From: a virus
DNA length: 64,000 nucleotides
Virus record (IMG/VR): IMGVR_UViG_3300025133_009608
Coordinates: 62,001 to 126,000 of that record
Strand: one strand, 5' to 3'
The notes under the pieces were generated by a model. That model was not told where the DNA came from. It saw nothing but the letters and a program-made list of their open reading frames with translations, and made no database searches. Each line of letters opens with the position of its first letter. Positions within the stretch are counted from its first letter, which is position 1. The translations under genes were made by a program, and so were the position numbers. Positions 1 to 64,000 of the stretch are shown here, in pieces.

Positions 1-382
1 GCGGCTCGGTAGCGCAAATCTTTTTTAATTTCTTTACGATGCCGCCGTATCTCTTTTTATTATTCTTATAATCAATATTACCATGCATTGCCTTGTGAAC
101 CGCAGATTGTGTTATTCCAAGATGCTTTGCAATTTCATTTTGAGTCTTTCCCATTAGCCTCATAAATAATATCTTCTTCTGATGCTCGGTTAGCATGTCT
201 CCGTTAACAATTTCATAAATAATCTCTAGAAGCTCATCTCTTAGCTCCGAAATTCTCCCGTCGAAAGAGTTTCCAGTTAGGACGCTAGATATTCCTCGCT
301 CTTGGGAGAAATTATTTAACTTCCCTTGATCAAAGGATATTTCTACAATTTTATATTGATATGAGCTACTTTTTGAGGCCAT
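1..382 (-). CDS. Helix-turn-helix protein, sigma region 4-like (3' end outside window)
   Basis: The reading frame opens with ATG at 382-380, a few bases after the stop of the primase gene, and runs off the window edge, so only the first ~127 residues are seen. Residues ~64-100 (LTEHQKKILFMRLMGKTQ, then NEIAKHLGITQSAVHKAM) form a typical sigma-70 region 4/LuxR-like helix-turn-helix: a conserved L-T-x-x-Q start, then an (E/N)EIAxxLGxxxxxV recognition helix. The N-terminal ~60 residues show nothing I recognise. It is probably a DNA-binding transcription factor or sigma-like protein. Whether it is a complete sigma factor cannot be decided, because the C-terminus is missing and no region 2 is visible before the HTH. 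It is co-oriented with the primase/RecA cluster and probably co-transcribed. Confidence 0.7.
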   Translation of the reverse strand, partial: MASKSSSYQYKIVEISFDQGKLNNFSQERGISSVLTGNSFDGRISELRDELLEIIYEIVNGDMLTEHQKKILFMRLMGKTQNEIAKHLGITQSAVHKAMHGNIDYKNNKKRYGGIVKKLKKICATEP

Positions 383-386
383 CTAG

Positions 387-1130
387 TTACCACTCATCCG
401 GCATAATTTGATTGAAGTTTTCGAAAAAATCTTCTTTTCCATTTTTTCTAAAAAATTCATCTACGTCCTTATAGGGCTTTGGAGTCTCAAGAGATCTCAG
501 CTTTATACCGCGATTAATAAATTTCTTATAAATTCTTTTTACAGATTCCTTCCCCGCATCATCTGAGTCAAGCAGGAATGTCATTTTATCAGTATACCTT
601 GCAAGTCTTAAAAAATGCTTTTTAGAAAATGCAGTACCACAAATTGCAACAGAATTATAAATTCCAACTTTAGTCAAACTTATTTGGTCAAAATAACCTT
701 CTACAATATATACGTTTTTTCTTTTTAAAATATGATTTTTTGATTGCCCTAATCCATAAAGTATATTTGCCTTCTTGTAAGACGAGTTTTTATACTTTGG
801 AATTCCGATTCCCCTTCTGGAGTATTCATCCAAAAGAGTCCTTCCACTAATTCCTACGACCTCGCCGTATTCATTCTCAATTGGAAACGTTAAATAAAAG
901 TAATCCGAGAACTGGCTGCGGCCCAGTCCATCTAGGATATTCGCTCGCAATAATGATTCCTCCGAAACAAATTGCTTTAGTTTGGAGGGGTTTTGTGGAA
1001 AAAATCCGATACCATATCTATCTATAATCTCATCCGATAAAAGCCTGTCCTCTCTTAGGTAGGACAGGCACTCTTTTGAGTTTTTAAGATTGGATTTACA
1101 AATATCAGATAAAATTTGCATATCGGTCAT
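387..1130 (-). CDS. DnaG-type primase catalytic core (Toprim), lacks zinc domain
   Basis: Catalytic half of a DnaG-like primase that would make RNA primers for the phage polymerase. The 247 residues match the N-terminal RNA-polymerase subdomain (FPIENEYGEVVGISGR, residues ~82-97) followed by a Toprim fold: acidic EGYFD at 144-148, DSDDAG at 188-193 (the DxD metal site) and KDVDEFF at ~221-227, which resembles the DnaG KDPDEF motif. The CHC2 zinc-binding domain that normally precedes this core is absent. A separate CHC2 protein is encoded at 25980-26567, so the primase appears to be split into two genes about 25 kb apart. The C-terminal helicase-interaction domain of bacterial DnaG is also missing. 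The gene sits 3 bp from the zinc-ribbon gene at 1134 and downstream of recA. Confidence 0.85.
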   Translation of the reverse strand: MTDMQILSDICKSNLKNSKECLSYLREDRLLSDEIIDRYGIGFFPQNPSKLKQFVSEESLLRANILDGLGRSQFSDYFYLTFPIENEYGEVVGISGRTLLDEYSRRGIGIPKYKNSSYKKANILYGLGQSKNHILKRKNVYIVEGYFDQISLTKVGIYNSVAICGTAFSKKHFLRLARYTDKMTFLLDSDDAGKESVKRIYKKFINRGIKLRSLETPKPYKDVDEFFRKNGKEDFFENFNQIMPDEW

Positions 1131-1133
1131 AAC

Positions 1134-1487
1134 TTAATTCTGCTCTATCTTTAGTTGACTCGTACTCTCTATTGCGCAAACCATATGCTTTGTAATATTT
1201 ATCTTGCACCCCTTTCCCGAGTTCGGACACTGAGCCCCAACCACCATTCCCGATACAACTGATGCTTCAACATCTTTATGGCAGGTTTCGCATGGAAACA
1301 TAAAGGCTTTTCTATTCTTGGAGCGAAGCACATCCCCATTCTTCTTCATAGAAAGCTTCGAATAGGACGATACGTTCACAACCTCCTCTCCGCACTCGTT
1401 GCACATCGCCTTGTTTTCATCAACATCCAACGACACGTCTGTTGTTCCTCCATTTAACTTACATCCTATATTGCATCTTACAATCAT
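1134..1487 (-). CDS. Small zinc-ribbon protein, unknown function
   Basis: 117-residue protein with two apparent zinc-binding clusters: C5/C9 with C29/C32 (CNECG), and C67/C70 (CETCH) with C87/C94. This is a double zinc-ribbon arrangement. It abuts the recA stop-to-start junction (start at 1487, recA stop at 1488) and precedes the primase, so it belongs to the replication/recombination operon. The function is not recognisable. A role in nucleic-acid binding or as an accessory of RecA or primase would suit the fold and context, but this is inference. Confidence 0.7.
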   Translation of the reverse strand: MIVRCNIGCKLNGGTTDVSLDVDENKAMCNECGEEVVNVSSYSKLSMKKNGDVLRSKNRKAFMFPCETCHKDVEASVVSGMVVGAQCPNSGKGCKINITKHMVCAIESTSQLKIEQN

Positions 1488-2654
1488 TTATTGCCCCATA
1501 GCCATAATTAGCGGATTTTCTTCTATCTCAGCATCATCGGGGGTGTTATCAGCCGCTGGCGCCGGGCCTCCTCCGAGGTATATTTCTCTTATTTTCTCTT
1601 GGGTTGAATTCATAAAAGGTTTATTTTTAGAAAACGACTCCAAGGCGGCGTCTCTTCCTCTGATTTTTTCTCCATCTATCATATAGTTTTGCGTATTTGG
1701 CCTTTCAATCAAGTCATACTTTAGGGCCAATCCAAATATCTCCTCCTCTATATTAACCACTCCCTTTAGGTACTCAACGAAATATTCTGCTTTTTGGAAT
1801 GGCTTTCCGACTTTATTTTTCTCAACCTTTGCTCGAACTCTGTGCCCAATTCTTGCATCATTCTTATCTTTAATAAGATTATCGGCACCAAACATTGGAG
1901 CCATATTGATCATAAGACTACAGGCATGCTTGAGCGCCTTGCCTCCCGGGCTAGTTGCCGGGTCTCCAAAGTGCTGTCCGAGATTTACTCTTACCTGGTT
2001 TATGCCAATAAATGCAACATTAGCCTTTGCGACCTGAGGCGTTAATTTCTTTAATTCCGTAGATAAGAATCTTGGAATTGGAGCCATATTCGCCTTACCG
2101 ATATCTGCCGCCAACTCAAGTGGAGTATTTAATACTGCAATTGAATCAAGAACAATTATGCCCAAATCCTTAAATCTTGGGTCAGTGCCCTCTTCTACGT
2201 AATCCAGGATTCCTTTCATTTTCTTAGATATCTTTTTAGTTACTGAGTTTACCTTTACAGTTCCAAGAAGTCCTTCAAAAATCTGCCTTGCATCATTAGT
2301 TTTTATGACCATTACCCTGGAAGTGTCAACGCCCTGACTCGATGCCCACTCTGGATCGTATGTATATTCTGCGTCAATAAATAGAGCTGTATTATTTGGG
2401 TTTTCATCTAGATAGCTCTTAATGCAAGACAGAGAAAGCATAGTCTTTCCGGAGCTTTCCTTTCCTGCAAGCTGCGTAATTCTTCCACGGGGTATTCCCC
2501 CAATGCCTATAGCCTCATCCAAAGATGGGCTCCCGGTGGATATCGCTTCGTACTTTCCAATTGTATCGATATTTCCGTCAAAAAATACCGCGTCTTCACC
2601 GAAGAATTTCTTAATTTCCCTTTCGGCTTCGCTCTCTGAGATTCTCTTGGCCAT
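1488..2654 (-). CDS. recA: RecA/UvsX-family recombinase
   Basis: Strand-exchange ATPase for recombination-dependent replication and repair. Walker A is GKESSGKT at residues 64-71, preceded by the RecA-type entry SPSLDEAIGIGGIPRGRI. Walker B is LGIIVLDS near residue 165, and an L2/Q-loop-like stretch INQVRVNLGQHFGDP lies near 220. The length of 388 residues is close to T4 UvsX and slightly longer than bacterial RecA (~350). The C-terminal tail is acidic (DDAEIEENP), as in RecA. It follows groEL-1 with a 13-bp gap. The partners SSB, RuvC and gp46/47 homologues are all in the window, consistent with a complete phage recombination system. Confidence 0.93.
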   Translation of the reverse strand: MAKRISESEAEREIKKFFGEDAVFFDGNIDTIGKYEAISTGSPSLDEAIGIGGIPRGRITQLAGKESSGKTMLSLSCIKSYLDENPNNTALFIDAEYTYDPEWASSQGVDTSRVMVIKTNDARQIFEGLLGTVKVNSVTKKISKKMKGILDYVEEGTDPRFKDLGIIVLDSIAVLNTPLELAADIGKANMAPIPRFLSTELKKLTPQVAKANVAFIGINQVRVNLGQHFGDPATSPGGKALKHACSLMINMAPMFGADNLIKDKNDARIGHRVRAKVEKNKVGKPFQKAEYFVEYLKGVVNIEEEIFGLALKYDLIERPNTQNYMIDGEKIRGRDAALESFSKNKPFMNSTQEKIREIYLGGGPAPAADNTPDDAEIEENPLIMAMGQ

Positions 2655-2667
2655 GATATTCTCCGTT

Positions 2668-4314
2668 TTAATATTTGTGATTTAAATTGCCATTTTGTGG
2701 CGGGCGCCATCCGGCCGGAGGCTGCCAGCTCGATGGGTCATCTGGGGCCTCTGATACTATCGATTCTGTATTTAGAAGCAATAACGCTATACTTGATGCA
2801 TTCTCAACCGCAGTTCTGGTAACCTTCTTCGGGTCCAGCACTCCCGCATCAAACATGTCTGCGTATGTATTGGTTGCGGCATTATACCCAAAATTTATAT
2901 TGTCAGACTCAAGAATCTTTGAGATGATAGGCTCTGGGTCTATAAATCCATTCTTTAAAATTTGAGAAATTGGTCTGGCACATGATTTTATCAAAACCTC
3001 TGCGGCAGGCCTAAGCCTCTCGTCTATCTCAGATAAATCAATCATATTTGCAGCACGAAGCATCGCAACTCCACCACCAGGGACCACTCCCTCCTCTATT
3101 GCCGCCAAGGTTGCACTAAGAGCGTCATCCATTCGGTCGCCCTTCTCTCTGAGTTCGAGTTCCGTGCTGTAACCCACTGTTATTACAGCTGCGCGACTAT
3201 TCAAAAATGAAAGCCTCTTTTTCAAATCGATTCTTTCGGAATCCCCCAGTAAGATGTCTTGATCTCGCTTATATTGCTCTATCTTCTTTGAGACTCTATC
3301 TGAATCTTTTTCTCCATCAATTATTTTTGTTGTCGATTTCCCAACAACCACTTGCTTGGCAAGTCCCAAATCCGAAGCCTTCATATCCCTGAGCAAGGCG
3401 CCCGACTTGGGGCTGCAAATATTTGTACCAACCAACATGCTGAGATCATCTAGCCAGTCGGCCTGAGAGGGCCCCATGGTAGGAATCTCTACCGCCACCA
3501 CTTTTAGTCGGCCGAGCTTGTTATTCGCGACCAACGTGGATAGAGCCTCCTGTTTTATTGCCCTAGCAAGAAGCAGCAGCGGCTTATTGTCATTTGACAG
3601 GCTATTAAGCATTGCCATGCAATCCGTTAAGTGCGTTACTTCTCTGTCCACAATGAGAACATTACAATTCTCCATAACAATGCTTCCGCGGTTATTATCC
3701 GCCAAAAATGCAGGAGTAACATATCCAGTTTTAAGCTCTACCCCATCCACAATTCTAACCGTAGTTTCTCCGCCGGGAGACGCCTCTGCCGTTACTGTTC
3801 CGGAGAACCCGACCGAATCGAATGCCTCTGCAATCTTCCCTCCCAAGAGGTGGTCGTTATTTGCAGATATAGTGGCAATGCTTTTTACCATATCATGTCC
3901 GTTAGTTTGAATAGATATGCTATCTAAGTTTTTTGAAATCTGCTCTACAGCCCAAGTAAGCCCATCTCTAAAATCAAGCGGGCTATAGCCCGACTCCATA
4001 AGGACTGCCCCTCTGGAGATAATTTCATGAGCCATTACTGTTGCGGTTGTGGTTCCGTCTCCTGCGATATCTGCGGTTCTTCCTGCAACTTCTTTTACAA
4101 GCTGGCAGGCCAAGTCTTCCACCGGATCTCTTAGCACAACCTCTCTTGCGACAGATACGCCATCCTTTGTAACTACTGGAGCTCCAACAAACTTGCCGAT
4201 GACGACGTTTCTTCCTTGAGGTCCCATCGTAACCGCGACAACGCTTGCTAACTTCTCCACCCCAGACAAAATCTTATCTCTTGCCGCTGTGGAGTGCAAA
4301 ATATCTTTAGCCAT
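2668..4314 (-). CDS. groEL: GroEL-like chaperonin, first copy
   Basis: Group I chaperonin (548 residues, the same length as E. coli GroEL) expected to form ATP-driven folding rings. Visible signatures are TMGPQGRN (29-36), TKDGVSVAREV (49-59), GDGTTTATV (85-93), DDALSATLAAIEEGVVPGGG, which retains the aspartate used for ATP hydrolysis, and FGYNAATNTYADMFDAGVLD. The usual Gly-Gly-Met tail is replaced by a Pro/Trp-rich end (SSWQPPAGWRPP). The start ATG overlaps the ruvC stop by 8 bp. No GroES-like gene is recognisable anywhere in the window, so a host or distant phage co-chaperonin, or co-chaperonin-free action as proposed for some phage chaperonins, would be needed. A second, clearly different GroEL lies at 54808-56409. 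Confidence 0.93.
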   Translation of the reverse strand: MAKDILHSTAARDKILSGVEKLASVVAVTMGPQGRNVVIGKFVGAPVVTKDGVSVAREVVLRDPVEDLACQLVKEVAGRTADIAGDGTTTATVMAHEIISRGAVLMESGYSPLDFRDGLTWAVEQISKNLDSISIQTNGHDMVKSIATISANNDHLLGGKIAEAFDSVGFSGTVTAEASPGGETTVRIVDGVELKTGYVTPAFLADNNRGSIVMENCNVLIVDREVTHLTDCMAMLNSLSNDNKPLLLLARAIKQEALSTLVANNKLGRLKVVAVEIPTMGPSQADWLDDLSMLVGTNICSPKSGALLRDMKASDLGLAKQVVVGKSTTKIIDGEKDSDRVSKKIEQYKRDQDILLGDSERIDLKKRLSFLNSRAAVITVGYSTELELREKGDRMDDALSATLAAIEEGVVPGGGVAMLRAANMIDLSEIDERLRPAAEVLIKSCARPISQILKNGFIDPEPIISKILESDNINFGYNAATNTYADMFDAGVLDPKKVTRTAVENASSIALLLLNTESIVSEAPDDPSSWQPPAGWRPPQNGNLNHKY

Positions 4315-4849
4315 TATTGTTTTCCTTATAAATGTGAGTTAATGCAACTGCTATTGCATCTGCTTCGTCTAAGCATTGCTTTGCAAGGTTGCCCGCTCTA
4401 TTCTCGCGGACTTCAAATCCAGAAACACTTCCAACGATAAAGTCAAACGCTTCTTCTTTTGAAGATACCTTTTTCCCGCCCATCTTTGATAAGCACGATC
4501 TAATTGTCGATACTGCGTATTTATGCGGCTCTATAGATGCCTCGCGAAGACACGCCATGGATATTACCTCATTGAATACAGATAATACTATTATTGTTCT
4601 TGCGGTACTTCTTCCTGCGCTAAACTTTGAAGCATAAGCTTCAATCACAACGGAATCTGGAGTCCTGCTCCCGAGAAGTTCCGCCACCATATCATATGCG
4701 GCACTTGCGCGAAAAGCAATAGAACCCTTTGGCTTTCCGGGAGGTCTAAGGTGTCCATAATCAATTAGCTCCCCCTCTCCGTTATTGTCCCGAAGGAGCG
4801 CCCAGCCTATTACTGACGATGATATATCCAGCCCAAGAATCGTATCCAA
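4307..4849 (-). CDS. RuvC-like Holliday-junction resolvase
   Basis: RNase H-fold endonuclease that would cut four-way junctions made by RecA-driven recombination. From the chosen start the protein is ~180 residues, typical for RuvC. It shows the acidic residues in order: D in LGLDISSSVIGWA near the N-terminus, E in DSVVIEAY and DEADAIAVA at the C-terminus. I prefer the TTG at 4849, because it has GGAG 7 nt upstream and because the more distal ATG (4888) lies inside the loop and stem of the terminator that ends the ssb transcript. With the distal ATG the protein would be 193 residues. The stop overlaps groEL by 8 bp, suggesting coupling. Confidence 0.82.
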   Translation of the reverse strand: MDTILGLDISSSVIGWALLRDNNGEGELIDYGHLRPPGKPKGSIAFRASAAYDMVAELLGSRTPDSVVIEAYASKFSAGRSTARTIIVLSVFNEVISMACLREASIEPHKYAVSTIRSCLSKMGGKKVSSKEEAFDFIVGSVSGFEVRENRAGNLAKQCLDEADAIAVALTHIYKENNNG

Positions 4850-4860
4850 TTCGAAACTCC

Positions 4861-4908
4861 AAATAAAAGAGCCGAGGAGCCCAACCATAGCATGTTAAGC
4901 TCCTCGGC
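4861..4908 (-). terminator. Rho-independent terminator after ssb
   Basis: On the minus strand a perfect 10-bp stem (GCCGAGGAGC with GCTCCTCGGC, plus-strand 4871-4880 and 4899-4908) encloses an 18-nt loop and is followed by TCTTTTATTT. It lies 11 bp after the ssb stop and ends that transcript before ruvC. Confidence 0.8.
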
Positions 4909-4919
4909 CTGACTGCATC

Positions 4920-5534
4920 TTACGAAAAGTCGAAGTCAAAGTCTTCGTCTTCTGCGGATTCCGTAGCCTTTCCGTTCGTATACTCTGAAACGTCCCATCC
5001 CATAACATCACAGATATCTGCGGCAGTTGCCGGAGATATTAGCTTCTCGACATTTATTCGGTCATTAAACGCGACAAACGCCTCCTTGAGGTCTGCCGGA
5101 AGAGCCTCTTTCGGATTCGGAGTAACTCCATACAACGGCTGAGAGCCCTTTGGTCCCTTCGTTACAGAGATATCATAAGAAGATACCTTGCCCCACCTGC
5201 TGTTGTTGTTTAGGGCCTTAACTCCATTATAGATCTGAGGTCCGATCTCAAGCAGCTGAAACTCGTTAGCGGCGCAATTCAGAACCTTTAAAAACCATCG
5301 AGCTTGGCGGCGGAACCCAACATCTTCTAATCTGCGAACCAACTCTGGGGTCTCGAGCGGGCTATTAACCTTTTTCTTGCTTCCGTCTGGCGCGGTAAGC
5401 CAGTGAACATAAAACTGCACCGGATTACCCATAACACGCACAAGGCTCTCGCCCTCTTCTAGTCGCATAAAATCTGACTTACCACCAGAATCTGCGGCAT
5501 TCCAATCTACTTCTCCAAATACCATTCCTGACAT
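4920..5534 (-). CDS. Phage single-stranded DNA-binding protein
   Basis: Probable SSB protecting single-stranded DNA at phage forks. The ~204-residue protein has a basic, aromatic-rich core (for example FRRQARWFLKVLNC and NSRWGKVSSYDISVTKG) compatible with an OB fold. It ends in a very acidic aromatic tail (ESAEDEDFDFDFS) of the kind SSB and gp32 proteins use to recruit partners. ATG at 5534 is favoured over 5540, because AGGAG sits 7 nt before it and is too close to the upstream ATG. It is flanked by ruvC and unknown replication-region genes, with its own candidate promoter, an upstream dyad and a strong terminator. The assignment rests on tail, composition and context, since no catalytic motif exists for this family. 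Confidence 0.68.
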   Translation of the reverse strand: MSGMVFGEVDWNAADSGGKSDFMRLEEGESLVRVMGNPVQFYVHWLTAPDGSKKKVNSPLETPELVRRLEDVGFRRQARWFLKVLNCAANEFQLLEIGPQIYNGVKALNNNSRWGKVSSYDISVTKGPKGSQPLYGVTPNPKEALPADLKEAFVAFNDRINVEKLISPATAADICDVMGWDVSEYTNGKATESAEDEDFDFDFS

Positions 5535-5553
5535 TTTCATTCTCCTGTTTATT

Positions 5554-5568
5554 GTGAGATTATCTCAC
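5554..5568. promoter_or_regulatory. Perfect dyad in ssb leader, candidate operator
   Basis: GTGAGAT-T-ATCTCAC is a perfect 7-bp inverted repeat with a single central base, lying ~20 bp upstream of the ssb start and ~28 bp downstream of the candidate -10 box. The one-base centre disfavours an RNA hairpin, so it looks more like a binding site for a dimeric repressor. It occurs once as far as I can see. Confidence 0.4.
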
Positions 5569-5595
5569 ATTTGTTATTGGCACTATTGTTGCGTT

Positions 5596-5624
5596 ATTAC
5601 AAACTTATGGCCACATTGTTTGAA
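5596..5624 (-). promoter_or_regulatory. Candidate sigma-70-type promoter for ssb
   Basis: On the minus strand TTCAAA (5624-5619) is separated by 17 bp from TGTAAT (5601-5596). These match the -35 and -10 consensus at 4/6 and 5/6 positions, with ideal spacing, in the only long gap between the gene at 5628 and ssb. Confidence 0.42.
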
Positions 5625-5627
5625 GGA

Positions 5628-6197
5628 TTACTCCCACTCTGTCTCTCCCCAGTCGTCAACACCATCTTGAGTGTTTGGGGTTTCCGCCGGATACCTTGAA
5701 CCAGATCCGGAAGGACTATTATACGCCGTAACATTCATACTTGTTGCATTTTCTATTGAATAATCACGACGTAAAAATGTTTTAAACGTGTAGTGCCAAC
5801 TTGAAAAATATCCAGCCTTATTTTCAAACCACTTCTTACACGCCTTTCCCAGGGCAAGGGCGTTACATGCATTTATATAGTCATCATCTGACTGGGCATA
5901 CCACTCCTTATCCTTGACCGTCTTGTGTCCGGCGGCCTTCGATTTCGCAAGGGCTGCTGCCGACCATGCTTTATTCTTTTTCGAATCCAAAACCGCCACC
6001 CACCGATCGATTTTTACGATCTTTTCTTGGCACAGGTTTTGCCCCTCCAGAGTGTAGACTAAGCCTTTTTCTGCAATATTAACGTCAACAATCCCATTCT
6101 TTGGGAGCATAGACTCAATATCCTCAATGTCACTAAGCCCAATACCCTCTATCGAGAAGCCATCTATTGATGCAATATCTTTAAACGTTCTTGACAT
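5628..6197 (-). CDS. Unknown acidic-tailed replication-region protein
   Basis: About 189 residues of unknown function. ATG at 6197 is preferred (GAGG 6 nt upstream) over the in-frame ATG at 6209. A central helical, Lys/Ala-rich section with CNALALGKACKKWFENKAGYF precedes a low-complexity Ser/Gly/Pro linker and an acidic Trp-containing C-terminus (DDWGETEWE). This recalls the partner-binding tails of replication proteins. The gene lies immediately upstream of ssb in the transcription direction, so a role as a recombination or replication mediator is possible, but nothing in the sequence proves it. Confidence 0.7.
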   Translation of the reverse strand: MSRTFKDIASIDGFSIEGIGLSDIEDIESMLPKNGIVDVNIAEKGLVYTLEGQNLCQEKIVKIDRWVAVLDSKKNKAWSAAALAKSKAAGHKTVKDKEWYAQSDDDYINACNALALGKACKKWFENKAGYFSSWHYTFKTFLRRDYSIENATSMNVTAYNSPSGSGSRYPAETPNTQDGVDDWGETEWE

Positions 6198-6528
6198 CTT
6201 TTTCCTCATTGTTAATTAATGTTTCTATCGCTTTCAATCTTTTCTCTATGGAGCTTATCCTGCCCTCTCCGAGGGAGGATTTAAGCCTGGACGCTTCAGA
6301 GCTCATTATTCTAATTCTTTGATTTAACATTAAGTTTAAAACAAAAAACAAAACAAGCATCGGTATCGATCGGTTTGTAGGCGGAGCTATAGATGTAATT
6401 ATTCCATCTTTATTCGTTGTAAATAATCCACGAAAATCATCCTCGCCGATCTCTTCAACTATCTGCGAGTAGTAATTAAACTCTTCGTCGCTTAAGTCCA
6501 AGCGCTTATTGGCTATCGCTCTAATCAT
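6181..6528 (-). CDS. Small protein with one hydrophobic segment and coiled coil
   Basis: 115 residues, unknown function. An acidic N-terminal half is followed by a hydrophobic segment (SIPMLVLFFVLNLMLN, residues ~54-69) that could span a membrane, then a heptad-like charged helix (SSIEKRLKAIETLINNEEKD). The start overlaps the preceding stop (TAATG), indicating translational coupling with the zinc-ribbon gene at 6528-7013. Confidence 0.65.
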   Translation of the reverse strand: MIRAIANKRLDLSDEEFNYYSQIVEEIGEDDFRGLFTTNKDGIITSIAPPTNRSIPMLVLFFVLNLMLNQRIRIMSSEASRLKSSLGEGRISSIEKRLKAIETLINNEEKDVKNV

Positions 6529-7013
6529 TAGTCAGAAACTCTCCGAACCGAGGCTCCTGCCTTTCTCATTCCCTTTGACTCATTTGCAAGGCGCTTTAAT
6601 CTAGCCACTCTCAAGTCTTCGCTCTCCTCTTTGGACAGCTCCGGCATAGATTCTATGGCCTCTGCTCTAATTTGCCCTCTAATATCATCTTCGGGAGGCA
6701 GAGCCTCATCTGGGGAGCCCTCCGTTACGCTGGAAGCCGCCTCAGAGTCCTCTGGCGAGGCAGCAGGAGGCTTGGTCGCCTCATCTGTCGGCAAAAAATA
6801 CTCCGAAAGAATAAACAATGACATATCAAATATTATATCCTTCGAAAGGCCGCTTGCAAAGTCTTGATTCTTTATCTTCTCGGATAAAAATGAAAGCCTT
6901 TGCATGTATGCTTCCCCCAAAAGAGCCTGGCCGCAACTTGGGCAGCAATTATTTACCAAAGAATATCGCATTCCATTGGAAACATCAAACCCACACCCTC
7001 TACACTCGATCAT
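6528..7013 (-). CDS. Zinc-ribbon protein with acidic linker, unknown function
   Basis: 161 residues. The N-terminus carries a single zinc ribbon, CRGC (C4/C7) with CPSC (C24/C27), a fold often used for nucleic-acid or protein contacts. It is followed by a Pro/Ser/Glu-rich disordered stretch and a basic C-terminus (VARLKRLANESKGMRKAG). The start codon overlaps the end of the polymerase gene by 4 bp (ATGA type), so the two are translationally coupled. It may be a small replisome accessory, but the function is unknown. Confidence 0.65.
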   Translation of the reverse strand: MIECRGCGFDVSNGMRYSLVNNCCPSCGQALLGEAYMQRLSFLSEKIKNQDFASGLSKDIIFDMSLFILSEYFLPTDEATKPPAASPEDSEAASSVTEGSPDEALPPEDDIRGQIRAEAIESMPELSKEESEDLRVARLKRLANESKGMRKAGASVRRVSD

Positions 7014-10000
7014 AGTCTACTCCCATATACTCTCTCGAGATGAGAGAGGGCTAAATCTTTTTTGTCCATATACTCATTCACCTTGCAGACTGCCTTAAGA
7101 GGGGATCCGTCCTTTAAAATATCTCTATATCTAGAGTAGTCATCAGCCCAGACTGTCATGCCACAGGTTTGGCCAGTAACATCTTCTATAAGATATTTTG
7201 CAAACTTCTTCCCCGCATTCTTTCCATTCTTTATCTTAAATTCTTTTACCTTGGCCTTGATAATGGCCTCAACTCTAACGGAATCACCCTTATTCATAAG
7301 GGGGATTCTTACAAACTTTAGAACATTCGGGCCAGAGGAAAAGAAGTCAGAAAAAACCTCATGTAGATTTCCGCTAATAGCACGACCCAATACTGCCTGT
7401 TCACCTAAAAGCACTTCTTTTCTCTCCCATTCGTCGGAATGATAAGCATCAATTTTGATTTCGCCAATACTTTTTCCCTTTTTCAGTTCAGAATTTGTTT
7501 TTGTTCTATATTTTTGATAATTATCATGCATATCCATTCGAGTTTTGCCGAACTCATCCATGGCGCCGGCCCTTGCTAGCGACTGAATTACGATCTTCCC
7601 GACAGTTCTGGAGTTATTCTTCGTGACAAACTCTTCGAACGATGCGAATGGCTGGCTTTCTAAAATTGACTCTATAGCCTTATCTCCAACGCCCTTGAGG
7701 GCTGCGAGTCCAGTAATAATATTTCCGTTAACAATATTATATTTACCCCCACTTTTATTTACATCCGGCGGAAGAATTTTGATCCCAAGAGACCCACAAC
7801 TATCTATATATTCCTGAACTGCGTCACTATTCTGATCTTCTGAGTTTATCAGGGCACACATAAACTCTGCCGGATAATGACACCTTAGCCATGCGGTATA
7901 ATATGAAATATGAGAATAAGAAATTGAATGACTTTTATTAAACGAATACCCCTGCAATACTTCTATATAATCTCTAAAGACTTCACATGCCATCTTGTGA
8001 GTCATTCCGGAATACTTCATGGAGTCTTTTATAAAATCAGACTGTACCTTCATCGCTAAGGCGGGATCTTTGCCTTTTAATTTGCTTAATTTTCTCAATG
8101 AGTCTGCCTGGTTTAGATCCCACCCTGCAACGTCTTGTGCTATAAACATTGCTTGCTCTTCATAGACCAAAATTCCGAAGGTACTCTTTAATGCTCTTTC
8201 TAAATTTGGATGCTCTATTTTAAAGTCTTCTCTTCCAAGTTTTCTTCTGATATATTTCGCCCTAGACTCAGCCTTACATGACGGCCTTCCGATTGCATTG
8301 ATGTCAGATATCTCGGATATGCTTCTTGGCTTAAGCTTTATGCACAATGGAGTTAAAGATGATTCAAGCTGAAAAACACCAGAAGTACCGCCCCTTCCTA
8401 TCATGTTGTACACCTTATCGTCGTCCAGTGGAATGTTCTCGATAGATATCGACTCACCGGTTGTCCCGAAGATCAGAGAAAGAGCTTCATCCATAACGGT
8501 CAAAGTCTTTAATCCCAAGAGATCCATTTTTATTAAACCATTCTCCTCGCACCTGCTCTTCTCCCACTGAGTAACCGTGTTCCCTTTGTCATCTAACCTT
8601 AGAGGTACGAAACTATATAATGGCTCATTTCCAATGACGACCCCAGCGGCATGAACGCTCCAGTTCCTTGTTAGATTTTGTAATTTTGATGTGTACTCGT
8701 ATAACTCTGGATACTCCTGCATATATGCTGCTACATGCTTTGAGTCGCGAACTGCCTCATCAATAGTTTTCGAATCTGGCATATTTTGAGTAATTAAATT
8801 TGCAATCTTAAACGCCGTAGACTTGTCCCCGCCCAACCGAAGGCTTCTGGCGCAATCTTTTATTGCGACCTTCGGAGATAGCTTTCCCCAGTTAGAAATA
8901 GAGGCAACCTTTGAGGGCCCATACTTATCCTTTAGATACTCCTTTACATCTCCGGGGCGAGAGAAGTCGGTATCTATATCTGGAAATGATGTTTTTTGGT
9001 TATTGTGAAATCTCTCAAAGATTAAATCGTACTTAATTGGATCAATCCCAGTAATTCCAGTAAGATATGCAACCATAGAACCGGCAGAGCTTCCTCTCGC
9101 CGTTCCAACGGGCATTCTCTTTTTTGCCCAATTTATATAATCAGCAACAATAAGCATATAAGAAGAAAAATCTTTCTCTTCCAGAACATCTAGCTCCACC
9201 TTTACTCGCTCCCAGTATGCGGCCTTATCTTCTTTTGACAAAGACCCCAACTTGCTCTTAAATCCCTCAATACATTTGTACCTGAGGTATTCCTTATCTT
9301 CTACTCCGATTAGGCTCTTGCTCTCTTTCCATTTTAAAAACTTTTGATAATCTGAGGAGTCACTAACGGGGTAGCTAGGCAGCTGGGGGCCTTTTGCTCT
9401 CAAATAGTTTGGATACTCACAAGCATTCATTATTTTCATGGAGTTTTCCATGCCAACTTTTGATATTTCACTTCCGAAAAAATCCGTTATTTCATCCTCG
9501 GCCTTTAGGTACATATCCTGAACGCCATATTTGAACCTCGTCGGGTCGTCAAGAGCTTTTTTGTCTTTGATTGCCAACATAAAGTCATGATACTTTGCGT
9601 GCTCTGCATCCCTATAGTGCGCATCACAGGTTATTACATATGGTATATCCATATCGTGGGACAAGCGAACTAATGCCTGATTCAGCATTGGCTGGCTGAT
9701 TGGCTTTCCATCCTTTGTAGTAACGTCAAGAGCATGTGGCTGAATTTCTAGAAAAAATCCATCTTGAAATATAGAATTAAATCTATTTAAATATTGGACC
9801 GCAAGCTCTTCGTTCTGCTCCGTAATCAGAGTTCTCGCTATCAGCCCAGAAGGGCAAGCAGTCAGCGCAATTATATCCTTATTATACTTTTCAATATGCT
9901 CCCAGGTTATGCGCGGAGTCTTCTTCCCCATATAGCCAGAAACTTGATTTCTAAAGCCAAGATAATTAAGCCTAAGGATATTTTGATATCCCAGCTGAGT

Positions 10001-10270
10001 CCTTGGCAGCATTATCATATGATAAGATCTGCGCTCGGCTGGATCGTTAGAAAAATAGAACTCACACCCAGGAATGAGTTTTACCCCGGTTTTTTCAGAT
10101 GCCTTAAACGCATCATAATGGGCAGTCAAAGTTCCATGATCTGTTATCGCAAGCCCCGGATGGCCGACCTCTTTCGCTCTCTCAAAGATATCATAAACAC
10201 CGTTCATTCCGTCTAACGGGCTGCCAAGCTCTGTGTGATTATGAAGAGAAACAAATTTTCCATTGGCCAT
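7010..10270 (-). CDS. dnaE: DNA polymerase III alpha subunit (C-family replicative polymerase)
   Basis: Probable replicative polymerase of the phage. The 1086 residues are close to bacterial DnaE (~1160). Order: an N-terminal PHP domain with metal-binding motifs HNHTELGS, AITDHGTL, PGCEFYF and CDAHY; the polymerase palm with GTARGSSAGS and the catalytic aspartates in PDIDTDF (near residue 428); the thumb/fingers including LGLKTLTVMDE and the RKLSKLKG region; a helix-hairpin-helix stretch (LKGVGDKAIESIL); and a C-terminal OB domain (SVRVEAIIKAKVKEFK). No epsilon-type exonuclease is fused, so proofreading could come from the PHP domain or elsewhere. It is preceded by a terminator and starts a unit running into the zinc-ribbon genes and ssb region. 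Confidence 0.95.
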   Translation of the reverse strand: MANGKFVSLHNHTELGSPLDGMNGVYDIFERAKEVGHPGLAITDHGTLTAHYDAFKASEKTGVKLIPGCEFYFSNDPAERRSYHMIMLPRTQLGYQNILRLNYLGFRNQVSGYMGKKTPRITWEHIEKYNKDIIALTACPSGLIARTLITEQNEELAVQYLNRFNSIFQDGFFLEIQPHALDVTTKDGKPISQPMLNQALVRLSHDMDIPYVITCDAHYRDAEHAKYHDFMLAIKDKKALDDPTRFKYGVQDMYLKAEDEITDFFGSEISKVGMENSMKIMNACEYPNYLRAKGPQLPSYPVSDSSDYQKFLKWKESKSLIGVEDKEYLRYKCIEGFKSKLGSLSKEDKAAYWERVKVELDVLEEKDFSSYMLIVADYINWAKKRMPVGTARGSSAGSMVAYLTGITGIDPIKYDLIFERFHNNQKTSFPDIDTDFSRPGDVKEYLKDKYGPSKVASISNWGKLSPKVAIKDCARSLRLGGDKSTAFKIANLITQNMPDSKTIDEAVRDSKHVAAYMQEYPELYEYTSKLQNLTRNWSVHAAGVVIGNEPLYSFVPLRLDDKGNTVTQWEKSRCEENGLIKMDLLGLKTLTVMDEALSLIFGTTGESISIENIPLDDDKVYNMIGRGGTSGVFQLESSLTPLCIKLKPRSISEISDINAIGRPSCKAESRAKYIRRKLGREDFKIEHPNLERALKSTFGILVYEEQAMFIAQDVAGWDLNQADSLRKLSKLKGKDPALAMKVQSDFIKDSMKYSGMTHKMACEVFRDYIEVLQGYSFNKSHSISYSHISYYTAWLRCHYPAEFMCALINSEDQNSDAVQEYIDSCGSLGIKILPPDVNKSGGKYNIVNGNIITGLAALKGVGDKAIESILESQPFASFEEFVTKNNSRTVGKIVIQSLARAGAMDEFGKTRMDMHDNYQKYRTKTNSELKKGKSIGEIKIDAYHSDEWERKEVLLGEQAVLGRAISGNLHEVFSDFFSSGPNVLKFVRIPLMNKGDSVRVEAIIKAKVKEFKIKNGKNAGKKFAKYLIEDVTGQTCGMTVWADDYSRYRDILKDGSPLKAVCKVNEYMDKKDLALSHLERVYGSRL

Positions 10271-10343
10271 ATTATGATTCCATTATCTTGCTTTTTATTA
10301 AAATATTAGCGCCTGTTTGTCGCTCCGTCTCGGCCTACCGAAC

Positions 10344-10393
10344 TTGCAAATAAACAAGGCAACACCAACATAATCGCGATGGTGATGTTGCCC
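10344..10393 (-). terminator. Probable terminator downstream of the 10414 gene
   Basis: A 13-bp stem with one mismatch and one G-U pair (arms at 10380-10392 and 10358-10370), loop TCGCGATTA, is followed on the minus strand by TTGTTTATTT. It ends the unit carrying the giant gene. The remaining 10271-10343 bp upstream of dnaE contain no ORF I would support and no clear promoter. Confidence 0.6.
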
Positions 10394-10413
10394 ATAGTGT
10401 TTATCAAATATCT

Positions 10414-10695
10414 TTAAATCATATCTGATATACTATCATATATCTCGTGAATTACATCAATATCAAGCTCCGCCTTTGCAGCCCTAAGGGCCTGAGTGAG
10501 CTCTTTCTTCGGAAGAGACTTCGCCTCGATAAAGTCTTTTGACCAGTCTCTACGAGACTCCTGTAAGTCTTTTATCTGCAATTCATAGACCATATATTGC
10601 TTCACATAAGCAACCGCATCATCCATGGACCACGTGGTACCGTCTGATGATTCATCTTCATTAAAAATTCTTACTACGCTTGTTTCGTTACTCAT
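10414..10695 (-). CDS. Small acidic helical protein, unknown function
   Basis: 93 residues, mostly predicted helix (charged, few Gly/Pro), with no recognisable motif. It lies 30 bp downstream of the giant gene and is the last gene before the terminator at 10344-10393. Its position suggests that it is co-expressed with the 2216-residue protein. Confidence 0.6.
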   Translation of the reverse strand: MSNETSVVRIFNEDESSDGTTWSMDDAVAYVKQYMVYELQIKDLQESRRDWSKDFIEAKSLPKKELTQALRAAKAELDIDVIHEIYDSISDMI

Positions 10696-10725
10696 TTCGA
10701 CTTCTCCAATTTTATTTCAATTACA

Positions 10726-13700
10726 CTACTTTATAAGTTGCCCGAGCAGATCCTCTGCTCTTGCGATCATTATTATACGCTCCAGGCTCAACTTTCGCTT
10801 CGCTATTTTTACCATTTTTTCGGTCGAAGATTTCTTCCTGATCTCTTCTTCTCCAAATAGGGCACCGACCTCGTTCGCATGCCTCTCTAGCATTGAGTTC
10901 ATATCGCCTGTCAGGTTCTCCCAGAGCCTGTTTGTAAAATTAAAGATACCATGGGCGTCGTCTCTCCCGAATGGCTTATCGCTGTCACGCGAATACATTA
11001 TCTTCATAGAGTTTAGCTTTGCTATGTCCAAGATTTCATCAGAATCATACGATCTTATCCCGTCTAGAGCCTCTGGATCGTCTGGCTTTATATCTGCCAT
11101 TATCCGAATATAGGCCCCAGGACTCAAAACAGACGTCTTTATCCCTCCCGACTCCTCGGGGGTAATCATTATGCTTCTATCTGTGGAGCCATTAATTTCA
11201 TAAATTCCACCGGCATATCTTGACCAATTTTCAGCCTTCTTGTAAAAAGTACCCCTCTTTATTGCCCCTATATGACTCTTCATCATTGCTTGTCTATCCT
11301 TTGTCTCAAAAGTAGACGAAGAAACATCTTTACTCGCCTCAAATTTGCTCATATCCGGAGAGTCCCAAAAAAGAGTTGAATTCCCCACTTCTGACGTCCA
11401 CTCTTCTGAATCATACTTTAATACTTTTTTAACCCCATCGTGTCCCAGCTTCCCCACTATGCCTCGGCCATTAAGAATATCTTCTGTGTCAATTGTTATC
11501 CCTTCTATTTTCTTTTTTCTAATGGCCAAATTAATATCACTTGCCATGACCTCTAGGCCATACATATTTACCAGAGCATTTTTAAAGTTTGCCTGAACGC
11601 TGGCACGATAAGCATCGTTATCTCCAGAGCCCCACATTCCGTGGCCTCCGAACCTGGGGCCATACTGCTCGTTCATAATCATATGATTCGCAGTTACCCA
11701 ATCCACCATTGGAATATATTGCATAGAGACTGGATGATACCTATCAACCACTCTTGAGCCTTCACGACTCTCGGAACCCATTAGAGCCTCAGAGATAGTC
11801 TCTCTCATTATTCCATTCTCATCTGGAGTAACTGAGTGCTCTTTTTTTGCAGTCATTGTTAGCGAACTAATTGTTCGAAATGGCAGTGAGCGATACTCGT
11901 CGTGTAGGGATGATATTATGCCTATATAGTGCTTTTTGATCGCAGCTCTTAGCTCCGGATAAAGGGACTCGTCGATCATTTTAGAAAAAGACGACTCGTC
12001 GATGAGTGCGAGGCTCTTGAGCTTCTTGGCGGCCTTGGTAGCGGCATTCTCATCTCCTCTCATGTGGGCTGTGTGCAAGGCGTCTACTCCTTCGATATGC
12101 CTCCTCATCCGGCTATATGATTTGTCTATTTTCGACATTATCAATGACGCTTCCGCCGGAGACCTTTGCATGGCCCAGGACAAGTCTTTTGTCATCTTTC
12201 TTCCTCCAGATGATATTTCAACTGGAAGTCTAATGTCAATGACCGGGACCCTCGTTGGGTATGCTGGCCGAATACTTGTAACTTCTGGCTTTAAAGAGCT
12301 CTGAGGACGAGTAACGGTCCCCGCGTCTGTTATTGACGGAGAGAAGGCCATAGGAACCACCACTCCAACGTGGCCATTATATAGATCCCTTCTTGGAAAA
12401 GGAGTCTTTGCCGAGAAATCAGGATAAGTAATTCTTCCAAATGGAATTCCGCCCGTAGATGAGTACCCGATCATGTCGTTTGAAATTAGGCCCGGAACAT
12501 CTCCATCTTTTTTTAAAATCTTAGTGTAAGGATGATATGCCACACTTATATGCTCCATCGTCTTCTCAAAAGAGTATTTTGGGCTCGTGGTAGTGTCCGG
12601 CACCGCGAATACTGACCAGCCGTTTTCGATTACTTCTTGGGGGAGCTTTTCTGTTAAATCATCTCGAGGATTTCCATATGGAGGATGAAGAACTCTCCCC
12701 TCTTTTATAATCCCTTGGGCCAGTATATATGCAATGCCCTGAGCGTCCGGGCTTGGAATTCCAAACCCGTATGCATCGCCCGGGTCGGCGGCGGTCGATA
12801 ATATGTGCATTATGCCCCGAACATAGTATCCGGCTGACTTTCCGAATTTTGAATCTTTTAATGCAATGTCTTCGCTGAACCTTGCTATTTTGGCCGAATA
12901 TGTGGGGACATACCTCTCGGGATTACTTCCTGTGACTCTAGCATACTTATCTTCTCTGTGAAGAGATATATCAACAACTGATATGTCCCCATATATGTGC
13001 CTAATGATATCCGCCGCGTCATCACCATTGCCTGAAAGCTGAGACTCCAAAAAGCCCCTTGCCCTTTCCAGGTATGAGTGTGACAATGACGCGGCTCGCA
13101 GGCCAGAAATTGTAGCACTAAGCTCGCCAGAGAGGTCTTCCATGGACTCTTTCCATGTTCTTATCCCTCCCGGAGTATCGAGAGACCACGGGGATGACTC
13201 CTCATCGCTACCAGTCGTTGCGAGTGCATCTCTTTCGCTTTTTGTTATTCCGGACAGGTCCTCGAAAGAAAGTTGCATAATAGCATCTGAAGATGATAAG
13301 TCGACTCCAAGATTATAGCCAATATATCTAGCCGGACTAAGATCTTTATTTAAATAAATCTTTGATATTCTAGCTAACAAGTCGGATAACCTCAATGCAG
13401 TCGCCAGCATAACTAGCCGGCCTGTGAGTTCGCTTCTTCTTCTCCCCATTTTCTTCTTATATCCACGCGGCACCTTCTCATTGGGTCGAAGAGTTAAGTC
13501 TTCCGACAGGGTGGACTCCTCCATGGTTAGGGCTGGGATTAAAATTTGATATATAGAAGAAACATAATCAGAGCCGATTAGAATCGTCCCAGCCGCTCCA
13601 TGACCATAAAGCGACAACGCTGAAGACACCCCCTCCTCTATAACTCCTTGAACTTCTTCCTTGCTGTATTGCGACAAGCTTCTTAATAAATCTGGGTCTT

Positions 13701-16700
13701 TTCCCTCAAACTTGCTAATCAGTGGTTCTGCTGCCTTATTTGCCATTTCAACTATTTTATCATCATCCTTTTCGACGCCGTGGTCGGCCAATATGCCCAT
13801 CAACTCTTCTCTTATCCGGCTCATTTGCTCATCGCTGCAACATGGGTCATTTTCACTACGCAAAACCCCTGCAACATCCAATGATGTCCCGACATTTTTC
13901 CATGTTATTATATTCTTTAACTGCGCTGTAATCATGTCCCCCACCTGTCTGATGTATAGACCCGGAAGATCTCTGGATTCAAACGCCCTCTTGTTCTGCT
14001 CCTCCTTGTAATTCTGGTGCTGCATCTTGTCCGATTCCGTTACTCCGGTAGCCTCCCCGCTGCTCGAAACACCATCATCTTGAACCATATTGGTTCCAGA
14101 TGAAGCCTTGGTTGGATCTCCGAGCTTAACTTCGCCTGGATCAAAAGACTCAAAAACCGAACTTGTCGGAGACCATATATACCGAAGCCTTGATCCGATA
14201 TCGGAATTAAAATGATACCTGGCGGGCTGCGAAGCTGCGCCTTTTGATGGCATTATAAAATCATAATCCCTCCGAAGACCGAGAGGGCTCTCCTTCCAGC
14301 TCGAGTAGCTTTTGCGATCGAGGTCATTGCTGTCTTCCACAAGAATTCCGGCCTCGACAAAGCGTGCTGTGCTATTCTTTCCCCTGGAGGTTAGCAGTCT
14401 ATCTTTTTCAATCGACTCCCAGCTCATACTGCCTTTCTTCCCGAGGTCGTACCCGGCGTGCGCAGACCCGAATCCTATAGATTGCCCAATGGTAAATTTA
14501 TGTCCGTTCTTGCATACCAGTCCCAAATCTTTTATCGCACTATACTTGTGAATTCCGGCACCATGAGTGGAGTCTAGCTTGACCCCCATGGCTAATGATA
14601 ATAATTCTGCTATTTTTCTAATCCTGTTATCGTCAAAACCTGCGCTTGCATTTTTTAACTCCAATATAAATGGCTCGAGATCTCCGGCGTCGATCCCGAA
14701 TCTTACTAAAAGATTTAAGACCCCCCTCGTCGCCTCTCCTTTGTCATCACTAACAACCCGACTTAGGAAGCTGGACATTGAATTGCTACTATTCGGGTCC
14801 CTATCGAATGATGAAAGAGATGTGGCAGAACCACAAACTAAATACCCAGCCCTCCCAGGCTCTATAGCAGACACCCGTCCGTCCGCCGTAGTAGGAGCGG
14901 CGTAATCTGTCGACTCTCCTGTCATAGCATCTATTGGGCCGTAGTGAGGAATTGCAAGATATCTATATTTATTTCGAATATCCCTTGGGATATTCGAGGA
15001 TACCACCTGCTCCTCAATCTCTATATGGCATGGGCATGCAAAAAATACCCTAGAGAATTTCCAACCTCCGGATCGGACCTTTTCAAAATATCTCTCAAAA
15101 ACCTCCCTCTCATCCTCGGAGACTGCTCCGGATCTTACCGCTTCATTCAACTCTTCTATAAAGCCCGGGCCGGCTGCAGCCGGCACAGGCTGTAGGTGTT
15201 CTGGGCGGATTCTAACTTCTGGGTCCTTTCTTTTGAGCAGCTCTGAACTCAAAGATAATCCGCACTGTGATACAACATCTGGCTTCCCGTCGCCGGCGCA
15301 ACCGCCCGCCTTGTCGCAGGCGAACGGACACTTAAACCGAACGGTCGAAACCTCTACTCCGGCCGTCTGAATTTTCTTGGAGCCCCTAATCGATCCGAGG
15401 GCCTCTTGCCGCCGAAGCATTCCCTCGACATGATCTTCTTTTTTTCTCGACCTAATTAGCTCCTCTATTTCGTCCCAATTCTTCGGCTCATCTGGCTTCT
15501 TGCTATACTCATAACGAATTACAGATCCCAATCCCTCCGGATCTAACATGAATTCTCGATTTAATATTTTGCCACTAGAACTTATTGGGCTGTAGTTTTG
15601 AATTCTAAAATCAGAAGTCTTCTGAAGATCTACTGCAGATTCTTTTCCAGACATATTTCTTGTGTATTTGCTGAACCGAATCCACTTATTACACATTGGG
15701 CATTCAATTCCATTCCAGCCGGTGTACTCTTTAGTATTAAGCTTGGCTATTGTAATCATTCTAATAAATGATTTACTAATGCTGCGATACATCGAGTGTG
15801 TTAGAAATAACTTTCCATATTTATGGGCGCGATTTCTCATGAAGTGCTCTTTAAACTTTCTTCTGATCTGAACCTCATACACTTCATTGTAAGTGGTTTC
15901 AAAGTTTTCAATCTTTTTGTCTTCCTTGCTTACTCCGCGAAACTTCTGAAGCGCAAAAGATGGAAATACAAGCGAAGTAATCATCACAATAGACGTCTCT
16001 AGCATTTTATTTCCATTTTTAAGCATAGACGGAGACATCAATAGGTCCAAAATATCCTCGGCGGCCTCGGATCCTACCGCCCGATAGGAGCGATGAAGAT
16101 CAAAGACCTCTTCGTCCCAAATTTTTATTGCAGAGTAAAGATCATTTGCATCGCCTATAACTATAGAGCGGTTCTCTTTAAACTCAGTGGTTACAAAGCT
16201 TCCCTTGGCGTTTATGTCTGCGCCATTCAAAGAGTTATTTTTCAATATTTCTATTTTTGTTAGGATGGAGCTCTCGAGCCTGCTCCTAACGGAAAGATCT
16301 ACGGACACCCTCACTATTGCTCCGGAGTCATCCCTGGTTTCTGTAATGGCATCCATTGGCCCAGATACCCCCGATCCCCTGAAGCCATCGTAAAAGCCGC
16401 AAACTCCTTGACTTCCAACCCCTGAGGCCCCCTGGGAGCGAGAAGCTATAAGCCTAACCTTTAGCGCCTGATCTTCCTTTGGCCTTTTTATTGCATCCTC
16501 CCCCTTGAACACCTCTCTGGCTGCCTCTTCCTTTTTTTCTTTTTTCTTATCGGCGGGGGTGGCGGGCTCGCCGGGGGCGTCGTCGCTTATACCTTCGAAA
16601 ACCTCGTCCGAGGATATGGCCTTTCCGGCTATTGATGTTAAAATATTATGAATCACCTCGTGATGAGAATACACATCCTCCAAAATGATTTCCATCTCCG

Positions 16701-17376
16701 ATTTGCCAGAAGCAGCCTCCAGCCCTGATAGGACAGAGTTCATTTCATTTAATGCTGTAGCAAGATCTGCTGCATCAGATGATGGAGACGAAAACGAATC
16801 GTGGGGAACATCAACCATTAGAACCGATCCGACCAGGGCTGCGATGGCCTTTAGTCCGGACTCGGAGTCCGCCTCGAACTCAATGCCAGAAACACTCTCG
16901 GGTTCCAAAAGAGTCTCTGCCCAAAACGACAGTAAATCCTCTGGAGACTGCCCCCTTCCGGGGAGGCCGCGGGACACGCCACGTGCGCCTGACTCCTCTT
17001 CGTCACGATCCTCATCGGGGTCTCTCTCTTCAAAAAGAGATGGAGTAAAATCTTCGCCAACACTCCTCGAGAAAGAGAGCATCTTCTCTATGCTCTCTAT
17101 AGGGAGTTTAAAAAATGTTAAGCCTCCAATAATTCCAATTGCCTCGATGGCTTCGGACTTTGAAGTATTAGGAGACACCATCGAAAGAAGATCCTTCTCT
17201 GTCATCTCTCCGGCCTCAACCATCCCAAGGAGTGTTGCCCCCATCTCGTCGGAGTCGAACTCCTTGCGGGCATCTATGATTGAGTCATAAATTTCTTTAT
17301 ATTCAAAATTATCTGGGATTTGAGTCTTATCAAATAGTTCTTTTAGCTTTCCGGTGATTTCTGGATTTATATTCAT
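10726..17376 (-). CDS. Giant 2216-residue protein with cysteine clusters, unknown function
   Basis: Single uninterrupted frame of 6.65 kb, the largest gene here. I recognise no enzymatic family. Residues 1-300 are acidic and partly low-complexity (DPDEDRDEEES; PADKKKEKKEEAA). The middle holds several possible zinc sites: CPMC at 559-562, a cluster at C683/C687/C693/C705, CPC at 781-783, C848 and a VCKNGHKF box near 957. The C-terminal half is long, mixed alpha/beta, and ends in a charged coiled-coil-like helix. It is flanked by the sigma-factor neighbourhood upstream and the DNA polymerase unit downstream. A large virion-associated or injected protein, or a transcription-linked protein (zinc ribbons, proximity to sigma), are both possible. 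Neither is shown. Confidence 0.8.
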   Translation of the reverse strand: MNINPEITGKLKELFDKTQIPDNFEYKEIYDSIIDARKEFDSDEMGATLLGMVEAGEMTEKDLLSMVSPNTSKSEAIEAIGIIGGLTFFKLPIESIEKMLSFSRSVGEDFTPSLFEERDPDEDRDEEESGARGVSRGLPGRGQSPEDLLSFWAETLLEPESVSGIEFEADSESGLKAIAALVGSVLMVDVPHDSFSSPSSDAADLATALNEMNSVLSGLEAASGKSEMEIILEDVYSHHEVIHNILTSIAGKAISSDEVFEGISDDAPGEPATPADKKKEKKEEAAREVFKGEDAIKRPKEDQALKVRLIASRSQGASGVGSQGVCGFYDGFRGSGVSGPMDAITETRDDSGAIVRVSVDLSVRSRLESSILTKIEILKNNSLNGADINAKGSFVTTEFKENRSIVIGDANDLYSAIKIWDEEVFDLHRSYRAVGSEAAEDILDLLMSPSMLKNGNKMLETSIVMITSLVFPSFALQKFRGVSKEDKKIENFETTYNEVYEVQIRRKFKEHFMRNRAHKYGKLFLTHSMYRSISKSFIRMITIAKLNTKEYTGWNGIECPMCNKWIRFSKYTRNMSGKESAVDLQKTSDFRIQNYSPISSSGKILNREFMLDPEGLGSVIRYEYSKKPDEPKNWDEIEELIRSRKKEDHVEGMLRRQEALGSIRGSKKIQTAGVEVSTVRFKCPFACDKAGGCAGDGKPDVVSQCGLSLSSELLKRKDPEVRIRPEHLQPVPAAAGPGFIEELNEAVRSGAVSEDEREVFERYFEKVRSGGWKFSRVFFACPCHIEIEEQVVSSNIPRDIRNKYRYLAIPHYGPIDAMTGESTDYAAPTTADGRVSAIEPGRAGYLVCGSATSLSSFDRDPNSSNSMSSFLSRVVSDDKGEATRGVLNLLVRFGIDAGDLEPFILELKNASAGFDDNRIRKIAELLSLAMGVKLDSTHGAGIHKYSAIKDLGLVCKNGHKFTIGQSIGFGSAHAGYDLGKKGSMSWESIEKDRLLTSRGKNSTARFVEAGILVEDSNDLDRKSYSSWKESPLGLRRDYDFIMPSKGAASQPARYHFNSDIGSRLRYIWSPTSSVFESFDPGEVKLGDPTKASSGTNMVQDDGVSSSGEATGVTESDKMQHQNYKEEQNKRAFESRDLPGLYIRQVGDMITAQLKNIITWKNVGTSLDVAGVLRSENDPCCSDEQMSRIREELMGILADHGVEKDDDKIVEMANKAAEPLISKFEGKDPDLLRSLSQYSKEEVQGVIEEGVSSALSLYGHGAAGTILIGSDYVSSIYQILIPALTMEESTLSEDLTLRPNEKVPRGYKKKMGRRRSELTGRLVMLATALRLSDLLARISKIYLNKDLSPARYIGYNLGVDLSSSDAIMQLSFEDLSGITKSERDALATTGSDEESSPWSLDTPGGIRTWKESMEDLSGELSATISGLRAASLSHSYLERARGFLESQLSGNGDDAADIIRHIYGDISVVDISLHREDKYARVTGSNPERYVPTYSAKIARFSEDIALKDSKFGKSAGYYVRGIMHILSTAADPGDAYGFGIPSPDAQGIAYILAQGIIKEGRVLHPPYGNPRDDLTEKLPQEVIENGWSVFAVPDTTTSPKYSFEKTMEHISVAYHPYTKILKKDGDVPGLISNDMIGYSSTGGIPFGRITYPDFSAKTPFPRRDLYNGHVGVVVPMAFSPSITDAGTVTRPQSSLKPEVTSIRPAYPTRVPVIDIRLPVEISSGGRKMTKDLSWAMQRSPAEASLIMSKIDKSYSRMRRHIEGVDALHTAHMRGDENAATKAAKKLKSLALIDESSFSKMIDESLYPELRAAIKKHYIGIISSLHDEYRSLPFRTISSLTMTAKKEHSVTPDENGIMRETISEALMGSESREGSRVVDRYHPVSMQYIPMVDWVTANHMIMNEQYGPRFGGHGMWGSGDNDAYRASVQANFKNALVNMYGLEVMASDINLAIRKKKIEGITIDTEDILNGRGIVGKLGHDGVKKVLKYDSEEWTSEVGNSTLFWDSPDMSKFEASKDVSSSTFETKDRQAMMKSHIGAIKRGTFYKKAENWSRYAGGIYEINGSTDRSIMITPEESGGIKTSVLSPGAYIRIMADIKPDDPEALDGIRSYDSDEILDIAKLNSMKIMYSRDSDKPFGRDDAHGIFNFTNRLWENLTGDMNSMLERHANEVGALFGEEEIRKKSSTEKMVKIAKRKLSLERIIMIARAEDLLGQLIK

Positions 17377-17385
17377 ATTTTCCTC

Positions 17386-18738
17386 TTAATACTTAACGGA
17401 GCTTAAAAGCTCCGTTATGAAGCCCCTTCTGTTATCGAGCCTCTTTGCCCTATCAGTGGTAAGGTTTTTATTAGCATAATTATATTCGTCATTTATTTTT
17501 TGAATAACATTACTCTTCCACGCATCCATCTGGATAAAATGAAGGCTTTCGGACCTCGTTTTTGGAATAAGGATTCTGCTGCTTTTTCTATCTAAATATA
17601 TCCTACACTTTGAGGCAGAATTTGCAATCATCTTTAAACCATGCCCGTCCACCGGGTCGGTAACGTTTAAAATTAATTTTGCATCAGAGATGCTTTCTGA
17701 CAAAACATCCCAAATCGGTCTGCATGCCAATGCCTTATAATATACGCTTCCAGCTTTAATATTAAATAAGGAATTTTCAAAAAGATGAGAGATATCGTTT
17801 CCGCCTTTATCCAAAATTTTCTTTGACATCAAGTTTATATATTCGTTTCCAGATCTTTTTATAGGAGTAATTAGGGCAAACGCACGTGCGTTCGCAAGCT
17901 TCTTATTAGGAAGAAAGCTTCTGGGATCGAAAATCTCCGTACCGGGGGGGTTGATTTTATTTATTGAAAACTCAAAATCTGGAAACTCATCGCATAAATT
18001 TACAAGCGGACTTATGGAGCTTGTCATATTATTCTCGCCCATGGTCCCGACTATGAGTTGCGATAACTCCTTTAGGCCCTCATTGAAGTAAGAATAGCCG
18101 GAGAGCTCAAGACCAGAGATTATAGAATCCAATGCGATTTCTGCAGATTTCGCATTTTCATTCGTTATTTCTCCATACCTTAAATTAAACTCGCGCAACT
18201 TTAAAAAAGAATACCGGCCCATAGAATATATTATAGCCTGAGCTCTTGCCCTGCACTTTGATACATATGCGGTCTCTATCTTCAGCACCTCATCAATCTG
18301 CATTGTCTTTAGATCTATATCCTTTGACTTGCTTTTTGACCGAGCTAGTTCATAAAAATAAGGATCTTGAACCGAATTTACTTCTTGAATTTGAATTTCG
18401 AGCAAATAAAGATATAAATTCTCTACAAATAGGTGTTTTCTTCTTACTACCTCTGGGCTAGAGCCCCCATTCTCACAAGGCTTTGGAGAACTTTTGATGC
18501 AAATGTCTGGATACTTTCTTTCGAACTCTTCCACTGAGCTACGAAAGAGACTCACTCCTTCGCGTAACTCCTGGATCGTCTTCCACTCAATATCTTCAAA
18601 CCTGGTACTAAGAATAAGCTCCTCTATATAAAGCTGCTCCTTATTCTTCTCTGCCCCACTTCGCTTTAGAAATAAGATTTTATACCTTGATATTTCCCTT
18701 TCGGCCTCAATGAACTCGGCGATGTCGCTTCCAGACAT
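17386..18738 (-). CDS. Unknown 450-residue protein between sigma factor and giant gene
   Basis: No family recognised. The N-terminal ~200 residues are rich in charged helices (EAEREISRYKILFLKRSG; TRFEDIEWKTIQELREG). The C-terminal half has more beta character, with hydrophobic strands. It starts 2 bp after the sigma-factor stop and ends 9 bp before the giant gene, so the three genes form one operon. A sigma-associated role, such as the co-activator that T4 gp55 needs, would be attractive by position only. Confidence 0.7.
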   Translation of the reverse strand: MSGSDIAEFIEAEREISRYKILFLKRSGAEKNKEQLYIEELILSTRFEDIEWKTIQELREGVSLFRSSVEEFERKYPDICIKSSPKPCENGGSSPEVVRRKHLFVENLYLYLLEIQIQEVNSVQDPYFYELARSKSKSKDIDLKTMQIDEVLKIETAYVSKCRARAQAIIYSMGRYSFLKLREFNLRYGEITNENAKSAEIALDSIISGLELSGYSYFNEGLKELSQLIVGTMGENNMTSSISPLVNLCDEFPDFEFSINKINPPGTEIFDPRSFLPNKKLANARAFALITPIKRSGNEYINLMSKKILDKGGNDISHLFENSLFNIKAGSVYYKALACRPIWDVLSESISDAKLILNVTDPVDGHGLKMIANSASKCRIYLDRKSSRILIPKTRSESLHFIQMDAWKSNVIQKINDEYNYANKNLTTDRAKRLDNRRGFITELLSSVKY

Positions 18739-18740
18739 GG

Positions 18741-19529
18741 TCAGTCCCTATTGAGTATTTCCGCTATTAAGCGCTTGGTTCTTGGCTTCTTTCCAAGCTT
18801 TTTAAGCTTTATACTCGCAGCCCATCCAGTTATTCCGACCTTATCCGCAGCATCCTTTAGGGATAGATCGTATAAGCAGATTAATTCTAAAATCTTCGCG
18901 GTCTTTGGATCAATAGAATCAGTTAATGAACGCAAGGATCTTTGAAACTCCATCATCTGCAGAGAGGTTCTTTTGTCCCCATAAATAGAAGCATCCGCGT
19001 CTATACTGTCTTGAAAGAACTCTCCGTACTCGTCGCCGCTCTTATTCTTTTTTGGATTTATCTGAGAAAATGATATTTCTCCGCGTGATTTTCTAAAAAG
19101 AGCCTTATGCTCCTTTCCGCACGAATCACATATGCCCAAAATATCACTATTTGGATCATTAGACTTTAGAATCTCACCGTCACAATCGCAAAGTATATTT
19201 CCATTTTTTGACTTTAATGAAAATGCATCATTTGAAAGTTTATTTATACTTCTTATTTTTGATACCAACTTGTTTCTAAGATGAATATGCAAGAAGGTAC
19301 TAAGCTTTACTTTCTTTTCGGGGTCAAAGGCCTTGATCCCCTCGATTGCTAATATTACTAGCTCTTGCTTTATGTCTTCAAATCTAAATCCAGGCATATG
19401 TGTTCTAGACGCCATCTTGCACAAAAGCGGATCTATCTTCTTTAAGACCGCTCCATAGCCCTCGCCCGAAATAGTATCTACATATATCTCCTCATTATAC
19501 ATTCTGACTACACCAGAATAACTCTTCAT
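18741..19529 (-). CDS. Late sigma factor, gp55-like with internal zinc site
   Basis: Probable phage sigma factor that redirects host RNA polymerase to late promoters. The region 2-like core (FRFEDIKQELVILAIEGI, then KAFDPEKKVKLSTFLHIHLRN, residues ~46-96 from the chosen start) matches the sigma-70 region 2 helices. The C-terminal residues ~196-251 (SLTDSIDPKTAKILELICLY, then DLSLKDAADKVGITGWAASI) form a region 4-like HTH. Between them is an inserted CDCDG...CDSCG cluster (C114, C116, C134, C137), probably a zinc finger. ATG at 19529 has GGAG 6 nt upstream; a TTG at 19571 would add 14 residues. Linkage to gp46/gp47 homologues resembles T4, and matching TATAAATA promoters occur elsewhere in the window. 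Confidence 0.8.
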   Translation of the reverse strand: MKSYSGVVRMYNEEIYVDTISGEGYGAVLKKIDPLLCKMASRTHMPGFRFEDIKQELVILAIEGIKAFDPEKKVKLSTFLHIHLRNKLVSKIRSINKLSNDAFSLKSKNGNILCDCDGEILKSNDPNSDILGICDSCGKEHKALFRKSRGEISFSQINPKKNKSGDEYGEFFQDSIDADASIYGDKRTSLQMMEFQRSLRSLTDSIDPKTAKILELICLYDLSLKDAADKVGITGWAASIKLKKLGKKPRTKRLIAEILNRD

Positions 19530-19574
19530 TAACTTCTCCGGCCTTGCTTGTGGCTTAAATAATTGTATCAATTC

Positions 19575-20348
19575 TTACTCGCCCTCTACCCAGGAGCCCT
19601 GGCATATAGACTCATAATCACACCACTGACACAAAATCGACGGCTTCTTAACCCAATGTGTTTCAGTCTGAATATTTGATGCGGTTTTTACTATCTTGCT
19701 TCTGCATTTTTTTAGATCATTGGCATTAAACGTCCAATCTAAATATTTGCAATTATGTTTTAACATGAGATATGATCCGTGAATCACCGTAGCATCTGGA
19801 TACAATCTCTTAATTGCCTCTGCATAAACCAGCAACTGAAAGCTAGTCATATACTTTAGGCTCTTGCTGGTCTTATAGTCGACAACATGGTATTCGCCTT
19901 CAGATATTCGATCCAGCCTATCGATGTATCCTCTTACCGTAACTCCTTCTTCTATCTCGAATGAGTAGGGAACCTCCACTCCTATCACCTCGGGCATGCC
20001 GTCATCCCTGATATGATCAAGATACGACTGCATTATTTCTCGAAGATATACGATACCATCCTTATCTCCGTCTGGGGACCATGTTTTTGTGTTTAATAGA
20101 TAAAAATCAAACTTTTTAATAGAATCTTTAAAGCACTTTTTCATAAGCGCCGGATAATCCTTCTCGTCTACTGGCCCGTGGCTCATTATGTACTCATGAA
20201 ACATCTCCAGCATTAGGTGGGCGCATGATCCAAACTCAGTAAAATTATGCTTTACCCTTGGCACGTCTGGTTTTTCTATATAGCGATAATGATACTTCTT
20301 TGGGCACTTATCAAATGTGCCCATAGAAGAGACTGATAACTTTAACAA
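19575..20348 (-). CDS. Cas4/RecB-type PD-(D/E)XK nuclease with Fe-S cysteines
   Basis: Probable 5'-3' exonuclease of the Cas4/AddB-like family. Visible in order: LSVSSMGTFDKCPKKYHY (first cluster cysteine and the family's CPxxY box), FGSCAHLMLE (motif with the catalytic His), VRGYIDRLDRI (Asp), YHVVDYKTSK (DxK), SFQLLVYAEAI (QxxxY) and a C-terminal CQWCDYESIC that completes the 4Fe-4S set. I place the start at TTG 20348, which has AAGGAG 6 nt upstream and removes the 59-bp overlap with the upstream gene; an ATG-like start at 20417 would add 23 unlikely residues. It lies between the sigma factor and gp46/47, suggesting DNA end-processing in recombination. Confidence 0.85.
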   Translation of the reverse strand: MLKLSVSSMGTFDKCPKKYHYRYIEKPDVPRVKHNFTEFGSCAHLMLEMFHEYIMSHGPVDEKDYPALMKKCFKDSIKKFDFYLLNTKTWSPDGDKDGIVYLREIMQSYLDHIRDDGMPEVIGVEVPYSFEIEEGVTVRGYIDRLDRISEGEYHVVDYKTSKSLKYMTSFQLLVYAEAIKRLYPDATVIHGSYLMLKHNCKYLDWTFNANDLKKCRSKIVKTASNIQTETHWVKKPSILCQWCDYESICQGSWVEGE

Positions 20349-20358
20349 AAGTAGCTCC

Positions 20359-21255
20359 TTAGAATATTTTAGAAGATGGCCTTTCTTGAATCCATCGATA
20401 GACAAAACGACCAGCACCCCGGCGGCCGCCGGATGAATGTTTTAATTTAAACTCTTTTGGATCAACCTTTTGCTTAGAGACAAGCCATCTTGACTCTTTG
20501 CTCTCCCAGTAAAAAAAAGCTATAATCCCTGTTTGCGGATTATAGATGCTCCTTACTAAGTTACCAGTAATAACTTGCTCTTGTTGCTTCCAATTTTCGT
20601 CATAAAACTTTGATACTGTATCTAGATTATTATAAGCACGGTTCACAATTTTGACCACTTGTTCTTCTGCTTTCTCTTTCGAGGTTCCATCAATTACGAT
20701 TACTCCGGCCTTTGGATTGAAGCTTATATCATTTACCGTAGTTCTTTTTCCATAAAAATCTGTTTCCATATCTGAGCTTATGGCTTTTTTTATGAAATCA
20801 ACACTAAGGCCTCCTTCATTTGGAGTTCCGCTTTTGCTTGTTTCCGATGCCGAAATATCTAAAGAAGAAAAATCTATAGAGGTCTCTTGTGCCTTTCCTC
20901 CGTCAATTAAATATGACATATTATCCACCGCATCTTCTCCGAACGGAAGAATGCTTATGCCCTCATCTCCAAGGTGCCTTGGGCCAGACAGATCGGTGCT
21001 ATCTGTAATATACTCCTCCTCTAACACCGAAGAAGATATACCTCCAGATATGGCAATTGCAGCCAGCGCAACAGACGCCCCTGACGTTGGCAAGTATATT
21101 CGCTCGGCGGCCATCAAAGATGATGAGTCCGGCGTGGTGCCATCTAGCGTATAAAATACTGTTGCAGGAACATTTGTATCAAACTCTACGTACTCTGGAA
21201 TTCCAGATACAAGCTCTCTCTCACTCTCTGTTAGCGTTAAGACTATTCCGGACAT
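20359..21255 (-). CDS. Unknown protein with chitobiase C-terminal-like Ig domain
   Basis: About 298 residues. ATG at 21255 is chosen (GAGG 5 nt upstream) rather than 21276. The N-terminal ~80 residues (YVEFDTNVPATVFYTLDGTT, then PDSSS, then LPTSGASVALAAIAI) strongly resemble the small beta-sandwich found at the C-terminus of chitobiases and in many phage and secreted proteins. The middle is Ser/Asp-rich and linker-like. The C-terminus (residues ~190-298) is a mixed alpha/beta domain with WESKESRWLVSKQKV. It could be a virion protein, although the genes on both sides are recombination factors. Function unknown. Confidence 0.7.
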   Translation of the reverse strand: MSGIVLTLTESERELVSGIPEYVEFDTNVPATVFYTLDGTTPDSSSLMAAERIYLPTSGASVALAAIAISGGISSSVLEEEYITDSTDLSGPRHLGDEGISILPFGEDAVDNMSYLIDGGKAQETSIDFSSLDISASETSKSGTPNEGGLSVDFIKKAISSDMETDFYGKRTTVNDISFNPKAGVIVIDGTSKEKAEEQVVKIVNRAYNNLDTVSKFYDENWKQQEQVITGNLVRSIYNPQTGIIAFFYWESKESRWLVSKQKVDPKEFKLKHSSGGRRGAGRFVYRWIQERPSSKIF

Positions 21256-21288
21256 TGTTACCTCTAAGATAATCAATAAAATTAGTAA

Positions 21289-24200
21289 CTATCTGGCCAA
21301 AAAGTCGATCGAACTTTTCCCATTCACCTTCGTTACATCAATAACGTGATCAAACTTTTCCTTAAGCGTCTCGTCGTGGGTTATCACCATGATTTTATAT
21401 TGAGCCTCTAGCGCACGAATAACGCTCACAAATAGCGTCTCAACGCCGAAGCGGTCCAAGGGGGAGTTCACCTCGTCCAGCAGCAAAAACTCCAGCGAGG
21501 AGCCCCCGTAGCGGCTGGAAAGATCGCTCAAGGCCACCCGAAGCGACAAGGATATTCGAAACTTTTCTCCACCACTAAGCGACTTGAACCCGTGTAGTAC
21601 TCCATCTTTTTTAACCTTAAGATCCAAAGTCTCCACCGTAGAGACCCCATCTGATCCGGTTCTTTGCGTCTCTAGGGTTATTGTTGATGGCTCATTACAG
21701 ATAGATGATAAAATCTTATTTGACGAAGACTCTAGGTCTTCAATGATTCCGTCCAAAAGAATGGTTTGAATTCCGTTCTTGCCCATCATTTTTGACATAC
21801 TTTTAAATAAAGATATATCTTTAAGCTTAGATGACAAAGATGTCTTCTTTCCTCTCATATCTTTTACCGACTGCTCGAGCTGAGAGACCCTTTCTGTTAG
21901 CCTTCCGACATCTTCGGAGTTACCAGAAATGATAGAGTCAAGGTCTTCGCGTCGATCTTTTAGGTCCTTAACCTTATCTCTAAGAACCTGGAAGTCGGAG
22001 TTTTGAAGGGATTTTAATATATCTTTATTTACAGACAACTTCGAACTAACGTTTCCAAGTACACGCTTCAGCTCTATCAGCTTCTTCTTCTCTCTCTCGA
22101 GCCCTTCGCTCAAAATTGAGTGGCGGAACTCAAAAGATGACAGCTCCTTTTCCAGGGTGTCTATTCTTAAGTTTTCCTTCTTATACCCCTCATAATCTGA
22201 GATGCTCTTTTTTACAATCCTAATCTTTGATGCAGCTCGAGTCATTGACTCGGAATAGCGGTCTGACTTTTCCTTATGATCATCTCTCAGGGACTCGTAC
22301 AGGGACGACTCAATAGCCTGATGGCACACATAGCACTCGCCCGGAGTTATGTGAATCTCACTAAGAGACCCTAGCGCATCCTTTGCAGAGGATCCTGACG
22401 AAGATAAGGATATTAGCTCCTCTCTAAGTTCTGAGAGTTTATCATCACAACTTTCTACTTTTGATAACTGAGATAATGATGCTCTCTTTTCTTCAATTTT
22501 CTTCTGCTCGGCATCTACTTCATCTGTCTTGTCTTCAACCTGCTGGCTAAGCTCATTTGCATCACCAGAAAGATCTGCCTCCCTCTCTTCGAGAGCTGCG
22601 ATTGACTCTAAGATCTTATCGTATTTATCTGTATCAAGAGCTTTTTTCATATTGGAATATTGAGAGACAAGGCCCTCAAGATGCTTGTTGGTTGCTGACA
22701 ACTCCTTCTTTGCATTTGCGACTATTGTCGTCACCTCCTTTAACTCAGCACTCGCATCTCCCAGGTCTTCGACCGTCTCTGCATAGGTGCTAACTGCCGC
22801 CTCTAATATGTCAGTTTCTGATTTTAATAATCGAGCTTTTTTCTTGGCCTCTTTCTCGTAAGAATCCCATCTAGAGATGTCAACTATAGACTTTAGAATA
22901 TCCTTCTTTCTAGACGGATCCGCCTCTGCAAACTCTGATATATCATTTTGACGAAAATATATAGAGCTTGTAAATGTTTTGTGATCAAGCCCAATAAGCT
23001 CCTCTATGCTGCTATTTGTAGCACCAGAAGTAGATCCAGAGAGATCCTTCCAGGCTCCAGTATCATCTTTTTGAGCCAACTCCACGGTTGAAGTAGAGCT
23101 CCCCCTGTTTCTCTCTCTTATAACTCGATACACTCGATTATTATGTTGAAATTCAAACTCCACGCAGCACGAAGTTTCTCCCCACAGGACTATGTCGTCC
23201 ATCATGGCCGACCTTGCCTTATTAAAAAGCACCCAAAGCATGCTTTCGAAAATTGACGAATTATGCGTAATAAATCCATTCAGGGCGTATAGATGAGTAT
23301 CATTTCCAACCTGTATGTCATAAGTCTGAGCCTTGCCGATACTATCGATTCTCTTTATTTTATCCCAGTATATATCAGACTCGCTAAGGCTCCGGAGCCT
23401 ATTGCTTCCCAGGGCGTCGGCATATTTACCCAGTCTTTCCCTGGACATGTTAGATTGGGACAGCTGCCTCTTAGTAAGCCTCAGTTCTGACCGATGCCCT
23501 CGCAGCCCCCCAGACTCAATTCCTTCTATTATCTCCCCGCAGAAGAGGGAAGATGGAATGACATCACGATTAGGATTCGCCTTCCTCTTTCGAGAGGAGG
23601 CGATCAGGGTATCTATCCTCGATCTTTTCGGCCCATAAACATGACCATCGACAAGGTTGTAAAACTTTAAAATATTATTATAATTCGAATGAATCGACAA
23701 GACCCATGAATCGTACTTGTCGGCAACTCGCTTGTACCTTATTGATGCCTTTATTCCAAATCTCAAAAAGAGCTCTTGAAGGTCGTATACAAACCCCTTG
23801 GAGCCGAGACCGATAGAAACCTCCGGAGATGAACTGTCAGAAGAAGAGACGTACCCGTCGCCGGAAAAGAACATTCCAACGAAAGCGCCTACATTCTCTT
23901 CTGATTCCGAAAAGATTGCTCTTGGGACTCTTTTGTTTATAGCGAGGCTCCCCCAAAGAGCATGCTTTGACAAAAACTCACGAGCCGTCCTCGGAGAATT
24001 TGCAACTTTGGCTAGCGATGTAAGATTAGAATCATCATAAGAAATAAGCTTATCGTAGCACAAGGTGCTGGATAGAGATTCAATTCTTTTATGATTTGAT
24101 GGCGATTCCTTCTTTAAAGATAGGCCGATCTGTATCATTCTATCTAAAATTTGCCTTCTTATGTCCTTAATGTTCTTCGTTATTACCAAGGAGTATGTTA

Positions 24201-24816
24201 TTCCCCGCCGGGATAGGTCTGCGCCAAAAATACTCTGTACGTCATTGTGAGCAATGCTTATAATCTCGTCATCCGTGTTCGTAAAGTTGCACGATGTACC
24301 AGTAAGCCCGCCCTCCGCCGCATATAGGCCGAGAAGCCGAGCCTCTTCGATCCTCATTGAAGAACGGGGATTGACTACGGGCAGTGCGCGTGGGGAGGCA
24401 ACAAAGTCCCCGACGATCAAATCTTCGGCAGGTATACATTCCGTATCGGATATCATTACGGGATGGGTACGGGAAACTCTCTCGATACCACCAGAGGTCA
24501 TCTCTACTTCTAAGATGTCCTTTTCTCCGGACAGGTGCGTTGCTTCAACTTCCACTGGGCGCATAAGGAGGTCTTCGTCCAACCCCCATATCCAGAACTC
24601 CTTAAAGTTCTCATGGAGATCTTTGACGGTTATCTTTTCTCCAGAAAACGCCTCGGTCAGAATCGTATCCCCAGAAAGGCACTTCCCGGACCCGTTGGAC
24701 TTTCCATAATCTCCCTCTGTATTTCCAATCAGGAGTACCGACTGGAACTGGGAAAAATCAATCTCACTATCTGCGTGAGAGAAAAAGTTTTTTAACTTCA
24801 AACTAAGTGGAATCAT
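21289..24816 (-). CDS. gp46/SbcC-like recombination ATPase, interrupted by an intein
   Basis: Large subunit of the SbcCD/gp46-gp47 nuclease, which resects DNA ends for recombination-dependent replication. The 1175-residue precursor contains a 474-residue intein (residues 46-519); the spliced protein would be ~701 residues. The N-terminal P-loop is rebuilt only on splicing: ...GKSNGSGK joins SSIFESMLW. The extein then has long coiled-coil arms flanking a zinc hook (GECYVCHQA), followed by the ABC signature FKSLSGGEKFRISLS, Walker B EFLLLDEV and the H-loop VITHDET. It follows the SbcD gene directly (gap 3 bp) and precedes the nuclease and sigma genes. Activity should depend on protein splicing. 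Confidence 0.93.
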   Translation of the reverse strand: MIPLSLKLKNFFSHADSEIDFSQFQSVLLIGNTEGDYGKSNGSGKCLSGDTILTEAFSGEKITVKDLHENFKEFWIWGLDEDLLMRPVEVEATHLSGEKDILEVEMTSGGIERVSRTHPVMISDTECIPAEDLIVGDFVASPRALPVVNPRSSMRIEEARLLGLYAAEGGLTGTSCNFTNTDDEIISIAHNDVQSIFGADLSRRGITYSLVITKNIKDIRRQILDRMIQIGLSLKKESPSNHKRIESLSSTLCYDKLISYDDSNLTSLAKVANSPRTAREFLSKHALWGSLAINKRVPRAIFSESEENVGAFVGMFFSGDGYVSSSDSSSPEVSIGLGSKGFVYDLQELFLRFGIKASIRYKRVADKYDSWVLSIHSNYNNILKFYNLVDGHVYGPKRSRIDTLIASSRKRKANPNRDVIPSSLFCGEIIEGIESGGLRGHRSELRLTKRQLSQSNMSRERLGKYADALGSNRLRSLSESDIYWDKIKRIDSIGKAQTYDIQVGNDTHLYALNGFITHNSSIFESMLWVLFNKARSAMMDDIVLWGETSCCVEFEFQHNNRVYRVIRERNRGSSTSTVELAQKDDTGAWKDLSGSTSGATNSSIEELIGLDHKTFTSSIYFRQNDISEFAEADPSRKKDILKSIVDISRWDSYEKEAKKKARLLKSETDILEAAVSTYAETVEDLGDASAELKEVTTIVANAKKELSATNKHLEGLVSQYSNMKKALDTDKYDKILESIAALEEREADLSGDANELSQQVEDKTDEVDAEQKKIEEKRASLSQLSKVESCDDKLSELREELISLSSSGSSAKDALGSLSEIHITPGECYVCHQAIESSLYESLRDDHKEKSDRYSESMTRAASKIRIVKKSISDYEGYKKENLRIDTLEKELSSFEFRHSILSEGLEREKKKLIELKRVLGNVSSKLSVNKDILKSLQNSDFQVLRDKVKDLKDRREDLDSIISGNSEDVGRLTERVSQLEQSVKDMRGKKTSLSSKLKDISLFKSMSKMMGKNGIQTILLDGIIEDLESSSNKILSSICNEPSTITLETQRTGSDGVSTVETLDLKVKKDGVLHGFKSLSGGEKFRISLSLRVALSDLSSRYGGSSLEFLLLDEVNSPLDRFGVETLFVSVIRALEAQYKIMVITHDETLKEKFDHVIDVTKVNGKSSIDFLAR
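23260..24681 (-). mobile_element. Intein with LAGLIDADG homing endonuclease in the gp46 P-loop
   Basis: Self-splicing element of 474 residues. Splicing motifs: first residue Cys (CLSGDTILT, block A); RTHPV (block B, Thr-x-x-His type) at 117-120; a C-terminal block with YDIQVGNDTHLYALNG, then FITHN, followed by Ser as the +1 nucleophile. Between them are two LAGLIDADG-like helices, LLGLYAAEGG (161-170) and FVGMFFSGDGYV (312-323), both retaining an acidic residue, so the endonuclease may be active. It sits exactly between the Lys and Ser of the Walker A motif, a favoured insertion position because target sequence conservation is extreme there. Confidence 0.93.
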
Positions 24817-24819
24817 TAA

Positions 24820-25983
24820 TTATCCTATAATCTTTTTCGCTTCAGATAAAAGCTTCTCTTTCATTTTCGATTCAATGCCCTGGCTAGCGATAAACGCCGA
24901 AAACATTTCATAATCATCTTCATGATCTAAGATATCATTATCTCTTATAATTCTTACTATTACCGGCTCTACCGTTACCCTGGAGACGAAAAACGCACCA
25001 GCATCTCTTGCTAGCTTTTGAACGTAAAGCTTATCCGCAGCTGGAAGCACAGACTCTTTTACTGAAACCTTCAGCCTTACAATCTTGTCTTTCATGTCGA
25101 TTTTTGAGACCTCCTCCTCTATCCTGTCCTTGCAGTTGGCAAAGGTTGCATCAGAAATATCAATAACCGAATCGATCAGGTCTCTCGTGGGAACTTTATG
25201 AAAATTTACCTTTTTATTTACCACGTCATAATCGATAAAGTACTTATCGACGTTGGCGTCTCCAAAGTTCGTACGCTCCATAGAGCCTACGTAAATTGAT
25301 GGTGGATTCTTTTTCTTAAGAATTCTAAATGTATGCAAGTGTCCCATCACCGATAGGTCGCATGTCTCAAAGCAATTTGCGTTAACCAGGATCTCCGATC
25401 CGCCATAGTCGTTATAGCTTCCTTCGTAATAAAAGTTATGCCCGACGGCCATTATCGGAGACTTGTTATCCACAGATCTGCACAATTCTCTTACGTGAGC
25501 CTCGTATCCGGCAGACCGCTCTGCGCAGGACTCTCCCGCATACATTCTTTTGTCTCGGTATGGCATTAACAAGATGTTTACTCCCTCATTTTTTGAATTA
25601 AAAAAGGTTACAACCTCTGGCTCTACAATCAGCCTGACATTGGGGTAGTCTTTCGCTGGGAGCGATGTAATTGAACTCGTAAATGAATCCCCGCTCCTTC
25701 TGTAGTCATGGTTTCCCATAATTACAACAGTAGCAATATTCGCTTTAGACAACCTCTTGAGAGCTCGATTTGCTATATCAATATGCTCTGGAGTTGGGTT
25801 TCTGTGCTCAAACAAGTCTCCGGTTTGAATAAAAACATCTACACTTGTATCTATACAGTGATCTATAATATGATTTAGACTCTTCTCGTAATCATCTATC
25901 CTCGTGTTACCGCCGGCGTCCTTTGTTCTTCCAAGGCCAAAGACCGCCCCTATGTGTGAGTCTCCGCAAATAACTACTCTCAT
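24820..25983 (-). CDS. gp47/SbcD-like nuclease subunit
   Basis: Mre11/SbcD-family metallophosphoesterase of 387 residues, partner of the gp46-like ATPase encoded next. Motifs in order: GDSHIG (residues 7-12), QTGDLFEHRNP, IMGNHDY, AVGHNFYY and MGHLH, all the metal-coordinating boxes expected. The C-terminal ~130 residues form the capping/ATPase-binding part. Its start overlaps the CHC2 gene stop by 4 bp and its stop is 3 bp before the ATPase start, which supports coordinated synthesis. Confidence 0.92.
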   Translation of the reverse strand: MRVVICGDSHIGAVFGLGRTKDAGGNTRIDDYEKSLNHIIDHCIDTSVDVFIQTGDLFEHRNPTPEHIDIANRALKRLSKANIATVVIMGNHDYRRSGDSFTSSITSLPAKDYPNVRLIVEPEVVTFFNSKNEGVNILLMPYRDKRMYAGESCAERSAGYEAHVRELCRSVDNKSPIMAVGHNFYYEGSYNDYGGSEILVNANCFETCDLSVMGHLHTFRILKKKNPPSIYVGSMERTNFGDANVDKYFIDYDVVNKKVNFHKVPTRDLIDSVIDISDATFANCKDRIEEEVSKIDMKDKIVRLKVSVKESVLPAADKLYVQKLARDAGAFFVSRVTVEPVIVRIIRDNDILDHEDDYEMFSAFIASQGIESKMKEKLLSEAKKIIG

Positions 25984-26567
25984 TTATTATACCTCTTTTT
26001 GCACACTCTCTTTACTTCAGAGAGGAGTGCTTTACATTTTTTGGCCTCATTCTGGCCAATGCTTTCAATGTGGTGGTCAGTCCTCTTCATTAGTGTCATT
26101 ATCCACTCTTCGTCATTCGGATACCTCTCCTGGAGACTTCGAAAGAAAACAGATATATCCATCAGCGATGAAAAAGTAGACGGCTTAGTCACTATCACCC
26201 CGGACTTGTCGGTCTTTGAGTGATCAATTAATGGCTCTAGTGCGCGGAGGGCTGCCATAAAGTCACACCCTGTTGCTAATATATAAAAGTCTATTTGATT
26301 GTGGCTACTCGAACAGCCGTAGCAATAAAAATTATTATTAACCGAGTCTATATATAGAGAGCTCGTCCTCTCTCGACCGCCCTTGTGATCTGGAGATGGG
26401 CAGCAACATCTGTGGGTAAAGTTTCCAGAAGATACTCTTTCTGGCCTTATCTTTAACAGATCCAGAATATCTAAAAATCCAACCCCCCTAATTATATCGT
26501 CCTTTCTAACTCCCACTTCTAAAGAGCCCTCCCCAGAATGAAGTCTTTTTCCTTGTATGGGCTTCAA
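25980..26567 (-). CDS. CHC2 zinc-binding domain protein (other half of split primase)
   Basis: 195 residues. The core matches the DnaG zinc-binding domain: THRCCCPSPDHKGG (C54-56, H61) followed by FYCYGCSSSHN (C82, C85) and the downstream helix IDFYILATGCDFMAALRAL. In DnaG this domain recognises the template start site and is fused to the Toprim core; here the core is a separate gene at 387-1130. The C-terminal ~75 residues (KKCKALLSEVKRVCKKRYNK at the end) are unlike DnaG. The N-terminus is uncertain: the coordinates use the most distal start, which overlaps the FtsK-like gene by 62 bp; a GTG at 26516 preceded by GGGGAGG would shorten the overlap. Confidence 0.83.
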   Translation of the reverse strand: MKPIQGKRLHSGEGSLEVGVRKDDIIRGVGFLDILDLLKIRPERVSSGNFTHRCCCPSPDHKGGRERTSSLYIDSVNNNFYCYGCSSSHNQIDFYILATGCDFMAALRALEPLIDHSKTDKSGVIVTKPSTFSSLMDISVFFRSLQERYPNDEEWIMTLMKRTDHHIESIGQNEAKKCKALLSEVKRVCKKRYNK

Positions 26568-27621
26568 GGTTCAGGGATAATTTTTCAATTTCATCTTTTA
26601 CATTTTCTATAAATGGCGCACGAAACATTATCGGACTAGATACTCTTCCATCTAAAAAGAGCCCCATTCCAACGTCCGTCAGATTCTCGGCCCCCTTTGC
26701 ATCTAAAATTACACGACTGTCAACAGCCGAGGCGACCTTTAGCGCAATTCTTCCTGGAAAATTAGCCTTAATCAGCCCAGAGATGACCTTCGACGAAGGC
26801 CTCTGGGTCGCTAGAACTATAGAGATTCCGGCAGCTCGACCTTTTTGCGCAATAGCGCATAAAGGCTTTTGAATATCATTAGATTGCAACACCATATCCG
26901 CCCACTCGTCCACCACCAGGACTATCGGCGCGAGTGCCTTTTTTGCAATAACGCTATCATTATATTCACGAAGATTCCTTGCCGACTTGGACTTGAATCT
27001 TATGAATCTGGAATTCATAATATCATAAATTTCATCTATTATTTCAAGCATTCCCTCTACCGAGTTCTCTATCCTTGAGACTTGGGAAAAGTTTTCATAA
27101 GAATTAAACTCAACCATTTTTGGGTCGACCAAATATATTTCCGACTTAGACTTCAGCAATGATAAAATTATAGAGTGCAGCAGAACACTCTTCCCAGAAC
27201 CAGGAACCCCTCCGATAAGAAGATTTGGTAGAGTATTTAAATCTACGAACAAGGGCTCTCCGTGAGAGTCTGTGCCGATGGCTGCTGGCGAAGCCATTTT
27301 TCCATCGAATAGACTTACTACGTCGATTAGATTTGGTGATCTAATTTCTTCTCTTTGAATGCTTATTCGATAAACGCCCTCCCTCATAACAGGATGGCCT
27401 ATGGGCGTTGAGCACGACTGCATTGCCATACCGATATCCGGCAGGACTCTTCCTACCTTCGAGGCTCTCGTCCCATTGGACAGCTTCACGTCATAGACGT
27501 CAAAGAACGCCCTACTATCAACGGATATAAAATCACACCCAATATTAAACGACTTAAGAAGAGAGTACAGCTTATCTACCCCCTCCCTTTGGAAGATTAC
27601 TTCTTTTTTTGCGGAAATCAT
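26506..27621 (-). CDS. FtsK/SpoIIIE-like DNA translocase ATPase
   Basis: 371-residue FtsK-HerA type ATPase. Walker A is GGVPGSGKSV near residue 138; the following helix and YLVDPKMVEF are typical of FtsK. Walker B is IVLVVDEWADMV, then ATQRPSSKVISGLIKANFP and GRIALKV, the FtsK sensor/arginine region. It lacks the membrane domain and the DNA-reading gamma domain of chromosomal FtsK. The start at 27621 has AAGGA at good spacing even though it overlaps the upstream gene by 50 bp. Position beside primase zinc domain and gp46/47 suggests DNA processing, packaging or segregation of phage DNA. It is not a large terminase, as the nuclease domain is absent. Confidence 0.88.
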   Translation of the reverse strand: MISAKKEVIFQREGVDKLYSLLKSFNIGCDFISVDSRAFFDVYDVKLSNGTRASKVGRVLPDIGMAMQSCSTPIGHPVMREGVYRISIQREEIRSPNLIDVVSLFDGKMASPAAIGTDSHGEPLFVDLNTLPNLLIGGVPGSGKSVLLHSIILSLLKSKSEIYLVDPKMVEFNSYENFSQVSRIENSVEGMLEIIDEIYDIMNSRFIRFKSKSARNLREYNDSVIAKKALAPIVLVVDEWADMVLQSNDIQKPLCAIAQKGRAAGISIVLATQRPSSKVISGLIKANFPGRIALKVASAVDSRVILDAKGAENLTDVGMGLFLDGRVSSPIMFRAPFIENVKDEIEKLSLNLEAHTRKKTSFWGGLFRSGS

Positions 27622-27808
27622 TATTATTCCTTATGTTTTCAACGGCATCGACTAAGGCGGCCTTGTACGCCACAACAGCAGTATAAGCACGATCATCGGA
27701 TATGTCTACTGAAAGTTTCCTTCCCAGGTCTTCCTGAGATCTGACCAGGGAGGCTGCCTCGTCGACCATCTCCAAGAGCATCGCCAAAATATTGTCTCTA
27801 TCTGTCAA
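27572..27808 (-). CDS. Small helical protein, unknown function
   Basis: 78 residues, predicted to be helical with an acidic N-terminal half and a basic C-terminal tail (NNNDFRKKRSNLPKGGGR). It overlaps the genes on both sides (50 bp with the FtsK-like gene, 4 bp upstream), so it is translationally coupled to both. No motif is recognised. Confidence 0.6.
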   Translation of the reverse strand: MTDRDNILAMLLEMVDEAASLVRSQEDLGRKLSVDISDDRAYTAVVAYKAALVDAVENIRNNNDFRKKRSNLPKGGGR

Positions 27809-28152
27809 TTTCTTTTCTGCTTTTTTAGTCTTCCAATTTCGCGCTTCAAATCTCTCAGCTCGACCTCTAATCTTAAATTATCGTCTCGAAGCTTCAAGGA
27901 AGAGCGAAGGCACAAAATTACTAACCCAAAAATTCCTTCGCCGGGGTTCGCCGAATCCATTTCATCTGCAGCAGAAAGCAAGCGATTTAATGTTGCAACA
28001 ACATTATTTTTATATCCCGGAGTTTGATTGTCCGGGTGAGTCTTGTCATTCATTAGCTCCTTGAAGTCATTGAATGCATTTTCAACCTTTCCCTGTGCTC
28101 GCTTCTTCGAGTCGACATAGCGATTATTGGTTGGTATTTTTAAATCTGACAT
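27805..28152 (-). CDS. Small coiled-coil protein, unknown function
   Basis: About 115 residues from ATG 28152, which has GGAGG 9 nt upstream inside the preceding gene. The C-terminal third is a strong coiled coil with basic end (DDNLRLEVELRDLKREIGRL, then KKQKRN). The N-terminal part has no recognisable domain. It overlaps its upstream neighbour by 29 bp. Function unknown. Confidence 0.65.
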   Translation of the reverse strand: MSDLKIPTNNRYVDSKKRAQGKVENAFNDFKELMNDKTHPDNQTPGYKNNVVATLNRLLSAADEMDSANPGEGIFGLVILCLRSSLKLRDDNLRLEVELRDLKREIGRLKKQKRN

Positions 28153-28480
28153 CTTCAAAATCCTCCTTTAAAAGTAACATAAGATAAATGCCACAAATTT
28201 TGTGCATTCTTATAAACGCCTGAATCTTGTGGAGAGATTCGTCTGACAATATTCCAAAATCTCTGTATAGCATATTAATTATATTTACTATCTTGTTCCT
28301 ATCTAAGCACACCCCGTCGAATAGGCCACACGAATTATCCAAAAAATCCATTAGAGCAACATTAGAATGAGCTCCATTTTTTTTAAGGTCAACAACCGGA
28401 TTGAGAACAGAATTGCAATAAGTAAAGTTATCATCTCCAACGTGACCATTGCAGCCTAGCATTATATAGGCATCCAGCAT
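28124..28480 (-). CDS. Small unknown protein, first gene after the tail-fibre block
   Basis: 118 residues with several cysteines (C9, C22, C50, C58, C95) not arranged in an obvious zinc motif, and helical segments such as SLHKIQAFIRMHKICGIYLM. It starts 15 bp after the stop of the large fibre-like gene. Function unknown. Confidence 0.65.
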   Translation of the reverse strand: MLDAYIMLGCNGHVGDDNFTYCNSVLNPVVDLKKNGAHSNVALMDFLDNSCGLFDGVCLDRNKIVNIINMLYRDFGILSDESLHKIQAFIRMHKICGIYLMLLLKEDFEDVRFKNTNQ

Positions 28481-28495
28481 ATAAACTACCTATTT

Positions 28496-31400
28496 TTAAG
28501 TTGCAGTAAAGTCAAGGAAAACAATCGGGCTCCACTCTCCATCGTTATCCATCACTCTTAATGTTATACGATAAACGCCCGGGATATCTGCTATAAACTT
28601 CCTATCTACTCCTCCGTTTATGGAAGAGAATACAGGAGATGACCCCGGAGGTTGCTGAGTTATGCTCCAATCGTACGCCGCCAGCGAACCATCTGGATCA
28701 AACGAGTTGGATCCTAGAAAATATACAAGAGCGCCGGTTTGACCGATGCTTGGCCCCGTTATATCTGCGGTAGGAGCCTGATTTGGAGAGGCAACAACAA
28801 ATGTTCGCACATCAAACGCTGTAGCTCCATCGTCATCAGTGACTGTAAGTCTTACAGTATAAGTTCCTATCGTATCTGTTATGAATGATGTATCCTCTGT
28901 GTTTGGAGAAGTAAACGATGCAGTTGCCCCCTGAGGCTCTGAGTCTATCGTCCATGCGTAAACTGCAATAACTCCATCGACATCAGCCGCTGTAGCTGCA
29001 ATATCTATATTTTGACCAGGTCCAGTTTCAAGAACACCAGAAACTGCATCAACTGTGACGGTAGGAGCCTGATTTGGAGAGGCAACAACAAATGTTCGCA
29101 CATCAAACGCTGTAGCTCCATCGTCATCAGTGACTGTAAGTCTTACAGTATAAGTTCCTATCGTATCTGTTATGAATGATGTATCCTCTGTGTTTGGAGA
29201 AGTAAACGATGCAGTTGCCCCCTGAGGCTCTGAGTCTATCGTCCATGCGTAAACTGCAATAACTCCATCGACATCAGCCGCTGTAGCTGCAATATCTATA
29301 TTTTGACCAGGTCCAGTTTCAAGAACACCAGAAACTGCATCAACTGTGACGGTAGGAGCCTGATTAAGAGCTATGACTCCGAAAGTGGCAATTGACTCCA
29401 AGCTATTCAGGGTGCCGTCAGAAACCGTAAGCCCAACCTCTACATTGGATCCTCCGATGGCGGCAGTGTTTACTACAAACGAAGAAACATTTCCTGGATC
29501 TGGCTGGGCAACTCCGTCGATGCTAAGCGTCCATATATACGTTATATCATCTCCATCTGGATCCGATGATCCTGACCCGTTTATGCTTACATTCGTATCA
29601 TCATTTACCACCCCTCCGCTGTCTAATTGCGTCTGCTCTCCTTCGTGTGTCATGTGAAGCTTGGAAGATGGTGGGCTATTTTCTTGCTGCTGATTCTGCT
29701 GGCCCTCTTCCGCCGGCGTATCCCAAATCCAGAGAAGCCTCGCCCCAATCAATGCAATGGCATCTGCCACCGGATTCTCATCCACGCCCTGCGCTGTGCC
29801 AAAGTATCCGCCCGCTGCCGCTCCGGTAACAACGGTTGTAAAAGTGCATAATCCACCATTAATTTTTGACAAGTCTATCTTGAGCGGAGAAAAATCACTA
29901 ACAACAAGGGTTCCATTGACAACTCCTGGATACGAATGAATGTTTCGCATGATTGTCGTAGAACTATGTTGGCCACTATTTAGACCGCTCCAAATGAGCT
30001 CTCCATCCTGATACTCAAGCATTGGCGCATTAAGCGGTCCCACAGGCCTCATACACAAAAGATCTACATTAAAATTCGCAGAAGTACCCTGAACGCCCTC
30101 TGCTAGCAAAAAGTATAGCGTCACTCGGCACGATGACGGTGGATCATCTGGAAATCCAGATACTGCGTCTAGATAGCCGGGCAAGGAGGCCTGATGAGAC
30201 CCCACTATTGATGCGCCAACTCCAGCGCTCAAGTCGCCATTCAGAGGAATGGCAGTAGTTAAATTAAACATGGGTATGGGCCAAACCCCGCCCATGCCGA
30301 AGCTTACCTGTGAACTATCCCTCAGTATCCTAATGGTATTCCCGACCAGGCCTGGGTTATTATTATTTGCAAAGTCTGGAACATAAAACACATATGGAGC
30401 AAACCTGTGCCTGTACGCCATTTGATCATAAGTGGCGACATCCGCAGGGTCCCAGTCTTGCGCATCTTTAAAGTCTGGATCTCCAAACTTCTGAACCCAA
30501 TCAGCCGTACTAGTCCACTGAGAAAAAAACTTAACCTCAGACTCGCCGCCGCCCGCCGCATCTCCCGGCCCCCATACATACCCATCCCAAATCAGGACAT
30601 CTCCGCTACCTGCAAGTCCTGGCGGGTCATTAACGTTATTTAGATCATCAAGATCTGCATTTAACAATATAGAAACAGTATCAGTTGCCGCATTTCCGGC
30701 TATTTCAATTCCAGTTCCAGCGTCTAATGTTAATGTATCTGACGATGCATCAGCGATAATCGGCCCTCCAGAGGCCACTCCAAAGCTGTCATCCACAATA
30801 TTTATATTGCTAAATAAGTTCTGGACCCCAAGCGTTGGATCTGTATATATATTTCCAGAACCATCCACAACGATTGCGGCGCCGGCTCCGAGTTGAATAT
30901 TTTCAATTTTAACTGGAGAGTCGATGCCATCGCCGACGATATGCAGCCTTCTGTTCGGGCTGCTTGTTCCAATTCCAACTAGCCCTTCTGAGTTTATCTT
31001 TATTCCAGACTGCCCTCCTCCGGTTATCGTTCCGTGAACATCTATGTTTCCGCCGAGCATCTCTGTTAGTGTAATATCGTCTAGAACAAACCCCTCCGAG
31101 AGATCTCCGGACGAAACTCTTATTTTGAATATAGATGGTATTTCATTAGACTTAAACTCAACCGAATGGCTCCCGTTTTCCAAAGAAAGAGTGATATTGT
31201 CACTCGCGATATCATTGGTAAGCTCTGCAGAAATGGTTCCATAATTTACAAAATTGGAAACACTATAGTTTAAAATGTACCATCTATTGGGAGTCACAGA
31301 GGAAGATATGTCCTGCGACAGCTCGCCTCCTGCGGCATCGTGTGAATATATTGCATATTCCGATCCCACATCAACCATGAACCCATTCGTGCCGAGCCAA

Positions 31401-31999
31401 TCGGGAGCCCCTCCTGCAAAGTCTCCATCACTAACTATAGATGAGCCCGAGAGCGAGTCGCTATATGCCTGAATGTCACCACGAACAGATAATGCATAAT
31501 CATCATTTTGGTCCATATTTTGAACCCTTATGCCAACACTCTTCGCGGAATATCTGTATACAAATCCACTATTCGCACCAAAACTTCCCATTTCATTAAA
31601 CTGAACCTGGGTGTCCTCTCCCGCTGCCGATGCTTCAAATCCAGAAAGATCCAGATAATAACACCTTTCTCCTTCTACTATTTCATAAATCGGAATAGCC
31701 TTATCTATCTCGGACTCGGGATAGCATTGGATATTTCTAGCATGAACTGCACCATCGCCTAGATTTATATTCTTCAACTGAGAAGTAACATGACTTTCTA
31801 GGTTAATCTTTTGGGCGTGGCCATCCATATGTTGGCCATCATGGATGTGGCCGGATACTTGCGGGTCATCTGGCTCCAGTAAATCTCCGGCAATAGTCGA
31901 GTGTAATCCCCCAAACAATGAGTTTGCGAACTCGCTCGTTACAATAACCCTACCAGAATCATAAAATGAGGTTAATTTATCGTTACTATCTATTGCCAC
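28496..31999 (-). CDS. Tail-fibre/adhesin-like protein with PKD-type Ig repeats
   Basis: 1167 residues, GTG start at 31999 with AGGA 7 nt upstream. The first ~120 residues (TSEFANSLFGGL, then GHIHDGQHMDGHAQKINLES) are clearly homologous to the N-terminus of the neighbouring protein at 32009-34342 and probably anchor both to the virion. The middle is beta-rich with a GIGTSSPNRRLHI motif common in phage tail fibres. The C-terminal ~380 residues are four PKD/Ig-like domains of ~97 residues, each with DxDG and a YTVRLTVTDDDG-type strand; domains 2 and 3 are identical. Such domains usually contact surface glycans or proteins, so this is probably a receptor-binding or virion-surface protein. Confidence 0.8.
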   Translation of the reverse strand: MAIDSNDKLTSFYDSGRVIVTSEFANSLFGGLHSTIAGDLLEPDDPQVSGHIHDGQHMDGHAQKINLESHVTSQLKNINLGDGAVHARNIQCYPESEIDKAIPIYEIVEGERCYYLDLSGFEASAAGEDTQVQFNEMGSFGANSGFVYRYSAKSVGIRVQNMDQNDDYALSVRGDIQAYSDSLSGSSIVSDGDFAGGAPDWLGTNGFMVDVGSEYAIYSHDAAGGELSQDISSSVTPNRWYILNYSVSNFVNYGTISAELTNDIASDNITLSLENGSHSVEFKSNEIPSIFKIRVSSGDLSEGFVLDDITLTEMLGGNIDVHGTITGGGQSGIKINSEGLVGIGTSSPNRRLHIVGDGIDSPVKIENIQLGAGAAIVVDGSGNIYTDPTLGVQNLFSNINIVDDSFGVASGGPIIADASSDTLTLDAGTGIEIAGNAATDTVSILLNADLDDLNNVNDPPGLAGSGDVLIWDGYVWGPGDAAGGGESEVKFFSQWTSTADWVQKFGDPDFKDAQDWDPADVATYDQMAYRHRFAPYVFYVPDFANNNNPGLVGNTIRILRDSSQVSFGMGGVWPIPMFNLTTAIPLNGDLSAGVGASIVGSHQASLPGYLDAVSGFPDDPPSSCRVTLYFLLAEGVQGTSANFNVDLLCMRPVGPLNAPMLEYQDGELIWSGLNSGQHSSTTIMRNIHSYPGVVNGTLVVSDFSPLKIDLSKINGGLCTFTTVVTGAAAGGYFGTAQGVDENPVADAIALIGARLLWIWDTPAEEGQQNQQQENSPPSSKLHMTHEGEQTQLDSGGVVNDDTNVSINGSGSSDPDGDDITYIWTLSIDGVAQPDPGNVSSFVVNTAAIGGSNVEVGLTVSDGTLNSLESIATFGVIALNQAPTVTVDAVSGVLETGPGQNIDIAATAADVDGVIAVYAWTIDSEPQGATASFTSPNTEDTSFITDTIGTYTVRLTVTDDDGATAFDVRTFVVASPNQAPTVTVDAVSGVLETGPGQNIDIAATAADVDGVIAVYAWTIDSEPQGATASFTSPNTEDTSFITDTIGTYTVRLTVTDDDGATAFDVRTFVVASPNQAPTADITGPSIGQTGALVYFLGSNSFDPDGSLAAYDWSITQQPPGSSPVFSSINGGVDRKFIADIPGVYRITLRVMDNDGEWSPIVFLDFTAT
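28768..29365. repeat. Exact 291-bp tandem duplication inside the PKD region
   Basis: Positions 28768-29058 and 29059-29349 read identically base for base, and the repeat continues for ~16 bp into a third copy. Each unit encodes one 97-residue PKD-like domain. Identity at all codon positions shows very recent duplication or homogenisation. Confidence 0.92.
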
Positions 32000-32008
32000 T
32001 TTTTCATC

Positions 32009-34342
32009 CTAAGGAGTGCCGTCCCAGTAGAACCTGTTCTCAACCAGCTCAATCTCAACCACCGTAGAGGTCCACTGAAAATTGGTAGTTTGGTTTTCTG
32101 TGATATCAAATCTAATTTTATTGTCTAGTGGATTCAATGGTCCAATTCCCAAAACAGCACTACTTGAAGTTATGCCTATCTTTACGTCTCCAATCACAGC
32201 GATGGTTGGATCCGCAGATGTATCCATTGACAACCCGGGACGTGATGCGATTGATGCAACCTGTCCAAACATGGCCGCCAAGTTCCCCGGACCCCCCCCT
32301 GGAGAAACTCTCTTTAAAAATACTCCAGCTACTTCAAACGAAACAGACTCCTGTCCCCCGACAGACCAGTCGTATCCTGTCATGATGCCTCTGAGCTTAA
32401 ATGACATTGACGTTCCGAGTCCCACAAAAATGGTGTTTGCCCCGCCAAAGCCGTCCAGGGCAAGCGCATAATACTGGTGAGACCCGAGCAGACCAGGAGT
32501 ACTTGACCCATAACCCCACCTTCCAGATAAAATAACAGAAGATGCTTGCGCGGATCCGCGGCCACCCTCTGTATCTATATACTGACTTCCTCCGGGGAAC
32601 GGAGAAAATGGCGCTGAAGATCTTGACGACTGGCCGTGCATAAACGAATGAGCGCCATCTCCAGATGCGGAGGCAAAGTTGGCAGATATTACTTCAGAGT
32701 TAAATCCGCCACTTATATGCGCCCCGCTCGAAAAGGCTATTTTATTTCCCTTTCCGCCGGATATAGTAGAGTATTCAGACTGATCGTTTGCCCAGTTATC
32801 TTCCCCGCCCCCTATAGTTGAGCCATGAGAAAACTCTACAATAGTATTGTTCTTTCCTCCACCTATGGTTGCAATGTTCGAATCTTTTATTTCAGATATA
32901 TATCCACCAGATATCACCGAGTATTCGGAGTTATCAAATATTTTATTTTGAAACCCACCGGATATAGCGCCATATCGATCTTTTATCAGGTTCCCTTCTC
33001 CGCCGAGAATCGCCGAAAAACTTCCATCTATATCTATTTTATTCTCACACCCACCGGAAATAACTGCCATATCAGACAGCTCTATGTGATTTCCATATCC
33101 AGCGCCAATAAATGAACTTTGAGGAGGAGATCCGATAGTCCCGCTGGTTGGAATGACCGGAACCGCAGAGTAGGATCCGACGACAATGTTCGATACACCC
33201 CCGACTATCGCCGAATTGTTTATATCTAATACTTGATTTGAGATGCCACCTCCAATAATAGAGGTATGGGCGGGCCTCCCGGAGACTCCCATGATATTTG
33301 AAGTCCCACCAAAAATGGATGATGCTGAGCTGTCTGTAATTGAATTTGCAATTCCACCAGATAATGCTGATACTGGACTTTTAAATATAGAGTTGTTTGT
33401 ACCCGCCCCCAGGAACGAGCCTTGGGACGAAGATCCTATTGCATTTTGAGCCCCGCCGCATATAGATGACGCGACCGAGCTTATAATGCTCTGATTTTCT
33501 CCTGATAAAATTCCAGAATCCGAAGAGGCTCCATCTATGGAGTTTTTATGTCCGCCGCAGACCGAGGATTGATCGGCAAGTGACTCGTTCTGGACTCCGG
33601 ATGAAAACGACCCAGCTCCAGTGGAAACATTATCTTGACCAAAAGATACCGAATAAGCACCCCTATTTGGCTCATCCCAGTGAGTGCCCGATGCAGACCC
33701 GGCGCGGAATGCCGCCTGACTTCTATCGAATAAAAATCGATTATCTCCATCTCCATCGGCGGTTGAGTGGCCCATTCCATGCATGTCATCCAATGATGAT
33801 GACCCAAATACAAAGTCGAGCCCAGAAGATGTATGGTTTTCGTTTCCATGCTGAATCAGCGGAACGGCAGAAACTCCAAGCGCTGGGTCGGGGTTTAGGC
33901 TCAAATCATCGGCCGTAGAATAGCCAACCGGCATATCTGTATCCCCGGGTAAATATCCAGTTTCTTTAAATGTAAAATCATCCCTAATGACAGATAAATC
34001 TAGGTAATACCATGGACGCCCATCGTCTCCGATTATGTACTCTGGAATTGCATCTGCAACATCCAGTGATGTCCAAACATTCTGAACATGAACCGCCTCA
34101 TCTTCTAGGTTTTGATGCTCTAGCTTTGAAGTTACATGATCTTTTAAGTTTACTTTTTGGGCATGTCCGTCGGCAGCAAGTCCGTCATGGGCGTGGCCTA
34201 TATTCTTTGCGTCGTCCTCCGGTAAAAGGTCGCCCTCTATGCTTCCGGATAGGCCGCCATAAATAGAATTAGCAAAATCACTAGTAACAACTGTACTAGC
34301 AGATTCAAATTTTGTTAATTTGCTGTCGCTTTTTATGGCCAT
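32009..34342 (-). CDS. Tail-fibre/adhesin-like protein with YadA-like left-handed beta-roll repeats
   Basis: 777 residues. The N-terminal ~120 residues (TSDFANSIYGGL, then GHAHDGLAADGHAQKVNL) match the next protein (28496-31999), so the two are paralogues in their anchor domain. Residues ~225-560 are built of ~14-20-residue repeats of the type SxxSGGxxNxI (for example SAISGGFQNKI-like and SIFGGTSN segments), the pattern of YadA-head/LbR left-handed beta-rolls found in trimeric adhesins and phage fibres. The C-terminal ~200 residues form a separate beta-rich domain. It is a likely trimeric fibre or host-recognition protein. The shared anchor suggests that both proteins attach to the same virion site. 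Confidence 0.82.
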   Translation of the reverse strand: MAIKSDSKLTKFESASTVVTSDFANSIYGGLSGSIEGDLLPEDDAKNIGHAHDGLAADGHAQKVNLKDHVTSKLEHQNLEDEAVHVQNVWTSLDVADAIPEYIIGDDGRPWYYLDLSVIRDDFTFKETGYLPGDTDMPVGYSTADDLSLNPDPALGVSAVPLIQHGNENHTSSGLDFVFGSSSLDDMHGMGHSTADGDGDNRFLFDRSQAAFRAGSASGTHWDEPNRGAYSVSFGQDNVSTGAGSFSSGVQNESLADQSSVCGGHKNSIDGASSDSGILSGENQSIISSVASSICGGAQNAIGSSSQGSFLGAGTNNSIFKSPVSALSGGIANSITDSSASSIFGGTSNIMGVSGRPAHTSIIGGGISNQVLDINNSAIVGGVSNIVVGSYSAVPVIPTSGTIGSPPQSSFIGAGYGNHIELSDMAVISGGCENKIDIDGSFSAILGGEGNLIKDRYGAISGGFQNKIFDNSEYSVISGGYISEIKDSNIATIGGGKNNTIVEFSHGSTIGGGEDNWANDQSEYSTISGGKGNKIAFSSGAHISGGFNSEVISANFASASGDGAHSFMHGQSSRSSAPFSPFPGGSQYIDTEGGRGSAQASSVILSGRWGYGSSTPGLLGSHQYYALALDGFGGANTIFVGLGTSMSFKLRGIMTGYDWSVGGQESVSFEVAGVFLKRVSPGGGPGNLAAMFGQVASIASRPGLSMDTSADPTIAVIGDVKIGITSSSAVLGIGPLNPLDNKIRFDITENQTTNFQWTSTVVEIELVENRFYWDGTP

Positions 34343-34356
34343 AATACAAACCCAAT

Positions 34357-34641
34357 CTAAGTTATTTCTTTAAAGTGCTTCTTTAATTTATTGCTAACCT
34401 TAAACTTAACGGATTTATACGGATCTAAAATCATTTCCTCTTGAGTCTTGGGATTTCTTACGGGCCGTGGTGCGTGCTCATATAAATAGAACTTTCCAAA
34501 GCCTACTATTGAGACCTCTCCGTCACTCTCGAGGGAGTCGACTATGGAATCAAATAAAATTTCAACAACTTGTGCGGCTTCCCTTTGAGAGAGAAGCGTG
34601 CTTTTCGCGACCTTCTTAATTAATTCTTTTTTATTAATCAT
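34357..34641 (-). CDS. HU/IHF-family DNA-binding protein
   Basis: 94 residues, full length for HU. Shows the helical N-terminus (NKKELIKKVAKSTLLSQREA), the GEVSIVGFGKFYLYEHAPR strand pair and the DNA-intercalating arm RPVRNPKTQEEM, with a typical C-terminal KVSNKLKKHF. It would bend phage DNA for compaction, replication or transcription. It lies at the start of the fibre-gene block, after a short region containing an imperfect palindrome. Confidence 0.92.
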   Translation of the reverse strand: MINKKELIKKVAKSTLLSQREAAQVVEILFDSIVDSLESDGEVSIVGFGKFYLYEHAPRPVRNPKTQEEMILDPYKSVKFKVSNKLKKHFKEIT

Positions 34642-34664
34642 TAAATAATCCTAACTTAGCCTAA

Positions 34665-34684
34665 GCGCATGCGTACGTGTGCGC
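34665..34684. promoter_or_regulatory. Imperfect 20-bp palindrome upstream of HU gene
   Basis: GC-rich dyad centred on CGTACG with outer arms GCGCA/TGCGC, in the 73-bp gap between the genes at 34715 and 34641. It contrasts with the AT-rich surroundings. It could be an operator for HU autoregulation or an RNA hairpin. It is not followed by a T-run, so it is not a standard terminator. Confidence 0.3.
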
Positions 34685-34714
34685 TATAGCAAAAAATATT
34701 AATAGTATTGACTA

Positions 34715-34921
34715 TCAATAAAGTATGTCATCTGAACCTATATCATTCACCTTTGATTTGGCCAAATCTTCTTTCATCTTTTCCGGATTGGAAATATAAT
34801 GCCGAACAATCCTGCCCAGCTCTTCCTCGAACATGTTCTCGGTATCTATTCCAAAATTCTTATAGAGAGTTTCTACCTTTTTCTTAACCCTCTCTACCTC
34901 TTTCTCCGAAAGCTTTGACAT
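34715..34921 (-). CDS. Small helical protein, unknown function
   Basis: 68 residues, highly charged and predicted to be all-helical (SEKEVERVKKKVETLYKNFG). It follows the HNH-like gene by 3 bp. No motif identifies it. Confidence 0.6.
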   Translation of the reverse strand: MSKLSEKEVERVKKKVETLYKNFGIDTENMFEEELGRIVRHYISNPEKMKEDLAKSKVNDIGSDDILY

Positions 34922-34924
34922 TTT

Positions 34925-35311
34925 TTAACTACTCAATACCTCGCTGGATCTTGTGCAAATTGACTCGCAAACAGTTACCATTTTTTCAAATGGCATTTTT
35001 TGTTTCATTACATTTACGCAATATATACACCACACAATATTACCAGGAATATATCCAAGACTAGAGTCCTTACGATCTAGAGTCATCTTAAATGGATCAT
35101 GAGTAACACTTTCATCTTCTTTTACAATATTCATTTTAATTCCAGAATAAAAACACTTTCCATCTTGGGCTTCAAATAACTCTCTTATTTCTTTTAATGT
35201 TATTTCAAACCTCATATTTGACCTCTTAGCTCTCTTTTTTGCACTCCTTAGTGAGTTGCCAAAATTAAACCCAGGGCGAGCCAAACATCTTTCTCTCCAA
35301 GTTCTGGTCAT
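34925..35311 (-). CDS. HNH-like endonuclease domain protein
   Basis: 128 residues. After a basic N-terminus (RSAKKRAKRSN) comes GKCFYSGIKMN, then MTLDRKDSSLGYIPGN and IVWCIYCVNVMKQKM. This matches the layout of HNH nucleases of the C-YSG / LDR-DS-GY-GN-x-W-C-VN-MK type, in which the first His of HNH is replaced by Asp in LDRKD. C53, C107 and C110 could bind a structural zinc. Such genes in phages are often free-standing homing endonucleases, but no interrupted gene is evident next to it, so a homing role is only a possibility. Confidence 0.72.
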   Translation of the reverse strand: MTRTWRERCLARPGFNFGNSLRSAKKRAKRSNMRFEITLKEIRELFEAQDGKCFYSGIKMNIVKEDESVTHDPFKMTLDRKDSSLGYIPGNIVWCIYCVNVMKQKMPFEKMVTVCESICTRSSEVLSS

Positions 35312-35321
35312 TAGAACCTCT

Positions 35322-35570
35322 CTATTGTTTGTTATTTAGGACGTTAACCATTACTTTCTTTCCACGCTTCGCTCCGGCTGCCTTTGCCACCGTTCTAATT
35401 GCAGTTGCAATCCTTCCCTGCTTTCCGATAACCTTTCCTACGTCGTCTGCGTGAACTTTTATTTCAAACGTGGGACCCTTATCTGTATCCTCTAGTGATA
35501 CTTGAACATCATCTTCTGCGTCAACGATTCCCTTAACCATTGTTTCAATTAATACCTGTAAAGACTCCAT
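35322..35570 (-). CDS. KhpA-like KH-domain RNA-binding protein
   Basis: 82 residues, the size of bacterial KhpA/YlqC. It shows a single KH fold: N-terminal helix (LQVLIETMVKGIVD), two strands (VQVSLEDTDKGPTFEIKVHA), then the KH GxxG loop in DVGKVIGKQGRIATAIRTVA with the following helix AAGAKRGKK and final strand. Bacterial KhpA binds RNA together with KhpB and affects translation and division. A phage copy might steer RNA stability or translation. It lies between Hsp20 and HNH genes in a cluster of small host-like proteins. Confidence 0.88.
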   Translation of the reverse strand: MESLQVLIETMVKGIVDAEDDVQVSLEDTDKGPTFEIKVHADDVGKVIGKQGRIATAIRTVAKAAGAKRGKKVMVNVLNNKQ

Positions 35571-35571
35571 T

Positions 35572-36090
35572 TTATTTCTCCGTAATCTTTATGTTTGTTG
35601 TATGAGCCGGCTCCGAATGTGGAACTATCAACTCTAGTAATCCATTTTTCATTACCGCCCTTGCCTTGGCGGGGTCAAATGCTGGACTCATAAAAAACTT
35701 TGCCTTAAAACTTCTTCTGGCAATCCCTCTTACGATCATCCCCTGCTGTATTTGTAGGTTTGGATTTTTCGCAGGGTAATCATCCGAAGTCTCGTCGAGA
35801 TCGGCTTCTTCGGCCAAAACTTCGGGCTCCTTCAGTTCAGACCTTACTCCACTACCTGATACAAACAGCTCTCTTCCAGAGGCCTCTATTCGTATATCCT
35901 CTGGGGAATATCCGGCAAGTGCGAAGGCCATATGAAAGCCGTCGGCATCACACCACTGATCTGATTTCGGAAACCTTCCCGAAGTTGACGCCTTCTTAAG
36001 AGAAGAAACCTCTCTATAAAAGGAATCATCGGACCACAATAAGTCCATTATTCTTCCTGGAATGGAAACTCTATTTAACAAGTCCTTCAT
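35572..36090 (-). CDS. Small heat-shock protein (Hsp20/alpha-crystallin)
   Basis: About 172 residues from ATG 36090 (GGAG 8 nt upstream); the in-frame ATG at 36108 has a poor ribosome site and would overlap the upstream gene. The alpha-crystallin domain is visible: DGFHMAFALAGYSPEDIRIE and ASGRELFVSG, a ~40-residue acidic insertion, then IVRGIARRSFKAKFFMSPAF and KNGLLELIVPHSE, where the GLLELIVP strand is the family signature. It would act as an ATP-independent holdase, possibly handing clients to one of the two phage GroELs. The acidic loop is longer than usual. Confidence 0.87.
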   Translation of the reverse strand: MKDLLNRVSIPGRIMDLLWSDDSFYREVSSLKKASTSGRFPKSDQWCDADGFHMAFALAGYSPEDIRIEASGRELFVSGSGVRSELKEPEVLAEEADLDETSDDYPAKNPNLQIQQGMIVRGIARRSFKAKFFMSPAFDPAKARAVMKNGLLELIVPHSEPAHTTNIKITEK

Positions 36091-36091
36091 A

Positions 36092-36403
36092 TTATTGGCT
36101 CCGCTCATCTTCAGTCATTAATTCCACGTACTCACTCACGGACATGAGTGCAAATACTACATTTGATATGATCCAACTAAGAAGACTTGTAGAAAATGCA
36201 GCCTCAAAAATTGGAACGCCCACTATGAATGCCGCTATTGCGCCCACCCATACTCCGGAACACATAGGGCATTGAATTAGGTATCCTATCCTTTCTGATT
36301 TTGATCCAATATACTCCCTAACCGGAAGTATTAAGTCACTAATCGTAAGAACGATTGTGAACCCAACTGTCGACAGAAAAAATATTACCCAATCGCTACC
36401 CAT
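36092..36403 (-). CDS. DUF1360-like small membrane protein
   Basis: 103 residues with an N-terminal hydrophobic helix (VIFFLSTVGFTIVLTIS), a short amphipathic segment and two further membrane-spanning stretches around residues 50-90. The motif YLIQCPMCSGVWVGAI (C-x-x-C-S-G-x-W) is characteristic of the DUF1360 group of phage and bacterial membrane proteins of unknown role. It lies between ThyX-like and Hsp20 genes. Confidence 0.75.
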   Translation of the reverse strand: MGSDWVIFFLSTVGFTIVLTISDLILPVREYIGSKSERIGYLIQCPMCSGVWVGAIAAFIVGVPIFEAAFSTSLLSWIISNVVFALMSVSEYVELMTEDERSQ

Positions 36404-36448
36404 GTATTGCTCCTTGCATAACTGTTATACTCGAATAACATATAAATA

Positions 36449-37456
36449 TCAATCTATTTTAATATTATGCTCTTCTCCTATGGCCCCTCTCATCTGTTGG
36501 GCGATCCACTGATGTTCTATCTGTGCGTGCGTAGAATCTTTCAAATTAAGATATCCCTTAAAATCATCTATATAAAAGGAAATATATAACTCGGTTATTC
36601 GCCCTTCTGGTAAAATGTATCGAGCAACCTCTCTTAATCTTTTATGTTCATCATTTGATATTATCCCATCTTTTTTTGCAATCCTCGATGACTTCATTAA
36701 TCTAAGGTATTCTTCGAAAACAGCCGCTACTGATGATCGGTATATATCAAGCATTATAGAACTACATGCAGAATCTCCAATAGTATGTCCCATTACCTTT
36801 CCGAATATTTCTGATGTATCATCAAATTTGCTAATAAAATCCTGCGGGACTATTCCGATCCTCTCGCTCGTCATATTTGCAGAACAAGTGCTATGTCCTA
36901 GGATCTGAATGGCTATTGAAAGTGGACACTTTATTCTCCAAGTTGCCCTACTTTGAGATTCAGAGCCAGCATCATGATATGAAACAAGCTCCACTTCCAT
37001 ATTGTGTTCTCCGAGCCTCTCACTTGCGTCAATTTGATTGTCAACTTTTTGCCCAAAAAGATCAAACTTTTCGACCTTTGCAGCAAGGGCTGGCGAATCT
37101 TCGACGAAAAGTTGCCACGCCGAAAGGCTACTATGCCCACCCTTTCTTTCGGATAATAGCGAGGTCTTTGCGAAGTTCCATAGATCCATTGTCATGGTAT
37201 AGACTCCTCCGGTCAGCTCTACTCTTGAAAACTTATTATGCAAGTAGCTATCCATGCCCACCACGGCTTCGTCTCGGCCCCATGAAAACGTCATGGTTAC
37301 GGACTCAAAGGGAGATGTATGAAGATTTTCAATAAGAAAATCAATTACTTCGTCAACCTCGTCGTCTGTTCTTTCTCCCGCCCTTGTCTCACCTGGGACT
37401 GATATCCATGCAGAGTTGGCAACATCTGTCAGATTTCCAGTTATTTTCAAATTCAC
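36449..37456 (-). CDS. ThyX-like flavin-dependent thymidylate synthase, divergent
   Basis: 335 residues. ThyX normally methylates dUMP using FAD, NADPH and methylene-tetrahydrofolate. Family marks are LHTSPFES (45-52), the strand-helix TWRIKCPLSIAIQIL followed by the position of the ThyX signature (187-200), and the C-terminal ARYILPEGRITELYISFYID, then AQIEHQWIAQQM. The signature itself, normally RHRxxSxNxxSxRY, reads GHSTCSANMTSERI: the first and third residues (both Arg) are lost while Ser, Asn, Ser and Arg are kept. There is also ~100 residues of insertion between HTSPFE and the signature. It may be inactive or have another pyrimidine substrate. The GTG start overlaps the M16 stop by 1 bp. 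Confidence 0.75.
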   Translation of the reverse strand: MNLKITGNLTDVANSAWISVPGETRAGERTDDEVDEVIDFLIENLHTSPFESVTMTFSWGRDEAVVGMDSYLHNKFSRVELTGGVYTMTMDLWNFAKTSLLSERKGGHSSLSAWQLFVEDSPALAAKVEKFDLFGQKVDNQIDASERLGEHNMEVELVSYHDAGSESQSRATWRIKCPLSIAIQILGHSTCSANMTSERIGIVPQDFISKFDDTSEIFGKVMGHTIGDSACSSIMLDIYRSSVAAVFEEYLRLMKSSRIAKKDGIISNDEHKRLREVARYILPEGRITELYISFYIDDFKGYLNLKDSTHAQIEHQWIAQQMRGAIGEEHNIKID

Positions 37457-38655
37457 TATTCGCTCTTTGACTTGCAGATCATTGTCAACTTTTTATCGTT
37501 ATCGAATACTATGTTTGCAGCCTCCATTATCGACTCTGGCGTAACCAAAGAAAGAGATGCCATATAGCTCTCGATCGATGGTAGTCCGATCAGCTTCTCT
37601 CTCATTCTGTACTGAGCCATGCCAGAAGCGCTCTCAATCAATCCGTAAGAAGATGCTCTCATTTTATTCTTTGCTCTTTGCAACTCTTCATCAGATATTC
37701 TCGTTGTCTTGATCTTCTCTACCTCGTCTGATATAACTGATAGCATTTCATCTACATTCTCCCCCCGAGTAGACCCGCTAATCAAGGAGAGGGAGCCTCG
37801 CTCCCATTCGTTTAGAGATGAAGATATTCCATAAACAAGTCCTCTTTTTTCTCTTACCTCTGTAAAGAGTCGGCTATCCATCCCTCCTCCGAGAACTGAC
37901 ATTAAAAGCCTAGTCGCCGGAATGTGGTCAGACCCTCGGTTTACTCCGGGGGTTCCTATCCAAACATAGGTATGCTCTAGTCCCGGCCTATTAATCTCGG
38001 CCACTTCGGAGCTAGAATACGAAGAGTCGGCATAATTAAAGCGCCGGGAAACCTTTCCGTTCTCTTTTCCAAAGTGCTTCTCCATAAGAAGATTTGCCTT
38101 TTCCTCGGAAAGATTAGAGCAAAGAGAAACAACCGCATCTCTTTTCTTGCAATATTCCTTGTGAAAGGCATCAACCTCATCTCTAGTAAACTTGCTAATT
38201 GTTTCCTGCGTTCCAATGACTGGCGTGCCGATATAATTGTCAAAAAACTTGTCGGAAAACTTATTCCAGATGTATGAATAATGATTATCTAATCTTGAGA
38301 TTTCCTCTTCCTTCACAACCTCTCTTTCTTTCAAAAACTCATCCTCTGGAAATACCGAATCAAATACTATGTTTGACATTATTTCCATTGCAACATCTAG
38401 ATTTTCGTATGGAACCGTTACGTGATATGCCACAATTTCATGAGAAGTGAAGGCATTTACAGACCCCCCTAAAAAGCCAATTTCCCTTTGAATTTCAAAT
38501 GCAGTTCTTTTGTTCGTACCCTTGAATATGCAATGCTCCAGCATATGTGCTATGCCGGGATTAAAATCCATAGATGACTCCGTTCTAGAGCCAGCATCAA
38601 AGGCTATTACAACCGTTGATAATTTGCTTTCTGTCTTGCTATATGCGTGAATCAT
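37456..38655 (-). CDS. M16-family zinc peptidase
   Basis: 399-residue pitrilysin/processing-peptidase type protease. The inverted zinc motif HMLEH (37-41, HxxEH) with the distal Glu in EREVVKEEEIS about 75 residues later is intact, and the following GSVNAFTSHEIVAYHVTVP matches M16 active-site strands. The C-terminal half (HTYVWIGTPGVNR, then LLMSVLGGGMDSRLFTEVRE and KRGLVYGISSS) is the usual second M16 lobe, with the R...Y substrate-binding motif. Bacterial homologues degrade peptides or process precursors. A phage could use it on prohead proteins or host targets. It is the last gene transcribed after the MoxR/VWA unit terminator. Confidence 0.92.
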   Translation of the reverse strand: MIHAYSKTESKLSTVVIAFDAGSRTESSMDFNPGIAHMLEHCIFKGTNKRTAFEIQREIGFLGGSVNAFTSHEIVAYHVTVPYENLDVAMEIMSNIVFDSVFPEDEFLKEREVVKEEEISRLDNHYSYIWNKFSDKFFDNYIGTPVIGTQETISKFTRDEVDAFHKEYCKKRDAVVSLCSNLSEEKANLLMEKHFGKENGKVSRRFNYADSSYSSSEVAEINRPGLEHTYVWIGTPGVNRGSDHIPATRLLMSVLGGGMDSRLFTEVREKRGLVYGISSSLNEWERGSLSLISGSTRGENVDEMLSVISDEVEKIKTTRISDEELQRAKNKMRASSYGLIESASGMAQYRMREKLIGLPSIESYMASLSLVTPESIMEAANIVFDNDKKLTMICKSKSE

Positions 38656-38663
38656 TTGGTTCC

Positions 38664-38696
38664 TAAAAAAATGGCGACCAATTAACTGATCGCCAT
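38664..38696 (-). terminator. Rho-independent terminator after the MoxR/VWA unit
   Basis: Minus strand ATGGCGATCA...TTGGTCGCCAT forms a 7-bp perfect stem extended by G-U and further pairs, immediately followed by TTTTTT. It lies 7 bp past the VWA gene stop. Confidence 0.8.
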
Positions 38697-38702
38697 CATA
38701 TC

Positions 38703-39842
38703 TTACTTCTTTTTCTGTTCGATTACTACTTTCTTTCCGTATGGAAACTCAACTCCTCGGTCTTGATCGCAAACCGCCCACAACATTCTATACTTGGGCT
38801 TCTCTGGAAATGCGGCATACCCATCCGTAAAGATGACTAGTCCATCATAGTTCTTTTCCTCTGCAAGCTCCATTACCGGATGAAAACAAGTTCCGCCCCG
38901 ACCTACGATGTCAATCTTAGAAGCCTTTTTGGAGTACTCCTTTGGCTCTCCATAGATCTTGGTATCGAACTGAATGAAGTCGGCCTTTACGTGATCGATC
39001 ATCCCATTCAATTCTGTGGCGAAATATGAAAGTTGCTCGTCTGAAACTGATCCTGATGTATCAAATGCAATCAGAAGTCTACTAGTATAGTTTCTCTTAC
39101 TTCCCGGAGAAGTAACTCCATATCGCCTATTGGGGCGCATTCTTGTGTTCCTTCTCCCCATCATTACAAGCTTGTTGATAAAGTATCTAACTTCCTTCTT
39201 CCAATTGACAACCGGCTTGTTGGCCGCGATAATTTGAGCCGCAAGGTTACCAGAGATATTTCCCCAGCCCTTCTTCTCCTGCTCTTTAATCGCCTTCTCT
39301 GCGATATTTCGAACCTTTTCCTCTACAATGTCGTCTTCAAAATCTTCCCACATAGAGTGGTCATCGACAGTATCCCCCTTGCCTTCGATTACCTTTTCGA
39401 AGTCATTGTCCTCGCCTGCTTCTTTCTTCAGGCTTTCGTAATAAAACTCAGCAGACTCGTTGTTATTAAGATCGAACTGCTTTGGATAAAGCGCCCCGTC
39501 AGGAAGCCCTTCGATGTGACAGTTAATCGCCAAGTCTGCCGCAATATTATATCCACGAAAGTTATATGCAAAATGCTTTGCGCGAGTAAGGTGGTGAAGT
39601 AATACATGCAATGCCTCATGCTTCAATACTCCCCTAAGCTCAGTGGACGAAAGACCTTCGATAAACTCTGGATTATAATATAGCGCCAAGTCTACTCGCC
39701 GAATCACTCCGACCGCCATCGTAGGGATCTTTTTTGATTCGCGCTTATTAAGATGGAGGAATACCTCTCCATATAGTGGCTGAAAACATACAAGTTTTGA
39801 GATTGCAGATTCTAGCTTTGCTTTAATTTGTGAGTTTGCCAT
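38703..39842 (-). CDS. VWA domain/metallopeptidase-like protein (DUF2201-like), MoxR partner
   Basis: About 379 residues from ATG 39842, which has AAGGA 7 nt upstream; an upstream in-frame start at 39911 is less likely. The N-terminal domain holds a zincin-like HEALH (75-79) in RGVLKHEALHVLLHHLTRA followed by NIAADLAIN. The C-terminal domain is a von Willebrand A fold with the MIDAS motif DTSGS (261-265), FIQFDTKI, RGGTCFHPV (a MIDAS threonine) and LVIFTDGYAAFP. This domain pair is typical of VWA proteins paired with MoxR ATPases. In bacteria such pairs remodel or insert metals into client proteins. Here it is co-transcribed with the MoxR gene. Confidence 0.87.
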   Translation of the reverse strand: MANSQIKAKLESAISKLVCFQPLYGEVFLHLNKRESKKIPTMAVGVIRRVDLALYYNPEFIEGLSSTELRGVLKHEALHVLLHHLTRAKHFAYNFRGYNIAADLAINCHIEGLPDGALYPKQFDLNNNESAEFYYESLKKEAGEDNDFEKVIEGKGDTVDDHSMWEDFEDDIVEEKVRNIAEKAIKEQEKKGWGNISGNLAAQIIAANKPVVNWKKEVRYFINKLVMMGRRNTRMRPNRRYGVTSPGSKRNYTSRLLIAFDTSGSVSDEQLSYFATELNGMIDHVKADFIQFDTKIYGEPKEYSKKASKIDIVGRGGTCFHPVMELAEEKNYDGLVIFTDGYAAFPEKPKYRMLWAVCDQDRGVEFPYGKKVVIEQKKK

Positions 39843-39874
39843 GATAATATCCTTTTCGACCTGGTTGGAAGTGT

Positions 39875-39897
39875 GAGGCATCTGTAACCCATGCCTC
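39875..39897 (-). other. Intercistronic hairpin between MoxR and VWA genes
   Basis: GAGGCAT and ATGCCTC form a perfect 7-bp stem around a 9-nt loop in the 73-bp gap between the two genes. No T-run follows, so it looks like an RNA processing or stability element that could set the ratio of the two proteins. Confidence 0.45.
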
Positions 39898-39915
39898 CCT
39901 GCGGTTTGCAACTAA

Positions 39916-40992
39916 CTAGTTAGTAAGATAGATTTGCTTCAAGTGCTCGCGGAAATCTTCATCTCCCTGCCACTCCATCACAATCTTCTTTGTCTTTGCG
40001 CCGCTAAGTAGCGCAACCCAAGACTGTGATGCAACATCGTTTGGAAGCATCATAAAGAACTCCCGAAGAGCCTCACGTTGCTTTGTCTTGGTCTTAGTAA
40101 GCGAACGACCGTTAACCTCTGCAACTACTGACCTTGCAAGCGCCGCGATAACCTCAATGTCATTGCAAGCACTCTCGATCTTTGGCTTGGTCTTTTCGAA
40201 GTTATCGAGAACATCTTCTGGCCGCAACTGAGAGAATTCATTCTCTACAAACTTCTGGAACATTACGGCGATCTCTCGGCCAAGCCATCCTTTTGCAACT
40301 TGTGTTAGCATTCCATCGTCTTTAGATTCAATGAGGCTCATCCCCATGATCGAATCGCTAAAAGCAACCCAGCTTCGACGCGAAGGATAAATACGGCCCG
40401 CTTCAAGGTTCCCGACTGGTGGGTCTAGAAGGTTTTGGTTTCGATTAATGAACTCAATACAAGTTGCATGAACCCCTTCTTCTCGCGCCCAGTCAAGCCA
40501 CTCTGTTGCAGATGGATCAAAGTCAACGTGAAACCATCGATCATGAAGTGCGGGATCTAGCTCGACCACATCATATTCATCGTCAGAGTTTACAGCCGCG
40601 ACTACTCGCCAGCCATCGGGAAGCTTTTGTCCATCCAATCGTCTGTCCAAGCAAATCTCAAAGACGGCTTGCAAGACATCTTTGGATGCCCGATTAAGCT
40701 CATCAAAAAACAGGATTCCGTGACTATCGGGATCTGTTGGCCACCACTCTTGCTTTAGAAAGCGAGTAACTCCATTTTCCGCGTCAAGGTGTGGCATACC
40801 TTTAATGTCACCAACCTCGCACTGAGAGAGGCGAACGTCCCAAAAGCCATAATCATTTCCACTCTCAGCGGAAAGCTCGTCGGCAGTTTGACGTACAACG
40901 CTGGACTTTCCAACCCCATGTTTTGCATGGAGCATAATGGACTTATCCGATGGCATTGTCTTTAGAACAGACTTTGTTTGTGCAATATTCAT
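39916..40992 (-). CDS. MoxR-type AAA+ ATPase
   Basis: 358 residues. Walker A HGVGKSS at 25-31; a MoxR-like insert QCEVGDIKGMPHL; Walker B ILFFDELNRA (93-102) with the signature N-R-A of MoxR/dynein-related ATPases; AVFEICLDRRLDGQKLPDGW; sensor-1 VVAAVNSDDEYDVVELDPAL; and the arginine finger in LHDRWFHVDF. It forms a two-gene unit with the VWA/metallopeptidase protein downstream. MoxR ATPases are ring-forming chaperone-like machines that act on clients through their VWA partner. Expression is probably late, since a TATAAATA promoter lies ~75 bp upstream. Confidence 0.9.
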   Translation of the reverse strand: MNIAQTKSVLKTMPSDKSIMLHAKHGVGKSSVVRQTADELSAESGNDYGFWDVRLSQCEVGDIKGMPHLDAENGVTRFLKQEWWPTDPDSHGILFFDELNRASKDVLQAVFEICLDRRLDGQKLPDGWRVVAAVNSDDEYDVVELDPALHDRWFHVDFDPSATEWLDWAREEGVHATCIEFINRNQNLLDPPVGNLEAGRIYPSRRSWVAFSDSIMGMSLIESKDDGMLTQVAKGWLGREIAVMFQKFVENEFSQLRPEDVLDNFEKTKPKIESACNDIEVIAALARSVVAEVNGRSLTKTKTKQREALREFFMMLPNDVASQSWVALLSGAKTKKIVMEWQGDEDFREHLKQIYLTN

Positions 40993-41056
40993 TTTAATTA
41001 TTCCTTGTTCAAATTATTTAGCAGTTGCCTGAGCAGGGCGACCCGCTCAGATAGGT

Positions 41057-41086
41057 ATAATAAATCGATATTATTTATATCAAAAT
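41057..41086 (-). promoter_or_regulatory. T4-like late promoter (TATAAATA) for the MoxR/VWA unit
   Basis: Minus strand reads TTTTGATATAAATAATATCG with the octamer TATAAATA at 41079-41072, identical to the T4 late -10 consensus. Conservation with the other three copies runs on through ATTTATTA. A GAGCGGG-TCGC-CCTGCTC hairpin follows at ~41030-41048 in the leader. Confidence 0.8.
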
Positions 41087-41089
41087 TTT

Positions 41090-41440
41090 CTATTTCTTCT
41101 CATTACTCGGTGGTAACGGGTTTTCATTTAGCCTTGTGTTTATATCTTGCAATCTTTCTCTAAGACCCTTAAAGGAGTCAATCATAGATCCAAGATCCTG
41201 ATCTCCACCAATAGTGGCTCCGGCCCCAATAGCGCCACCAAAGCTTCCTATAATATCCTTTACTTGATCCATCTTTTCTGGAGTAAGCATTTCATCTACA
41301 CTTGAAAACTCCTTTGTTATATCGGATAGCTTATCTATCTTTTCTCCCATGTCATCGATCTTAGATTCCATTCGATCTAGTCGCTCTAAAATATCCGAAT
41401 ATGATACACAGTCGTCGTTATTTTTCATTTGTTTTTCCAT
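41090..41440 (-). CDS. Small coiled-coil protein with glycine-rich centre
   Basis: 116 residues. The N-terminal half is a heptad-repeat coiled coil (ILERLDRMESKIDDMGEKID), the centre is Gly-rich and hydrophobic (GSFGGAIGAGATIGG), and the C-terminus is helical. The layout recalls small holin-, spanin- or scaffold-like proteins but no family is recognised. It is the last gene of the purine-enzyme unit, directly before the late promoter of the MoxR pair. Confidence 0.65.
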   Translation of the reverse strand: MEKQMKNNDDCVSYSDILERLDRMESKIDDMGEKIDKLSDITKEFSSVDEMLTPEKMDQVKDIIGSFGGAIGAGATIGGDQDLGSMIDSFKGLRERLQDINTRLNENPLPPSNEKK

Positions 41441-42511
41441 TTACTTTCTAGTTCCGTAGGCATGAGACTCTGCGAGCCCCGCGTTTGTTATCTTCATAAA
41501 AGAAGCGTTTTCTCTCAGCTCGCTAATAGTCACTGCATTCGCATAACTCATTCCAGATCGAAGCCCTCCCATGAATTCGTCAAGAATATATTTAGCCTTG
41601 CCTTTCACCGGGATATGTGTCGACACTCCCTCGGCGCAAGTCCCCGGCTTCAGCCCTCCTCTTTTATCTTCTTGAATCTCTCTACTTGCAGCGCCACGAT
41701 AGACCTTCATTTTTCTTCCGTCTATATTCACAATGTCACCGGGAGACTCTATCGTTCCAGCAAAAAGCCCTCCAGCCATGATTGCATCGGCTCCAGCTAC
41801 TATGCTCTTAATCATATCTGACGGATACCTTATCCCTCCATCTGCAATTATAGATACATCTTTATAAGATGTATTTTCGGCCCTTGCTCTTTGGCAATCA
41901 ACAATTGTTGATAGCAATGGAACTCCAAACCCCGTCATTATCCGCGTTGAGCAAATCGCTCCAGACCCGATTGACGCCCTAACCGCATTGGCCCCCGCAT
42001 CTGCCAAGTAAGCAAACCCATCGCCGGTTGCTACATTCCCGGCCATTATTTGGTAATTAGAATTATCTTTAATAAACTCAATCATTTCCTTCATCAGTAT
42101 TGAGTGACCATTTGCAATATCAATAGCAACCCAATCAATTATCGAGCCTATTTCATTTTTTAGCGACAAGAACCTTTCTCGACCCTCTCTTCCCACTCCA
42201 ACTGCCGCTACAACTGGGGCTTCATCGGAATGCTCTGATACTTGCCTCAGTGAGGCAATCTGCTCCCCCGTAGAACTAAACCTATGAACAACCCCCATTG
42301 CCCCATGAGAGCCAAGCTCAGAGGCCATTAACGGCCCCGTAACAGTATCCATAGGAGAGGATATCATTGGAACCTCCAACTTGGTGTTTCCAATGAAAGT
42401 TGCAGTGTCAGGAGAGAGTCTGGATCTCACTTCTGAATATGTCGGAACAAGCAAAACATCATCAAATGATAGTCCAGCATTCCAGATAAAGGAGTTCTTT
42501 GAGTTACTCAT
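41441..42511 (-). CDS. guaB: IMP dehydrogenase-like enzyme lacking CBS domains
   Basis: 356-residue IMPDH/GMP-reductase TIM barrel. Shown by [10 protein letters not shown] (14-23), [28 protein letters not shown] with the catalytic Cys187, [25 protein letters not shown] and MAGGLFAGT. The flap and C-terminus ([11 protein letters not shown], then [20 protein letters not shown] and [10 protein letters not shown]) look more like IMPDH than GMP reductase. The CBS pair usually inserted after ~residue 80 is absent, so allosteric control by ATP/GTP is probably lost. It would convert IMP to XMP with NAD, feeding guanine nucleotides. It is in the same unit as adenylosuccinate synthetase. GMP-reductase activity cannot be excluded. 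Confidence 0.87.
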
Positions 42512-43117
42512 CTAATTCCTATTTGAATAAAAGTTTTGGAATTCTCTAGCGAATTCTTCAGATTTGCCATAAAATCGAAGATTGAGGCAAAACTTATCGA
42601 ACAGGTAGTGTGAAGCCTCATGTGCGATTAGCAGCTCATTATTTCTAGAGCCCCTGTCCGTTAGGAATATCGCCGACTGATTTGGATCAGATGGAATCCC
42701 ATCGTAAAGTCCAAAAAGATTGAACGCCGCCAAATTTCCAACCCCAGCAGAAGATCCCCACTGGTTAAACCTATTGTGATCGTTCAACACATTAGATGAT
42801 ACATGGTATATATCAAGGCTCAAATTCGGCCTACACTCAACTATTCTTACGCCTCTCCTCTCAAGGAATACCACATATTCTGCTATAGTTCTTTGTAAAA
42901 CATTATTCAACAATGTTGATGAGAACGCCCCAGAAGATGCGTAACTCTGACTCTGATGATATAAAGAGTACCTGACTGAGTGGCTTCTGGTCGCCACAGA
43001 GTGATTTCCAGATGAAACAAAGTTTATATCAGAGGTTCCTCGATATGGAAACGCCTCAGAGCCTCCGGGGGCCAGCAATATTAGGGAGATTAATAATCCT
43101 TTAAGTATTTTGCTCAT
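42512..43117 (-). CDS. Exported HExxH metallopeptidase-like protein
   Basis: About 201 residues from ATG 43117 (AGGAG 8 nt upstream). The N-terminus is a clear signal peptide: MSKILKGLLISLILLAP with cleavage expected after GGSEA. The mature protein contains LLIAHEASHYLFDKFCLNL with HEASH at 166-170 and a Glu ~17 residues later (SEEFARE), as in gluzincin-like peptidases. It would act in the periplasm or at the cell surface, perhaps on envelope proteins during lysis or exclusion. Sequence outside the motif is not recognised, so the peptidase call rests on the motif and the export signal. Confidence 0.68.
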   Translation of the reverse strand: MSKILKGLLISLILLAPGGSEAFPYRGTSDINFVSSGNHSVATRSHSVRYSLYHQSQSYASSGAFSSTLLNNVLQRTIAEYVVFLERRGVRIVECRPNLSLDIYHVSSNVLNDHNRFNQWGSSAGVGNLAAFNLFGLYDGIPSDPNQSAIFLTDRGSRNNELLIAHEASHYLFDKFCLNLRFYGKSEEFAREFQNFYSNRN

Positions 43118-43301
43118 CCGTTTCTCTCCTGTTGTCGCGACGTTTTCCACGGAGAATTTGAACCTCTAAGTCTGGGTTCAAGTCAATCATTCCAACATGA
43201 TTTCTTGGAACCCCGCGATGTTCCCAGTGTGTTTTTGTCACCTTGTTGTATACTTTAATGTTTAAAGTATTTCTTTCATTTCTGCGTCGGTTATCTACCA
43301 T
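43101..43301 (-). CDS. Small basic protein, unknown function
   Basis: 66 residues, very basic and polar, with several Arg clusters (DNRRRNERN; LRGKRRDNRRE). It overlaps the start of the exported peptidase gene by 17 bp. It could bind nucleic acid; no family is recognised. Confidence 0.55.
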   Translation of the reverse strand: MVDNRRRNERNTLNIKVYNKVTKTHWEHRGVPRNHVGMIDLNPDLEVQILRGKRRDNRRETDEQNT

Positions 43302-43308
43302 GATCTTC

Positions 43309-44235
43309 CTATTCTAGTTCTTCGATTATTTTATTTAGCCGTCGTGAAAGATTGGGATGCTGAGAAGCCGCAGGGATCAGCCATGGAAGGTTGTTTTTTG
43401 AAAAAACTCCCATTAGACCCTCTACTACTTCGTAGTCTCCCGTATCCACAAAAAGCATAAGCCGCTGCTCAATTTTGGCAATCTCTTTCTTGTTATCATT
43501 TAAGATAATAAGCTGGGCAGGATTTAGGTCGCGCTCCTTTGTCCAATATCCAAATGGATATCTAAGCTGATTCACTCTGGCTACAAAGTTATTAATGAGG
43601 GTTCTTTTCATTGTCTTTGTTCCCCTCTTTGCAACATGAGCCAGTATGTCGGGCGAAACAGCGTTTCTGTCAGACGCTTTTCTGATAATAGAATTCCTTT
43701 CCGAAACGGCGCCTTTCTTTCTGCTTATCCTGTTCCATAGATAATTATAGAAACTAGGATCTTCAGAAGTACTGCTCCCAACGGACTCCCACATGCGATA
43801 TGTTCGAACACTCTGATCTGTCAGGCCATGCCTTGAGATCTCTGAAAGATAATCAAAATCAGTTATTGACCTTGAAATCTCCGCTCTAAGCCGATTTGAT
43901 TCGATCTCAAGATCGACTGAGATGGAGTTATAAATTTTATTGATAATGAATGCTTTTACACTTGGAGTTAACCCTGGAATGTCATCTGAGTTACATCTCA
44001 ATACCTGAGACAAGAGTGCGTCCCTTGCTTCAGGGAGCTGCTCCCACAGGTAGGTGAAGTTTTCTCCGGTCAAAATCTTGAACTCCCCGGAGTTATAATA
44101 ATAACTCCGAGAACAGTCCGCCGTTACTGCCGACTTAACTGCCAACTCATAAAAGGCCTCATCTGGAGTCCAGTTTGAGTGTAGCGAAATTAAATTTAAA
44201 ATATCAACTCTTGAATTTTCTTTTGCCTCTTCCAT
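43309..44235 (-). CDS. Helical-repeat (HEAT-like) protein, paralogue family member
   Basis: About 308 residues from ATG 44235 (GGGAG 7 nt upstream, 2 bp after the preceding stop); the distal ATG at 44283 would overlap the neighbour. All-helical, with short helix pairs such as VSPDILAHVAKRGTKTMKRT. Its C-terminal helix (LPWLIPAASQHPNLSRRLNK) resembles the ends of the proteins at 44238 and 53606. It probably belongs to a phage family of HEAT-like scaffold or adaptor proteins with copies in at least three places in the window. Function unknown. Confidence 0.65.
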   Translation of the reverse strand: MEEAKENSRVDILNLISLHSNWTPDEAFYELAVKSAVTADCSRSYYYNSGEFKILTGENFTYLWEQLPEARDALLSQVLRCNSDDIPGLTPSVKAFIINKIYNSISVDLEIESNRLRAEISRSITDFDYLSEISRHGLTDQSVRTYRMWESVGSSTSEDPSFYNYLWNRISRKKGAVSERNSIIRKASDRNAVSPDILAHVAKRGTKTMKRTLINNFVARVNQLRYPFGYWTKERDLNPAQLIILNDNKKEIAKIEQRLMLFVDTGDYEVVEGLMGVFSKNNLPWLIPAASQHPNLSRRLNKIIEELE

Positions 44236-44237
44236 CT

Positions 44238-44987
44238 TTACTCTCCCGAGTCCAATCGTGCTTGAAGTCTTTTTGCTATCCACTTGTTTTTCATATTCCT
44301 ATTGCCAAGAAGCATAGGGATGCTGGAAATATTTATCTTGTCTATAAGAACCGAGAATACCGCTCCAGATATTTCTTTTGTCATTTTTGACAACCTTGAG
44401 TATCCCATTGGAGCCAAGTGAACCGCCTGTACTCTAATGTCTTTTGTTTTATCATCTAGCATTTCATCCAGACACTCTACCGTTCCAAGCCTTGAGAACA
44501 CAACCTCTCTTATCTTTGCATCCTTACTTCTCCTTAGCTGCCTCAAGGTATCAATAGTGCAGTATTGAGCCGCAAATAACTGCGCTGGGCCATTAAGATT
44601 TAGGGCGACATCATTTAGGATCGATATATCTTCATATGAAGATGAACGCAGAAGAGATTCAATCATAGTGCCGTAGTTAAAGCTATATCTGCCGGATGAT
44701 GTTTCTGCCTCATTCTCTATTGCCATCTTGATGACTCTGGAGCCAAGTCTCGGATTTGATTTGGCGATAGCCGCGAAAGCCATCTTCGAATACCAATCAT
44801 TTTGTCCCGAAAGAAATGCCCTAGAAAACAACTCTTCGCTTGAAAGAATCTGAAGAAGCGCCTCCTCTTCTGTTTCTGAAAAGATAAAATTTGTCTTCGA
44901 ATAACTTCCAGACCTATAGTTGGCCTCTATGAGCTTTATTCCATTATTTATCTTATCGATTGTGTCGTTTATTTGTTCCGTCATCAT
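44238..44987 (-). CDS. HEAT-like repeat protein, paralogue family member
   Basis: About 250 residues from ATG 44987 (GGAG 6 nt upstream, within the end of the DHH gene). Degenerate ~30-residue helical repeats are visible: LRQLRRSKDAKIREVVFSRL, then TVECLDEMLDDKTKDIRVQA. These show the Asp/Lys-x-x-(I/V)-R-x-x-(V/A) pattern of HEAT repeats. C-terminus ISSIPMLLGNRNMKNKWIAK matches the same position in its neighbours. Probably a protein-interaction scaffold. Function unknown. Confidence 0.68.
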   Translation of the reverse strand: MMTEQINDTIDKINNGIKLIEANYRSGSYSKTNFIFSETEEEALLQILSSEELFSRAFLSGQNDWYSKMAFAAIAKSNPRLGSRVIKMAIENEAETSSGRYSFNYGTMIESLLRSSSYEDISILNDVALNLNGPAQLFAAQYCTIDTLRQLRRSKDAKIREVVFSRLGTVECLDEMLDDKTKDIRVQAVHLAPMGYSRLSKMTKEISGAVFSVLIDKINISSIPMLLGNRNMKNKWIAKRLQARLDSGE

Positions 44988-45822
44988 ATTCAACTCCAAT
45001 AAATTCATCTATATTATCAACTCTAAATCCTGCGGCCGACCGATGCCCCCCGCCTCCAAAGCTTGAGGCAATCTCTGAAACATCAATTCCATTCTCTCTC
45101 GATCTCAAAGAAACCCTAAACCCGCTTCCATCGAAATAATAAGCCGCCGCAAATGGGCTCCCCTCTGAAAGTTGACCTGCTATTTCCGACTGGAAAAAAG
45201 ATATATTTATAGCCGGAACTTCATAGCCAGCAATATTCATCTTAAAAGAATTCTTAATTAGGCTAGCTATTAGGACATCTTTATACCTTAGAATTCCCCT
45301 TCCGGTACTCACCACCTTTGAATGAGCAGGAGAGTCGCTATCCAATAGAGAGATATGCAGGTCATCCCATGCCTCAAATGTCTTTGGATAAGAATCAATT
45401 GTGGAAAGTATTTCTCTTGAGAAGTCCAACTTCCAATTCCACAAGTCTCTATCTTCAACATGCAGAACGATCGGAGGGACGTTATCTTCTCCGAAAAGAT
45501 ACTTCCAAGAAAGATATGCTCCGGAGTGACTCATGTCAAACTCACAGAAATCCAAATCCCCCAGCTCTTTCTCCGCCGTAATATGATGGTCTATAACGAC
45601 CAATGATTTTGCGGCATCCTTCATCTTCAACAATGTAAGCCGATTATAGGAAAAATCCACAATATATACGGTCTTGCCCTCTATCGGTGGAGGTGGCTCT
45701 CCGTGCTTTGCCGGAATGTACTTGGCTTTATCCCCATACTTTTTCCAAAATGCGAAGGCAGAGCAAAACCCGTCTGGACAATTTGCATGATATAATACAA
45801 CTATATTTTTTTCTTCTTCCAC
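44953..45822 (-). CDS. DHH-family phosphoesterase
   Basis: 289 residues. Motifs: YHANCPDGFCSA (D17), VYIVDFSY (D56), VIDHH (77-80) and, at the C-terminus, the DHHA1 nucleic-acid-binding loop ASSFGGGGHRSAAGF. Family members are NrnA-type oligoribonucleases, cyclic-dinucleotide phosphodiesterases and inorganic pyrophosphatase-like enzymes. The D-H-H plus GGGGH layout fits the nano-RNase/c-di-nucleotide group. It could recycle short RNA into nucleotides or destroy host cyclic-dinucleotide signals, including those of defence systems. The sequence does not separate these. It starts 1 bp after the PurA stop. Confidence 0.85.
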   Translation of the reverse strand: MEEEKNIVVLYHANCPDGFCSAFAFWKKYGDKAKYIPAKHGEPPPPIEGKTVYIVDFSYNRLTLLKMKDAAKSLVVIDHHITAEKELGDLDFCEFDMSHSGAYLSWKYLFGEDNVPPIVLHVEDRDLWNWKLDFSREILSTIDSYPKTFEAWDDLHISLLDSDSPAHSKVVSTGRGILRYKDVLIASLIKNSFKMNIAGYEVPAINISFFQSEIAGQLSEGSPFAAAYYFDGSGFRVSLRSRENGIDVSEIASSFGGGGHRSAAGFRVDNIDEFIGVEYDDGTNKRHNR

Positions 45823-46842
45823 TTAAATAACCTCTGGAGAGTATGAAAACAATACTTCCTTTACATTAGAGGTATTTTCCTCCAGCTTCCTTTCTATAAA
45901 TACTTTCATCTTAGCCAAGTTTAAAAACTCAATAATAGAATCATTATGGAACAACTTAAACACATTGAATTCTTCAAGTATATCGCACTTGCTTATTACA
46001 AGATGAGTCGTTCCGGTAACTTCTGCGGCATAAATTAGATTATCTAAATTCATCCAATTTACTTTCCTTCTTCTCCCGGTTGTAACTCCATATTCTTTCC
46101 CCAACTCCCCAAGCTCTGATAGCTCCGGATCATCAAGAAGGGACGCCGGGAATCTTGGATCTTCTCCTGAGCGGGTATCGTAAATTTTCGAACACCCCCA
46201 TATCTCATTAATCTTTTGAGGGGCGAATCCCAAACTGCAAGCTGCATAAGGAAGCGTTTCGCTGGAAGTTACATATGGATATAACCCATGATTTACATCA
46301 AGATAAAATCCCTGAGCACCTTCGCATAAAATGTTTCCGGAAAGTCTGCCATTCCAAATTATAGATGAATCCAAAGTTCCGTCTGCAAGTATCCCCGTTC
46401 TTGCATACTTAGAGGCATAAGCCGGAGCAATTCCTTTTGATGTTGTTCCCAACTTTGCCGCAAGGTTCTTTTTATCAAAAGCAATATGTTCGTCTGTAAC
46501 GATATGACAATTTGGATGAACCTTTACCAGAGAGGTATCAAATCCATTTTGATTTAAATAATCGATCTCTTTATAAAAAGACTCCGGATGCAGAACGCAC
46601 CCCGGCCCGATAAGGGATGTTATTCCATGGAAAACTCCGGACGGGATGAGGTGGGTTTGATACTTTTTCCCATCAAGAAATACAGTGTGTCCTGCGTTGT
46701 TTCCTCCGGCCCATCTTGCAACCATATTATAATAACTTGATCCATCAGGGCTCTTCTTTTTTGAAAGGGCAGAGGAGATTTTCCCTTTACCCTCGTCCCC
46801 CCAGCAAAGCCCAACTGCTATATCAACCGAATTAACTGTCAT
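45823..46842 (-). CDS. purA: Adenylosuccinate synthetase (PurA-type)
   Basis: 339 residues, the short length of archaeal and phage forms (bacterial PurA ~430). Catalytic loop CWGDEGKGK (13-21) keeps the Asp16 that PurZ enzymes of 2-aminoadenine phages replace with Ser. GGNNAGHTV supplies the catalytic His52. Also present are HLIPSGVFH, GTTSKGIAPAYASKYARTG, EGAQGFYLDVNHGLYPYVTS and the C-terminal GVTTGRRRKVNWMNLD. It joins IMP (or dGMP, if PurZ-like) to aspartate using GTP. With the IMPDH-like gene in the same unit it would control the adenine/guanine branch point. Substrate choice cannot be read from sequence. Confidence 0.92.
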   Translation of the reverse strand: MTVNSVDIAVGLCWGDEGKGKISSALSKKKSPDGSSYYNMVARWAGGNNAGHTVFLDGKKYQTHLIPSGVFHGITSLIGPGCVLHPESFYKEIDYLNQNGFDTSLVKVHPNCHIVTDEHIAFDKKNLAAKLGTTSKGIAPAYASKYARTGILADGTLDSSIIWNGRLSGNILCEGAQGFYLDVNHGLYPYVTSSETLPYAACSLGFAPQKINEIWGCSKIYDTRSGEDPRFPASLLDDPELSELGELGKEYGVTTGRRRKVNWMNLDNLIYAAEVTGTTHLVISKCDILEEFNVFKLFHNDSIIEFLNLAKMKVFIERKLEENTSNVKEVLFSYSPEVI

Positions 46843-47398
46843 CAGTTTCTCCTAAAGATTCTTGTGATTCAATCTTCTTTATTTTACTTGGGCGGCGCAG
46901 AAAAGTAATGCCCTCTTTGTGAGAAGATACTGTTGCGGTAAAAGTTATCGTATCGCCGGGACCGAAAGAATAAGCCTTTGTGGTTTTAAAGAAATACTTC
47001 CAACCATTTTGATCTGCCGCCAAAATCGCTGGCATCGGATACTGAGAGTTTCCTTTCGGGTCGCAAATCTTAACAATATTGAATGGGCCAAGATCATATC
47101 TAGTTCCCTCAAGATAGCTCGGGGTATCTAATGATATTGATGTAATTAAAGATTCTGTCCACTTGTTTATTGAGGCAATCCATTTCTCGGACAGCTTGTG
47201 CGGAGACTCTGTAATTATAGATATTGTTTTCTCGATCCAATCATTAGTCTTTCTTCCCCTCTCTCTTGCCAAAAGGGGTACGGCCATCGGATGAATCGCA
47301 TTTAGATTCTTTTCTGACAGCCGACTAATCTCTTCTTTTGATAAACGCTTTTTTCTGCGCCTCTTCTTCGGAGCATTATTGTTGAATATATTAATCAT
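46832..47398 (-). CDS. Unknown protein with basic N-terminus and beta-rich C-terminal domain
   Basis: About 188 residues from ATG 47398; a TTG at 47425 would add nine residues and sits only ~22 bp from the late -10 box. The N-terminus is strongly basic (APKKRRRKKRLSKEE). The C-terminal ~90 residues end with GWKYFFKTTKAYSFGPGDTI, then FTATVSSHKEGITFLRRPSK. This resembles small OB-like modules at the ends of phage helicase or nuclease proteins (GD-x-(I/V)-x-F-x-A-x-V). First gene after a late promoter and overlapping purA by 11 bp. Function unknown. Confidence 0.6.
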   Translation of the reverse strand: MINIFNNNAPKKRRRKKRLSKEEISRLSEKNLNAIHPMAVPLLARERGRKTNDWIEKTISIITESPHKLSEKWIASINKWTESLITSISLDTPSYLEGTRYDLGPFNIVKICDPKGNSQYPMPAILAADQNGWKYFFKTTKAYSFGPGDTITFTATVSSHKEGITFLRRPSKIKKIESQESLGETDDS

Positions 47399-47430
47399 CT
47401 TAAAACAATCTCGGTTGCGGTTCAACTACC

Positions 47431-47463
47431 AATAATGAATCGAGATTATTTATATCAAAATTT
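47431..47463 (-). promoter_or_regulatory. T4-like late promoter (TATAAATA) for the purA unit
   Basis: Minus strand TTTTGATATAAATAATCTCG with TATAAATA at 47454-47447, then ATTCATTATTGG. One base in the downstream half differs from the other copies. It lies 18 bp after the stop of the large virion gene and drives the genes from 47398 down towards 41090. Confidence 0.8.
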
Positions 47464-47481
47464 AATGACGATGATTATATT

Positions 47482-50400
47482 CTATCGGAGACGTCTGGCG
47501 AGATTAGTCTCTCCCAAGCCGTTTAATATGGCCGCGATGATACATGTGTTTGCTATCTTACCAAGAGTCTCTGTCCGGTCCGGGATGGGCGAATATTCGC
47601 CATTAGTTGTGGAAAAAAAATAGACCCCAAACCTTCCAAGGAGATAGTTTCCAAGCAGATCCCTGGCCGCTTGGACATATTCTGTAGGCTCGGGCGAGTT
47701 GTCTAATAAAACCTTTTTTAATCCTCCCCCGTCATTCCGAAACGCTCTTCCAGATAGATCGACGGAAGTGTTCGGGCTACTTATAGAATAAATATCACCG
47801 GGACCATTTCCTGTTTGATTGGAAATTAGATTACTGATGGTCCTGGTAGTAATCAACTCATTTACTTTGGCCTGAATTTCGGCCCCTTGATTCTGGCTAG
47901 CACGCGCAGCCGCTTGCTGCTGAGTCGGGGCGTTCGTGGGGGTTCTGCCGCTGAGTCCTGAAATGGATGTGCCAGCACCATTAGCAGCAGCAGCAGTATC
48001 CATATCCATAATCATTTTCTTTATATCGTTTTTAATTGCAGTATTCTCCATCCAAAGATCGACGAACCTTACGGTGCCTCCCGCGCTTCTCTTATATCTT
48101 CCAAATACATACATTCCATAAGGTTCTTCTCCATGCTTACTCCATAGGGAATCAAGATGGGAGCTGAGATTCGCGCTTCCAATTGCGTCCTTTGCCGACT
48201 CCCAAGCGTTATTTAATGCCGAATAACTGGGCAAGTTATCCGGCCACTCTTGGTCGCGGCTCCCAAAGAAGTTTCTAATAATATCGTCAGTTACACTCGC
48301 TTCCCTTTGGGTGTTCTCGACGGATGCATAAGGATCAAGTCGCACCCCACTAGCCTGCTGTGATTCGCTCATTTGATCAATGGTACTTTTCAGGCGAGAA
48401 AGAGCTGCTTCCGGACCGGATGAGGATTCCCAAGACTCAGCGTAACTTGCATCATTCCTCATTCTTGTAAAAAAAGGATCATGGGAAGCTGGAACGTATC
48501 CAGGATTGTTTTTAAAAGAATCATGAGCCGCTACCCAAAAATTATACCAAGCCGTCTGTGTATTTGAACCCCAATCATCGTCGATATTACCGGTGTAGTA
48601 TCGACCGGTTTGTAGTTCTGTTTGTATCTTTCCAATATTGCCGTTTGCGGCGGTTTGCCGTGGCTGCGGCGAATAATTAGGAAAGGGATTTACATTTCCG
48701 TTTGCTGAGGCGCCACCTGAGCCGCCTCTGGGGCCACCTCCTCTGGAGGCTCCAGCGGGTGGGGATTGACCGATGGGTTGCGCCGTCTTATCTAATGAAT
48801 CCTTTTTTTTTGATCTGCTCGATATTGCCCTTAGGGCCACATGATCATCTGCAAACGACTCCAGCATCCATGTAGCAGCGGACCCTGCTTTTGATAGCCA
48901 CCTTCCATTCATCTTAATCCAGAGTTTTCCTTCGTCGCTGGCATCGTCAATCGGCCCCGTTTGATCAGCATCAATATCGTCCTTCCAGGTATAATCTCTC
49001 AAAGGAATAACTATGCCCCTGCTTTGACGAGCTTGGGCTATGGTGTTGAGCGAGCGGAAAAAAAGCACTCTAGTATTTTCCGAATCAAATACGTGGTGGG
49101 CTCCACTATCATAGACTATGTGCGACACCATTTCTGGGTTTAGAATAAAGGGAGATTCGTCAAGATTTCCTTCGACTATTTCAAAATTGGTATCGCCCAC
49201 GGTTTTTGTATTATTTGCCCGGCTGGTGACTGCGACTGGAGCATAACCTCTATCATAAGCAGACTTGAGAGCTTCCAGGGTGTCCTTAGCACCTGCGTAG
49301 TAAGGAGCAGACTGACTCCCCGGATTAGTGCCGGTCCCGAATAAAAAATCGTTTAATTCAGTAACATCGTCATCCGAGCCCCCATGAGCAAGGTCTTGTG
49401 TTTGTTGCTCGAAGCTCTGTCTAAATAATGGAAAGGTGGATAAACTGCCGCGATTGTAGGCTCTTTTTATGCTCCTTATTATTACATCAAAAGTTGTTGC
49501 GTCCGTACTCTGAAATAGGTTGTCGTCGTCCTCTTTGATTGCAAGTCTCGCCGCGTCAAGAAAGCTGCCCATGGCACTGAAAATAGGATCACCTGTTGCC
49601 ATCTTTCTAATCATATTTGATCGAAGTAATGAAAGTCTCTCCAGCCGAGCATTATGGATATCATAAGCATGGCGCAACCCTTCGGCCGCAGCACGCGCAT
49701 CGTTGTAGAAAGGAGCAGATTGACGCCCCGGATTATTGCCGGTCCTGAATAAAAAATCGTTTAATTCAGTAACATCGTCATCCGAGCCCCCTTGAGCAAG
49801 GCCTTGTGTTTGTTGCTCGAAGCTCTGTTTAAATAATGGAAAGGTGGATAAATTGCCGCGATTGTACCGATCTAATAATACACGCTCAATTGATTCAAAG
49901 GCCGTGAAGTCACGGCCCTGAAATAGGTTGTCGTCGTCCTCGTTAATTGCTCTTTTTGTTGCCGCCAAAAAAGCCCGCATGGCAGGCCGAATAGTGTCAG
50001 GAGTATTCTTCTCCGGTTTGGCGGCCAAGTCATCAGGGGTATTCTGCGGAGCCTGCACAGGACCATGGAGGTCGCCCGTATAGGCCATCTTTCTAATCAT
50101 ATTTGATTGAGCGGCATACCCGGAGTTATTTAAAGCCAAAGCTAATTTCTTTAATTCATTATTCATTTTACTTTCCCTTGATGTAACAACCCTTGATTCA
50201 TCGCCGAAGCCCAGCCACGAAAAGAAGTCTTTCTCAGATTTATCTTTATTATTAGTAGGATTTCCAAGAACATTATACTCGGAAGTTCCGGAATCTTTTC
50301 TTTGAATATTAACGGGAGGTTGATCCTCCGGCAAATCCATTGGCGATGACTTTCCGAAGCCCGAAGAATCCGAAGCCTCTTGATCGCCATCTCCATAATT

Positions 50401-50640
50401 TATAACTTGCTTTTCAATTGCGCCGGGAACAGATCCAATCGGCATACTGGTAAGTCCTATTGCCTCTTTTACGTTTCTGGCCTTAATTCTTTCTGTCAAA
50501 GTTTTGCCCGATTGCTCCGCATCGAATTCGTGCTCGTCGGGATCTGACATGGGATAATTAACCTCTTCATTTCTTCTATTTAATGTTGGCATGTTTTCGG
50601 AGATTGGTGCCAAGTCCAATATAGAAATTTCTTTATCCAT
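47482..50640 (-). CDS. Large virion-like protein with duplicated domain and internal start
   Basis: 1052 residues, no enzyme motif. Residues 1-158 are acidic and linker-like. At residue 159 an in-frame ATG (50166) preceded by AAGGGA 7 nt upstream begins MNNELKKLALALNNSGYAAQ, the helical module found at the N-termini of neighbouring proteins, so an 895-residue internal product is likely. Two ~110-residue repeats follow, both containing EDDDNLFQ and GGSDDDVTELNDFLF. Later comes a peptidoglycan-binding-like stretch (IGKIQTELQTGRYYTGNIDD), then Ala/Gln-rich linkers. It is probably a structural or injected virion protein. Last gene of the 53.3-47.5 kb block. Confidence 0.75.
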   Translation of the reverse strand: MDKEISILDLAPISENMPTLNRRNEEVNYPMSDPDEHEFDAEQSGKTLTERIKARNVKEAIGLTSMPIGSVPGAIEKQVINYGDGDQEASDSSGFGKSSPMDLPEDQPPVNIQRKDSGTSEYNVLGNPTNNKDKSEKDFFSWLGFGDESRVVTSRESKMNNELKKLALALNNSGYAAQSNMIRKMAYTGDLHGPVQAPQNTPDDLAAKPEKNTPDTIRPAMRAFLAATKRAINEDDDNLFQGRDFTAFESIERVLLDRYNRGNLSTFPLFKQSFEQQTQGLAQGGSDDDVTELNDFLFRTGNNPGRQSAPFYNDARAAAEGLRHAYDIHNARLERLSLLRSNMIRKMATGDPIFSAMGSFLDAARLAIKEDDDNLFQSTDATTFDVIIRSIKRAYNRGSLSTFPLFRQSFEQQTQDLAHGGSDDDVTELNDFLFGTGTNPGSQSAPYYAGAKDTLEALKSAYDRGYAPVAVTSRANNTKTVGDTNFEIVEGNLDESPFILNPEMVSHIVYDSGAHHVFDSENTRVLFFRSLNTIAQARQSRGIVIPLRDYTWKDDIDADQTGPIDDASDEGKLWIKMNGRWLSKAGSAATWMLESFADDHVALRAISSRSKKKDSLDKTAQPIGQSPPAGASRGGGPRGGSGGASANGNVNPFPNYSPQPRQTAANGNIGKIQTELQTGRYYTGNIDDDWGSNTQTAWYNFWVAAHDSFKNNPGYVPASHDPFFTRMRNDASYAESWESSSGPEAALSRLKSTIDQMSESQQASGVRLDPYASVENTQREASVTDDIIRNFFGSRDQEWPDNLPSYSALNNAWESAKDAIGSANLSSHLDSLWSKHGEEPYGMYVFGRYKRSAGGTVRFVDLWMENTAIKNDIKKMIMDMDTAAAANGAGTSISGLSGRTPTNAPTQQQAAARASQNQGAEIQAKVNELITTRTISNLISNQTGNGPGDIYSISSPNTSVDLSGRAFRNDGGGLKKVLLDNSPEPTEYVQAARDLLGNYLLGRFGVYFFSTTNGEYSPIPDRTETLGKIANTCIIAAILNGLGETNLARRLR
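49303..49458. repeat. Direct repeat copy B inside the virion-like gene
   Basis: This 156-bp stretch matches 49711-49866 with only a few base differences (offset 408 bp, in frame, 136 codons). It encodes the FPLFRQSFEQQTQDLAHGGS and DDDVTELNDFLF part of the duplicated domain. Confidence 0.88.
49711..49866. repeat. Direct repeat copy A inside the virion-like gene
   Basis: Partner of 49303-49458. High nucleotide identity in this core contrasts with lower similarity in the rest of the duplicated domain, suggesting partial gene conversion or strong constraint. Confidence 0.88.
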
Positions 50641-50643
50641 ATT

Positions 50644-51450
50644 TTAATCGTCGTAAACTTCTTCTTCTAAATCTTCTGCCGGAACTTCTTCCGGGGCTTC
50701 CGCTTCTTGTCTTTCCGCTTCTTCTCGGGCGAGTATTAATGATTCTTCGAGAGACTTCTTTCCGTCAATTAAAAGATTGAAAGCATTTACAAAGTACATC
50801 TCATCATCGAGGCCCCAAGTATTCCAATCCCAAAGATCTTCTCCGGAATATTGTTCCACCCAGTTTTCTAATTGTGATTCTGTTACCTTTTGCCCATTCT
50901 CGAATAAAACATCGAACTCTCCGAAGAATTGATCGACATTTCGATCTTGCTTTCCGCCCACGTTATTATCTGTGGTTGTCTCTGGGAAGCTTCCCCTTCC
51001 GTTAATTAGATCAAAGTCTCTAAAATAATCTTTCCATTTCTGATAAAGCGTTTCGATGGAATCGTCTTTTGTTCCTCCGAGTCTATCAATTAAGCCCGTT
51101 GAGTTTCCCCACCAATCAACGAACGGATAAGCCACCGCGCCTATGGTGGCGGCGATTGCTACTGCGGGCCAAGAAAAGATACCGGCGATGCCCGTTCCAA
51201 TGGCTCCAATTGCAGTGCCAAAAGTAAGACCTCCCGCTCCGGCGAAGGTTCCTGCCACTGATGCTGCTGCAAGCTCCATAGCCACAGACCCCGCGACGGC
51301 CCCGCCAACTCCAACAGCAGCTGCTCCGGCAAGATCAGACGGGTCATCAACTTCATTATATAACTCTTCTACTTCGCTTGCATAAGAGCTAAGACCGCGC
51401 TCATTTAGAGCTACGGATAATACCTTTAATTTATCAGAAACGCTTTGCAC
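50644..51450 (-). CDS. Membrane-active protein with Gly/Ala-rich hydrophobic core
   Basis: 268 residues; GTG start at 51450 with GGGAG 5 nt upstream. The first ~30 residues (SDKLKVLSVALNERGLSSYA) fit the shared N-terminal helical module. Residues ~38-110 form two or three long hydrophobic Gly/Ala-rich segments (AAAVGVGGAVAGSVAMELAA and GIFSWPAVAIAATIGAVAYP) that could insert in a membrane. The rest is acidic, ending EEVPAEDLEEEVYDD. It may be an internal virion protein delivered into the membrane during DNA entry; this is inference. Confidence 0.65.
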   Translation of the reverse strand: MQSVSDKLKVLSVALNERGLSSYASEVEELYNEVDDPSDLAGAAAVGVGGAVAGSVAMELAAASVAGTFAGAGGLTFGTAIGAIGTGIAGIFSWPAVAIAATIGAVAYPFVDWWGNSTGLIDRLGGTKDDSIETLYQKWKDYFRDFDLINGRGSFPETTTDNNVGGKQDRNVDQFFGEFDVLFENGQKVTESQLENWVEQYSGEDLWDWNTWGLDDEMYFVNAFNLLIDGKKSLEESLILAREEAERQEAEAPEEVPAEDLEEEVYDD

Positions 51451-51451
51451 C

Positions 51452-51814
51452 TCAACTCCCGTAAAAAGAACTCTCGCTTACAAACAATGCGGAGAGATCC
51501 AAAGATGACGACGCCTCTTTCTTGATGGCGGGCTTATCTGCGGCAAAGCTAGACTCGAAAAGCTCTTCCTCTCTTGAGTCTTCATCAGCGCTTTCATTAA
51601 GCGCAAATATAGGCTCTTCCATCATATTCTCTTCGGTGGTTGTGGCTGACGGTTCTTCTATGGTTAGCGGATCTTCCGGAAGTTGTTCCATAATATCGTT
51701 AAAGTCATCGCCCCAATCTGCGGTCTTATTTAGTACCGCGTCTAACTTGTCGGCCAAATCTTTATGGCCAAGCTGATCAAGGTGATTAGCGAGCTTTATT
51801 AATTCTTCCAACAT
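51452..51814 (-). CDS. Small acidic protein with shared N-terminal helical module
   Basis: 120 residues. Begins MLEELIKLANHLDQLGHKDL followed by ADKLDAVL, almost the same module as the internal product of the next upstream gene. The remainder is acidic, low-complexity and probably disordered (EEPSATTTEENMMEEP). The size and composition would suit a scaffold, internal head protein or tag carrier. Function unknown. Confidence 0.65.
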   Translation of the reverse strand: MLEELIKLANHLDQLGHKDLADKLDAVLNKTADWGDDFNDIMEQLPEDPLTIEEPSATTTEENMMEEPIFALNESADEDSREEELFESSFAADKPAIKKEASSSLDLSALFVSESSFYGS

Positions 51815-51815
51815 T

Positions 51816-52229
51816 TTAACGGCTCACTTTTCCAACGGGATTTACAGAGAATATTCCATCTAACTTGCTCGATGCAGTTACGGCGTTATCATCGGCAAGG
51901 CTCCTTTGGGAGCCTGATGCTTGCTGACCTCCGCCCTCAGTGTAGTTAAATACGGTTGGCTCATCAAGGGTCACGGTTCCACTGGGGTAAGCTCCCGAAG
52001 CAACTCCTGCCATTTGATCGACATATTCGAATTGCTCACTTGTCGGCAATGCAGCCCAGTCTTCGTCCGAATATCCATACTCTTTCTTCGCGGCAGCTGC
52101 CTCTTCATCCGTGATGATAAACTGGGCTGTCTTATTTATTTTCACAACAATAGAGTCCAGCTTATCCGCCAAGTCTCTGTGTCCGATTTTGTCCAAGTGA
52201 TTGGCTAACTTTACTAGATCTTTTTGCAT
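51816..52229 (-). CDS. Nested in-frame product carrying the shared helical module
   Basis: Internal translation start ATG 52229 with a strong ribosome-binding site inside the 51816-52775 frame. The 137-residue product begins with the LVKLANHLDKIGHRDLADKL module that begins the neighbouring 120-residue protein, and continues with an acidic helical section (EEAAAAKKEYGYSDEDWAAL) and a Gly/Ser/Gln-rich tail. Confidence 0.5.
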   Translation of the reverse strand: MQKDLVKLANHLDKIGHRDLADKLDSIVVKINKTAQFIITDEEAAAAKKEYGYSDEDWAALPTSEQFEYVDQMAGVASGAYPSGTVTLDEPTVFNYTEGGGQQASGSQRSLADDNAVTASSKLDGIFSVNPVGKVSR

Positions 52230-52775
52230 TTTAAATTCTCCCTTTAAATCAAAGCATTTTGCTATATTAGAATAACTATTAGTAGTAGAAGCAAATTTGC
52301 CTCTCCATTTGTTTATAAAAGTGCTTGAGGCATTTCCACCGGCACTATCCGCAGAGCTCTCAGAACTAAACTCATCTGTTATATTACCAGAAGAATCCTC
52401 TGTACTTTTAAATCCACTAAGATGATCTTGCTCATGATGGAGGACTTCAAGTACCGCGCCCATAATGTTCATAACATTAAAAGCCTTTTGAGAATCAATA
52501 TTTGGAAATGCCATAATATCAGCAGTAGTTACGCCGTCCAAGTGTTGTCGAAGATCTATATCCATTTTGGGATATACAATATTTATTCTATCCGGAATTC
52601 CATCCTGATTTTTATCCTCGTTAGAAACGTAGGCTCTAGCCTCTCCGCTCTGAAGTCCCTTCATGATGTTTGCCAAGGGAACTACATTATTAATTTCGCC
52701 AAGCGTTTGAAGCTTATTATAGACCGTTGGCATGATCTGTTCGAGGCTTCCTACTTGTGATTCTTTTATAATCAT
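51816..52775 (-). CDS. HExxH- and EF-hand-containing protein with nested C-terminal product
   Basis: 319 residues. The N-terminal domain has a calcium-binding-like loop DKNQDGIPDR (54-63) and a zincin-like HEQDH (114-118) in EVLHHEQDHLSGF. After a Ser-rich linker, an in-frame ATG at 52229, preceded by GGGAG 8 nt upstream, opens the helical module MQKDLVKLANHLDKIGHRDL. A separate 137-residue product is therefore likely in addition to the full-length one. A protease with a nested C-terminal scaffold is a known phage head-assembly layout (lambda C/Nu3). Whether this is such a protease is inference. Confidence 0.65.
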   Translation of the reverse strand: MIIKESQVGSLEQIMPTVYNKLQTLGEINNVVPLANIMKGLQSGEARAYVSNEDKNQDGIPDRINIVYPKMDIDLRQHLDGVTTADIMAFPNIDSQKAFNVMNIMGAVLEVLHHEQDHLSGFKSTEDSSGNITDEFSSESSADSAGGNASSTFINKWRGKFASTTNSYSNIAKCFDLKGEFKMQKDLVKLANHLDKIGHRDLADKLDSIVVKINKTAQFIITDEEAAAAKKEYGYSDEDWAALPTSEQFEYVDQMAGVASGAYPSGTVTLDEPTVFNYTEGGGQQASGSQRSLADDNAVTASSKLDGIFSVNPVGKVSR

Positions 52776-52777
52776 AT

Positions 52778-53254
52778 CTATCTTGTAACCGCCCTTTTTC
52801 CATCGACGTCGAACATCCTGGGCTTCTGTGGTTTATTATACCGAGTATTGACTGTAATTATATCAATACTATCCCCTCTCACCGCCGAGAAGAATACATT
52901 AAACGGACGGGATGGACTCACTACTCTTATCTCAATCCACTCTCTTTTTTTTGTAGAAGTATTTGATGAATTTGATAGAAACATATGAACAGCTCCAGAT
53001 GCAGAAGACGCAAAGTCCTGAGCAATCATTTCATTTAATTCTCTATTCGATAGAGTTTCCCAGTCCTCTCGGGAAACCCCTTGAGATCTCCTTCCTTCAT
53101 CACTCTTGCACGGCTTTCCGCCATAAAACAAACGATAACGGCACCTAACTGTTGTAGATATATTAATCTCCAGCCCAGTTCTTGGATCCGTTAGCCCTCC
53201 GGACTCCATTCCGGCTTCTTTTTTTATTACACCCTGACTCATTAAAGCATCCAA
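52778..53254 (-). CDS. Unknown protein, first gene of the virion-like block
   Basis: 158 residues, mixed alpha/beta, with WETLSNRELNEMIAQDFASS and strands REWIEIRVVSPSRPFNVFFS. No motif is recognised. It lies 37 bp downstream of the terminator at 53291-53325 and 2 bp before the HExxH gene, so it opens a transcription unit running to 47482. Its promoter is not evident: the 53255-53290 gap is AT-rich but lacks the TATAAATA element. Confidence 0.65.
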   Translation of the reverse strand: MDALMSQGVIKKEAGMESGGLTDPRTGLEINISTTVRCRYRLFYGGKPCKSDEGRRSQGVSREDWETLSNRELNEMIAQDFASSASGAVHMFLSNSSNTSTKKREWIEIRVVSPSRPFNVFFSAVRGDSIDIITVNTRYNKPQKPRMFDVDGKRAVTR

Positions 53255-53290
53255 AATTAATTCATTTCACAATTCAGCGATGAATATTAG

Positions 53291-53325
53291 CAGAAAACCC
53301 CGACAGACATGAGCCTATCGGGGTT
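53291..53325 (-). terminator. Rho-independent terminator after the 54.7-53.3 kb unit
   Basis: Minus strand AACCCCGA and TCGGGGTT form an 8-bp perfect stem around a 14-nt loop, followed by TTCTG. It lies ~18 bp beyond the stop of the gene at 53344 and is the only feature in this 89-bp gap. Confidence 0.75.
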
Positions 53326-53343
53326 GCTTAAAATTGCTTAACT

Positions 53344-53613
53344 TTATTCTTCATCTAGATCAACATGGAGTGCCAAAAACTTATACAAAGAGTCAGAATC
53401 TGTAACCTTCAAGTCCTTTGGAACCTTTTTATATCCCAAGATCATCATTTTTACATCTTGCTCTTCGTAGTCCTTCTCAATGCTGCCTCGTTTTACCGCC
53501 ATTATAGAGCCATCGAAGCTAAGCTTTAAGTTCTCCATTACTGATTCATCCAAGATTTCTTCCTTAAACATATTTTTATGCAAAGGGGTTACTAACCAAG
53601 CGTATTCACTCAT
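53344..53613 (-). CDS. Small protein of unknown function
   Basis: About 89 residues from ATG 53613 (GGAGG 8 nt upstream), overlapping the preceding stop by 8 bp; a start at 53655 would be poorly supported. Contains SFDGSIMAVKRGSIEKDYEE and LGYKKVPKDLKVTDSDSLYK, with a mixed alpha/beta pattern and acidic C-terminus. Third gene of the late unit that starts at the 54773-54804 promoter. No family recognised. Confidence 0.65.
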   Translation of the reverse strand: MSEYAWLVTPLHKNMFKEEILDESVMENLKLSFDGSIMAVKRGSIEKDYEEQDVKMMILGYKKVPKDLKVTDSDSLYKFLALHVDLDEE

Positions 53614-54466
53614 CGTCCGGTCCTCCATCTTCGTGCTCTTCCATTCTTCTCTCAATAATTACTTTTGCAGAATAATATTCCGTTCCCATAATTGATGTCA
53701 AAAGGTGTATCGGAAGGCTCTTTGCCAATGTCGTCTGAACCCATTCATGCTTGGAGTCTGAAAACTTTAAAAGAAGATTCTCATACCTTCCTTTATACAA
53801 ATCCCTATGCTTAATAAGAGTCTCAAGTCCAGCATTTGATGCCTCTTCTGAGGCTTCGGACCGAATCTTTCTGGCCTCCTTTTCTGACAAAACCCCGGCG
53901 CTTATATAATGCCTATAAAGAAACCCGCGAACTCTATATCCAAACGAAACCTTGGTCGCCTTATCAAATAAGGCCGAGCGAACAAATAACGGAATAGTGC
54001 TCTCATCCTGCTTTGCCACCCCAGAGGCTATGCTTTCTAATATTCTAGATACATACGAAGTCCTTTCTGCTCTTTTCATTTCCTGAAAAAACAGCGGCTT
54101 CCAATCAAACTTTGGATTCAATCGGGCTGCCGACAAATAAATTGAATCGGAATTCCTAGCGATATGAGTTAGCTTTGTTTCCCCATATTCACATAATTCT
54201 TTAAAATTCGATAGATCGTCGATTATACTTGCCCAAAAAGGTGACTCGTTATATATGTCAACCCCGCCATTAACGAGGCTGGTCATTATTGCCTGTCTCG
54301 CACTTTCTGACAAGTCACTATAATACGGCTCCATTAGATGGAGATTGTTGGAGATAGTTCTCCGCGCAGCCTTGGCCACTTCAGATCTATCATAGGTATA
54401 ATGATTTGGCCGAAACAAACTATCCGTACCATACTTAATGAAAAAGTCTTTTATTTCCTTATTCAT
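53606..54466 (-). CDS. Helical-repeat (HEAT-like) protein, paralogue family member
   Basis: 286 residues, all-helical, with repeat-like segments (LTHIARNSDSIYLSAARLNP; LETLIKHRDLYKGRYENLLL; DSKHEWVQTTLAKSLPIHLL). The C-terminus LLTSIMGTEYYSAKVIIERR corresponds to the ends of the proteins at 43309 and 44238. Likely an adaptor or scaffold. It lies in a late promoter-to-terminator unit of three small genes. Confidence 0.65.
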   Translation of the reverse strand: MNKEIKDFFIKYGTDSLFRPNHYTYDRSEVAKAARRTISNNLHLMEPYYSDLSESARQAIMTSLVNGGVDIYNESPFWASIIDDLSNFKELCEYGETKLTHIARNSDSIYLSAARLNPKFDWKPLFFQEMKRAERTSYVSRILESIASGVAKQDESTIPLFVRSALFDKATKVSFGYRVRGFLYRHYISAGVLSEKEARKIRSEASEEASNAGLETLIKHRDLYKGRYENLLLKFSDSKHEWVQTTLAKSLPIHLLTSIMGTEYYSAKVIIERRMEEHEDGGPDDE

Positions 54467-54740
54467 TACAAAGACTCCCCATCAATCTTGTGAATTCTTC
54501 GAGATTCTCATTCAGAATGGAAATCTTAACCGCATCATTCAGAAGCCCCCAGAGCGGCGCGATGTCTTTGAGCGGAAGCCTGGCGAAGCGCACAACATAC
54601 TCTTTTTCATCCCCGCTATAGGAATTAGAGCAAGAGTTGATTCCCTTTGCTATTAGATAATTATATACTTGCTCTACTTCGATCTCAGGAGATTGCTCGT
54701 CCTCTCCCTCAATAAGCCTAATTGATTCTATATTGCTCAT
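54459..54740 (-). CDS. Small unknown protein at the head of a late unit
   Basis: 93 residues; ATG 54740 has AAAGGA about 8 nt upstream. Features are an acidic N-terminus and a C-terminal LKDIAPLWGLLNDAVKISIL, NENLEEF helix pair. It overlaps the HEAT-like gene by 8 bp. The late -10 box lies ~50 bp upstream of the start. No family recognised. Confidence 0.62.
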   Translation of the reverse strand: MSNIESIRLIEGEDEQSPEIEVEQVYNYLIAKGINSCSNSYSGDEKEYVVRFARLPLKDIAPLWGLLNDAVKISILNENLEEFTRLMGSLCNE

Positions 54741-54772
54741 TCTATATTCCTTTTTTCGATAGGTTCACTGAG

Positions 54773-54804
54773 GTATAATAAATCGAGATTATTTATATCA
54801 AAAC
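54773..54804 (-). promoter_or_regulatory. T4-like late promoter (TATAAATA) after groEL-2
   Basis: Minus strand TTTTGATATAAATAATCTCG with TATAAATA at 54797-54790, then ATTTATTATACC. It sits within the 67-bp gap between groEL-2 and the 54459 gene. Together with the terminator at 53291-53325 it delimits a complete three-gene transcript. Confidence 0.82.
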
Positions 54805-54807
54805 TTT

Positions 54808-56409
54808 CTATTCCTTGATATCTTCATCATAAATAGCGACTTCAGTAGTTAGAAGTGTTCCGCTGGCAGATGCGGCATGTTCCACTGCCGACCTTACAAC
54901 TTTCACCGGATCAATAACTCCGGACTTTATCATATCTGACTGAAAAGAATTCGTCAGAGCATTATATCCGCAAGTTGTATTTTTTGAGTTTATAATTTTC
55001 TGCATAAACTCATAAGGCTCTACTCCGGCATTGGTCAAGATCTGCTTAAACGGAGCACAAATTGCACGAGATACTATTCCAACTCCAACCGCCTCCTCTG
55101 CAGATAAAGAAGAATCTTTTAATAATTTTTTCAACTCCGGGACGCAATGCAACAGAGCAGCTCCCCCTCCTGGGACGATCCCCTCTTGAATCGCCGCCTG
55201 AACAGCATTTATCGAATCCTCCACTCGATCCTTTCTTTCTCTCATCTCCGCCTCTGACATTCCGCCAACCCTAAGTACCGCAACTGCCCCAGACAGCGTT
55301 GAGAGCCTATGCCGAAGAGATGCAGCCTGATGAGGGAACAGGTCAGAGCTTTCAAGCTGAGACTTTATACCTAGAATCCTAGTCTCCACATCAGCGGAGT
55401 CTCCGCCGCCATCTATTATGGTTGTCTTGTTTCTTGAAATAATTACTTTTCTTGCCGTTCCAAGATCCGAAAGCGATACGCTCCTAAGAGCATTTCCCCC
55501 CTCATTTGTCAGCATTCTCCCGCCACAAATTGTGGCAATATCACCTAACATTTCTGCTCGAATATCTCCAAAGCCAGGAGCCTTCACGGGACAGGAGTCA
55601 AGAGTTCCTCGGGCCTTATTTAAAACAAGAGTCTGCAAGGCCTCTGAGTTTACATCTTTTGCTATAATTACTACTGGCTTCGACGCTTCAGACGCGGCCT
55701 GTAATACAGACAAAAACTCCTGACTAGAAGTAAGGGCATCATCGTATGTAATAATAAATGGATTATCAAACTCAACTGTGAGCTTCTCTTGATTCGTAGA
55801 GAATGCAGGAGAAATATATCCCCTGTCGAATGATAGACCTTCAGTATAAGAGGTCGTTGTTTCTGAGCCAGCCGCCTCTTCTACGGAGATAATTCCATCA
55901 TCCCCAACCGTTGTCACTACCTCTGCGATTAGAGAGCCCAATTCGATATCATTATTCGCAGATATAATTGCAACATCTCTGACCGTATCCGTTCCAGAAA
56001 CCTCTGATGAAATATCTTTCAAAAAAGAGACGACAGTGCTTACTGCTATGTCTATTCCTCTTTTTATCAAAACTGGATTATGCCCAGCGGCAACCATCTT
56101 AGCTCCCTCGGTATAAATCGACTGAGCTAATATGGTTGCCGTTGTTGTTCCGTCACCGGCAACAGAGTTTGTTGATGAGGCAACTGATTTTATGAGCTGA
56201 GCACCCATGTTTTCTATCTTATCCGAAAGACTTATAGAACGAGCAACAGTCACCCCGTCCTTTGTAACCAAAGGGGGGCCGTAAGACCTGTCAATGGCGG
56301 CGTGCCTACCTTTTGGACCTAGAGTTACCTTGACAGCGTTTGCCAAAATATCTAATCCGATTTGCATTCCGCTTCTTGCATCAAGGCCTATCTTTACTTC
56401 TTTGCTCAT
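54808..56409 (-). CDS. groEL: GroEL-like chaperonin, second copy
   Basis: 533-residue group I chaperonin. LGPKGRHAAID (30-40), TKDGVTVARS (49-58), AGDGTTTATI (84-93), SINAVQAAIQEGIVPGGGAA with the hydrolytic Asp just before it, and CGYNALTNSFQSDMIKSGVI are all present. It differs widely from the first copy (2668-4314) but keeps more canonical residues in the first domain (LGPKGR rather than MGPQGR). The C-terminus ends YDEDIKE without Gly-Gly-Met repeats. No groES is adjacent. It is followed by a late promoter and preceded by the small repeat-bearing gene and a candidate sigma-70 promoter, so it may be expressed at a different time from the first copy. Confidence 0.93.
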   Translation of the reverse strand: MSKEVKIGLDARSGMQIGLDILANAVKVTLGPKGRHAAIDRSYGPPLVTKDGVTVARSISLSDKIENMGAQLIKSVASSTNSVAGDGTTTATILAQSIYTEGAKMVAAGHNPVLIKRGIDIAVSTVVSFLKDISSEVSGTDTVRDVAIISANNDIELGSLIAEVVTTVGDDGIISVEEAAGSETTTSYTEGLSFDRGYISPAFSTNQEKLTVEFDNPFIITYDDALTSSQEFLSVLQAASEASKPVVIIAKDVNSEALQTLVLNKARGTLDSCPVKAPGFGDIRAEMLGDIATICGGRMLTNEGGNALRSVSLSDLGTARKVIISRNKTTIIDGGGDSADVETRILGIKSQLESSDLFPHQAASLRHRLSTLSGAVAVLRVGGMSEAEMRERKDRVEDSINAVQAAIQEGIVPGGGAALLHCVPELKKLLKDSSLSAEEAVGVGIVSRAICAPFKQILTNAGVEPYEFMQKIINSKNTTCGYNALTNSFQSDMIKSGVIDPVKVVRSAVEHAASASGTLLTTEVAIYDEDIKE

Positions 56410-56432
56410 TCTATTAGATCTCCTTTTAGTTT

Positions 56433-56687
56433 TTACTCTACCGTTGTGGTGCTAGACTCAGTTGTACCAGTTGTGGTGCTAGACTCAGTTGTACCAGTTG
56501 TGGTGCTAGACTCAGTTGTACCAGTTGTGGTGCTAGACTCAGTTGCCTCTGATGCCTCAGGAGCATCTACCGAAGATGCTGGCTCAAATGAACACGTTCC
56601 AAACACGGAGCCGACAACTAACACGCCGCCAACAATGGCAGCCTTAACTTGCCACTTGGCAACCCATTCTTTTACTTTTGCAAACAT
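56433..56687 (-). CDS. Small membrane peptide with TESSTTTG tandem repeats
   Basis: 84 residues: a short basic N-terminus (MFAKVKEWVAKWQVK), one transmembrane segment (AAIVGGVLVVGSVFGTCSF) and a Ser/Thr/Glu tail with four copies of a 9-residue TESSTTTGT unit. The Cys after the hydrophobic run is in FGTC, not a good lipobox, so it is probably a simple single-pass protein with its tail outside the membrane. Thr/Ser-rich repeats could be glycosylated or act as a spacer. Located directly upstream of groEL-2. Confidence 0.65.
   Translation of the reverse strand: MFAKVKEWVAKWQVKAAIVGGVLVVGSVFGTCSFEPASSVDAPEASEATESSTTTGTTESSTTTGTTESSTTTGTTESSTTTVE
56443..56544. repeat. 27-bp tandem repeat, ~3.8 copies
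   Basis: Identical 27-bp units start at 56443, 56470, 56497 and 56524 and encode the TESSTTTGT units of the small membrane peptide. The number of copies could vary between isolates by slippage. Confidence 0.9.
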
Positions 56688-56714
56688 AACTTGATCCTTT
56701 ATAATATTAAAGTA

Positions 56715-56743
56715 ATTTTACCATTTTAACGACTTAATTGCAA
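56715..56743 (-). promoter_or_regulatory. Candidate sigma-70-type promoter upstream of the groEL-2 unit
   Basis: Minus strand TTGCAA (56743-56738), 17 bp, TAAAAT (56720-56715). It matches consensus at 4/6 and 5/6 with ideal spacing, in the 97-bp gap 5' of the small membrane peptide gene. CATTTTAA/TTAAAATG arms flank the -35, so the region could also fold or bind a regulator. Confidence 0.42.
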
Positions 56744-56784
56744 TTAAAATGATAGGTCATTCTACTTAATTTTTCGAAAAATAA

Positions 56785-57444
56785 TCAACTATTTTCCGAC
56801 CGCAACCTAACCACGCCGTCGGAAATGTCAACCCAACTTGTATGAGCCACCCAATCGCCCGAATTACAGAATGTCTTTATCTCTCCCTTTTCGTCAACCC
56901 AAATTATACATTCTGGGATATGAGAGTGACCTACAATGAGTACATCGACATCGTCATTCCTGTGCAGGATGTCCCATACTCTTCTTAGTTTTCTTTTTTT
57001 AAGCTTACGATTAACATACCATGTAGTTAGATCCCATCCAAATTTTCGCTCCATCCAGTCATGAAAAATCGACAGTATCCTTATCCAAAAGTCCATGTGA
57101 ACAATTCCGGAGTCATACTGATCCCCGTGCTCTATTCTGAATCTTCTCCCACCTTCTTCAAACTCAAATTTATCCACAAAAGAAATCCCCTTTACGGCTT
57201 TGCCGATAAGGGGCTTGAACGAAAAGTCATGATTGCCAACGATATATATTATATCTTTTGAGTAATCTATCGCCTCCAGTATATCTATCGCTCTCTCTGT
57301 AAATAATGGAATCTTAATAAAATCAATTATATCTCCGGCCAAGATTAATTGGTCGTACTCTTCTTTTTTTAAGAAAGAAGCCAAAGCCTTTCCGTTATAA
57401 TGAAGGCTTCCTATGTGAGTGTCAGATATAACTATTCTTTTCAT
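56785..57444 (-). CDS. LpxH-like calcineurin metallophosphoesterase
   Basis: 219 residues with the complete metal-binding set: SDTHIG (7-12), AGDIIDF, IVGNHDFS, EHGDQYD, VGHSHIPE and FCNSGDWV. The layout, with an inserted helical segment (MERKFGWDLTTWYVNRKLKK), resembles UDP-2,3-diacylglucosamine hydrolase (LpxH) and related phosphoesterases. It could act on lipid A precursors, nucleotides or phosphoproteins; sequence alone does not tell. It is distinct from the SbcD-type enzyme at 24820. Confidence 0.85.
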   Translation of the reverse strand: MKRIVISDTHIGSLHYNGKALASFLKKEEYDQLILAGDIIDFIKIPLFTERAIDILEAIDYSKDIIYIVGNHDFSFKPLIGKAVKGISFVDKFEFEEGGRRFRIEHGDQYDSGIVHMDFWIRILSIFHDWMERKFGWDLTTWYVNRKLKKRKLRRVWDILHRNDDVDVLIVGHSHIPECIIWVDEKGEIKTFCNSGDWVAHTSWVDISDGVVRLRSENS

Positions 57445-57449
57445 TCTAT

Positions 57450-57809
57450 TTATTCTACTTCATCTGAAGATTCTTCGCTCAAAGAATCCCCCTCTACATC
57501 GGCTGGCGGGTTTTTAATAGCTTCTTCTTTTGCTATTTTCATCTCCTTCTTTTTCTCGGCCCGCTCAATTCTTGATAGCTTTCCGGTTATTCTTTCTGCT
57601 GCAAATGTCAGCTCATCTTCGTCCAACCCTGCGGCAAAAAAGTAAAGAGCAGCCTTTCCGCCCTCAGTTAGTCCCCGCTCCAACTCCTCCAGCCTTGCGG
57701 TTAAAGAGTTAATCTCCATCATTTCTCGAAGAAGCTCCTGGCCGGAGGATAAAAGCTTTTTATCATCTGAGTTATCGATCATGGATCTGAAGTCATCAAG
57801 TCTGGACAT
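57450..57809 (-). CDS. Small charged helical protein, unknown function
   Basis: 119 residues; ATG 57809 preceded by GAGG. Predicted long helices (LLREMMEINSLTARLEELER; IERAEKKKEMKIAKEEAIKN) and an acidic tail (SEESSDEVE). It is divergently oriented to the plus-strand gene at 57879. No family recognised. Confidence 0.62.
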   Translation of the reverse strand: MSRLDDFRSMIDNSDDKKLLSSGQELLREMMEINSLTARLEELERGLTEGGKAALYFFAAGLDEDELTFAAERITGKLSRIERAEKKKEMKIAKEEAIKNPPADVEGDSLSEESSDEVE

Positions 57810-57828
57810 ATTTGCCTCTATTAATAAT

Positions 57829-57858
57829 TTGGTCTGAATGGGATTATAGTATTATAAT
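57829..57858 (+). promoter_or_regulatory. Candidate promoter for the plus-strand gene
   Basis: TTGGTC (57829-57834), 18 bp, TATAAT (57853-57858): a perfect -10 with a weak -35, 21 bp before the ATG. The 69-bp divergent gap also reads TATAATACTATAAT on the minus strand and could serve both genes. Confidence 0.38.
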
Positions 57859-57878
57859 GATAAGGTTTTAGATTTACA

Positions 57879-59363
57879 ATGAAAATTAGCGCAAACTACA
57901 AGAAAGATATACGCAACTTAGGTGAAGCATTTCAGTCTTTAAATATGACGTCTGCCTCTGTAAAGCTTGCTGGAATGCTAAAAACATCTTCCTACGAAAC
58001 GCTCTCCGGGGAACATAACGAGTACCAACTATGGACTTCCGTAATTGACGAGTGTATGAAGCCACCACCCTCGGCAATTCAAACTGCCGCCGAAACATAC
58101 CTAAGGCCCGGCTCAGATGCTATGACAAACACGCCGCCGCCGGAATCTCTGGATCAAGATGAAATAAGAGAGTCTATAGCTATAGTAGAGGAAAACGATA
58201 TAGATCTTGAGAATATATCCACTGCGTGTATAAACTACATGAAAATAGAAAAGAACTTATATAAAACGGCTAGTTTAAATCAAGCCATGTCTTGGCGCAG
58301 AACTATGGAGCTAGCAGCAAGGGCGGCTCTAGAAGAAGCAGAAAGAGTAATGCCAAACTCTATTTCAAAAGAAGAGATAAAGCTAGCATCTGTTCAGGCG
58401 GGGCTTCTCTTTACAAAAGAGCGGCTCGAAAAAAGAGGCTCATGGACCTCTCCAATAAGATGGATTGGAAACAAAGTAAAAGGAGCACTTGGATTAGTAA
58501 AAAGAGCCCTTGGAAGGCTGCTTCCTGTTATTGGAGTGGTCGCCTCTATTTACTTTGCATATGACTCCTGGAAAAAGTGGAGAAAAGAAATAAACTTTAT
58601 ATTTACAGACCTAGACGCTGGAAGCTACGGAATAACTCAGATGGATACATGGTTCGTGTCGGGGCTATCTGAAAAAATAAATTCTGGCTTATCTGACAAA
58701 ATGAACATAACTCTTTCTCCGAGTGAAACTCCAAGCTGCGAAGGGACTTCAGAGTGTGGATGGAAATACGTTGAAGAGCCACCCGAAGAGGTTTCGTTTA
58801 GTGAAATGGTAGAAGATATGGGAGAAATATTTACCGGAGGAGGCGAGATTGTTAGGCCGGAGTTTATCGAAGGTGGATCGCGACCCTTTAGGTCTAATAC
58901 TGGAAACCCATCTGATTTTATATCACTTGCGGCACTAAACACATCATGTGAAGCCATAATGGTTCATGCTTATTATTTGCTAGAAAATATAATTATGGGA
59001 ATTGTAAGCCTCTGGGCGCTGATTGTCGAAATAATTGCAGTTCTTGGAGCAGTAACCGCTCCGATTGCAGGTATAGCCGCAGCAATTGACTTGGTTGTAT
59101 CAACCGCCGCAATGCAACAAGGATGGGCGAGAAGAAAGAAGCTAAGAGCCGGATTTACAAACAATAGAAACTTTATATTTGGCGTTGCAGGAGAGAATCA
59201 GCAAAGGATTAATAGCCTCACTTATGGGTTCAGTATAGAAGAGGCCAGGAATGAAGCTATAAACCAAACTGAACCGGCGAATAATACTCCGGACATTAAC
59301 CTGATGCCAACGGCGATAAGAGGCGGAGTCGCCGCCCTCAGAGCAGCTGCAAGCCTAAGCTAA
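57879..59363 (+). CDS. Plus-strand membrane protein with shared N-terminal module
   Basis: 494 residues, the only gene on this strand. The first ~40 residues (YKKDIRNLGEAFQSLNMTSA, then SVKLAGML) resemble the helical module at the start of the 47-53 kb virion-like proteins. A hydrophobic helix follows around residues 210-228 (LLPVIGVVASIYFAYDSWKK), and a longer hydrophobic region, probably two or three helices, around 365-412 (NIIMGIVSLWALIVEIIAVL; APIAGIAAAIDLVVSTAAMQ). Between them lies a Cys-containing, Pro/Glu-rich domain. The Shine-Dalgarno is weak (AAGG 13 nt upstream). It may be an injected or internal virion protein with membrane activity, comparable in style to the protein at 50644. 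Confidence 0.8.
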   Translation: MKISANYKKDIRNLGEAFQSLNMTSASVKLAGMLKTSSYETLSGEHNEYQLWTSVIDECMKPPPSAIQTAAETYLRPGSDAMTNTPPPESLDQDEIRESIAIVEENDIDLENISTACINYMKIEKNLYKTASLNQAMSWRRTMELAARAALEEAERVMPNSISKEEIKLASVQAGLLFTKERLEKRGSWTSPIRWIGNKVKGALGLVKRALGRLLPVIGVVASIYFAYDSWKKWRKEINFIFTDLDAGSYGITQMDTWFVSGLSEKINSGLSDKMNITLSPSETPSCEGTSECGWKYVEEPPEEVSFSEMVEDMGEIFTGGGEIVRPEFIEGGSRPFRSNTGNPSDFISLAALNTSCEAIMVHAYYLLENIIMGIVSLWALIVEIIAVLGAVTAPIAGIAAAIDLVVSTAAMQQGWARRKKLRAGFTNNRNFIFGVAGENQQRINSLTYGFSIEEARNEAINQTEPANNTPDINLMPTAIRGGVAALRAAASLS

Positions 59364-59445
59364 GTACCAATCAAGCCAGCTCTTTTCCCATTCCTCTTTC
59401 GAGACTTGAAACTTTCTCTTACCTCGAAATATAAAATACAAAACC

Positions 59446-60267
59446 TTAGCCGCCCGACTCTCCTTGCTTAACATTAAGTTCTCCTCCATGATGCTGCATC
59501 TTTAGTCGCAGTATCCTGTCCAATTCGCCAGAAATAGTAGAAAGATCCAAATGATACGGAATCTCATCTGCTGGAAGTCTCGCCACAAGTTCCTGAAGAA
59601 TGTGACTATAGCTCCAACCGCCTAGCAGTCCATTATCGTTTGAATTGGTCATTTCATTTCTTATTCTTTCTATGCCGTCTATCGGGGATAAAGTAGAGTT
59701 TATAAGAGCCTCTCTTTTTATCCAGTAGTTAGAATCAGTCACAAGATCATCAGCACAGTTAGCGATTCCAATTCTCTTAATCACAGCACACCTGACAGCG
59801 TAGCTACTATCGCCCATCATCTTTTTCAAAACAGAAACAGGCACAATCTTAGATGCCCTCAGTCTAGCCCTCTGGTCTTTAGACCTAACTCCTCGCTTTG
59901 CAGCACGAAGCATATCTTTTCCACAAGTATTATCCAGAGTTGCCGAAAGAAATAATCCAACAGATTTGTCTATTAGAATGTTCTTGGCCTCAAGAGACAC
60001 ATTACATAAGTCTTTTGTGAGAAAGAATATCAAATAACCATACGGGCGGGGTGAGGAGCGGCTACACACATAGGAGGGGTATTTTATCCAATACTTATTT
60101 GAAACCAGTGCCTTAAGCCTCTTGAGATCACATAGAGCCCATTCCAATATCTTATCGTTGTCAAATGAGCTCCGGTAGGCATAAGACATCACCGCGTCCT
60201 TTCTCGCTCCTTGTACTACTTTTATAAAATCCGTGATAACCCTAGACTGCTTAATCTTTTTTGACAT
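59446..60267 (-). CDS. HEAT-like repeat protein, paralogue family member
   Basis: 273 residues, ATG 60267 with AGGAGG upstream. HEAT-like units are visible: RARLRASKIVPVSVLKKMMG, SSYAVRCAVIKRIGIANCAD, NYWIKREALINSTLSPIDGI. These carry the D-s-x-x-x-(V/I)-(R/K) turn typical of the fold. It matches the 44238 protein in style. It is convergent with the plus-strand gene; the 82-bp gap 59364-59445 shows no clear terminator. A late promoter lies upstream. Confidence 0.68.
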   Translation of the reverse strand: MSKKIKQSRVITDFIKVVQGARKDAVMSYAYRSSFDNDKILEWALCDLKRLKALVSNKYWIKYPSYVCSRSSPRPYGYLIFFLTKDLCNVSLEAKNILIDKSVGLFLSATLDNTCGKDMLRAAKRGVRSKDQRARLRASKIVPVSVLKKMMGDSSYAVRCAVIKRIGIANCADDLVTDSNYWIKREALINSTLSPIDGIERIRNEMTNSNDNGLLGGWSYSHILQELVARLPADEIPYHLDLSTISGELDRILRLKMQHHGGELNVKQGESGG

Positions 60268-60391
60268 CCCTAAATCCCCTCCTATTGCTCAAGAACAAAC
60301 AATAAACAAGAACACAAACAGTAGACCAATAAGCCGCCGAAGATGCCTTTGAAAATGTTGCCTCTGCTTTTTTAAAAATTCGAGTTCTCAT
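60251..60391 (-). CDS. Possible 46-residue single-pass membrane peptide
   Basis: Short frame starting at ATG 60391, ~27 bp after a TATAAATA box, and overlapping the next gene by 17 bp. It encodes a basic N-terminus (MRTRIFKKAEATFSKA), one hydrophobic helix (AYWSTVCVLVYCLFL) and a basic tail. The ribosome site is weak, so it is only a candidate, but its position directly behind a late promoter is suggestive. It fills most of the otherwise gene-free 60268-60460 interval. Confidence 0.38.
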   Translation of the reverse strand: MRTRIFKKAEATFSKASSAAYWSTVCVLVYCLFLSNRRGFRDVKKD

Positions 60392-60400
60392 CTTATACAC

Positions 60401-60433
60401 CAATAATAAATCGAGATTATTTATATCAAAATT
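60401..60433 (-). promoter_or_regulatory. T4-like late promoter (TATAAATA)
   Basis: Minus strand TTTTGATATAAATAATCTCG with TATAAATA at 60425-60418, then ATTTATTATTGG. Nearly identical to the copies at 41.1, 47.4 and 54.8 kb and in the same orientation. It precedes the small membrane peptide and HEAT-like gene. Confidence 0.82.
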
Positions 60434-60460
60434 TATTGACTACCGAATAGATGCAAGAAA

Positions 60461-60907
60461 TCAAGTGGAGCTATCAATTATTTTAAATATCCTTCCGAAC
60501 TTAGTAAACTTCTTTCCATTTACTGCAAGGCTTGCGAGCATCAATAAAAACTCCCCCTCTCCATCTCTTGAGTTAGGGAACCTATCGGACCAGTACGCTT
60601 CTAGTACTTCTAATCTTCCATCCCACTTTAACAAAAAGTCCGCTGTGGTCATTCCGGTTAATGCAAAAAAATAACTCTCATAATCAACAAGTGTTATTAG
60701 ATTTTTTCCCTCTCTCTTCGACCATTCTTTGTCTGAGTTCTCGATCTTTTTAGAAGTGGAGCCATAAGAAATAACAAACTTTCCGTCAATGTTTTTTAGC
60801 TCCGACTCTACCCAGCCAAACTCTACTTTGTTCTTATCCACCCGCGATTCGAAATAAGAATAAACCTTATTAATCCTATGCTTCTTTAGGAGCTGTTCCG
60901 GCGTCAT
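60461..60907 (-). CDS. Unknown protein coupled to glutamine synthetase
   Basis: 148 residues. Mixed alpha/beta with aromatic segments (YESYFFALTGMTTADFLLKW; RLEVLEAYWSDRF). Its start lies 32 bp inside the end of the glutamine synthetase gene, implying translational coupling. No family recognised. A regulator or partner of the synthetase is possible by position only. Confidence 0.65.
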   Translation of the reverse strand: MTPEQLLKKHRINKVYSYFESRVDKNKVEFGWVESELKNIDGKFVISYGSTSKKIENSDKEWSKREGKNLITLVDYESYFFALTGMTTADFLLKWDGRLEVLEAYWSDRFPNSRDGEGEFLLMLASLAVNGKKFTKFGRIFKIIDSST

Positions 60908-61991
60908 TACTGTCCTCCGTATTTTCGGCCTCTGCCTCTGGCTTAAATGCAGAGCAAATAGAAGATACCATGTACTCTGCTACAATGTATGGATCTGCAT
61001 TACTTCCGGGGCGACGATCCTCCAGATACCCTCGGCCACTCTTCTCTACGTGCCACGGTATTCGAACCGAAGCCCCGCGATCAGAAACTCCATAAGAATA
61101 ACTATCAATTGCCGAAGTTTCATGCAAACCAGTTAAGCGATCTGAAAGGCCAGAGCCATACACTTCTGAAATACGATCCACGTTAGACTGAAGGCCAAGA
61201 GCCTTACACCCCGCCTCAACGTAACGTAATCCTCCATCACTTCTCATCTCAGAAGTTGAGAAATTAGCGTGCATACCACTTCCGTTCCAATCCCCGCTCA
61301 CCGGCTTTTGCGCAAGCTCGATAGAGACTCCTTCCTTTTCTCCAAGCCTTTCCATTAAATATCTTGCTACAATCAGATGATCGCAAGCAACGAGGGCATT
61401 AACTGATGGGCCTCCAACTTGATACTCCCATTGTCCCAGTGCCACCTCTGCGTTTACCCCGGTTATAGATAGACCGGCGCCCAAACAGGATGTCAAATGA
61501 CTCTCAACGATATCTCTTGCCACAACATTACTGGCTCCGACGGCGCAATAATATGGACCTTGAGGTCGAGGCTCAGTTCCATCCTCTGGCCAGCCAAGGA
61601 TTCGTCCGTCTTTCATAAAGAAATATTCCTGCTCAAATCCGATGACAGGCGCTCTTTCAATATGCTGATTAATAGCAGCCACAAGCGGCGCTCTAGTATT
61701 CGAAGAGTGCGGGCTAAAATCTACGTTTAAAACATCACATAAAACAATCACAGCATTTGCCCTGTTAGGATCAGCACAAACAAACACGGGGCGCAAAACC
61801 CGGTCCGAAGAACCAGTAACCGCCTGTTGGGTGCTTGAGCCGTCAAACCCCCATACTGGAAAATCAGAAAGAGTAATTGCATCTCCCTCTTCTTTTCTAA
61901 TGGAGTTTACCATCGTCTTTGATCTCAAGGATGGTTCCGGCCTTGATCCGTCAAGCCAAACGTATTCGCATCGAAAAATTGTATTAGACAT
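60876..61991 (-). CDS. Type II (eukaryotic-like) glutamine synthetase
   Basis: 371 residues, the length of GSII rather than bacterial GSI (~470). Clear GSII marks: RCEYVWLDG (7-15), WGFDGSST (47-54), GFEQEYFFM with metal-binding Glu120/122, NAEVALGQWEYQVG (180-193), NGSGMHANFST (236-246) with His241, GVSDRGASVRIP (301-312), and EDRRPGSNADPY (324-335). All catalytic boxes look intact, so it should make glutamine from glutamate, ammonia and ATP. The C-terminal ~20 residues are an acidic extension (EAENTEDSNDAG). Glutamine is the nitrogen donor for GMP, CTP and purine synthesis, matching the purine enzymes at 41-47 kb. GSII in a phage is unusual. Confidence 0.93.
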   Translation of the reverse strand: MSNTIFRCEYVWLDGSRPEPSLRSKTMVNSIRKEEGDAITLSDFPVWGFDGSSTQQAVTGSSDRVLRPVFVCADPNRANAVIVLCDVLNVDFSPHSSNTRAPLVAAINQHIERAPVIGFEQEYFFMKDGRILGWPEDGTEPRPQGPYYCAVGASNVVARDIVESHLTSCLGAGLSITGVNAEVALGQWEYQVGGPSVNALVACDHLIVARYLMERLGEKEGVSIELAQKPVSGDWNGSGMHANFSTSEMRSDGGLRYVEAGCKALGLQSNVDRISEVYGSGLSDRLTGLHETSAIDSYSYGVSDRGASVRIPWHVEKSGRGYLEDRRPGSNADPYIVAEYMVSSICSAFKPEAEAENTEDSNDAGTAPKEA

Positions 61992-62036
61992 TATTTGCCT
62001 CTCCTGTTTTCTCTATTGGGGGATATTTTACCAAAA

Positions 62037-62873
62037 CTATCTAAGTAGATCTTCAAAAACTTTAAAAAATTCTTCGCCATAGGGCTCATCGAGAATTGAG
62101 GAAAACCCCATTCTCTCAAAAGATTCTATAATTTTTTCCCTATTAAAACTTGAATCCGAGAAAACAATCTCAGATGAAACCGAAGAAAGATCAGCAAGCT
62201 TTATTAGGGAATAGCTTAATTCATAAGCTTTTCGAAATGATTCATCCAGCAGTCTAGACTCCAACTCGCTTGGCTGATTTAGAATCTTTGAGGCAGTCTT
62301 CTTCCCAATCCTACTAACCCCTGGAATATTATCTGCACGATCCCCTACCATTGCCTTCCACGAAACATAATCATAATCCGTGTTCTCTCTATACTTTTTG
62401 GCAATTGGATTCCATAACCTAACATTGTTTGGAAACTCATTTAGTATTTGAATAAAATCAGTATCAGAAGATACAACAACGACATCATCATCAAAGTGCA
62501 TATTTTTTACTACGAAATAAATAACATCATCAGCCTCATTGTCCGGATGCCCAACTACGGTCAGGGGAAAATCCTTCCTAAGAAGAGAATAAATAATATC
62601 TTTCTGTCGTGAGAAGGATGCCCAGTAATCAGCCGACTCCGGATCATCCCTCCTTCTGTTCGCCTTGTACTCTGGAAACATCCTTAGCCTAGAAACCGGA
62701 CTGCCATCAAAAGTAAAGTATACTTTATCTGGAGAGAAGTGCAGTAGAAGGGGCTTTATAATTCTAAAAAAATTATAAACAATTTGGAACTCACCCTCTG
62801 CATCTCCGCCGCCCCACTGGAATCGACAACGGTGTATCATATTGTAACCATCTATAACAAGTATTCTATTCAA
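62037..62873 (-). CDS. 5'-3' exonuclease / flap endonuclease (Pol I N-domain-like)
   Basis: 278 residues; TTG start at 62873 with AGGAG 6 nt upstream. FEN-family motifs in order: VIDGYNMIHRCRF, YFTFDGSPVSRLRMFPEYKA, NRRRDD, NEADDVIYFV, VVSSDTDFIQIL and MVGDRADNIPGVSRIGKKTA (helix-hairpin-helix). All acidic metal ligands are visible. Equivalent to T4 RNase H or the 5' nuclease of DNA polymerase I; it would remove primers and flaps from lagging strands made by the phage polymerase. First gene of a unit that continues into glutamine synthetase. Confidence 0.92.
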   Translation of the reverse strand: MNRILVIDGYNMIHRCRFQWGGGDAEGEFQIVYNFFRIIKPLLLHFSPDKVYFTFDGSPVSRLRMFPEYKANRRRDDPESADYWASFSRQKDIIYSLLRKDFPLTVVGHPDNEADDVIYFVVKNMHFDDDVVVVSSDTDFIQILNEFPNNVRLWNPIAKKYRENTDYDYVSWKAMVGDRADNIPGVSRIGKKTASKILNQPSELESRLLDESFRKAYELSYSLIKLADLSSVSSEIVFSDSSFNREKIIESFERMGFSSILDEPYGEEFFKVFEDLLR

Positions 62874-62977
62874 AACAATCTCCTAGGTGGGGCGCAAGTA
62901 GCGTAAGCAGCATAAGGCATAATGCCCATGAATATATTCGAATATAGTATATTTCTTTAGCTGCTTTCGATAAGTAA

Positions 62978-63005
62978 AATATACCGAGCGTTCTTGTTTT
63001 TTCAA
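62978..63005 (-). promoter_or_regulatory. Candidate sigma-70-type promoter upstream of the FEN/GS unit
   Basis: Minus strand TTGAAA (63005-63000), 16 bp, TATATT (62983-62978), directly downstream of the terminator at 63024-63065. The ~100 bp between this box and the FEN start hold AT-rich dyads (GAATATATTCG region, 62930-62950) and GGCATTATGCC (62918-62928) but no ORF I support. Confidence 0.48.
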
Positions 63006-63023
63006 GTGCTCTTTTGGATTTAG

Positions 63024-63065
63024 TTAAAAAAATAGCCACGATGGACTTAATCCGTCGCGGCTATT
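63024..63065 (-). terminator. Strong rho-independent terminator
   Basis: 14-bp stem with two G-U pairs (AATAGCCGCGACGG with CCATCGTGGCTATT), loop ATTAAGT, followed by a run of T on the minus strand. It lies 25 bp past the stop of the gene at 63090. Confidence 0.88.
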
Positions 63066-63089
63066 CTGCCGAACACCTCTTACGAGGGT

Positions 63090-63293
63090 CTATTCTTCCA
63101 GATTAGAGTTTAGAAAGCTCTGAAGAGTTTTTGCCTCACGGATAGTCATGCTGACCCGCTGATTTGGAATTCTCCAATCTTCCGAATTGACAGTGATATC
63201 AAGACGGTTGCTTCCGGCCTTCTTTCTGGTATCGTTATCTCGAAGAGACAAGCTAAGCCCCTTCGTTTGATGGGCGCTCTTTTTTGCGGGCAT
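63090..63293 (-). CDS. Small basic protein, unknown function
   Basis: 67 residues; ATG 63293 with GGAG 6 nt upstream. Basic N-terminus (MPAKKSAHQTKG), then strands and a C-terminal helix (TIREAKTLQSFLNSNLEE). Possibly nucleic-acid binding. Last gene before the strong terminator. No family recognised. Confidence 0.62.
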   Translation of the reverse strand: MPAKKSAHQTKGLSLSLRDNDTRKKAGSNRLDITVNSEDWRIPNQRVSMTIREAKTLQSFLNSNLEE

Positions 63294-63294
63294 G

Positions 63295-63417
63295 TTAGTT
63301 CTCCTTTTTTGTATTGAAAATCATTATCTTTTTTGGTGCCGACGAACTCTGCGTAGGCTTTTTCGAGACAACTTCGTTGTTTTTTGTTTGATTATTGTTT
63401 TTTCGAGTATTATTCAA
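63295..63417 (-). CDS. Possible 40-residue Lys/Asn-rich small protein
   Basis: Frame with TTG start at 63417, GAGG 6 nt upstream, ending TAA one base before the next gene's ATG, so it fits exactly between its neighbours. The peptide is Asn/Lys-rich (NNTRKNNNQTKNNEVVSKKP) and ends with IMIFNTKKEN. The exact fit and good ribosome site support it; the short length and low complexity argue for caution. Confidence 0.42.
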   Translation of the reverse strand: MNNTRKNNNQTKNNEVVSKKPTQSSSAPKKIMIFNTKKEN

Positions 63418-63431
63418 TCTCAACCTCTTCG

Positions 63432-63713
63432 TTAGTTTTCTTCATCTAAAAGTGCAGAGTCTATTCCCCAGCCCCTTCCGGCTCCAACCATATTATGAGG
63501 AATAATTCCTCCCATGGTCTTTGCCTCAAAGGACACAGCTCCAGTTTGAGCAAGATCATTTGGCTCGCACTTTTCTCTTAAATAAGATAAAGACATTATA
63601 TACAGACTCTCTGTAATTAACGCTCCATCTTCTATAGAAACCTTGTGAGAATCGAGGACTCCCAGTAGTTCTTCTATAATCGTTTCAAAGTATGCAAGAT
63701 TTTCTTTATTTAT
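63432..63713 (-). CDS. Small protein of unknown function
   Basis: About 93 residues from ATG 63713, overlapping the preceding stop by 8 bp, which implies coupling; a more distal ATG (63812) would overlap that gene by 107 bp. The N-terminal half is helical (ENLAYFETIIEELLGVLDSH; LITESLYIMSLSYLREKCEP) and the C-terminus Gly-rich (MGGIIPHNMVGAGRGWGIDS). No family recognised. Confidence 0.6.
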   Translation of the reverse strand: MNKENLAYFETIIEELLGVLDSHKVSIEDGALITESLYIMSLSYLREKCEPNDLAQTGAVSFEAKTMGGIIPHNMVGAGRGWGIDSALLDEEN

Positions 63714-63978
63714 CATCTGTAAGCCAGCCTGGGTTGTAGCGACTGAGTGACGCAATTTCATTTGTGAACGCCCTATTTCCAGAGGCGTCTGCTGTTTTAT
63801 AAATAACTTCAAGAGAATTCATATCAACCTTTTCTACAATCCCTCTTTCGAGGGTGTTGTTATTTTTTCTTATAGTTATGGAGTCTCCTGGATTAAAATC
63901 CTTAATAAAGAAGCACCGATGCTTGTCGAAGGGATACCCCTTCATTTTTGTGAGATTTGAATTCTTTTTATCTTTCAT
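63706..63978 (-). CDS. Small SH3-like/beta-barrel candidate, unknown function
   Basis: 90 residues. After a basic N-terminus the pattern FNPGDSITIRKNNNTLERGI, VEKVDMNSLEVIYKT, is compatible with a small beta-barrel of the SH3/KOW type (GD followed by alternating strands). Not a firm family assignment. It starts 22 bp from the window edge, so its upstream context is unseen. Confidence 0.55.
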   Translation of the reverse strand: MKDKKNSNLTKMKGYPFDKHRCFFIKDFNPGDSITIRKNNNTLERGIVEKVDMNSLEVIYKTADASGNRAFTNEIASLSRYNPGWLTDDK

Positions 63979-64000
63979 ATTATTTTCTTTCTTCTCCGCT

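Follow-up and report, generated by a model that had tools for sequence, protein, structure and literature searches.

A recurrent RNA pseudoknot of phage genomes lies between the AAA+ ATPase and zincin-VWA genes of a giant marine phage

The AAA+ and zincin-VWA unit

The analyzed stretch of DNA (the window, 64 kb) is a section of a 316,664-base viral contig belonging to a giant marine phage. The unit described here is located entirely on the minus strand and comprises, in order, a promoter motif, an AAA+ ATPase gene, an intercistronic structure, a zincin-VWA gene, and a terminator. The original prediction of a self-contained unit with its own promoter and terminator was borne out: a 29-bp promoter-like motif precedes the genes, and an intrinsic terminator follows the VWA gene (38670–38697, minus strand; 12-bp stem, then T5). 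Terminator-like hairpins were also present 3' of the VWA gene in relatives. The window additionally encodes primase, UvsX, DNA polymerase, SbcC/SbcD, endonuclease VII, ThyX, PurA, and IMPDH. The PurA protein was considered as PurZ (Z-genome), and this guess was dropped because the protein scores far better as PurA and retains GDEGKGK. No gp32-like SSB was found in this genome with a divergent query, which is a weak test of absence, and a search of the genome for a single-subunit RNA polymerase, run without a positive control, was empty.

Beyond the terminator lies a gene for an M16 metallopeptidase (37456–38655, minus strand; Pfam M16 1.1e-26, M16_C 6e-33) having HMLEH as its HXXEH motif and no match in PHROGs. 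An M16 gene was found downstream of the VWA gene in 26 of 26 relative loci, as the next gene in most of them, and is a possible third member of the neighborhood.

The AAA+ ATPase (39916–40992, minus strand; 358 aa) is MoxR (NorQ/CbbQ)-like. It matched Pfam AAA_5 above the cut-off (3.9e-7) and phrog_1297 (2.2e-61), and 669 public phage records match it. Walker A (GVGKS, residues 26–30), Walker B (FFDE, residues 95–98), the sensor Asn N135, and the arginine finger R152 were invariant in 17 relatives. The structure model (pLDDT 76) had NorQ and CbbQ as its top PDB folds (E 1e-6 to 1e-5, TM about 0.5–0.57 of target), the best solved folds being NorQ hexamers, NorQ-NorD VWA complexes, and CbbQ. As judged from this model, the protein appears closest to NorQ/CbbQ among MoxR members.

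The second gene (38703–39842, minus strand), preceded by a Shine-Dalgarno-like AAGGA (39850–39854, minus strand; direct sequence reading), encodes a protein of 379 aa with two domains, DUF2201_N (putative metallopeptidase; Pfam 2.9e-22) and DUF2201 (VWA-like; 6e-18). The HEALH metal site (HEXXH; residues 75–79) and the MIDAS (DTSGS at residues 261–265, plus T318 and D340; DxSxS, T, D) were invariant in 17 relatives and retained in N4 gp25, TDDLMA, and WPEC3. The structure model was of low confidence (pLDDT 64) and matched generic VWA and midasin MIDAS folds; weak sequence matches were obtained to MJ1213 and HtpX. The protein matched phrog_1314 (2.5e-73), and 305 public phage records match it. 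That family is labeled 'HNH endonuclease', which is contradicted by the metallopeptidase-VWA domain content; the misleading label is attached to this protein across many phage records. The MoxR-type ATPase and the VWA/zincin protein with intact HEALH and MIDAS are thus as they had been described from the sequence.

The promoter-like motif TTTTGATATAAATAATATCGATTTATTAT (41057–41085, minus strand) contains TATAAATA at 41072–41079 as part of a 29-bp motif, TTTTGATATAAATAAT[C/A]TCGATTTATTAT. Four copies of the 29-bp motif were found in the window, with none expected from shuffles. A pattern search of the 316-kb genome yielded nine copies, all nine on the minus strand, and none in the reversed-pattern control. 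The motif exceeds chance, and the conserved unit is not TATAAATA by itself. The motif ends in TTATTAT and can therefore be read as -35 TTTTGA, a 17-bp spacer, and -10 TATTAT (41057–41062) instead of a T4-type TATAAATA promoter. Three sigma70-region-2 proteins encoded in the genome could read either version. Directly after the promoter, RNAfold of the leader placed a short 5' hairpin in the AAA+ mRNA (41029–41050, minus strand); many relatives have a hairpin at the matching place, with a different sequence.

A T4-like late unit, in which a gp55-type sigma factor of the phage would read TATAAATA as a late promoter, is a doubtful explanation. The presence of TATAAATA within the motif and the three sigma70-region-2 proteins are consistent with it. 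On the other hand, the conservation extends over 29 bp, the -35/-10 reading is equally good, the genes behind the motif copies include PurA and a TilS-like gene, and neither the 29-bp motif nor TATAAATA was found upstream of the AAA+ gene in relatives. TATAAATA stands as part of the motif; its assignment as a T4-type late promoter is not established.

The pair in other phages

The protein pair, proposed as an under-described system, is already known. Iyer et al. 2021 (PMC7824862) described from group 2.2 jumbo phages a 'previously unrecognized' chaperone pair of MoxR and vWA proteins, the latter fused to a metallopeptidase, and proposed a role in virion assembly by analogy with Acidianus two-tailed virus. 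The matching pair of phage N4 is gp24/gp25, core genes of N4-like phages (Schitoviridae). The present pair resembles that of group 2.2 in its two matching genes, its zincin-like domain fused to vWA, and its jumbo phage genome, but it represents a separate, much diverged lineage, and the passage on the group 2.2 pair (PMC7824862) makes no mention of an intercistronic RNA element.

With N4 the pair shares the gene order (AAA+ then zincin-VWA on one strand), Walker A/B, HEXXH, MIDAS, and PHROGs 1297 and 1314; it differs in that identity is 23–26% and the N4 gap is 167 bp without a pseudoknot. Closer relatives have pair proteins with 67–84% identity and invariant catalytic and MIDAS residues (17 relatives), and these motifs are also retained in N4 gp24/25 and further distant phages. 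When the pair was sought in other phages, many were found to carry it with intact motifs; therefore, it is neither confined to this genome nor degraded in its relatives. The order AAA+ to VWA on a single strand, seen in N4, WPEC3, Ab09, CRP-7, phiFa, S-TIM61, and PBS1, was the rule among the phages inspected.

The genes surrounding the pair lean to a replication-phase role. The pair is near DNA polymerase or helicase in N4, Ab09, and CRP-7, near topoisomerase in PBS1, near thymidylate synthase in S-TIM61 and WPEC3, and near Hsp20 in S-TIM61. The late expression originally predicted is unsupported because the pair corresponds to N4 gp24/gp25, which are middle transcripts (PMC4193335), and the neighbors in the window are replication and nucleotide genes. 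A link to defence was likewise not recovered, as no protein of the window or of one relative (L011) had a PADLOC match.

If the system works like NorQ-NorD, CbbQ-CbbO, and midasin, the MoxR-type (NorQ/CbbQ-like) AAA+ ring would pair with the VWA protein bearing an N-terminal zincin domain, and the MIDAS of this protein would tether a client to the ring; the ring would remodel the client, which the zincin may also cleave. The MoxR/VWA activases NorQ-NorD and CbbQ-CbbO provide the best folds for the AAA+ model, and the VWA partner here has a MIDAS, as in those systems; extra C-terminal helices set the present system apart. To our knowledge, the VWA partners of NorQ and CbbQ lack a zincin domain. 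The pair probably acts during replication or the middle phase and not in the late construction of virions.

A virion assembly or maturation machine, in which the pair would remodel and cut structural proteins, is a rather unlikely alternative. It is the proposal published for the matching domain architecture in group 2.2 jumbo phages (PMC7824862), structural genes lie nearby upstream of the pair in WPEC3, and some N4-like roseophages have an extra structural module near gp24/25. Against this, N4 gp24/25 are transcribed as middle genes, and head or tail genes are not among the neighbors, which are DNA polymerase, helicase, UvsX, ThyX, PurA, and IMPDH; in this respect the context of the present pair, favoring replication over virion genes, departs from the group 2.2 proposal (PMC7824862).

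Structure and occurrence of the pseudoknot

The hairpin predicted between the two genes proved real on comparative evidence and is a copy of a recurring RNA pseudoknot (39875–39905, minus strand). It had been rightly singled out for attention and was undervalued, being the new finding. The element is a compact H-type pseudoknot with a P1 of 7 bp (39891–39897 with 39875–39881), a P2 of 3 bp (39903–39905 with 39887–39889), conserved loops, and a U-rich tail. The window copy is located 10 nt 3' of the AAA+ stop codon. Intercistronic regions of relatives, located by protein similarity, have the shared core CCCACRGG-n-AGGCAYAGGG-ttATCAG-GTGYCT. A covariance model was built from 44 sequences and recovered more divergent copies; its match in the genome of the window (39 bits, E 7.6e-7) is the sole copy there.

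Among the matches listed, 114 distinct copies showed pairing in 98.8% of cells and a total of 65 double changes, compared with 10.4 ± 2.7 in shuffled alignments; positions fixed by the search patterns may look over-conserved in this set of interrelated copies. In these copies P1 covaries at four of its seven pairs (A-U/G-C, A-U/C-G, C-G/U-A), with all four pair types at the closing pair, and the outer pair of P2 occurs as C-G, A-U, G-C, and U-A. P2 had been left out of the covariance model, and therefore its covariation was not imposed by the search. Just inside P2 is a non-Watson-Crick position, which was A.A in 80, G.G in 31, and another combination in 3 of the 114 listed copies. This covarying position defines two subtypes, and the window copy is of the G type. 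The copies between AAA+ and VWA genes, located almost entirely by protein similarity, had 98.7% of cells paired, and their 9 double changes compare with 2.5 ± 1.4 in shuffles; here too the closing pair of P1 shows all four types. G-U pairing within P1 suggests an RNA transcribed from this strand.

The folding energy of the element was not above that of shuffled sequence (z = 0.02 for the window copy; also 0.20). The evidence for the intercistronic structure is thus comparative, and the structure is energetically unremarkable. The T fraction at positions +4 to +8 after P1 was 0.60, 0.73, 0.57, 0.54, and 0.49, vs ~0.24 further on, so that, unlike in a classic terminator, P1 and the U-tract are ~3 nt apart.

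Rfam, including STAXI, gave no match at gathering thresholds and nothing relevant at permissive E-values up to 1–5, and the sequence of the element was not found in a literature search. The STAXI RNA motif (RF01728; Weinberg et al. 2010, PMC2864571) is likewise a small pseudoknot occurring in tandem, often close to SSB genes. It has been reported from Enterobacteriales, usually as three repeats with UUCG loops, and the present element had no Rfam match even permissively. The element constitutes a new, previously uncatalogued family of structured RNA and is the most interesting part of the locus.

Pattern scans, the second of which used a G-subtype pattern, found the element in at least 190 IMG/VR stretches (at least 120 matches in the first scan). 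Other contigs carry one to four copies, some of them in tandem, and most large contigs have a single one. In 84,980 cellular genomes the pattern matched 22 times, with the only true copy in a WOR-3 MAG (L163), within phage-type DNA having UvsX, SSB, and DNA polymerase genes; the element was accordingly rejected as a bacterial RNA, the other 21 matches looking like chance. In isolated phages, BLAST of a 35-nt consensus, which is insensitive to diverged copies, gave nothing convincing, and the covariance model found no element at the pair in N4, WPEC3, PBS1, and others.

Among the matches listed, the distance from the stop codon to the element was 10 nt (median; IQR 9–13), and that from the element to the next start was 28 nt (median; IQR 23–41, 95th percentile 135). 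This spacing pattern was repeated in a second set of copies. UAA was the commonest upstream stop codon in the listed matches. A programmed frameshift or readthrough fusing AAA+ to VWA was also considered and discarded: relatives (e.g., L011) have an in-frame stop that closes the VWA frame, and UAA is the commonest stop. In the listed matches, the upstream gene was a gp32-like SSB (PF08804) in 90 of 162 non-redundant copies; 15 copies followed this AAA+ gene, and most others followed small genes of the SSB-RecA region. In the second listed set, 64 of 123 copies followed an SSB gene. The downstream gene was often RecA (46 of the matches listed in the first set). Several relatives (L014, L018, L028, L033/L036) have terminator-like hairpins in place of the element, and such a hairpin also lies between the AAA+ and VWA genes of WPEC3, a distant jumbo phage; in PBS1 and S-TIM61 the two genes are so close that an intercistronic structure would hardly fit, if at all. 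Several phages have a classic terminator or tRNA immediately 3' of the element.

Possible roles of the element

A ribosome terminating translation would have its entry edge roughly 10 nt past the stop codon, which places the pseudoknot just outside the footprint of a ribosome halted at the end of the AAA+ gene. Acting as an intercistronic attenuator or 3'-end element, the pseudoknot would terminate or shield part of the transcripts and leave more of the upstream product (ring subunits of the AAA+ protein here, SSB elsewhere) than of the downstream one (VWA, RecA). The intercistronic structure could in this way set the AAA+:VWA ratio, as the original prediction had proposed. Judged from sequence and placement, attenuation or 3'-end action with an effect on protein stoichiometry is the most likely role, a reading supported by the stop-codon placement, the U-tail, and the replacement by terminators. 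Plain attenuation is opposed by a fold no better than shuffled and by the ~3-nt gap between P1 and the U-tract, and, as a classic terminator or tRNA directly follows the element in several phages, a second terminator would be redundant.

The tight placement after the stop codon, the U-rich tail, and the stable hairpins that substitute for the element would suit a 3'-end stabilizer or RNase-resistant boundary protecting the upstream mRNA without terminating transcription, and the element does follow genes whose products would be needed in quantity (SSB). Its predicted stability is modest, however, and the true terminator that sometimes follows would already protect the end; we regard this explanation as unlikely.

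The strict conservation of the loops and of the A.A/G.G position suggests specific recognition, beyond the needs of simple attenuation. These features speak for a specific partner in addition and sustain a second alternative, in which the pseudoknot serves the downstream gene as a riboregulator (a riboswitch or an operator bound by a protein), with A.A and G.G as two specificities. Multiple and tandem copies within one genome and the frequent distance of 20–30 nt to the next start would fit such regulation. However, the element keeps a fixed distance from the upstream stop and a loose one from the start, its structure does not include the Shine-Dalgarno site, the downstream genes have no common pathway, and terminators take the place of the element in relatives, all of which makes a riboregulator distinctly unlikely. 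A broader version, put forward with similarly little confidence, is that the pseudoknot represents a sensing RNA of a new class that forms a regulon across a large group of marine phages; with its interchangeable A.A and G.G specificities it would bind a phage protein or small molecule and set SSB:RecA and AAA+:VWA output in concert with replication.

Finally, the element may act at the DNA level as the border of a recombination cassette, marking mobile small genes between SSB and RecA. The PeSL stem-loop cassettes of T4-type phages, which consist of a plain stem-loop and an early promoter, similarly have a conserved structure directly past stop codons that is repeated within a genome. Copies of the present element flank interchangeable small genes in the SSB-RecA island, at times in tandem. 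In contrast to PeSLs, the element is a pseudoknot with conserved loops and has no promoter; the compensatory changes in both stems and the G-U pairs in P1 point to selection at the RNA level, and most large contigs have a single copy. A cassette border is therefore very unlikely.

The best explanation of the locus as a whole combines client remodeling by a MoxR-VWA pair in the replication or middle phase with a pseudoknot acting as an attenuator or 3'-end element; in this complete form it is put forward tentatively, at slightly less than even confidence. The pair is conserved from N4-like phages to phages of 300 kb, and, as it sits with replication and nucleotide genes, a replication-stage role lends itself to a direct test in N4, a laboratory phage. 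The element is a very compact uncatalogued phage RNA; its covariation is strong, and its covarying A.A/G.G position is unusual. Should the element set the SSB:RecA and AAA+:VWA ratios, it would be a portable module for fixing stoichiometry in the polycistronic messages of phages.

RNA structures at the AAA-VWA and other loci

In many loci related to the AAA-VWA pair (a MoxR-type AAA+ ATPase gene and a zincin-VWA gene), the 5' leader of the AAA+ gene contained a short hairpin of variable sequence, followed by TTGCTGAAAGGAG (for example, L011:8772-8861 and L024:9911-10000 among the compared stretches of DNA). The leader hairpin is possibly a second regulatory structure. The H-type pseudoknot known from between the AAA+ and VWA genes was observed in tandem, with copies a few bases apart, in L120, L085, L105, and L156; in L156, an A-type (A.A) pseudoknot was followed by a G-type (G.G) one. 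One A-type element was located on the WOR-3 MAG chromosome CP070664.1 (L163 / L352, approximately 2.25 Mb), a chromosome-scale contig that also had UvsX, gp32-like SSB, and DNA polymerase. These phage-type genes and the RNA element could represent either a prophage or a chimaeric assembly with phage DNA.

Metallopeptidases

The N4 gp25 family comprises metallopeptidase-VWA proteins, the domains of which contradict the name "HNH endonuclease". This label was widespread on metallopeptidase-VWA proteins (phrog_1314, GenBank phage records). Downstream of AAA-VWA, a gene for an M16 (insulinase-type) metallopeptidase was present in all 26 of the 26 related loci; the phage-encoded protein in the window (37456-38655, minus strand) contained HXXEH and had no PHROG match.

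Sigma factors, purine genes, and chaperones

The phage genome codes for three sigma70-region-2 proteins, one in the window (18741-19571, minus strand) and two at approximately 137.6 and 223.4 kb of the 316,664-base contig. The phage purine genes were IMPDH/GMP reductase (41441-42511, minus strand) and PurA (45823-46842, minus strand). The latter matched the PurZ PHROG, yet was scored as PurA by NCBIfam, and GDEGKGK was retained. Two distinct complete GroEL genes (2668-4314 and 54808-56409, both on the minus strand) and an Hsp20 gene (35572-36108) were found in this single phage genome, an unusually rich chaperone complement for a phage.

Follow-up and report, generated by a model that had tools for sequence, protein, structure and literature searches.

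Conserved intergenic elements of a jumbo phage as probable phage-specific early/middle promoters

Repeated elements at the locus and across the genome

The DNA analysed here, a window of 64,000 nucleotides, is part of the 316,664-bp genome of a jumbo phage, for whose group the collections searched contain no close relative in culture. Neither an Rfam search of the window nor a megablast comparison of its 40-64 kb part with a phage collection gave a match. The minus strand of the window carries four copies of the sequence TTTTGATATAAATAATCTCG, three exact (60412-60431, 54784-54803 and 47441-47460) and one with a single mismatch (41066-41085), against an expectation of 0.03, and four copies were reached in 0 of 100 shuffles. 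Downstream of this core all four elements possess ATTTATTA, in the form ATTCATTA at 47.4 kb. The elements, which constitute the window's share of a class termed A, occupy 60403..60431 (TTTTGATATAAATAATCTCGATTTATTAT, with the octamer TATAAATA at 60418-60425), 54775..54803, 47432..47460 (a ATTCATTAT variant) and 41057..41085 (an AATATCG variant), all on the minus strand. Each lies in a gap between genes and is directed at the next minus-strand gene, respectively a 273-aa gene (59446..60267), a 93-aa gene (54459..54740) separated by its element from groEL (54808-56409), a 197-aa gene (46832..47425) and a MoxR-type AAA ATPase gene (39916..40992). The preliminary description of this DNA had reported four near-identical intergenic elements in one orientation, each 5' of genes, and these are real. 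The octamer by itself is mildly enriched in the window (11 observed versus 4.1 expected), with 4 of the 11 occurrences belonging to class A elements.

A scan of the whole record, which had been proposed as a check, recovered seven exact copies of a 19-mer of the element, all on the minus strand, and none of the reversed-pattern control. Genome-wide there are nine class A copies, including the four of the window, and 34 copies of a class B with the consensus TTCnATAAATAAGATCGATTYATTATAG, giving 43 copies together. Class B copies cluster at 160-192 kb before small genes, and no element of either class was found outside 102-192 kb in the whole record, structural-gene regions included. The strand of the elements agrees with that of the downstream genes, and a start codon preceded by an SD lies downstream of 33 of the 34 class B and 7 of the 9 class A copies (at a median of 26 nt for class B). 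The promoter nature claimed for the four elements is supported.

Information profiles revealed conservation running from TTTTGA to TATTAT in class A. In class B the conserved stretch extends from TTC to TATTATAG and is joined by a weaker signal at the start site; its -35 is only weak, and further upstream of the element no conservation is seen. The spacer is conserved as strongly as the hexamers; the suggestion that recognition reaches beyond the octamer is likewise supported, with a conserved block of 28-29 bp. The octamer is present in all class A copies, and the equivalent position of class B reads [CG]ATAAATAA. Class A contains a partial dyad, ATAAAT-N7-ATTTAT, which most class B copies break (ATTCAT; position 16, C=0.64), and a palindromic operator was rejected because this T/C position disrupts the dyad. 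Class B leaders form near-identical subfamilies; a duplication of entire gene cassettes was discarded as an explanation, since the flanks upstream of the element lack conservation, implying that whole cassettes were not recently copied.

Orthologous promoters and promoter anatomy

Exact-pattern scans of viral contigs with the cores of both classes recovered no other contig, and relatives were therefore sought by protein. The MoxR-type AAA ATPase, which is 79-84% identical in 14 viral contigs, served as the anchor of a comparative promoter panel. Most of the orthologous promoters have the core, the common part of which is ATC(G/A) followed by a -10-like TAYnnn box, and three relatives (L059, L064 and L069/L072) are without a recognisable core. 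None of the orthologous MoxR promoters has the octamer TATAAATA in register. At orthologous promoters the octamer-bearing element is replaced by lineage-specific elements such as TTTCTWCATCRGTTATAT, which is multicopy in the relatives G003, G004 and G007, including at sites orthologous to class A sites; elements of this type also take the place of the 54775..54803 element in relatives. In G003, TTTGA lies ~17 nt before a TTATAT box. No clearly repeated element emerged from de novo motif searches in G001, G002, G005 and G013, probably because there are few promoters on those fragments. Across lineages, promoter positions are kept while the element sequence changes in concert.

The leader of the MoxR gene provides a landmark for the anatomy of these promoters. 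The predicted 5' end of its mRNA is marked by a hairpin, CTGAGCGGG/CCCTGCTCAG (41029..41050, minus strand), which orthologous leaders carry at an equal offset, beginning 10-12 nt after TAY in copies having the core and showing both-sided changes in two of its four consensus pairs. This conserved position would place the start site ~7 nt after TATTAT and the octamer in the spacer. TATTAT at 41057..41062 (minus strand), which aligns with the TAYnnn box of the orthologous promoters, is the proposed -10 hexamer of the MoxR promoter. TTTTGA of class A would then be at the -35 position with a 17 nt spacing to the -10, the octamer TATAAATA would sit within the -35/-10 spacer and ATAAATAAGATCGATT would be the spacer of class B promoters, with transcription predicted to start ~7 nt after TATTAT, which for MoxR is at the leader hairpin. 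The octamer had been described as a -10 sequence with starts 5-8 nt downstream of it; neither proposal is supported, the octamer apparently mapping to the spacer and being lost at the orthologous promoters of relatives, and such a start conflicting with the conserved leader hairpin.

Candidate late-type box, sigma factors and polymerases

Structural-gene regions of the phage carry a different sequence, TAYTAAT, whose conservation extends to as many as eight related phages and which was recovered separately in G010 and G011. Among 140 anagram patterns it ranks top at structural and replication genes; its presence is near-universal at 5 genes versus at most 2 for the anagram patterns, and a looser test gave 10 genes versus 9. 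In the window it is represented by a motif C, CTATTAAT (34698..34705, minus strand), a candidate true late-type promoter box that 7 of 8 lineages have at this gene. TAYTAAT appears to be the family's own late-type box, and titles and abstracts of the best-matching literature contain no description of CTATTAAT as a phage late promoter.

The phage encodes three sigma factors, at 137067-137987, 80741-81571 and 223171-223710 of the record. Sigma2 (18741..19571, minus strand) possesses regions 2 and 4 and a Cys-rich insert, and is recovered by Pfam Sigma70_r2 with E=6e-7; sigma1 (137067-137987) is RpoH-like. Sigma2 occurs in seven relatives, sigma1 in four and sigma3 in one. Sigma2 matches phage sigma families other than that of gp55, namely phrog_351/1740, whereas gp55 corresponds to phrog_234/34068/12791, and comparison with gp55 gave a BLASTP E=0.04 and an hhalign probability of 1.5%. 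PHROGs, BLASTP and hhalign detected no kinship to gp55 for any of the phage's sigma factors, although they may be distantly homologous to it within the sigma-70 superfamily. The structure predicted for sigma2 by AlphaFold2 has low confidence (pLDDT 67), and its best PDB matches, mostly sigma subunits with low TM-scores, add little. Of the gp55-like sigma factor that had been proposed in the window, the sigma-70-type factor is real and the likeness to gp55 is unsupported.

A multisubunit RNA polymerase was sought with PF00623 and PF00562, which gave no match in the phage and were positive in 14 of 14 control genomes; an NADFDGD-type catalytic motif was likewise not found, though highly diverged phiKZ-type subunits could escape detection. 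The search for a single-subunit RNA polymerase was of low power: PF00940 had no match but its control was equally silent, and the combination of a motif-B-like and an HD[SD] signature occurs in no predicted protein. The large proteins scanned showed no match to RNA polymerase families in a genome where many proteins are unannotated and several very large ones have no family match. PF02916, for a gp45-type sliding clamp, had no match, its control genomes being barely positive.

Interpretation and relationship to known systems

Taken together, we consider it reasonably probable that the elements define a phage-specific family of early/middle promoters with a -10 hexamer TATTAT, read by the host RNA polymerase together with a phage-encoded specificity factor. 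The host core enzyme would be redirected by such a factor, whose phage origin is inferred from the joint change of the sequence at all genome sites while positions stay; the RpoH-like sigma1 is the favoured, putative reader. Class B might drive a module of small early genes and class A early/middle operons, with TAYTAAT used by the late structural genes. Several points speak against this reading. An immediate-early class B would require a phage sigma factor that is made beforehand or packaged in the virion. Conservation of the spacer to the level of the hexamers is odd for a simple sigma promoter and hints at an additional DNA-reading protein or a different polymerase; moreover, the -35 of class B is weak and three MoxR relatives are without a recognisable core. 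More tentatively, and at somewhat less than even chance, the elements may amount to a self-contained promoter code, in which an unusually long contiguous block of ~28 bp including the spacer is read by one specificity factor, or a pair of them, encoded by the phage, and all 30-40 copies shift together between lineages through co-evolution of regulator and regulon, the positions and the MoxR leader hairpin staying fixed and the late code TAYTAAT remaining constant across the family.

Other explanations account for parts of these observations. Ordinary early promoters of the host primary sigma holoenzyme, with their long identity due to recent cassette spread or selection for strength, would fit the similarity of TATTAT to TATAAT, the TTTGA and TTATAT boxes of G003 and the near-identical class B leader subfamilies, as if duplicated. 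However, the unconserved upstream flanks speak against recent cassette copying, and the specificity of the primary sigma is conserved throughout bacteria, whereas the elements differ in concert among related phages at the same loci; we regard this explanation as rather unlikely. Equally doubtful is the proposal that ordinary promoters are overlapped here by binding sites of an activator or repressor of the phage, with the spacer as operator and the -10 used by a host or phage sigma: the conserved spacer and the partial dyad of class A are consistent with it, but the dyad is disrupted in the majority of class B copies and the G003 elements lack it.

An unrecognised single-subunit RNA polymerase of the T7/N4-like type would typically read one contiguous block of ~23 bp, and the contiguous 28-bp conservation ending close to the start site, the very large proteins without family match and the agreement of AAGATCGATTCATTATAGGTAAG with the T7 consensus, which we put at 14 of 23 positions, point in this direction. 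Against it are the missing motif-B-like plus HD[SD] signature, the lack of family matches in the scanned large proteins and to PF00940 (with its silent control), and the three sigma genes, which indicate use of the host core polymerase, making it very improbable. Least probable of all is the T4-type late regulon of the preliminary description, in which TATAAATA would be a stand-alone -10 used by a gp55-like sigma, gp33 and a sliding clamp at late genes. In its favour are the sigma gene in the window and the intergenic class A copies with their exact octamer; but orthologous sites do not conserve the octamer, virion genes lie outside the 102-192 kb to which the elements are confined, structural genes have TAYTAAT instead, the conserved stretch is 28-29 bp and no relation to gp55 emerges from the sequence comparisons.

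If the preferred reading of phage-specific early/middle promoters is true, the phage family provides, at orthologous sites, a natural series of regulators each paired with its own promoters, with the late code constant and the early/middle code varying by lineage, and a way to study the joint change of a transcription factor and its dozens of binding sites. The result is a predicted transcription map for this jumbo-phage group.

The proposed organisation is reminiscent of several known systems. Bacillus phage SPO1 uses a sigma cascade, with gp28 for middle and gp33/34 for late genes, and short hexamers with an unconserved spacer. Like SPO1, the present phage is large and has several regulators resembling sigma factors as well as distinct classes of bipartite promoters, but its consensus sequences are different and its spacer is conserved. 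Late promoters of T4 and cyanomyoviruses are TATAAATA or NATAAATA, used with gp55, gp33 and gp45 (PMC2984593). Class A shares the octamer with them, but here it varies between relatives, is absent at structural genes, is embedded in long flanking conservation and is accompanied by no detected gp55-related sigma; T4-type late transcription should not be called from an exact match to the octamer alone. AR9 and phiKZ are likewise jumbo phages whose early and late promoter motifs are phage-specific (PMC5312081, PMC7598289), but they encode multisubunit RNA polymerases, none of which was detected in this phage. In phiEco32 and 7-11 the phage sigma-70-family factors gp36 and gp47 redirect the host RNA polymerase to phage promoters that are highly conserved and present in few copies (PMC8948821, PMC4331800), and between these two phages promoter positions are kept while the phage-sigma consensus differs (PMC8948821). 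The present phage similarly combines three sigma-70-family genes, one encoding the putative reader, with highly conserved, strand-matched, phage-specific elements; it is distinguished by its 316-kb genome with three sigma genes, and by a ~28 bp block in 43 copies of two classes that are apparently early/middle rather than late.

Two related classes of promoter-like elements

The four elements of the preliminary description proved to be real: the 20-mer TTTTGATATAAATAATCTCG occurs four times on the minus strand of the window (three exact copies and one with a single mismatch; 0.03 expected), and all four lie in intergenic gaps, pointing at the next minus-strand gene. A scan of the complete virus record, as proposed there, recovered two related classes: class A, which reads TTTTGATATAAATAATCTCGATTTATTAT, with nine copies including these four, and class B, which reads TTCnATAAATAAGATCGATTYATTATAG followed by a weaker AAGTG, with 34. 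No copy of either class was found in the complete record outside 102-192 kb, and class B is crowded into 160-192 kb, where the genes are short (median 96 aa versus 191 elsewhere). An SD-like sequence and a same-strand start codon follow 33 of the 34 class B copies, the start codon lying a median 26 nt downstream of TATTAT, and both plus-strand copies stand before plus-strand genes; these downstream signals and the match in strand indicate promoter behavior. Gene calls came from a simple longest-ORF script, and spurious ORFs probably account for a few elements being scored as coding. Gene content and genomic position are the basis on which temporal classes of the promoters are inferred.

The window spans bases 62,001-126,000 of this IMG/VR record, which is 316,664 bp long and codes for a tail sheath, portal, large terminase, PolIII-alpha-type DNA polymerase, two GroELs and a tubulin-like protein; it is thus that of a tailed jumbo phage. 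Both GroEL-type chaperonin genes (window 2668-4314 and 54808-56409) match phrog_5725. This phage also carries a PrkA-type serine kinase gene (record 226990-228975; L019:6990-8975), a predicted 807-aa protein (236212-238635; L019:16212-18635) that in a single frame matches a glycosyltransferase and, further along, a tubulin/FtsZ GTPase domain, and a 1128-aa protein (256564-259950; L020:16564-19950) in which PARP-catalytic-like and NUDIX domains are partly matched. At record 29078-30467 (L009 9078-10467), beyond the window, eleven copies of AGAAAGATCACCAG, most neighbors being 108-120 bp apart, probably form a repeat inside coding sequence.

Proposed position of the -10 box and orthologous promoters

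Information profiles show conservation from TTTTGA to TATTAT(AG) in class A and from TTC to TATTAT(AG) in class B, with none upstream of TTC in class B, although the octamer TATAAATA, if taken as the -10, would require a -35 there. Placing TATTAT at -12 to -7 puts TTTTGA at -35 to -30 and the octamer in the spacer, a geometry from which we infer that TATTAT is the -10; comparison with relatives supports this assignment.

The relatives, all fragments, came from searches of viral contigs that used the window GroEL and the MoxR-type AAA ATPase (39916-40992, minus strand) as queries. Fourteen contigs carry a MoxR 79-84% identical, two pairs among them (L065/L066 and L069/L072) having an identical promoter region, and the four mapped in detail show long synteny with the window. 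Class A or B elements were in register in none of the 14; the orthologous sites are occupied by different elements, and the octamer is not conserved. In contigs G003 and G004 the element is TTTCTWCATCRGTTATAT (30 and 11 matches, respectively, with ≤3 mismatches), which de novo search also found in G003, G004 and G007; those of other relatives read TTTTTACATCGAATACAAT, TTTCTTATCGGTTACTAT or TTTTTACATCAACTACTAA. These elements share with the window TATCGATTTATTAT an ATC(G/A) and, one to three nt further on, a TAYnnn, the exact register not being certain because the window has one extra nt between the two (the MAFFT alignment there is gapless). This core was not seen in three MoxR relatives (L059, L064 and L069/L072). 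A further intergenic repeat, GGGCAA[AT]AGnTTTAC, is present 28 times in G003 (L039-L045), mostly at 109-128 kb of the contig and often near promoter elements, four times in the record (176533-, 178313-, 179266+, 185241-), and one to four times in G004, G007 and G010.

Counted from the first base of the TAY box, a MoxR leader hairpin starts 10-12 nt downstream in nearly all core-bearing copies, including that of the window (CTGAGCGGG..CCCTGCTCAG); a different fold is predicted for L063. Of the four pairs in a short consensus stem, two have changes on both sides, although some pairs are broken by one or two sequences. Most simply read, the mRNA would start at the hairpin or close to it, ~7 nt downstream of TATTAT; the start site of the preliminary description would fall upstream of TATTAT.

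The structural-gene motif

De novo motif discovery upstream of the genes that lie outside 102-192 kb recovered cTAYTAATatT. In that part of the record CTAYTAAT has eight sense and no antisense copies in gaps, and no sense copies in coding sequence. From lineage to lineage, TAYTAAT precedes the same genes (5/5, 5/5, 6/6, 7/7 and 7/8). By near-universal conservation it is clearly best (five genes versus ≤2, mean 0.12, for all its anagrams), and by a looser count narrowly so (10 versus 9 for AATATTY, a pattern overlapping the extension of the motif itself); it also came first in the de novo search of G011 and near the top in that of G010. On these grounds the conserved putative promoter box of the structural genes in these related phages is TAYTAAT, not TATAAATA, its label as 'late' deriving from gene content. 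With this box, and with classes A and B confined to 102-192 kb, the T4-type late use proposed for TATAAATA is not supported.

Sigma factors and a potential reader

The record has three sigma-70-family genes: sigma1 (record 137067-137987, 306 aa; phrog_351 at 1.6e-42, RpoH in PDB at 7e-22), sigma2 (window 18741-19571), with region 2, a weak region 4 and a Cys-rich insert, and sigma3 (record 223171-223710, 179 aa), which matches phrog_351/1740. The window gene described as a gp55-like sigma is accordingly a sigma-70-family member, but its likeness to gp55 is not supported: T4 gp55 belongs to other PHROGs, and no gp55 relation was detectable for any of the three by BLASTP, or for sigma1 and sigma2 by hhalign. 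The sigma2 orthologs of G003 and G007, genomes using the TTTCTWCATCRGTTATAT promoter type, lack the Cys-rich insert that separates regions 2 and 4 in the window protein. No beta or beta' RNA polymerase subunit was found in the record (14/14 controls positive); a search for a single-subunit RNA polymerase gave nothing, but was weak, its control being silent as well.

A genome's elements change jointly but keep their positions, which a conserved host primary sigma fails to explain; hence we propose that a phage-encoded specificity factor might direct the host core RNA polymerase to classes A and B. Sigma1 is the favored candidate, as it possesses regions 2, 3 and 4 and its gene lies in the stretch of the genome that carries classes A and B. 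Recognition may also include a further DNA contact, made by sigma region 3 or a co-factor, as the conservation of the spacer suggests. Fixed positions with a changed consensus, as seen here, have a published precedent in phiEco32 and 7-11, where promoter positions are similar and both the consensus and the phage sigma differ (PMC8948821).
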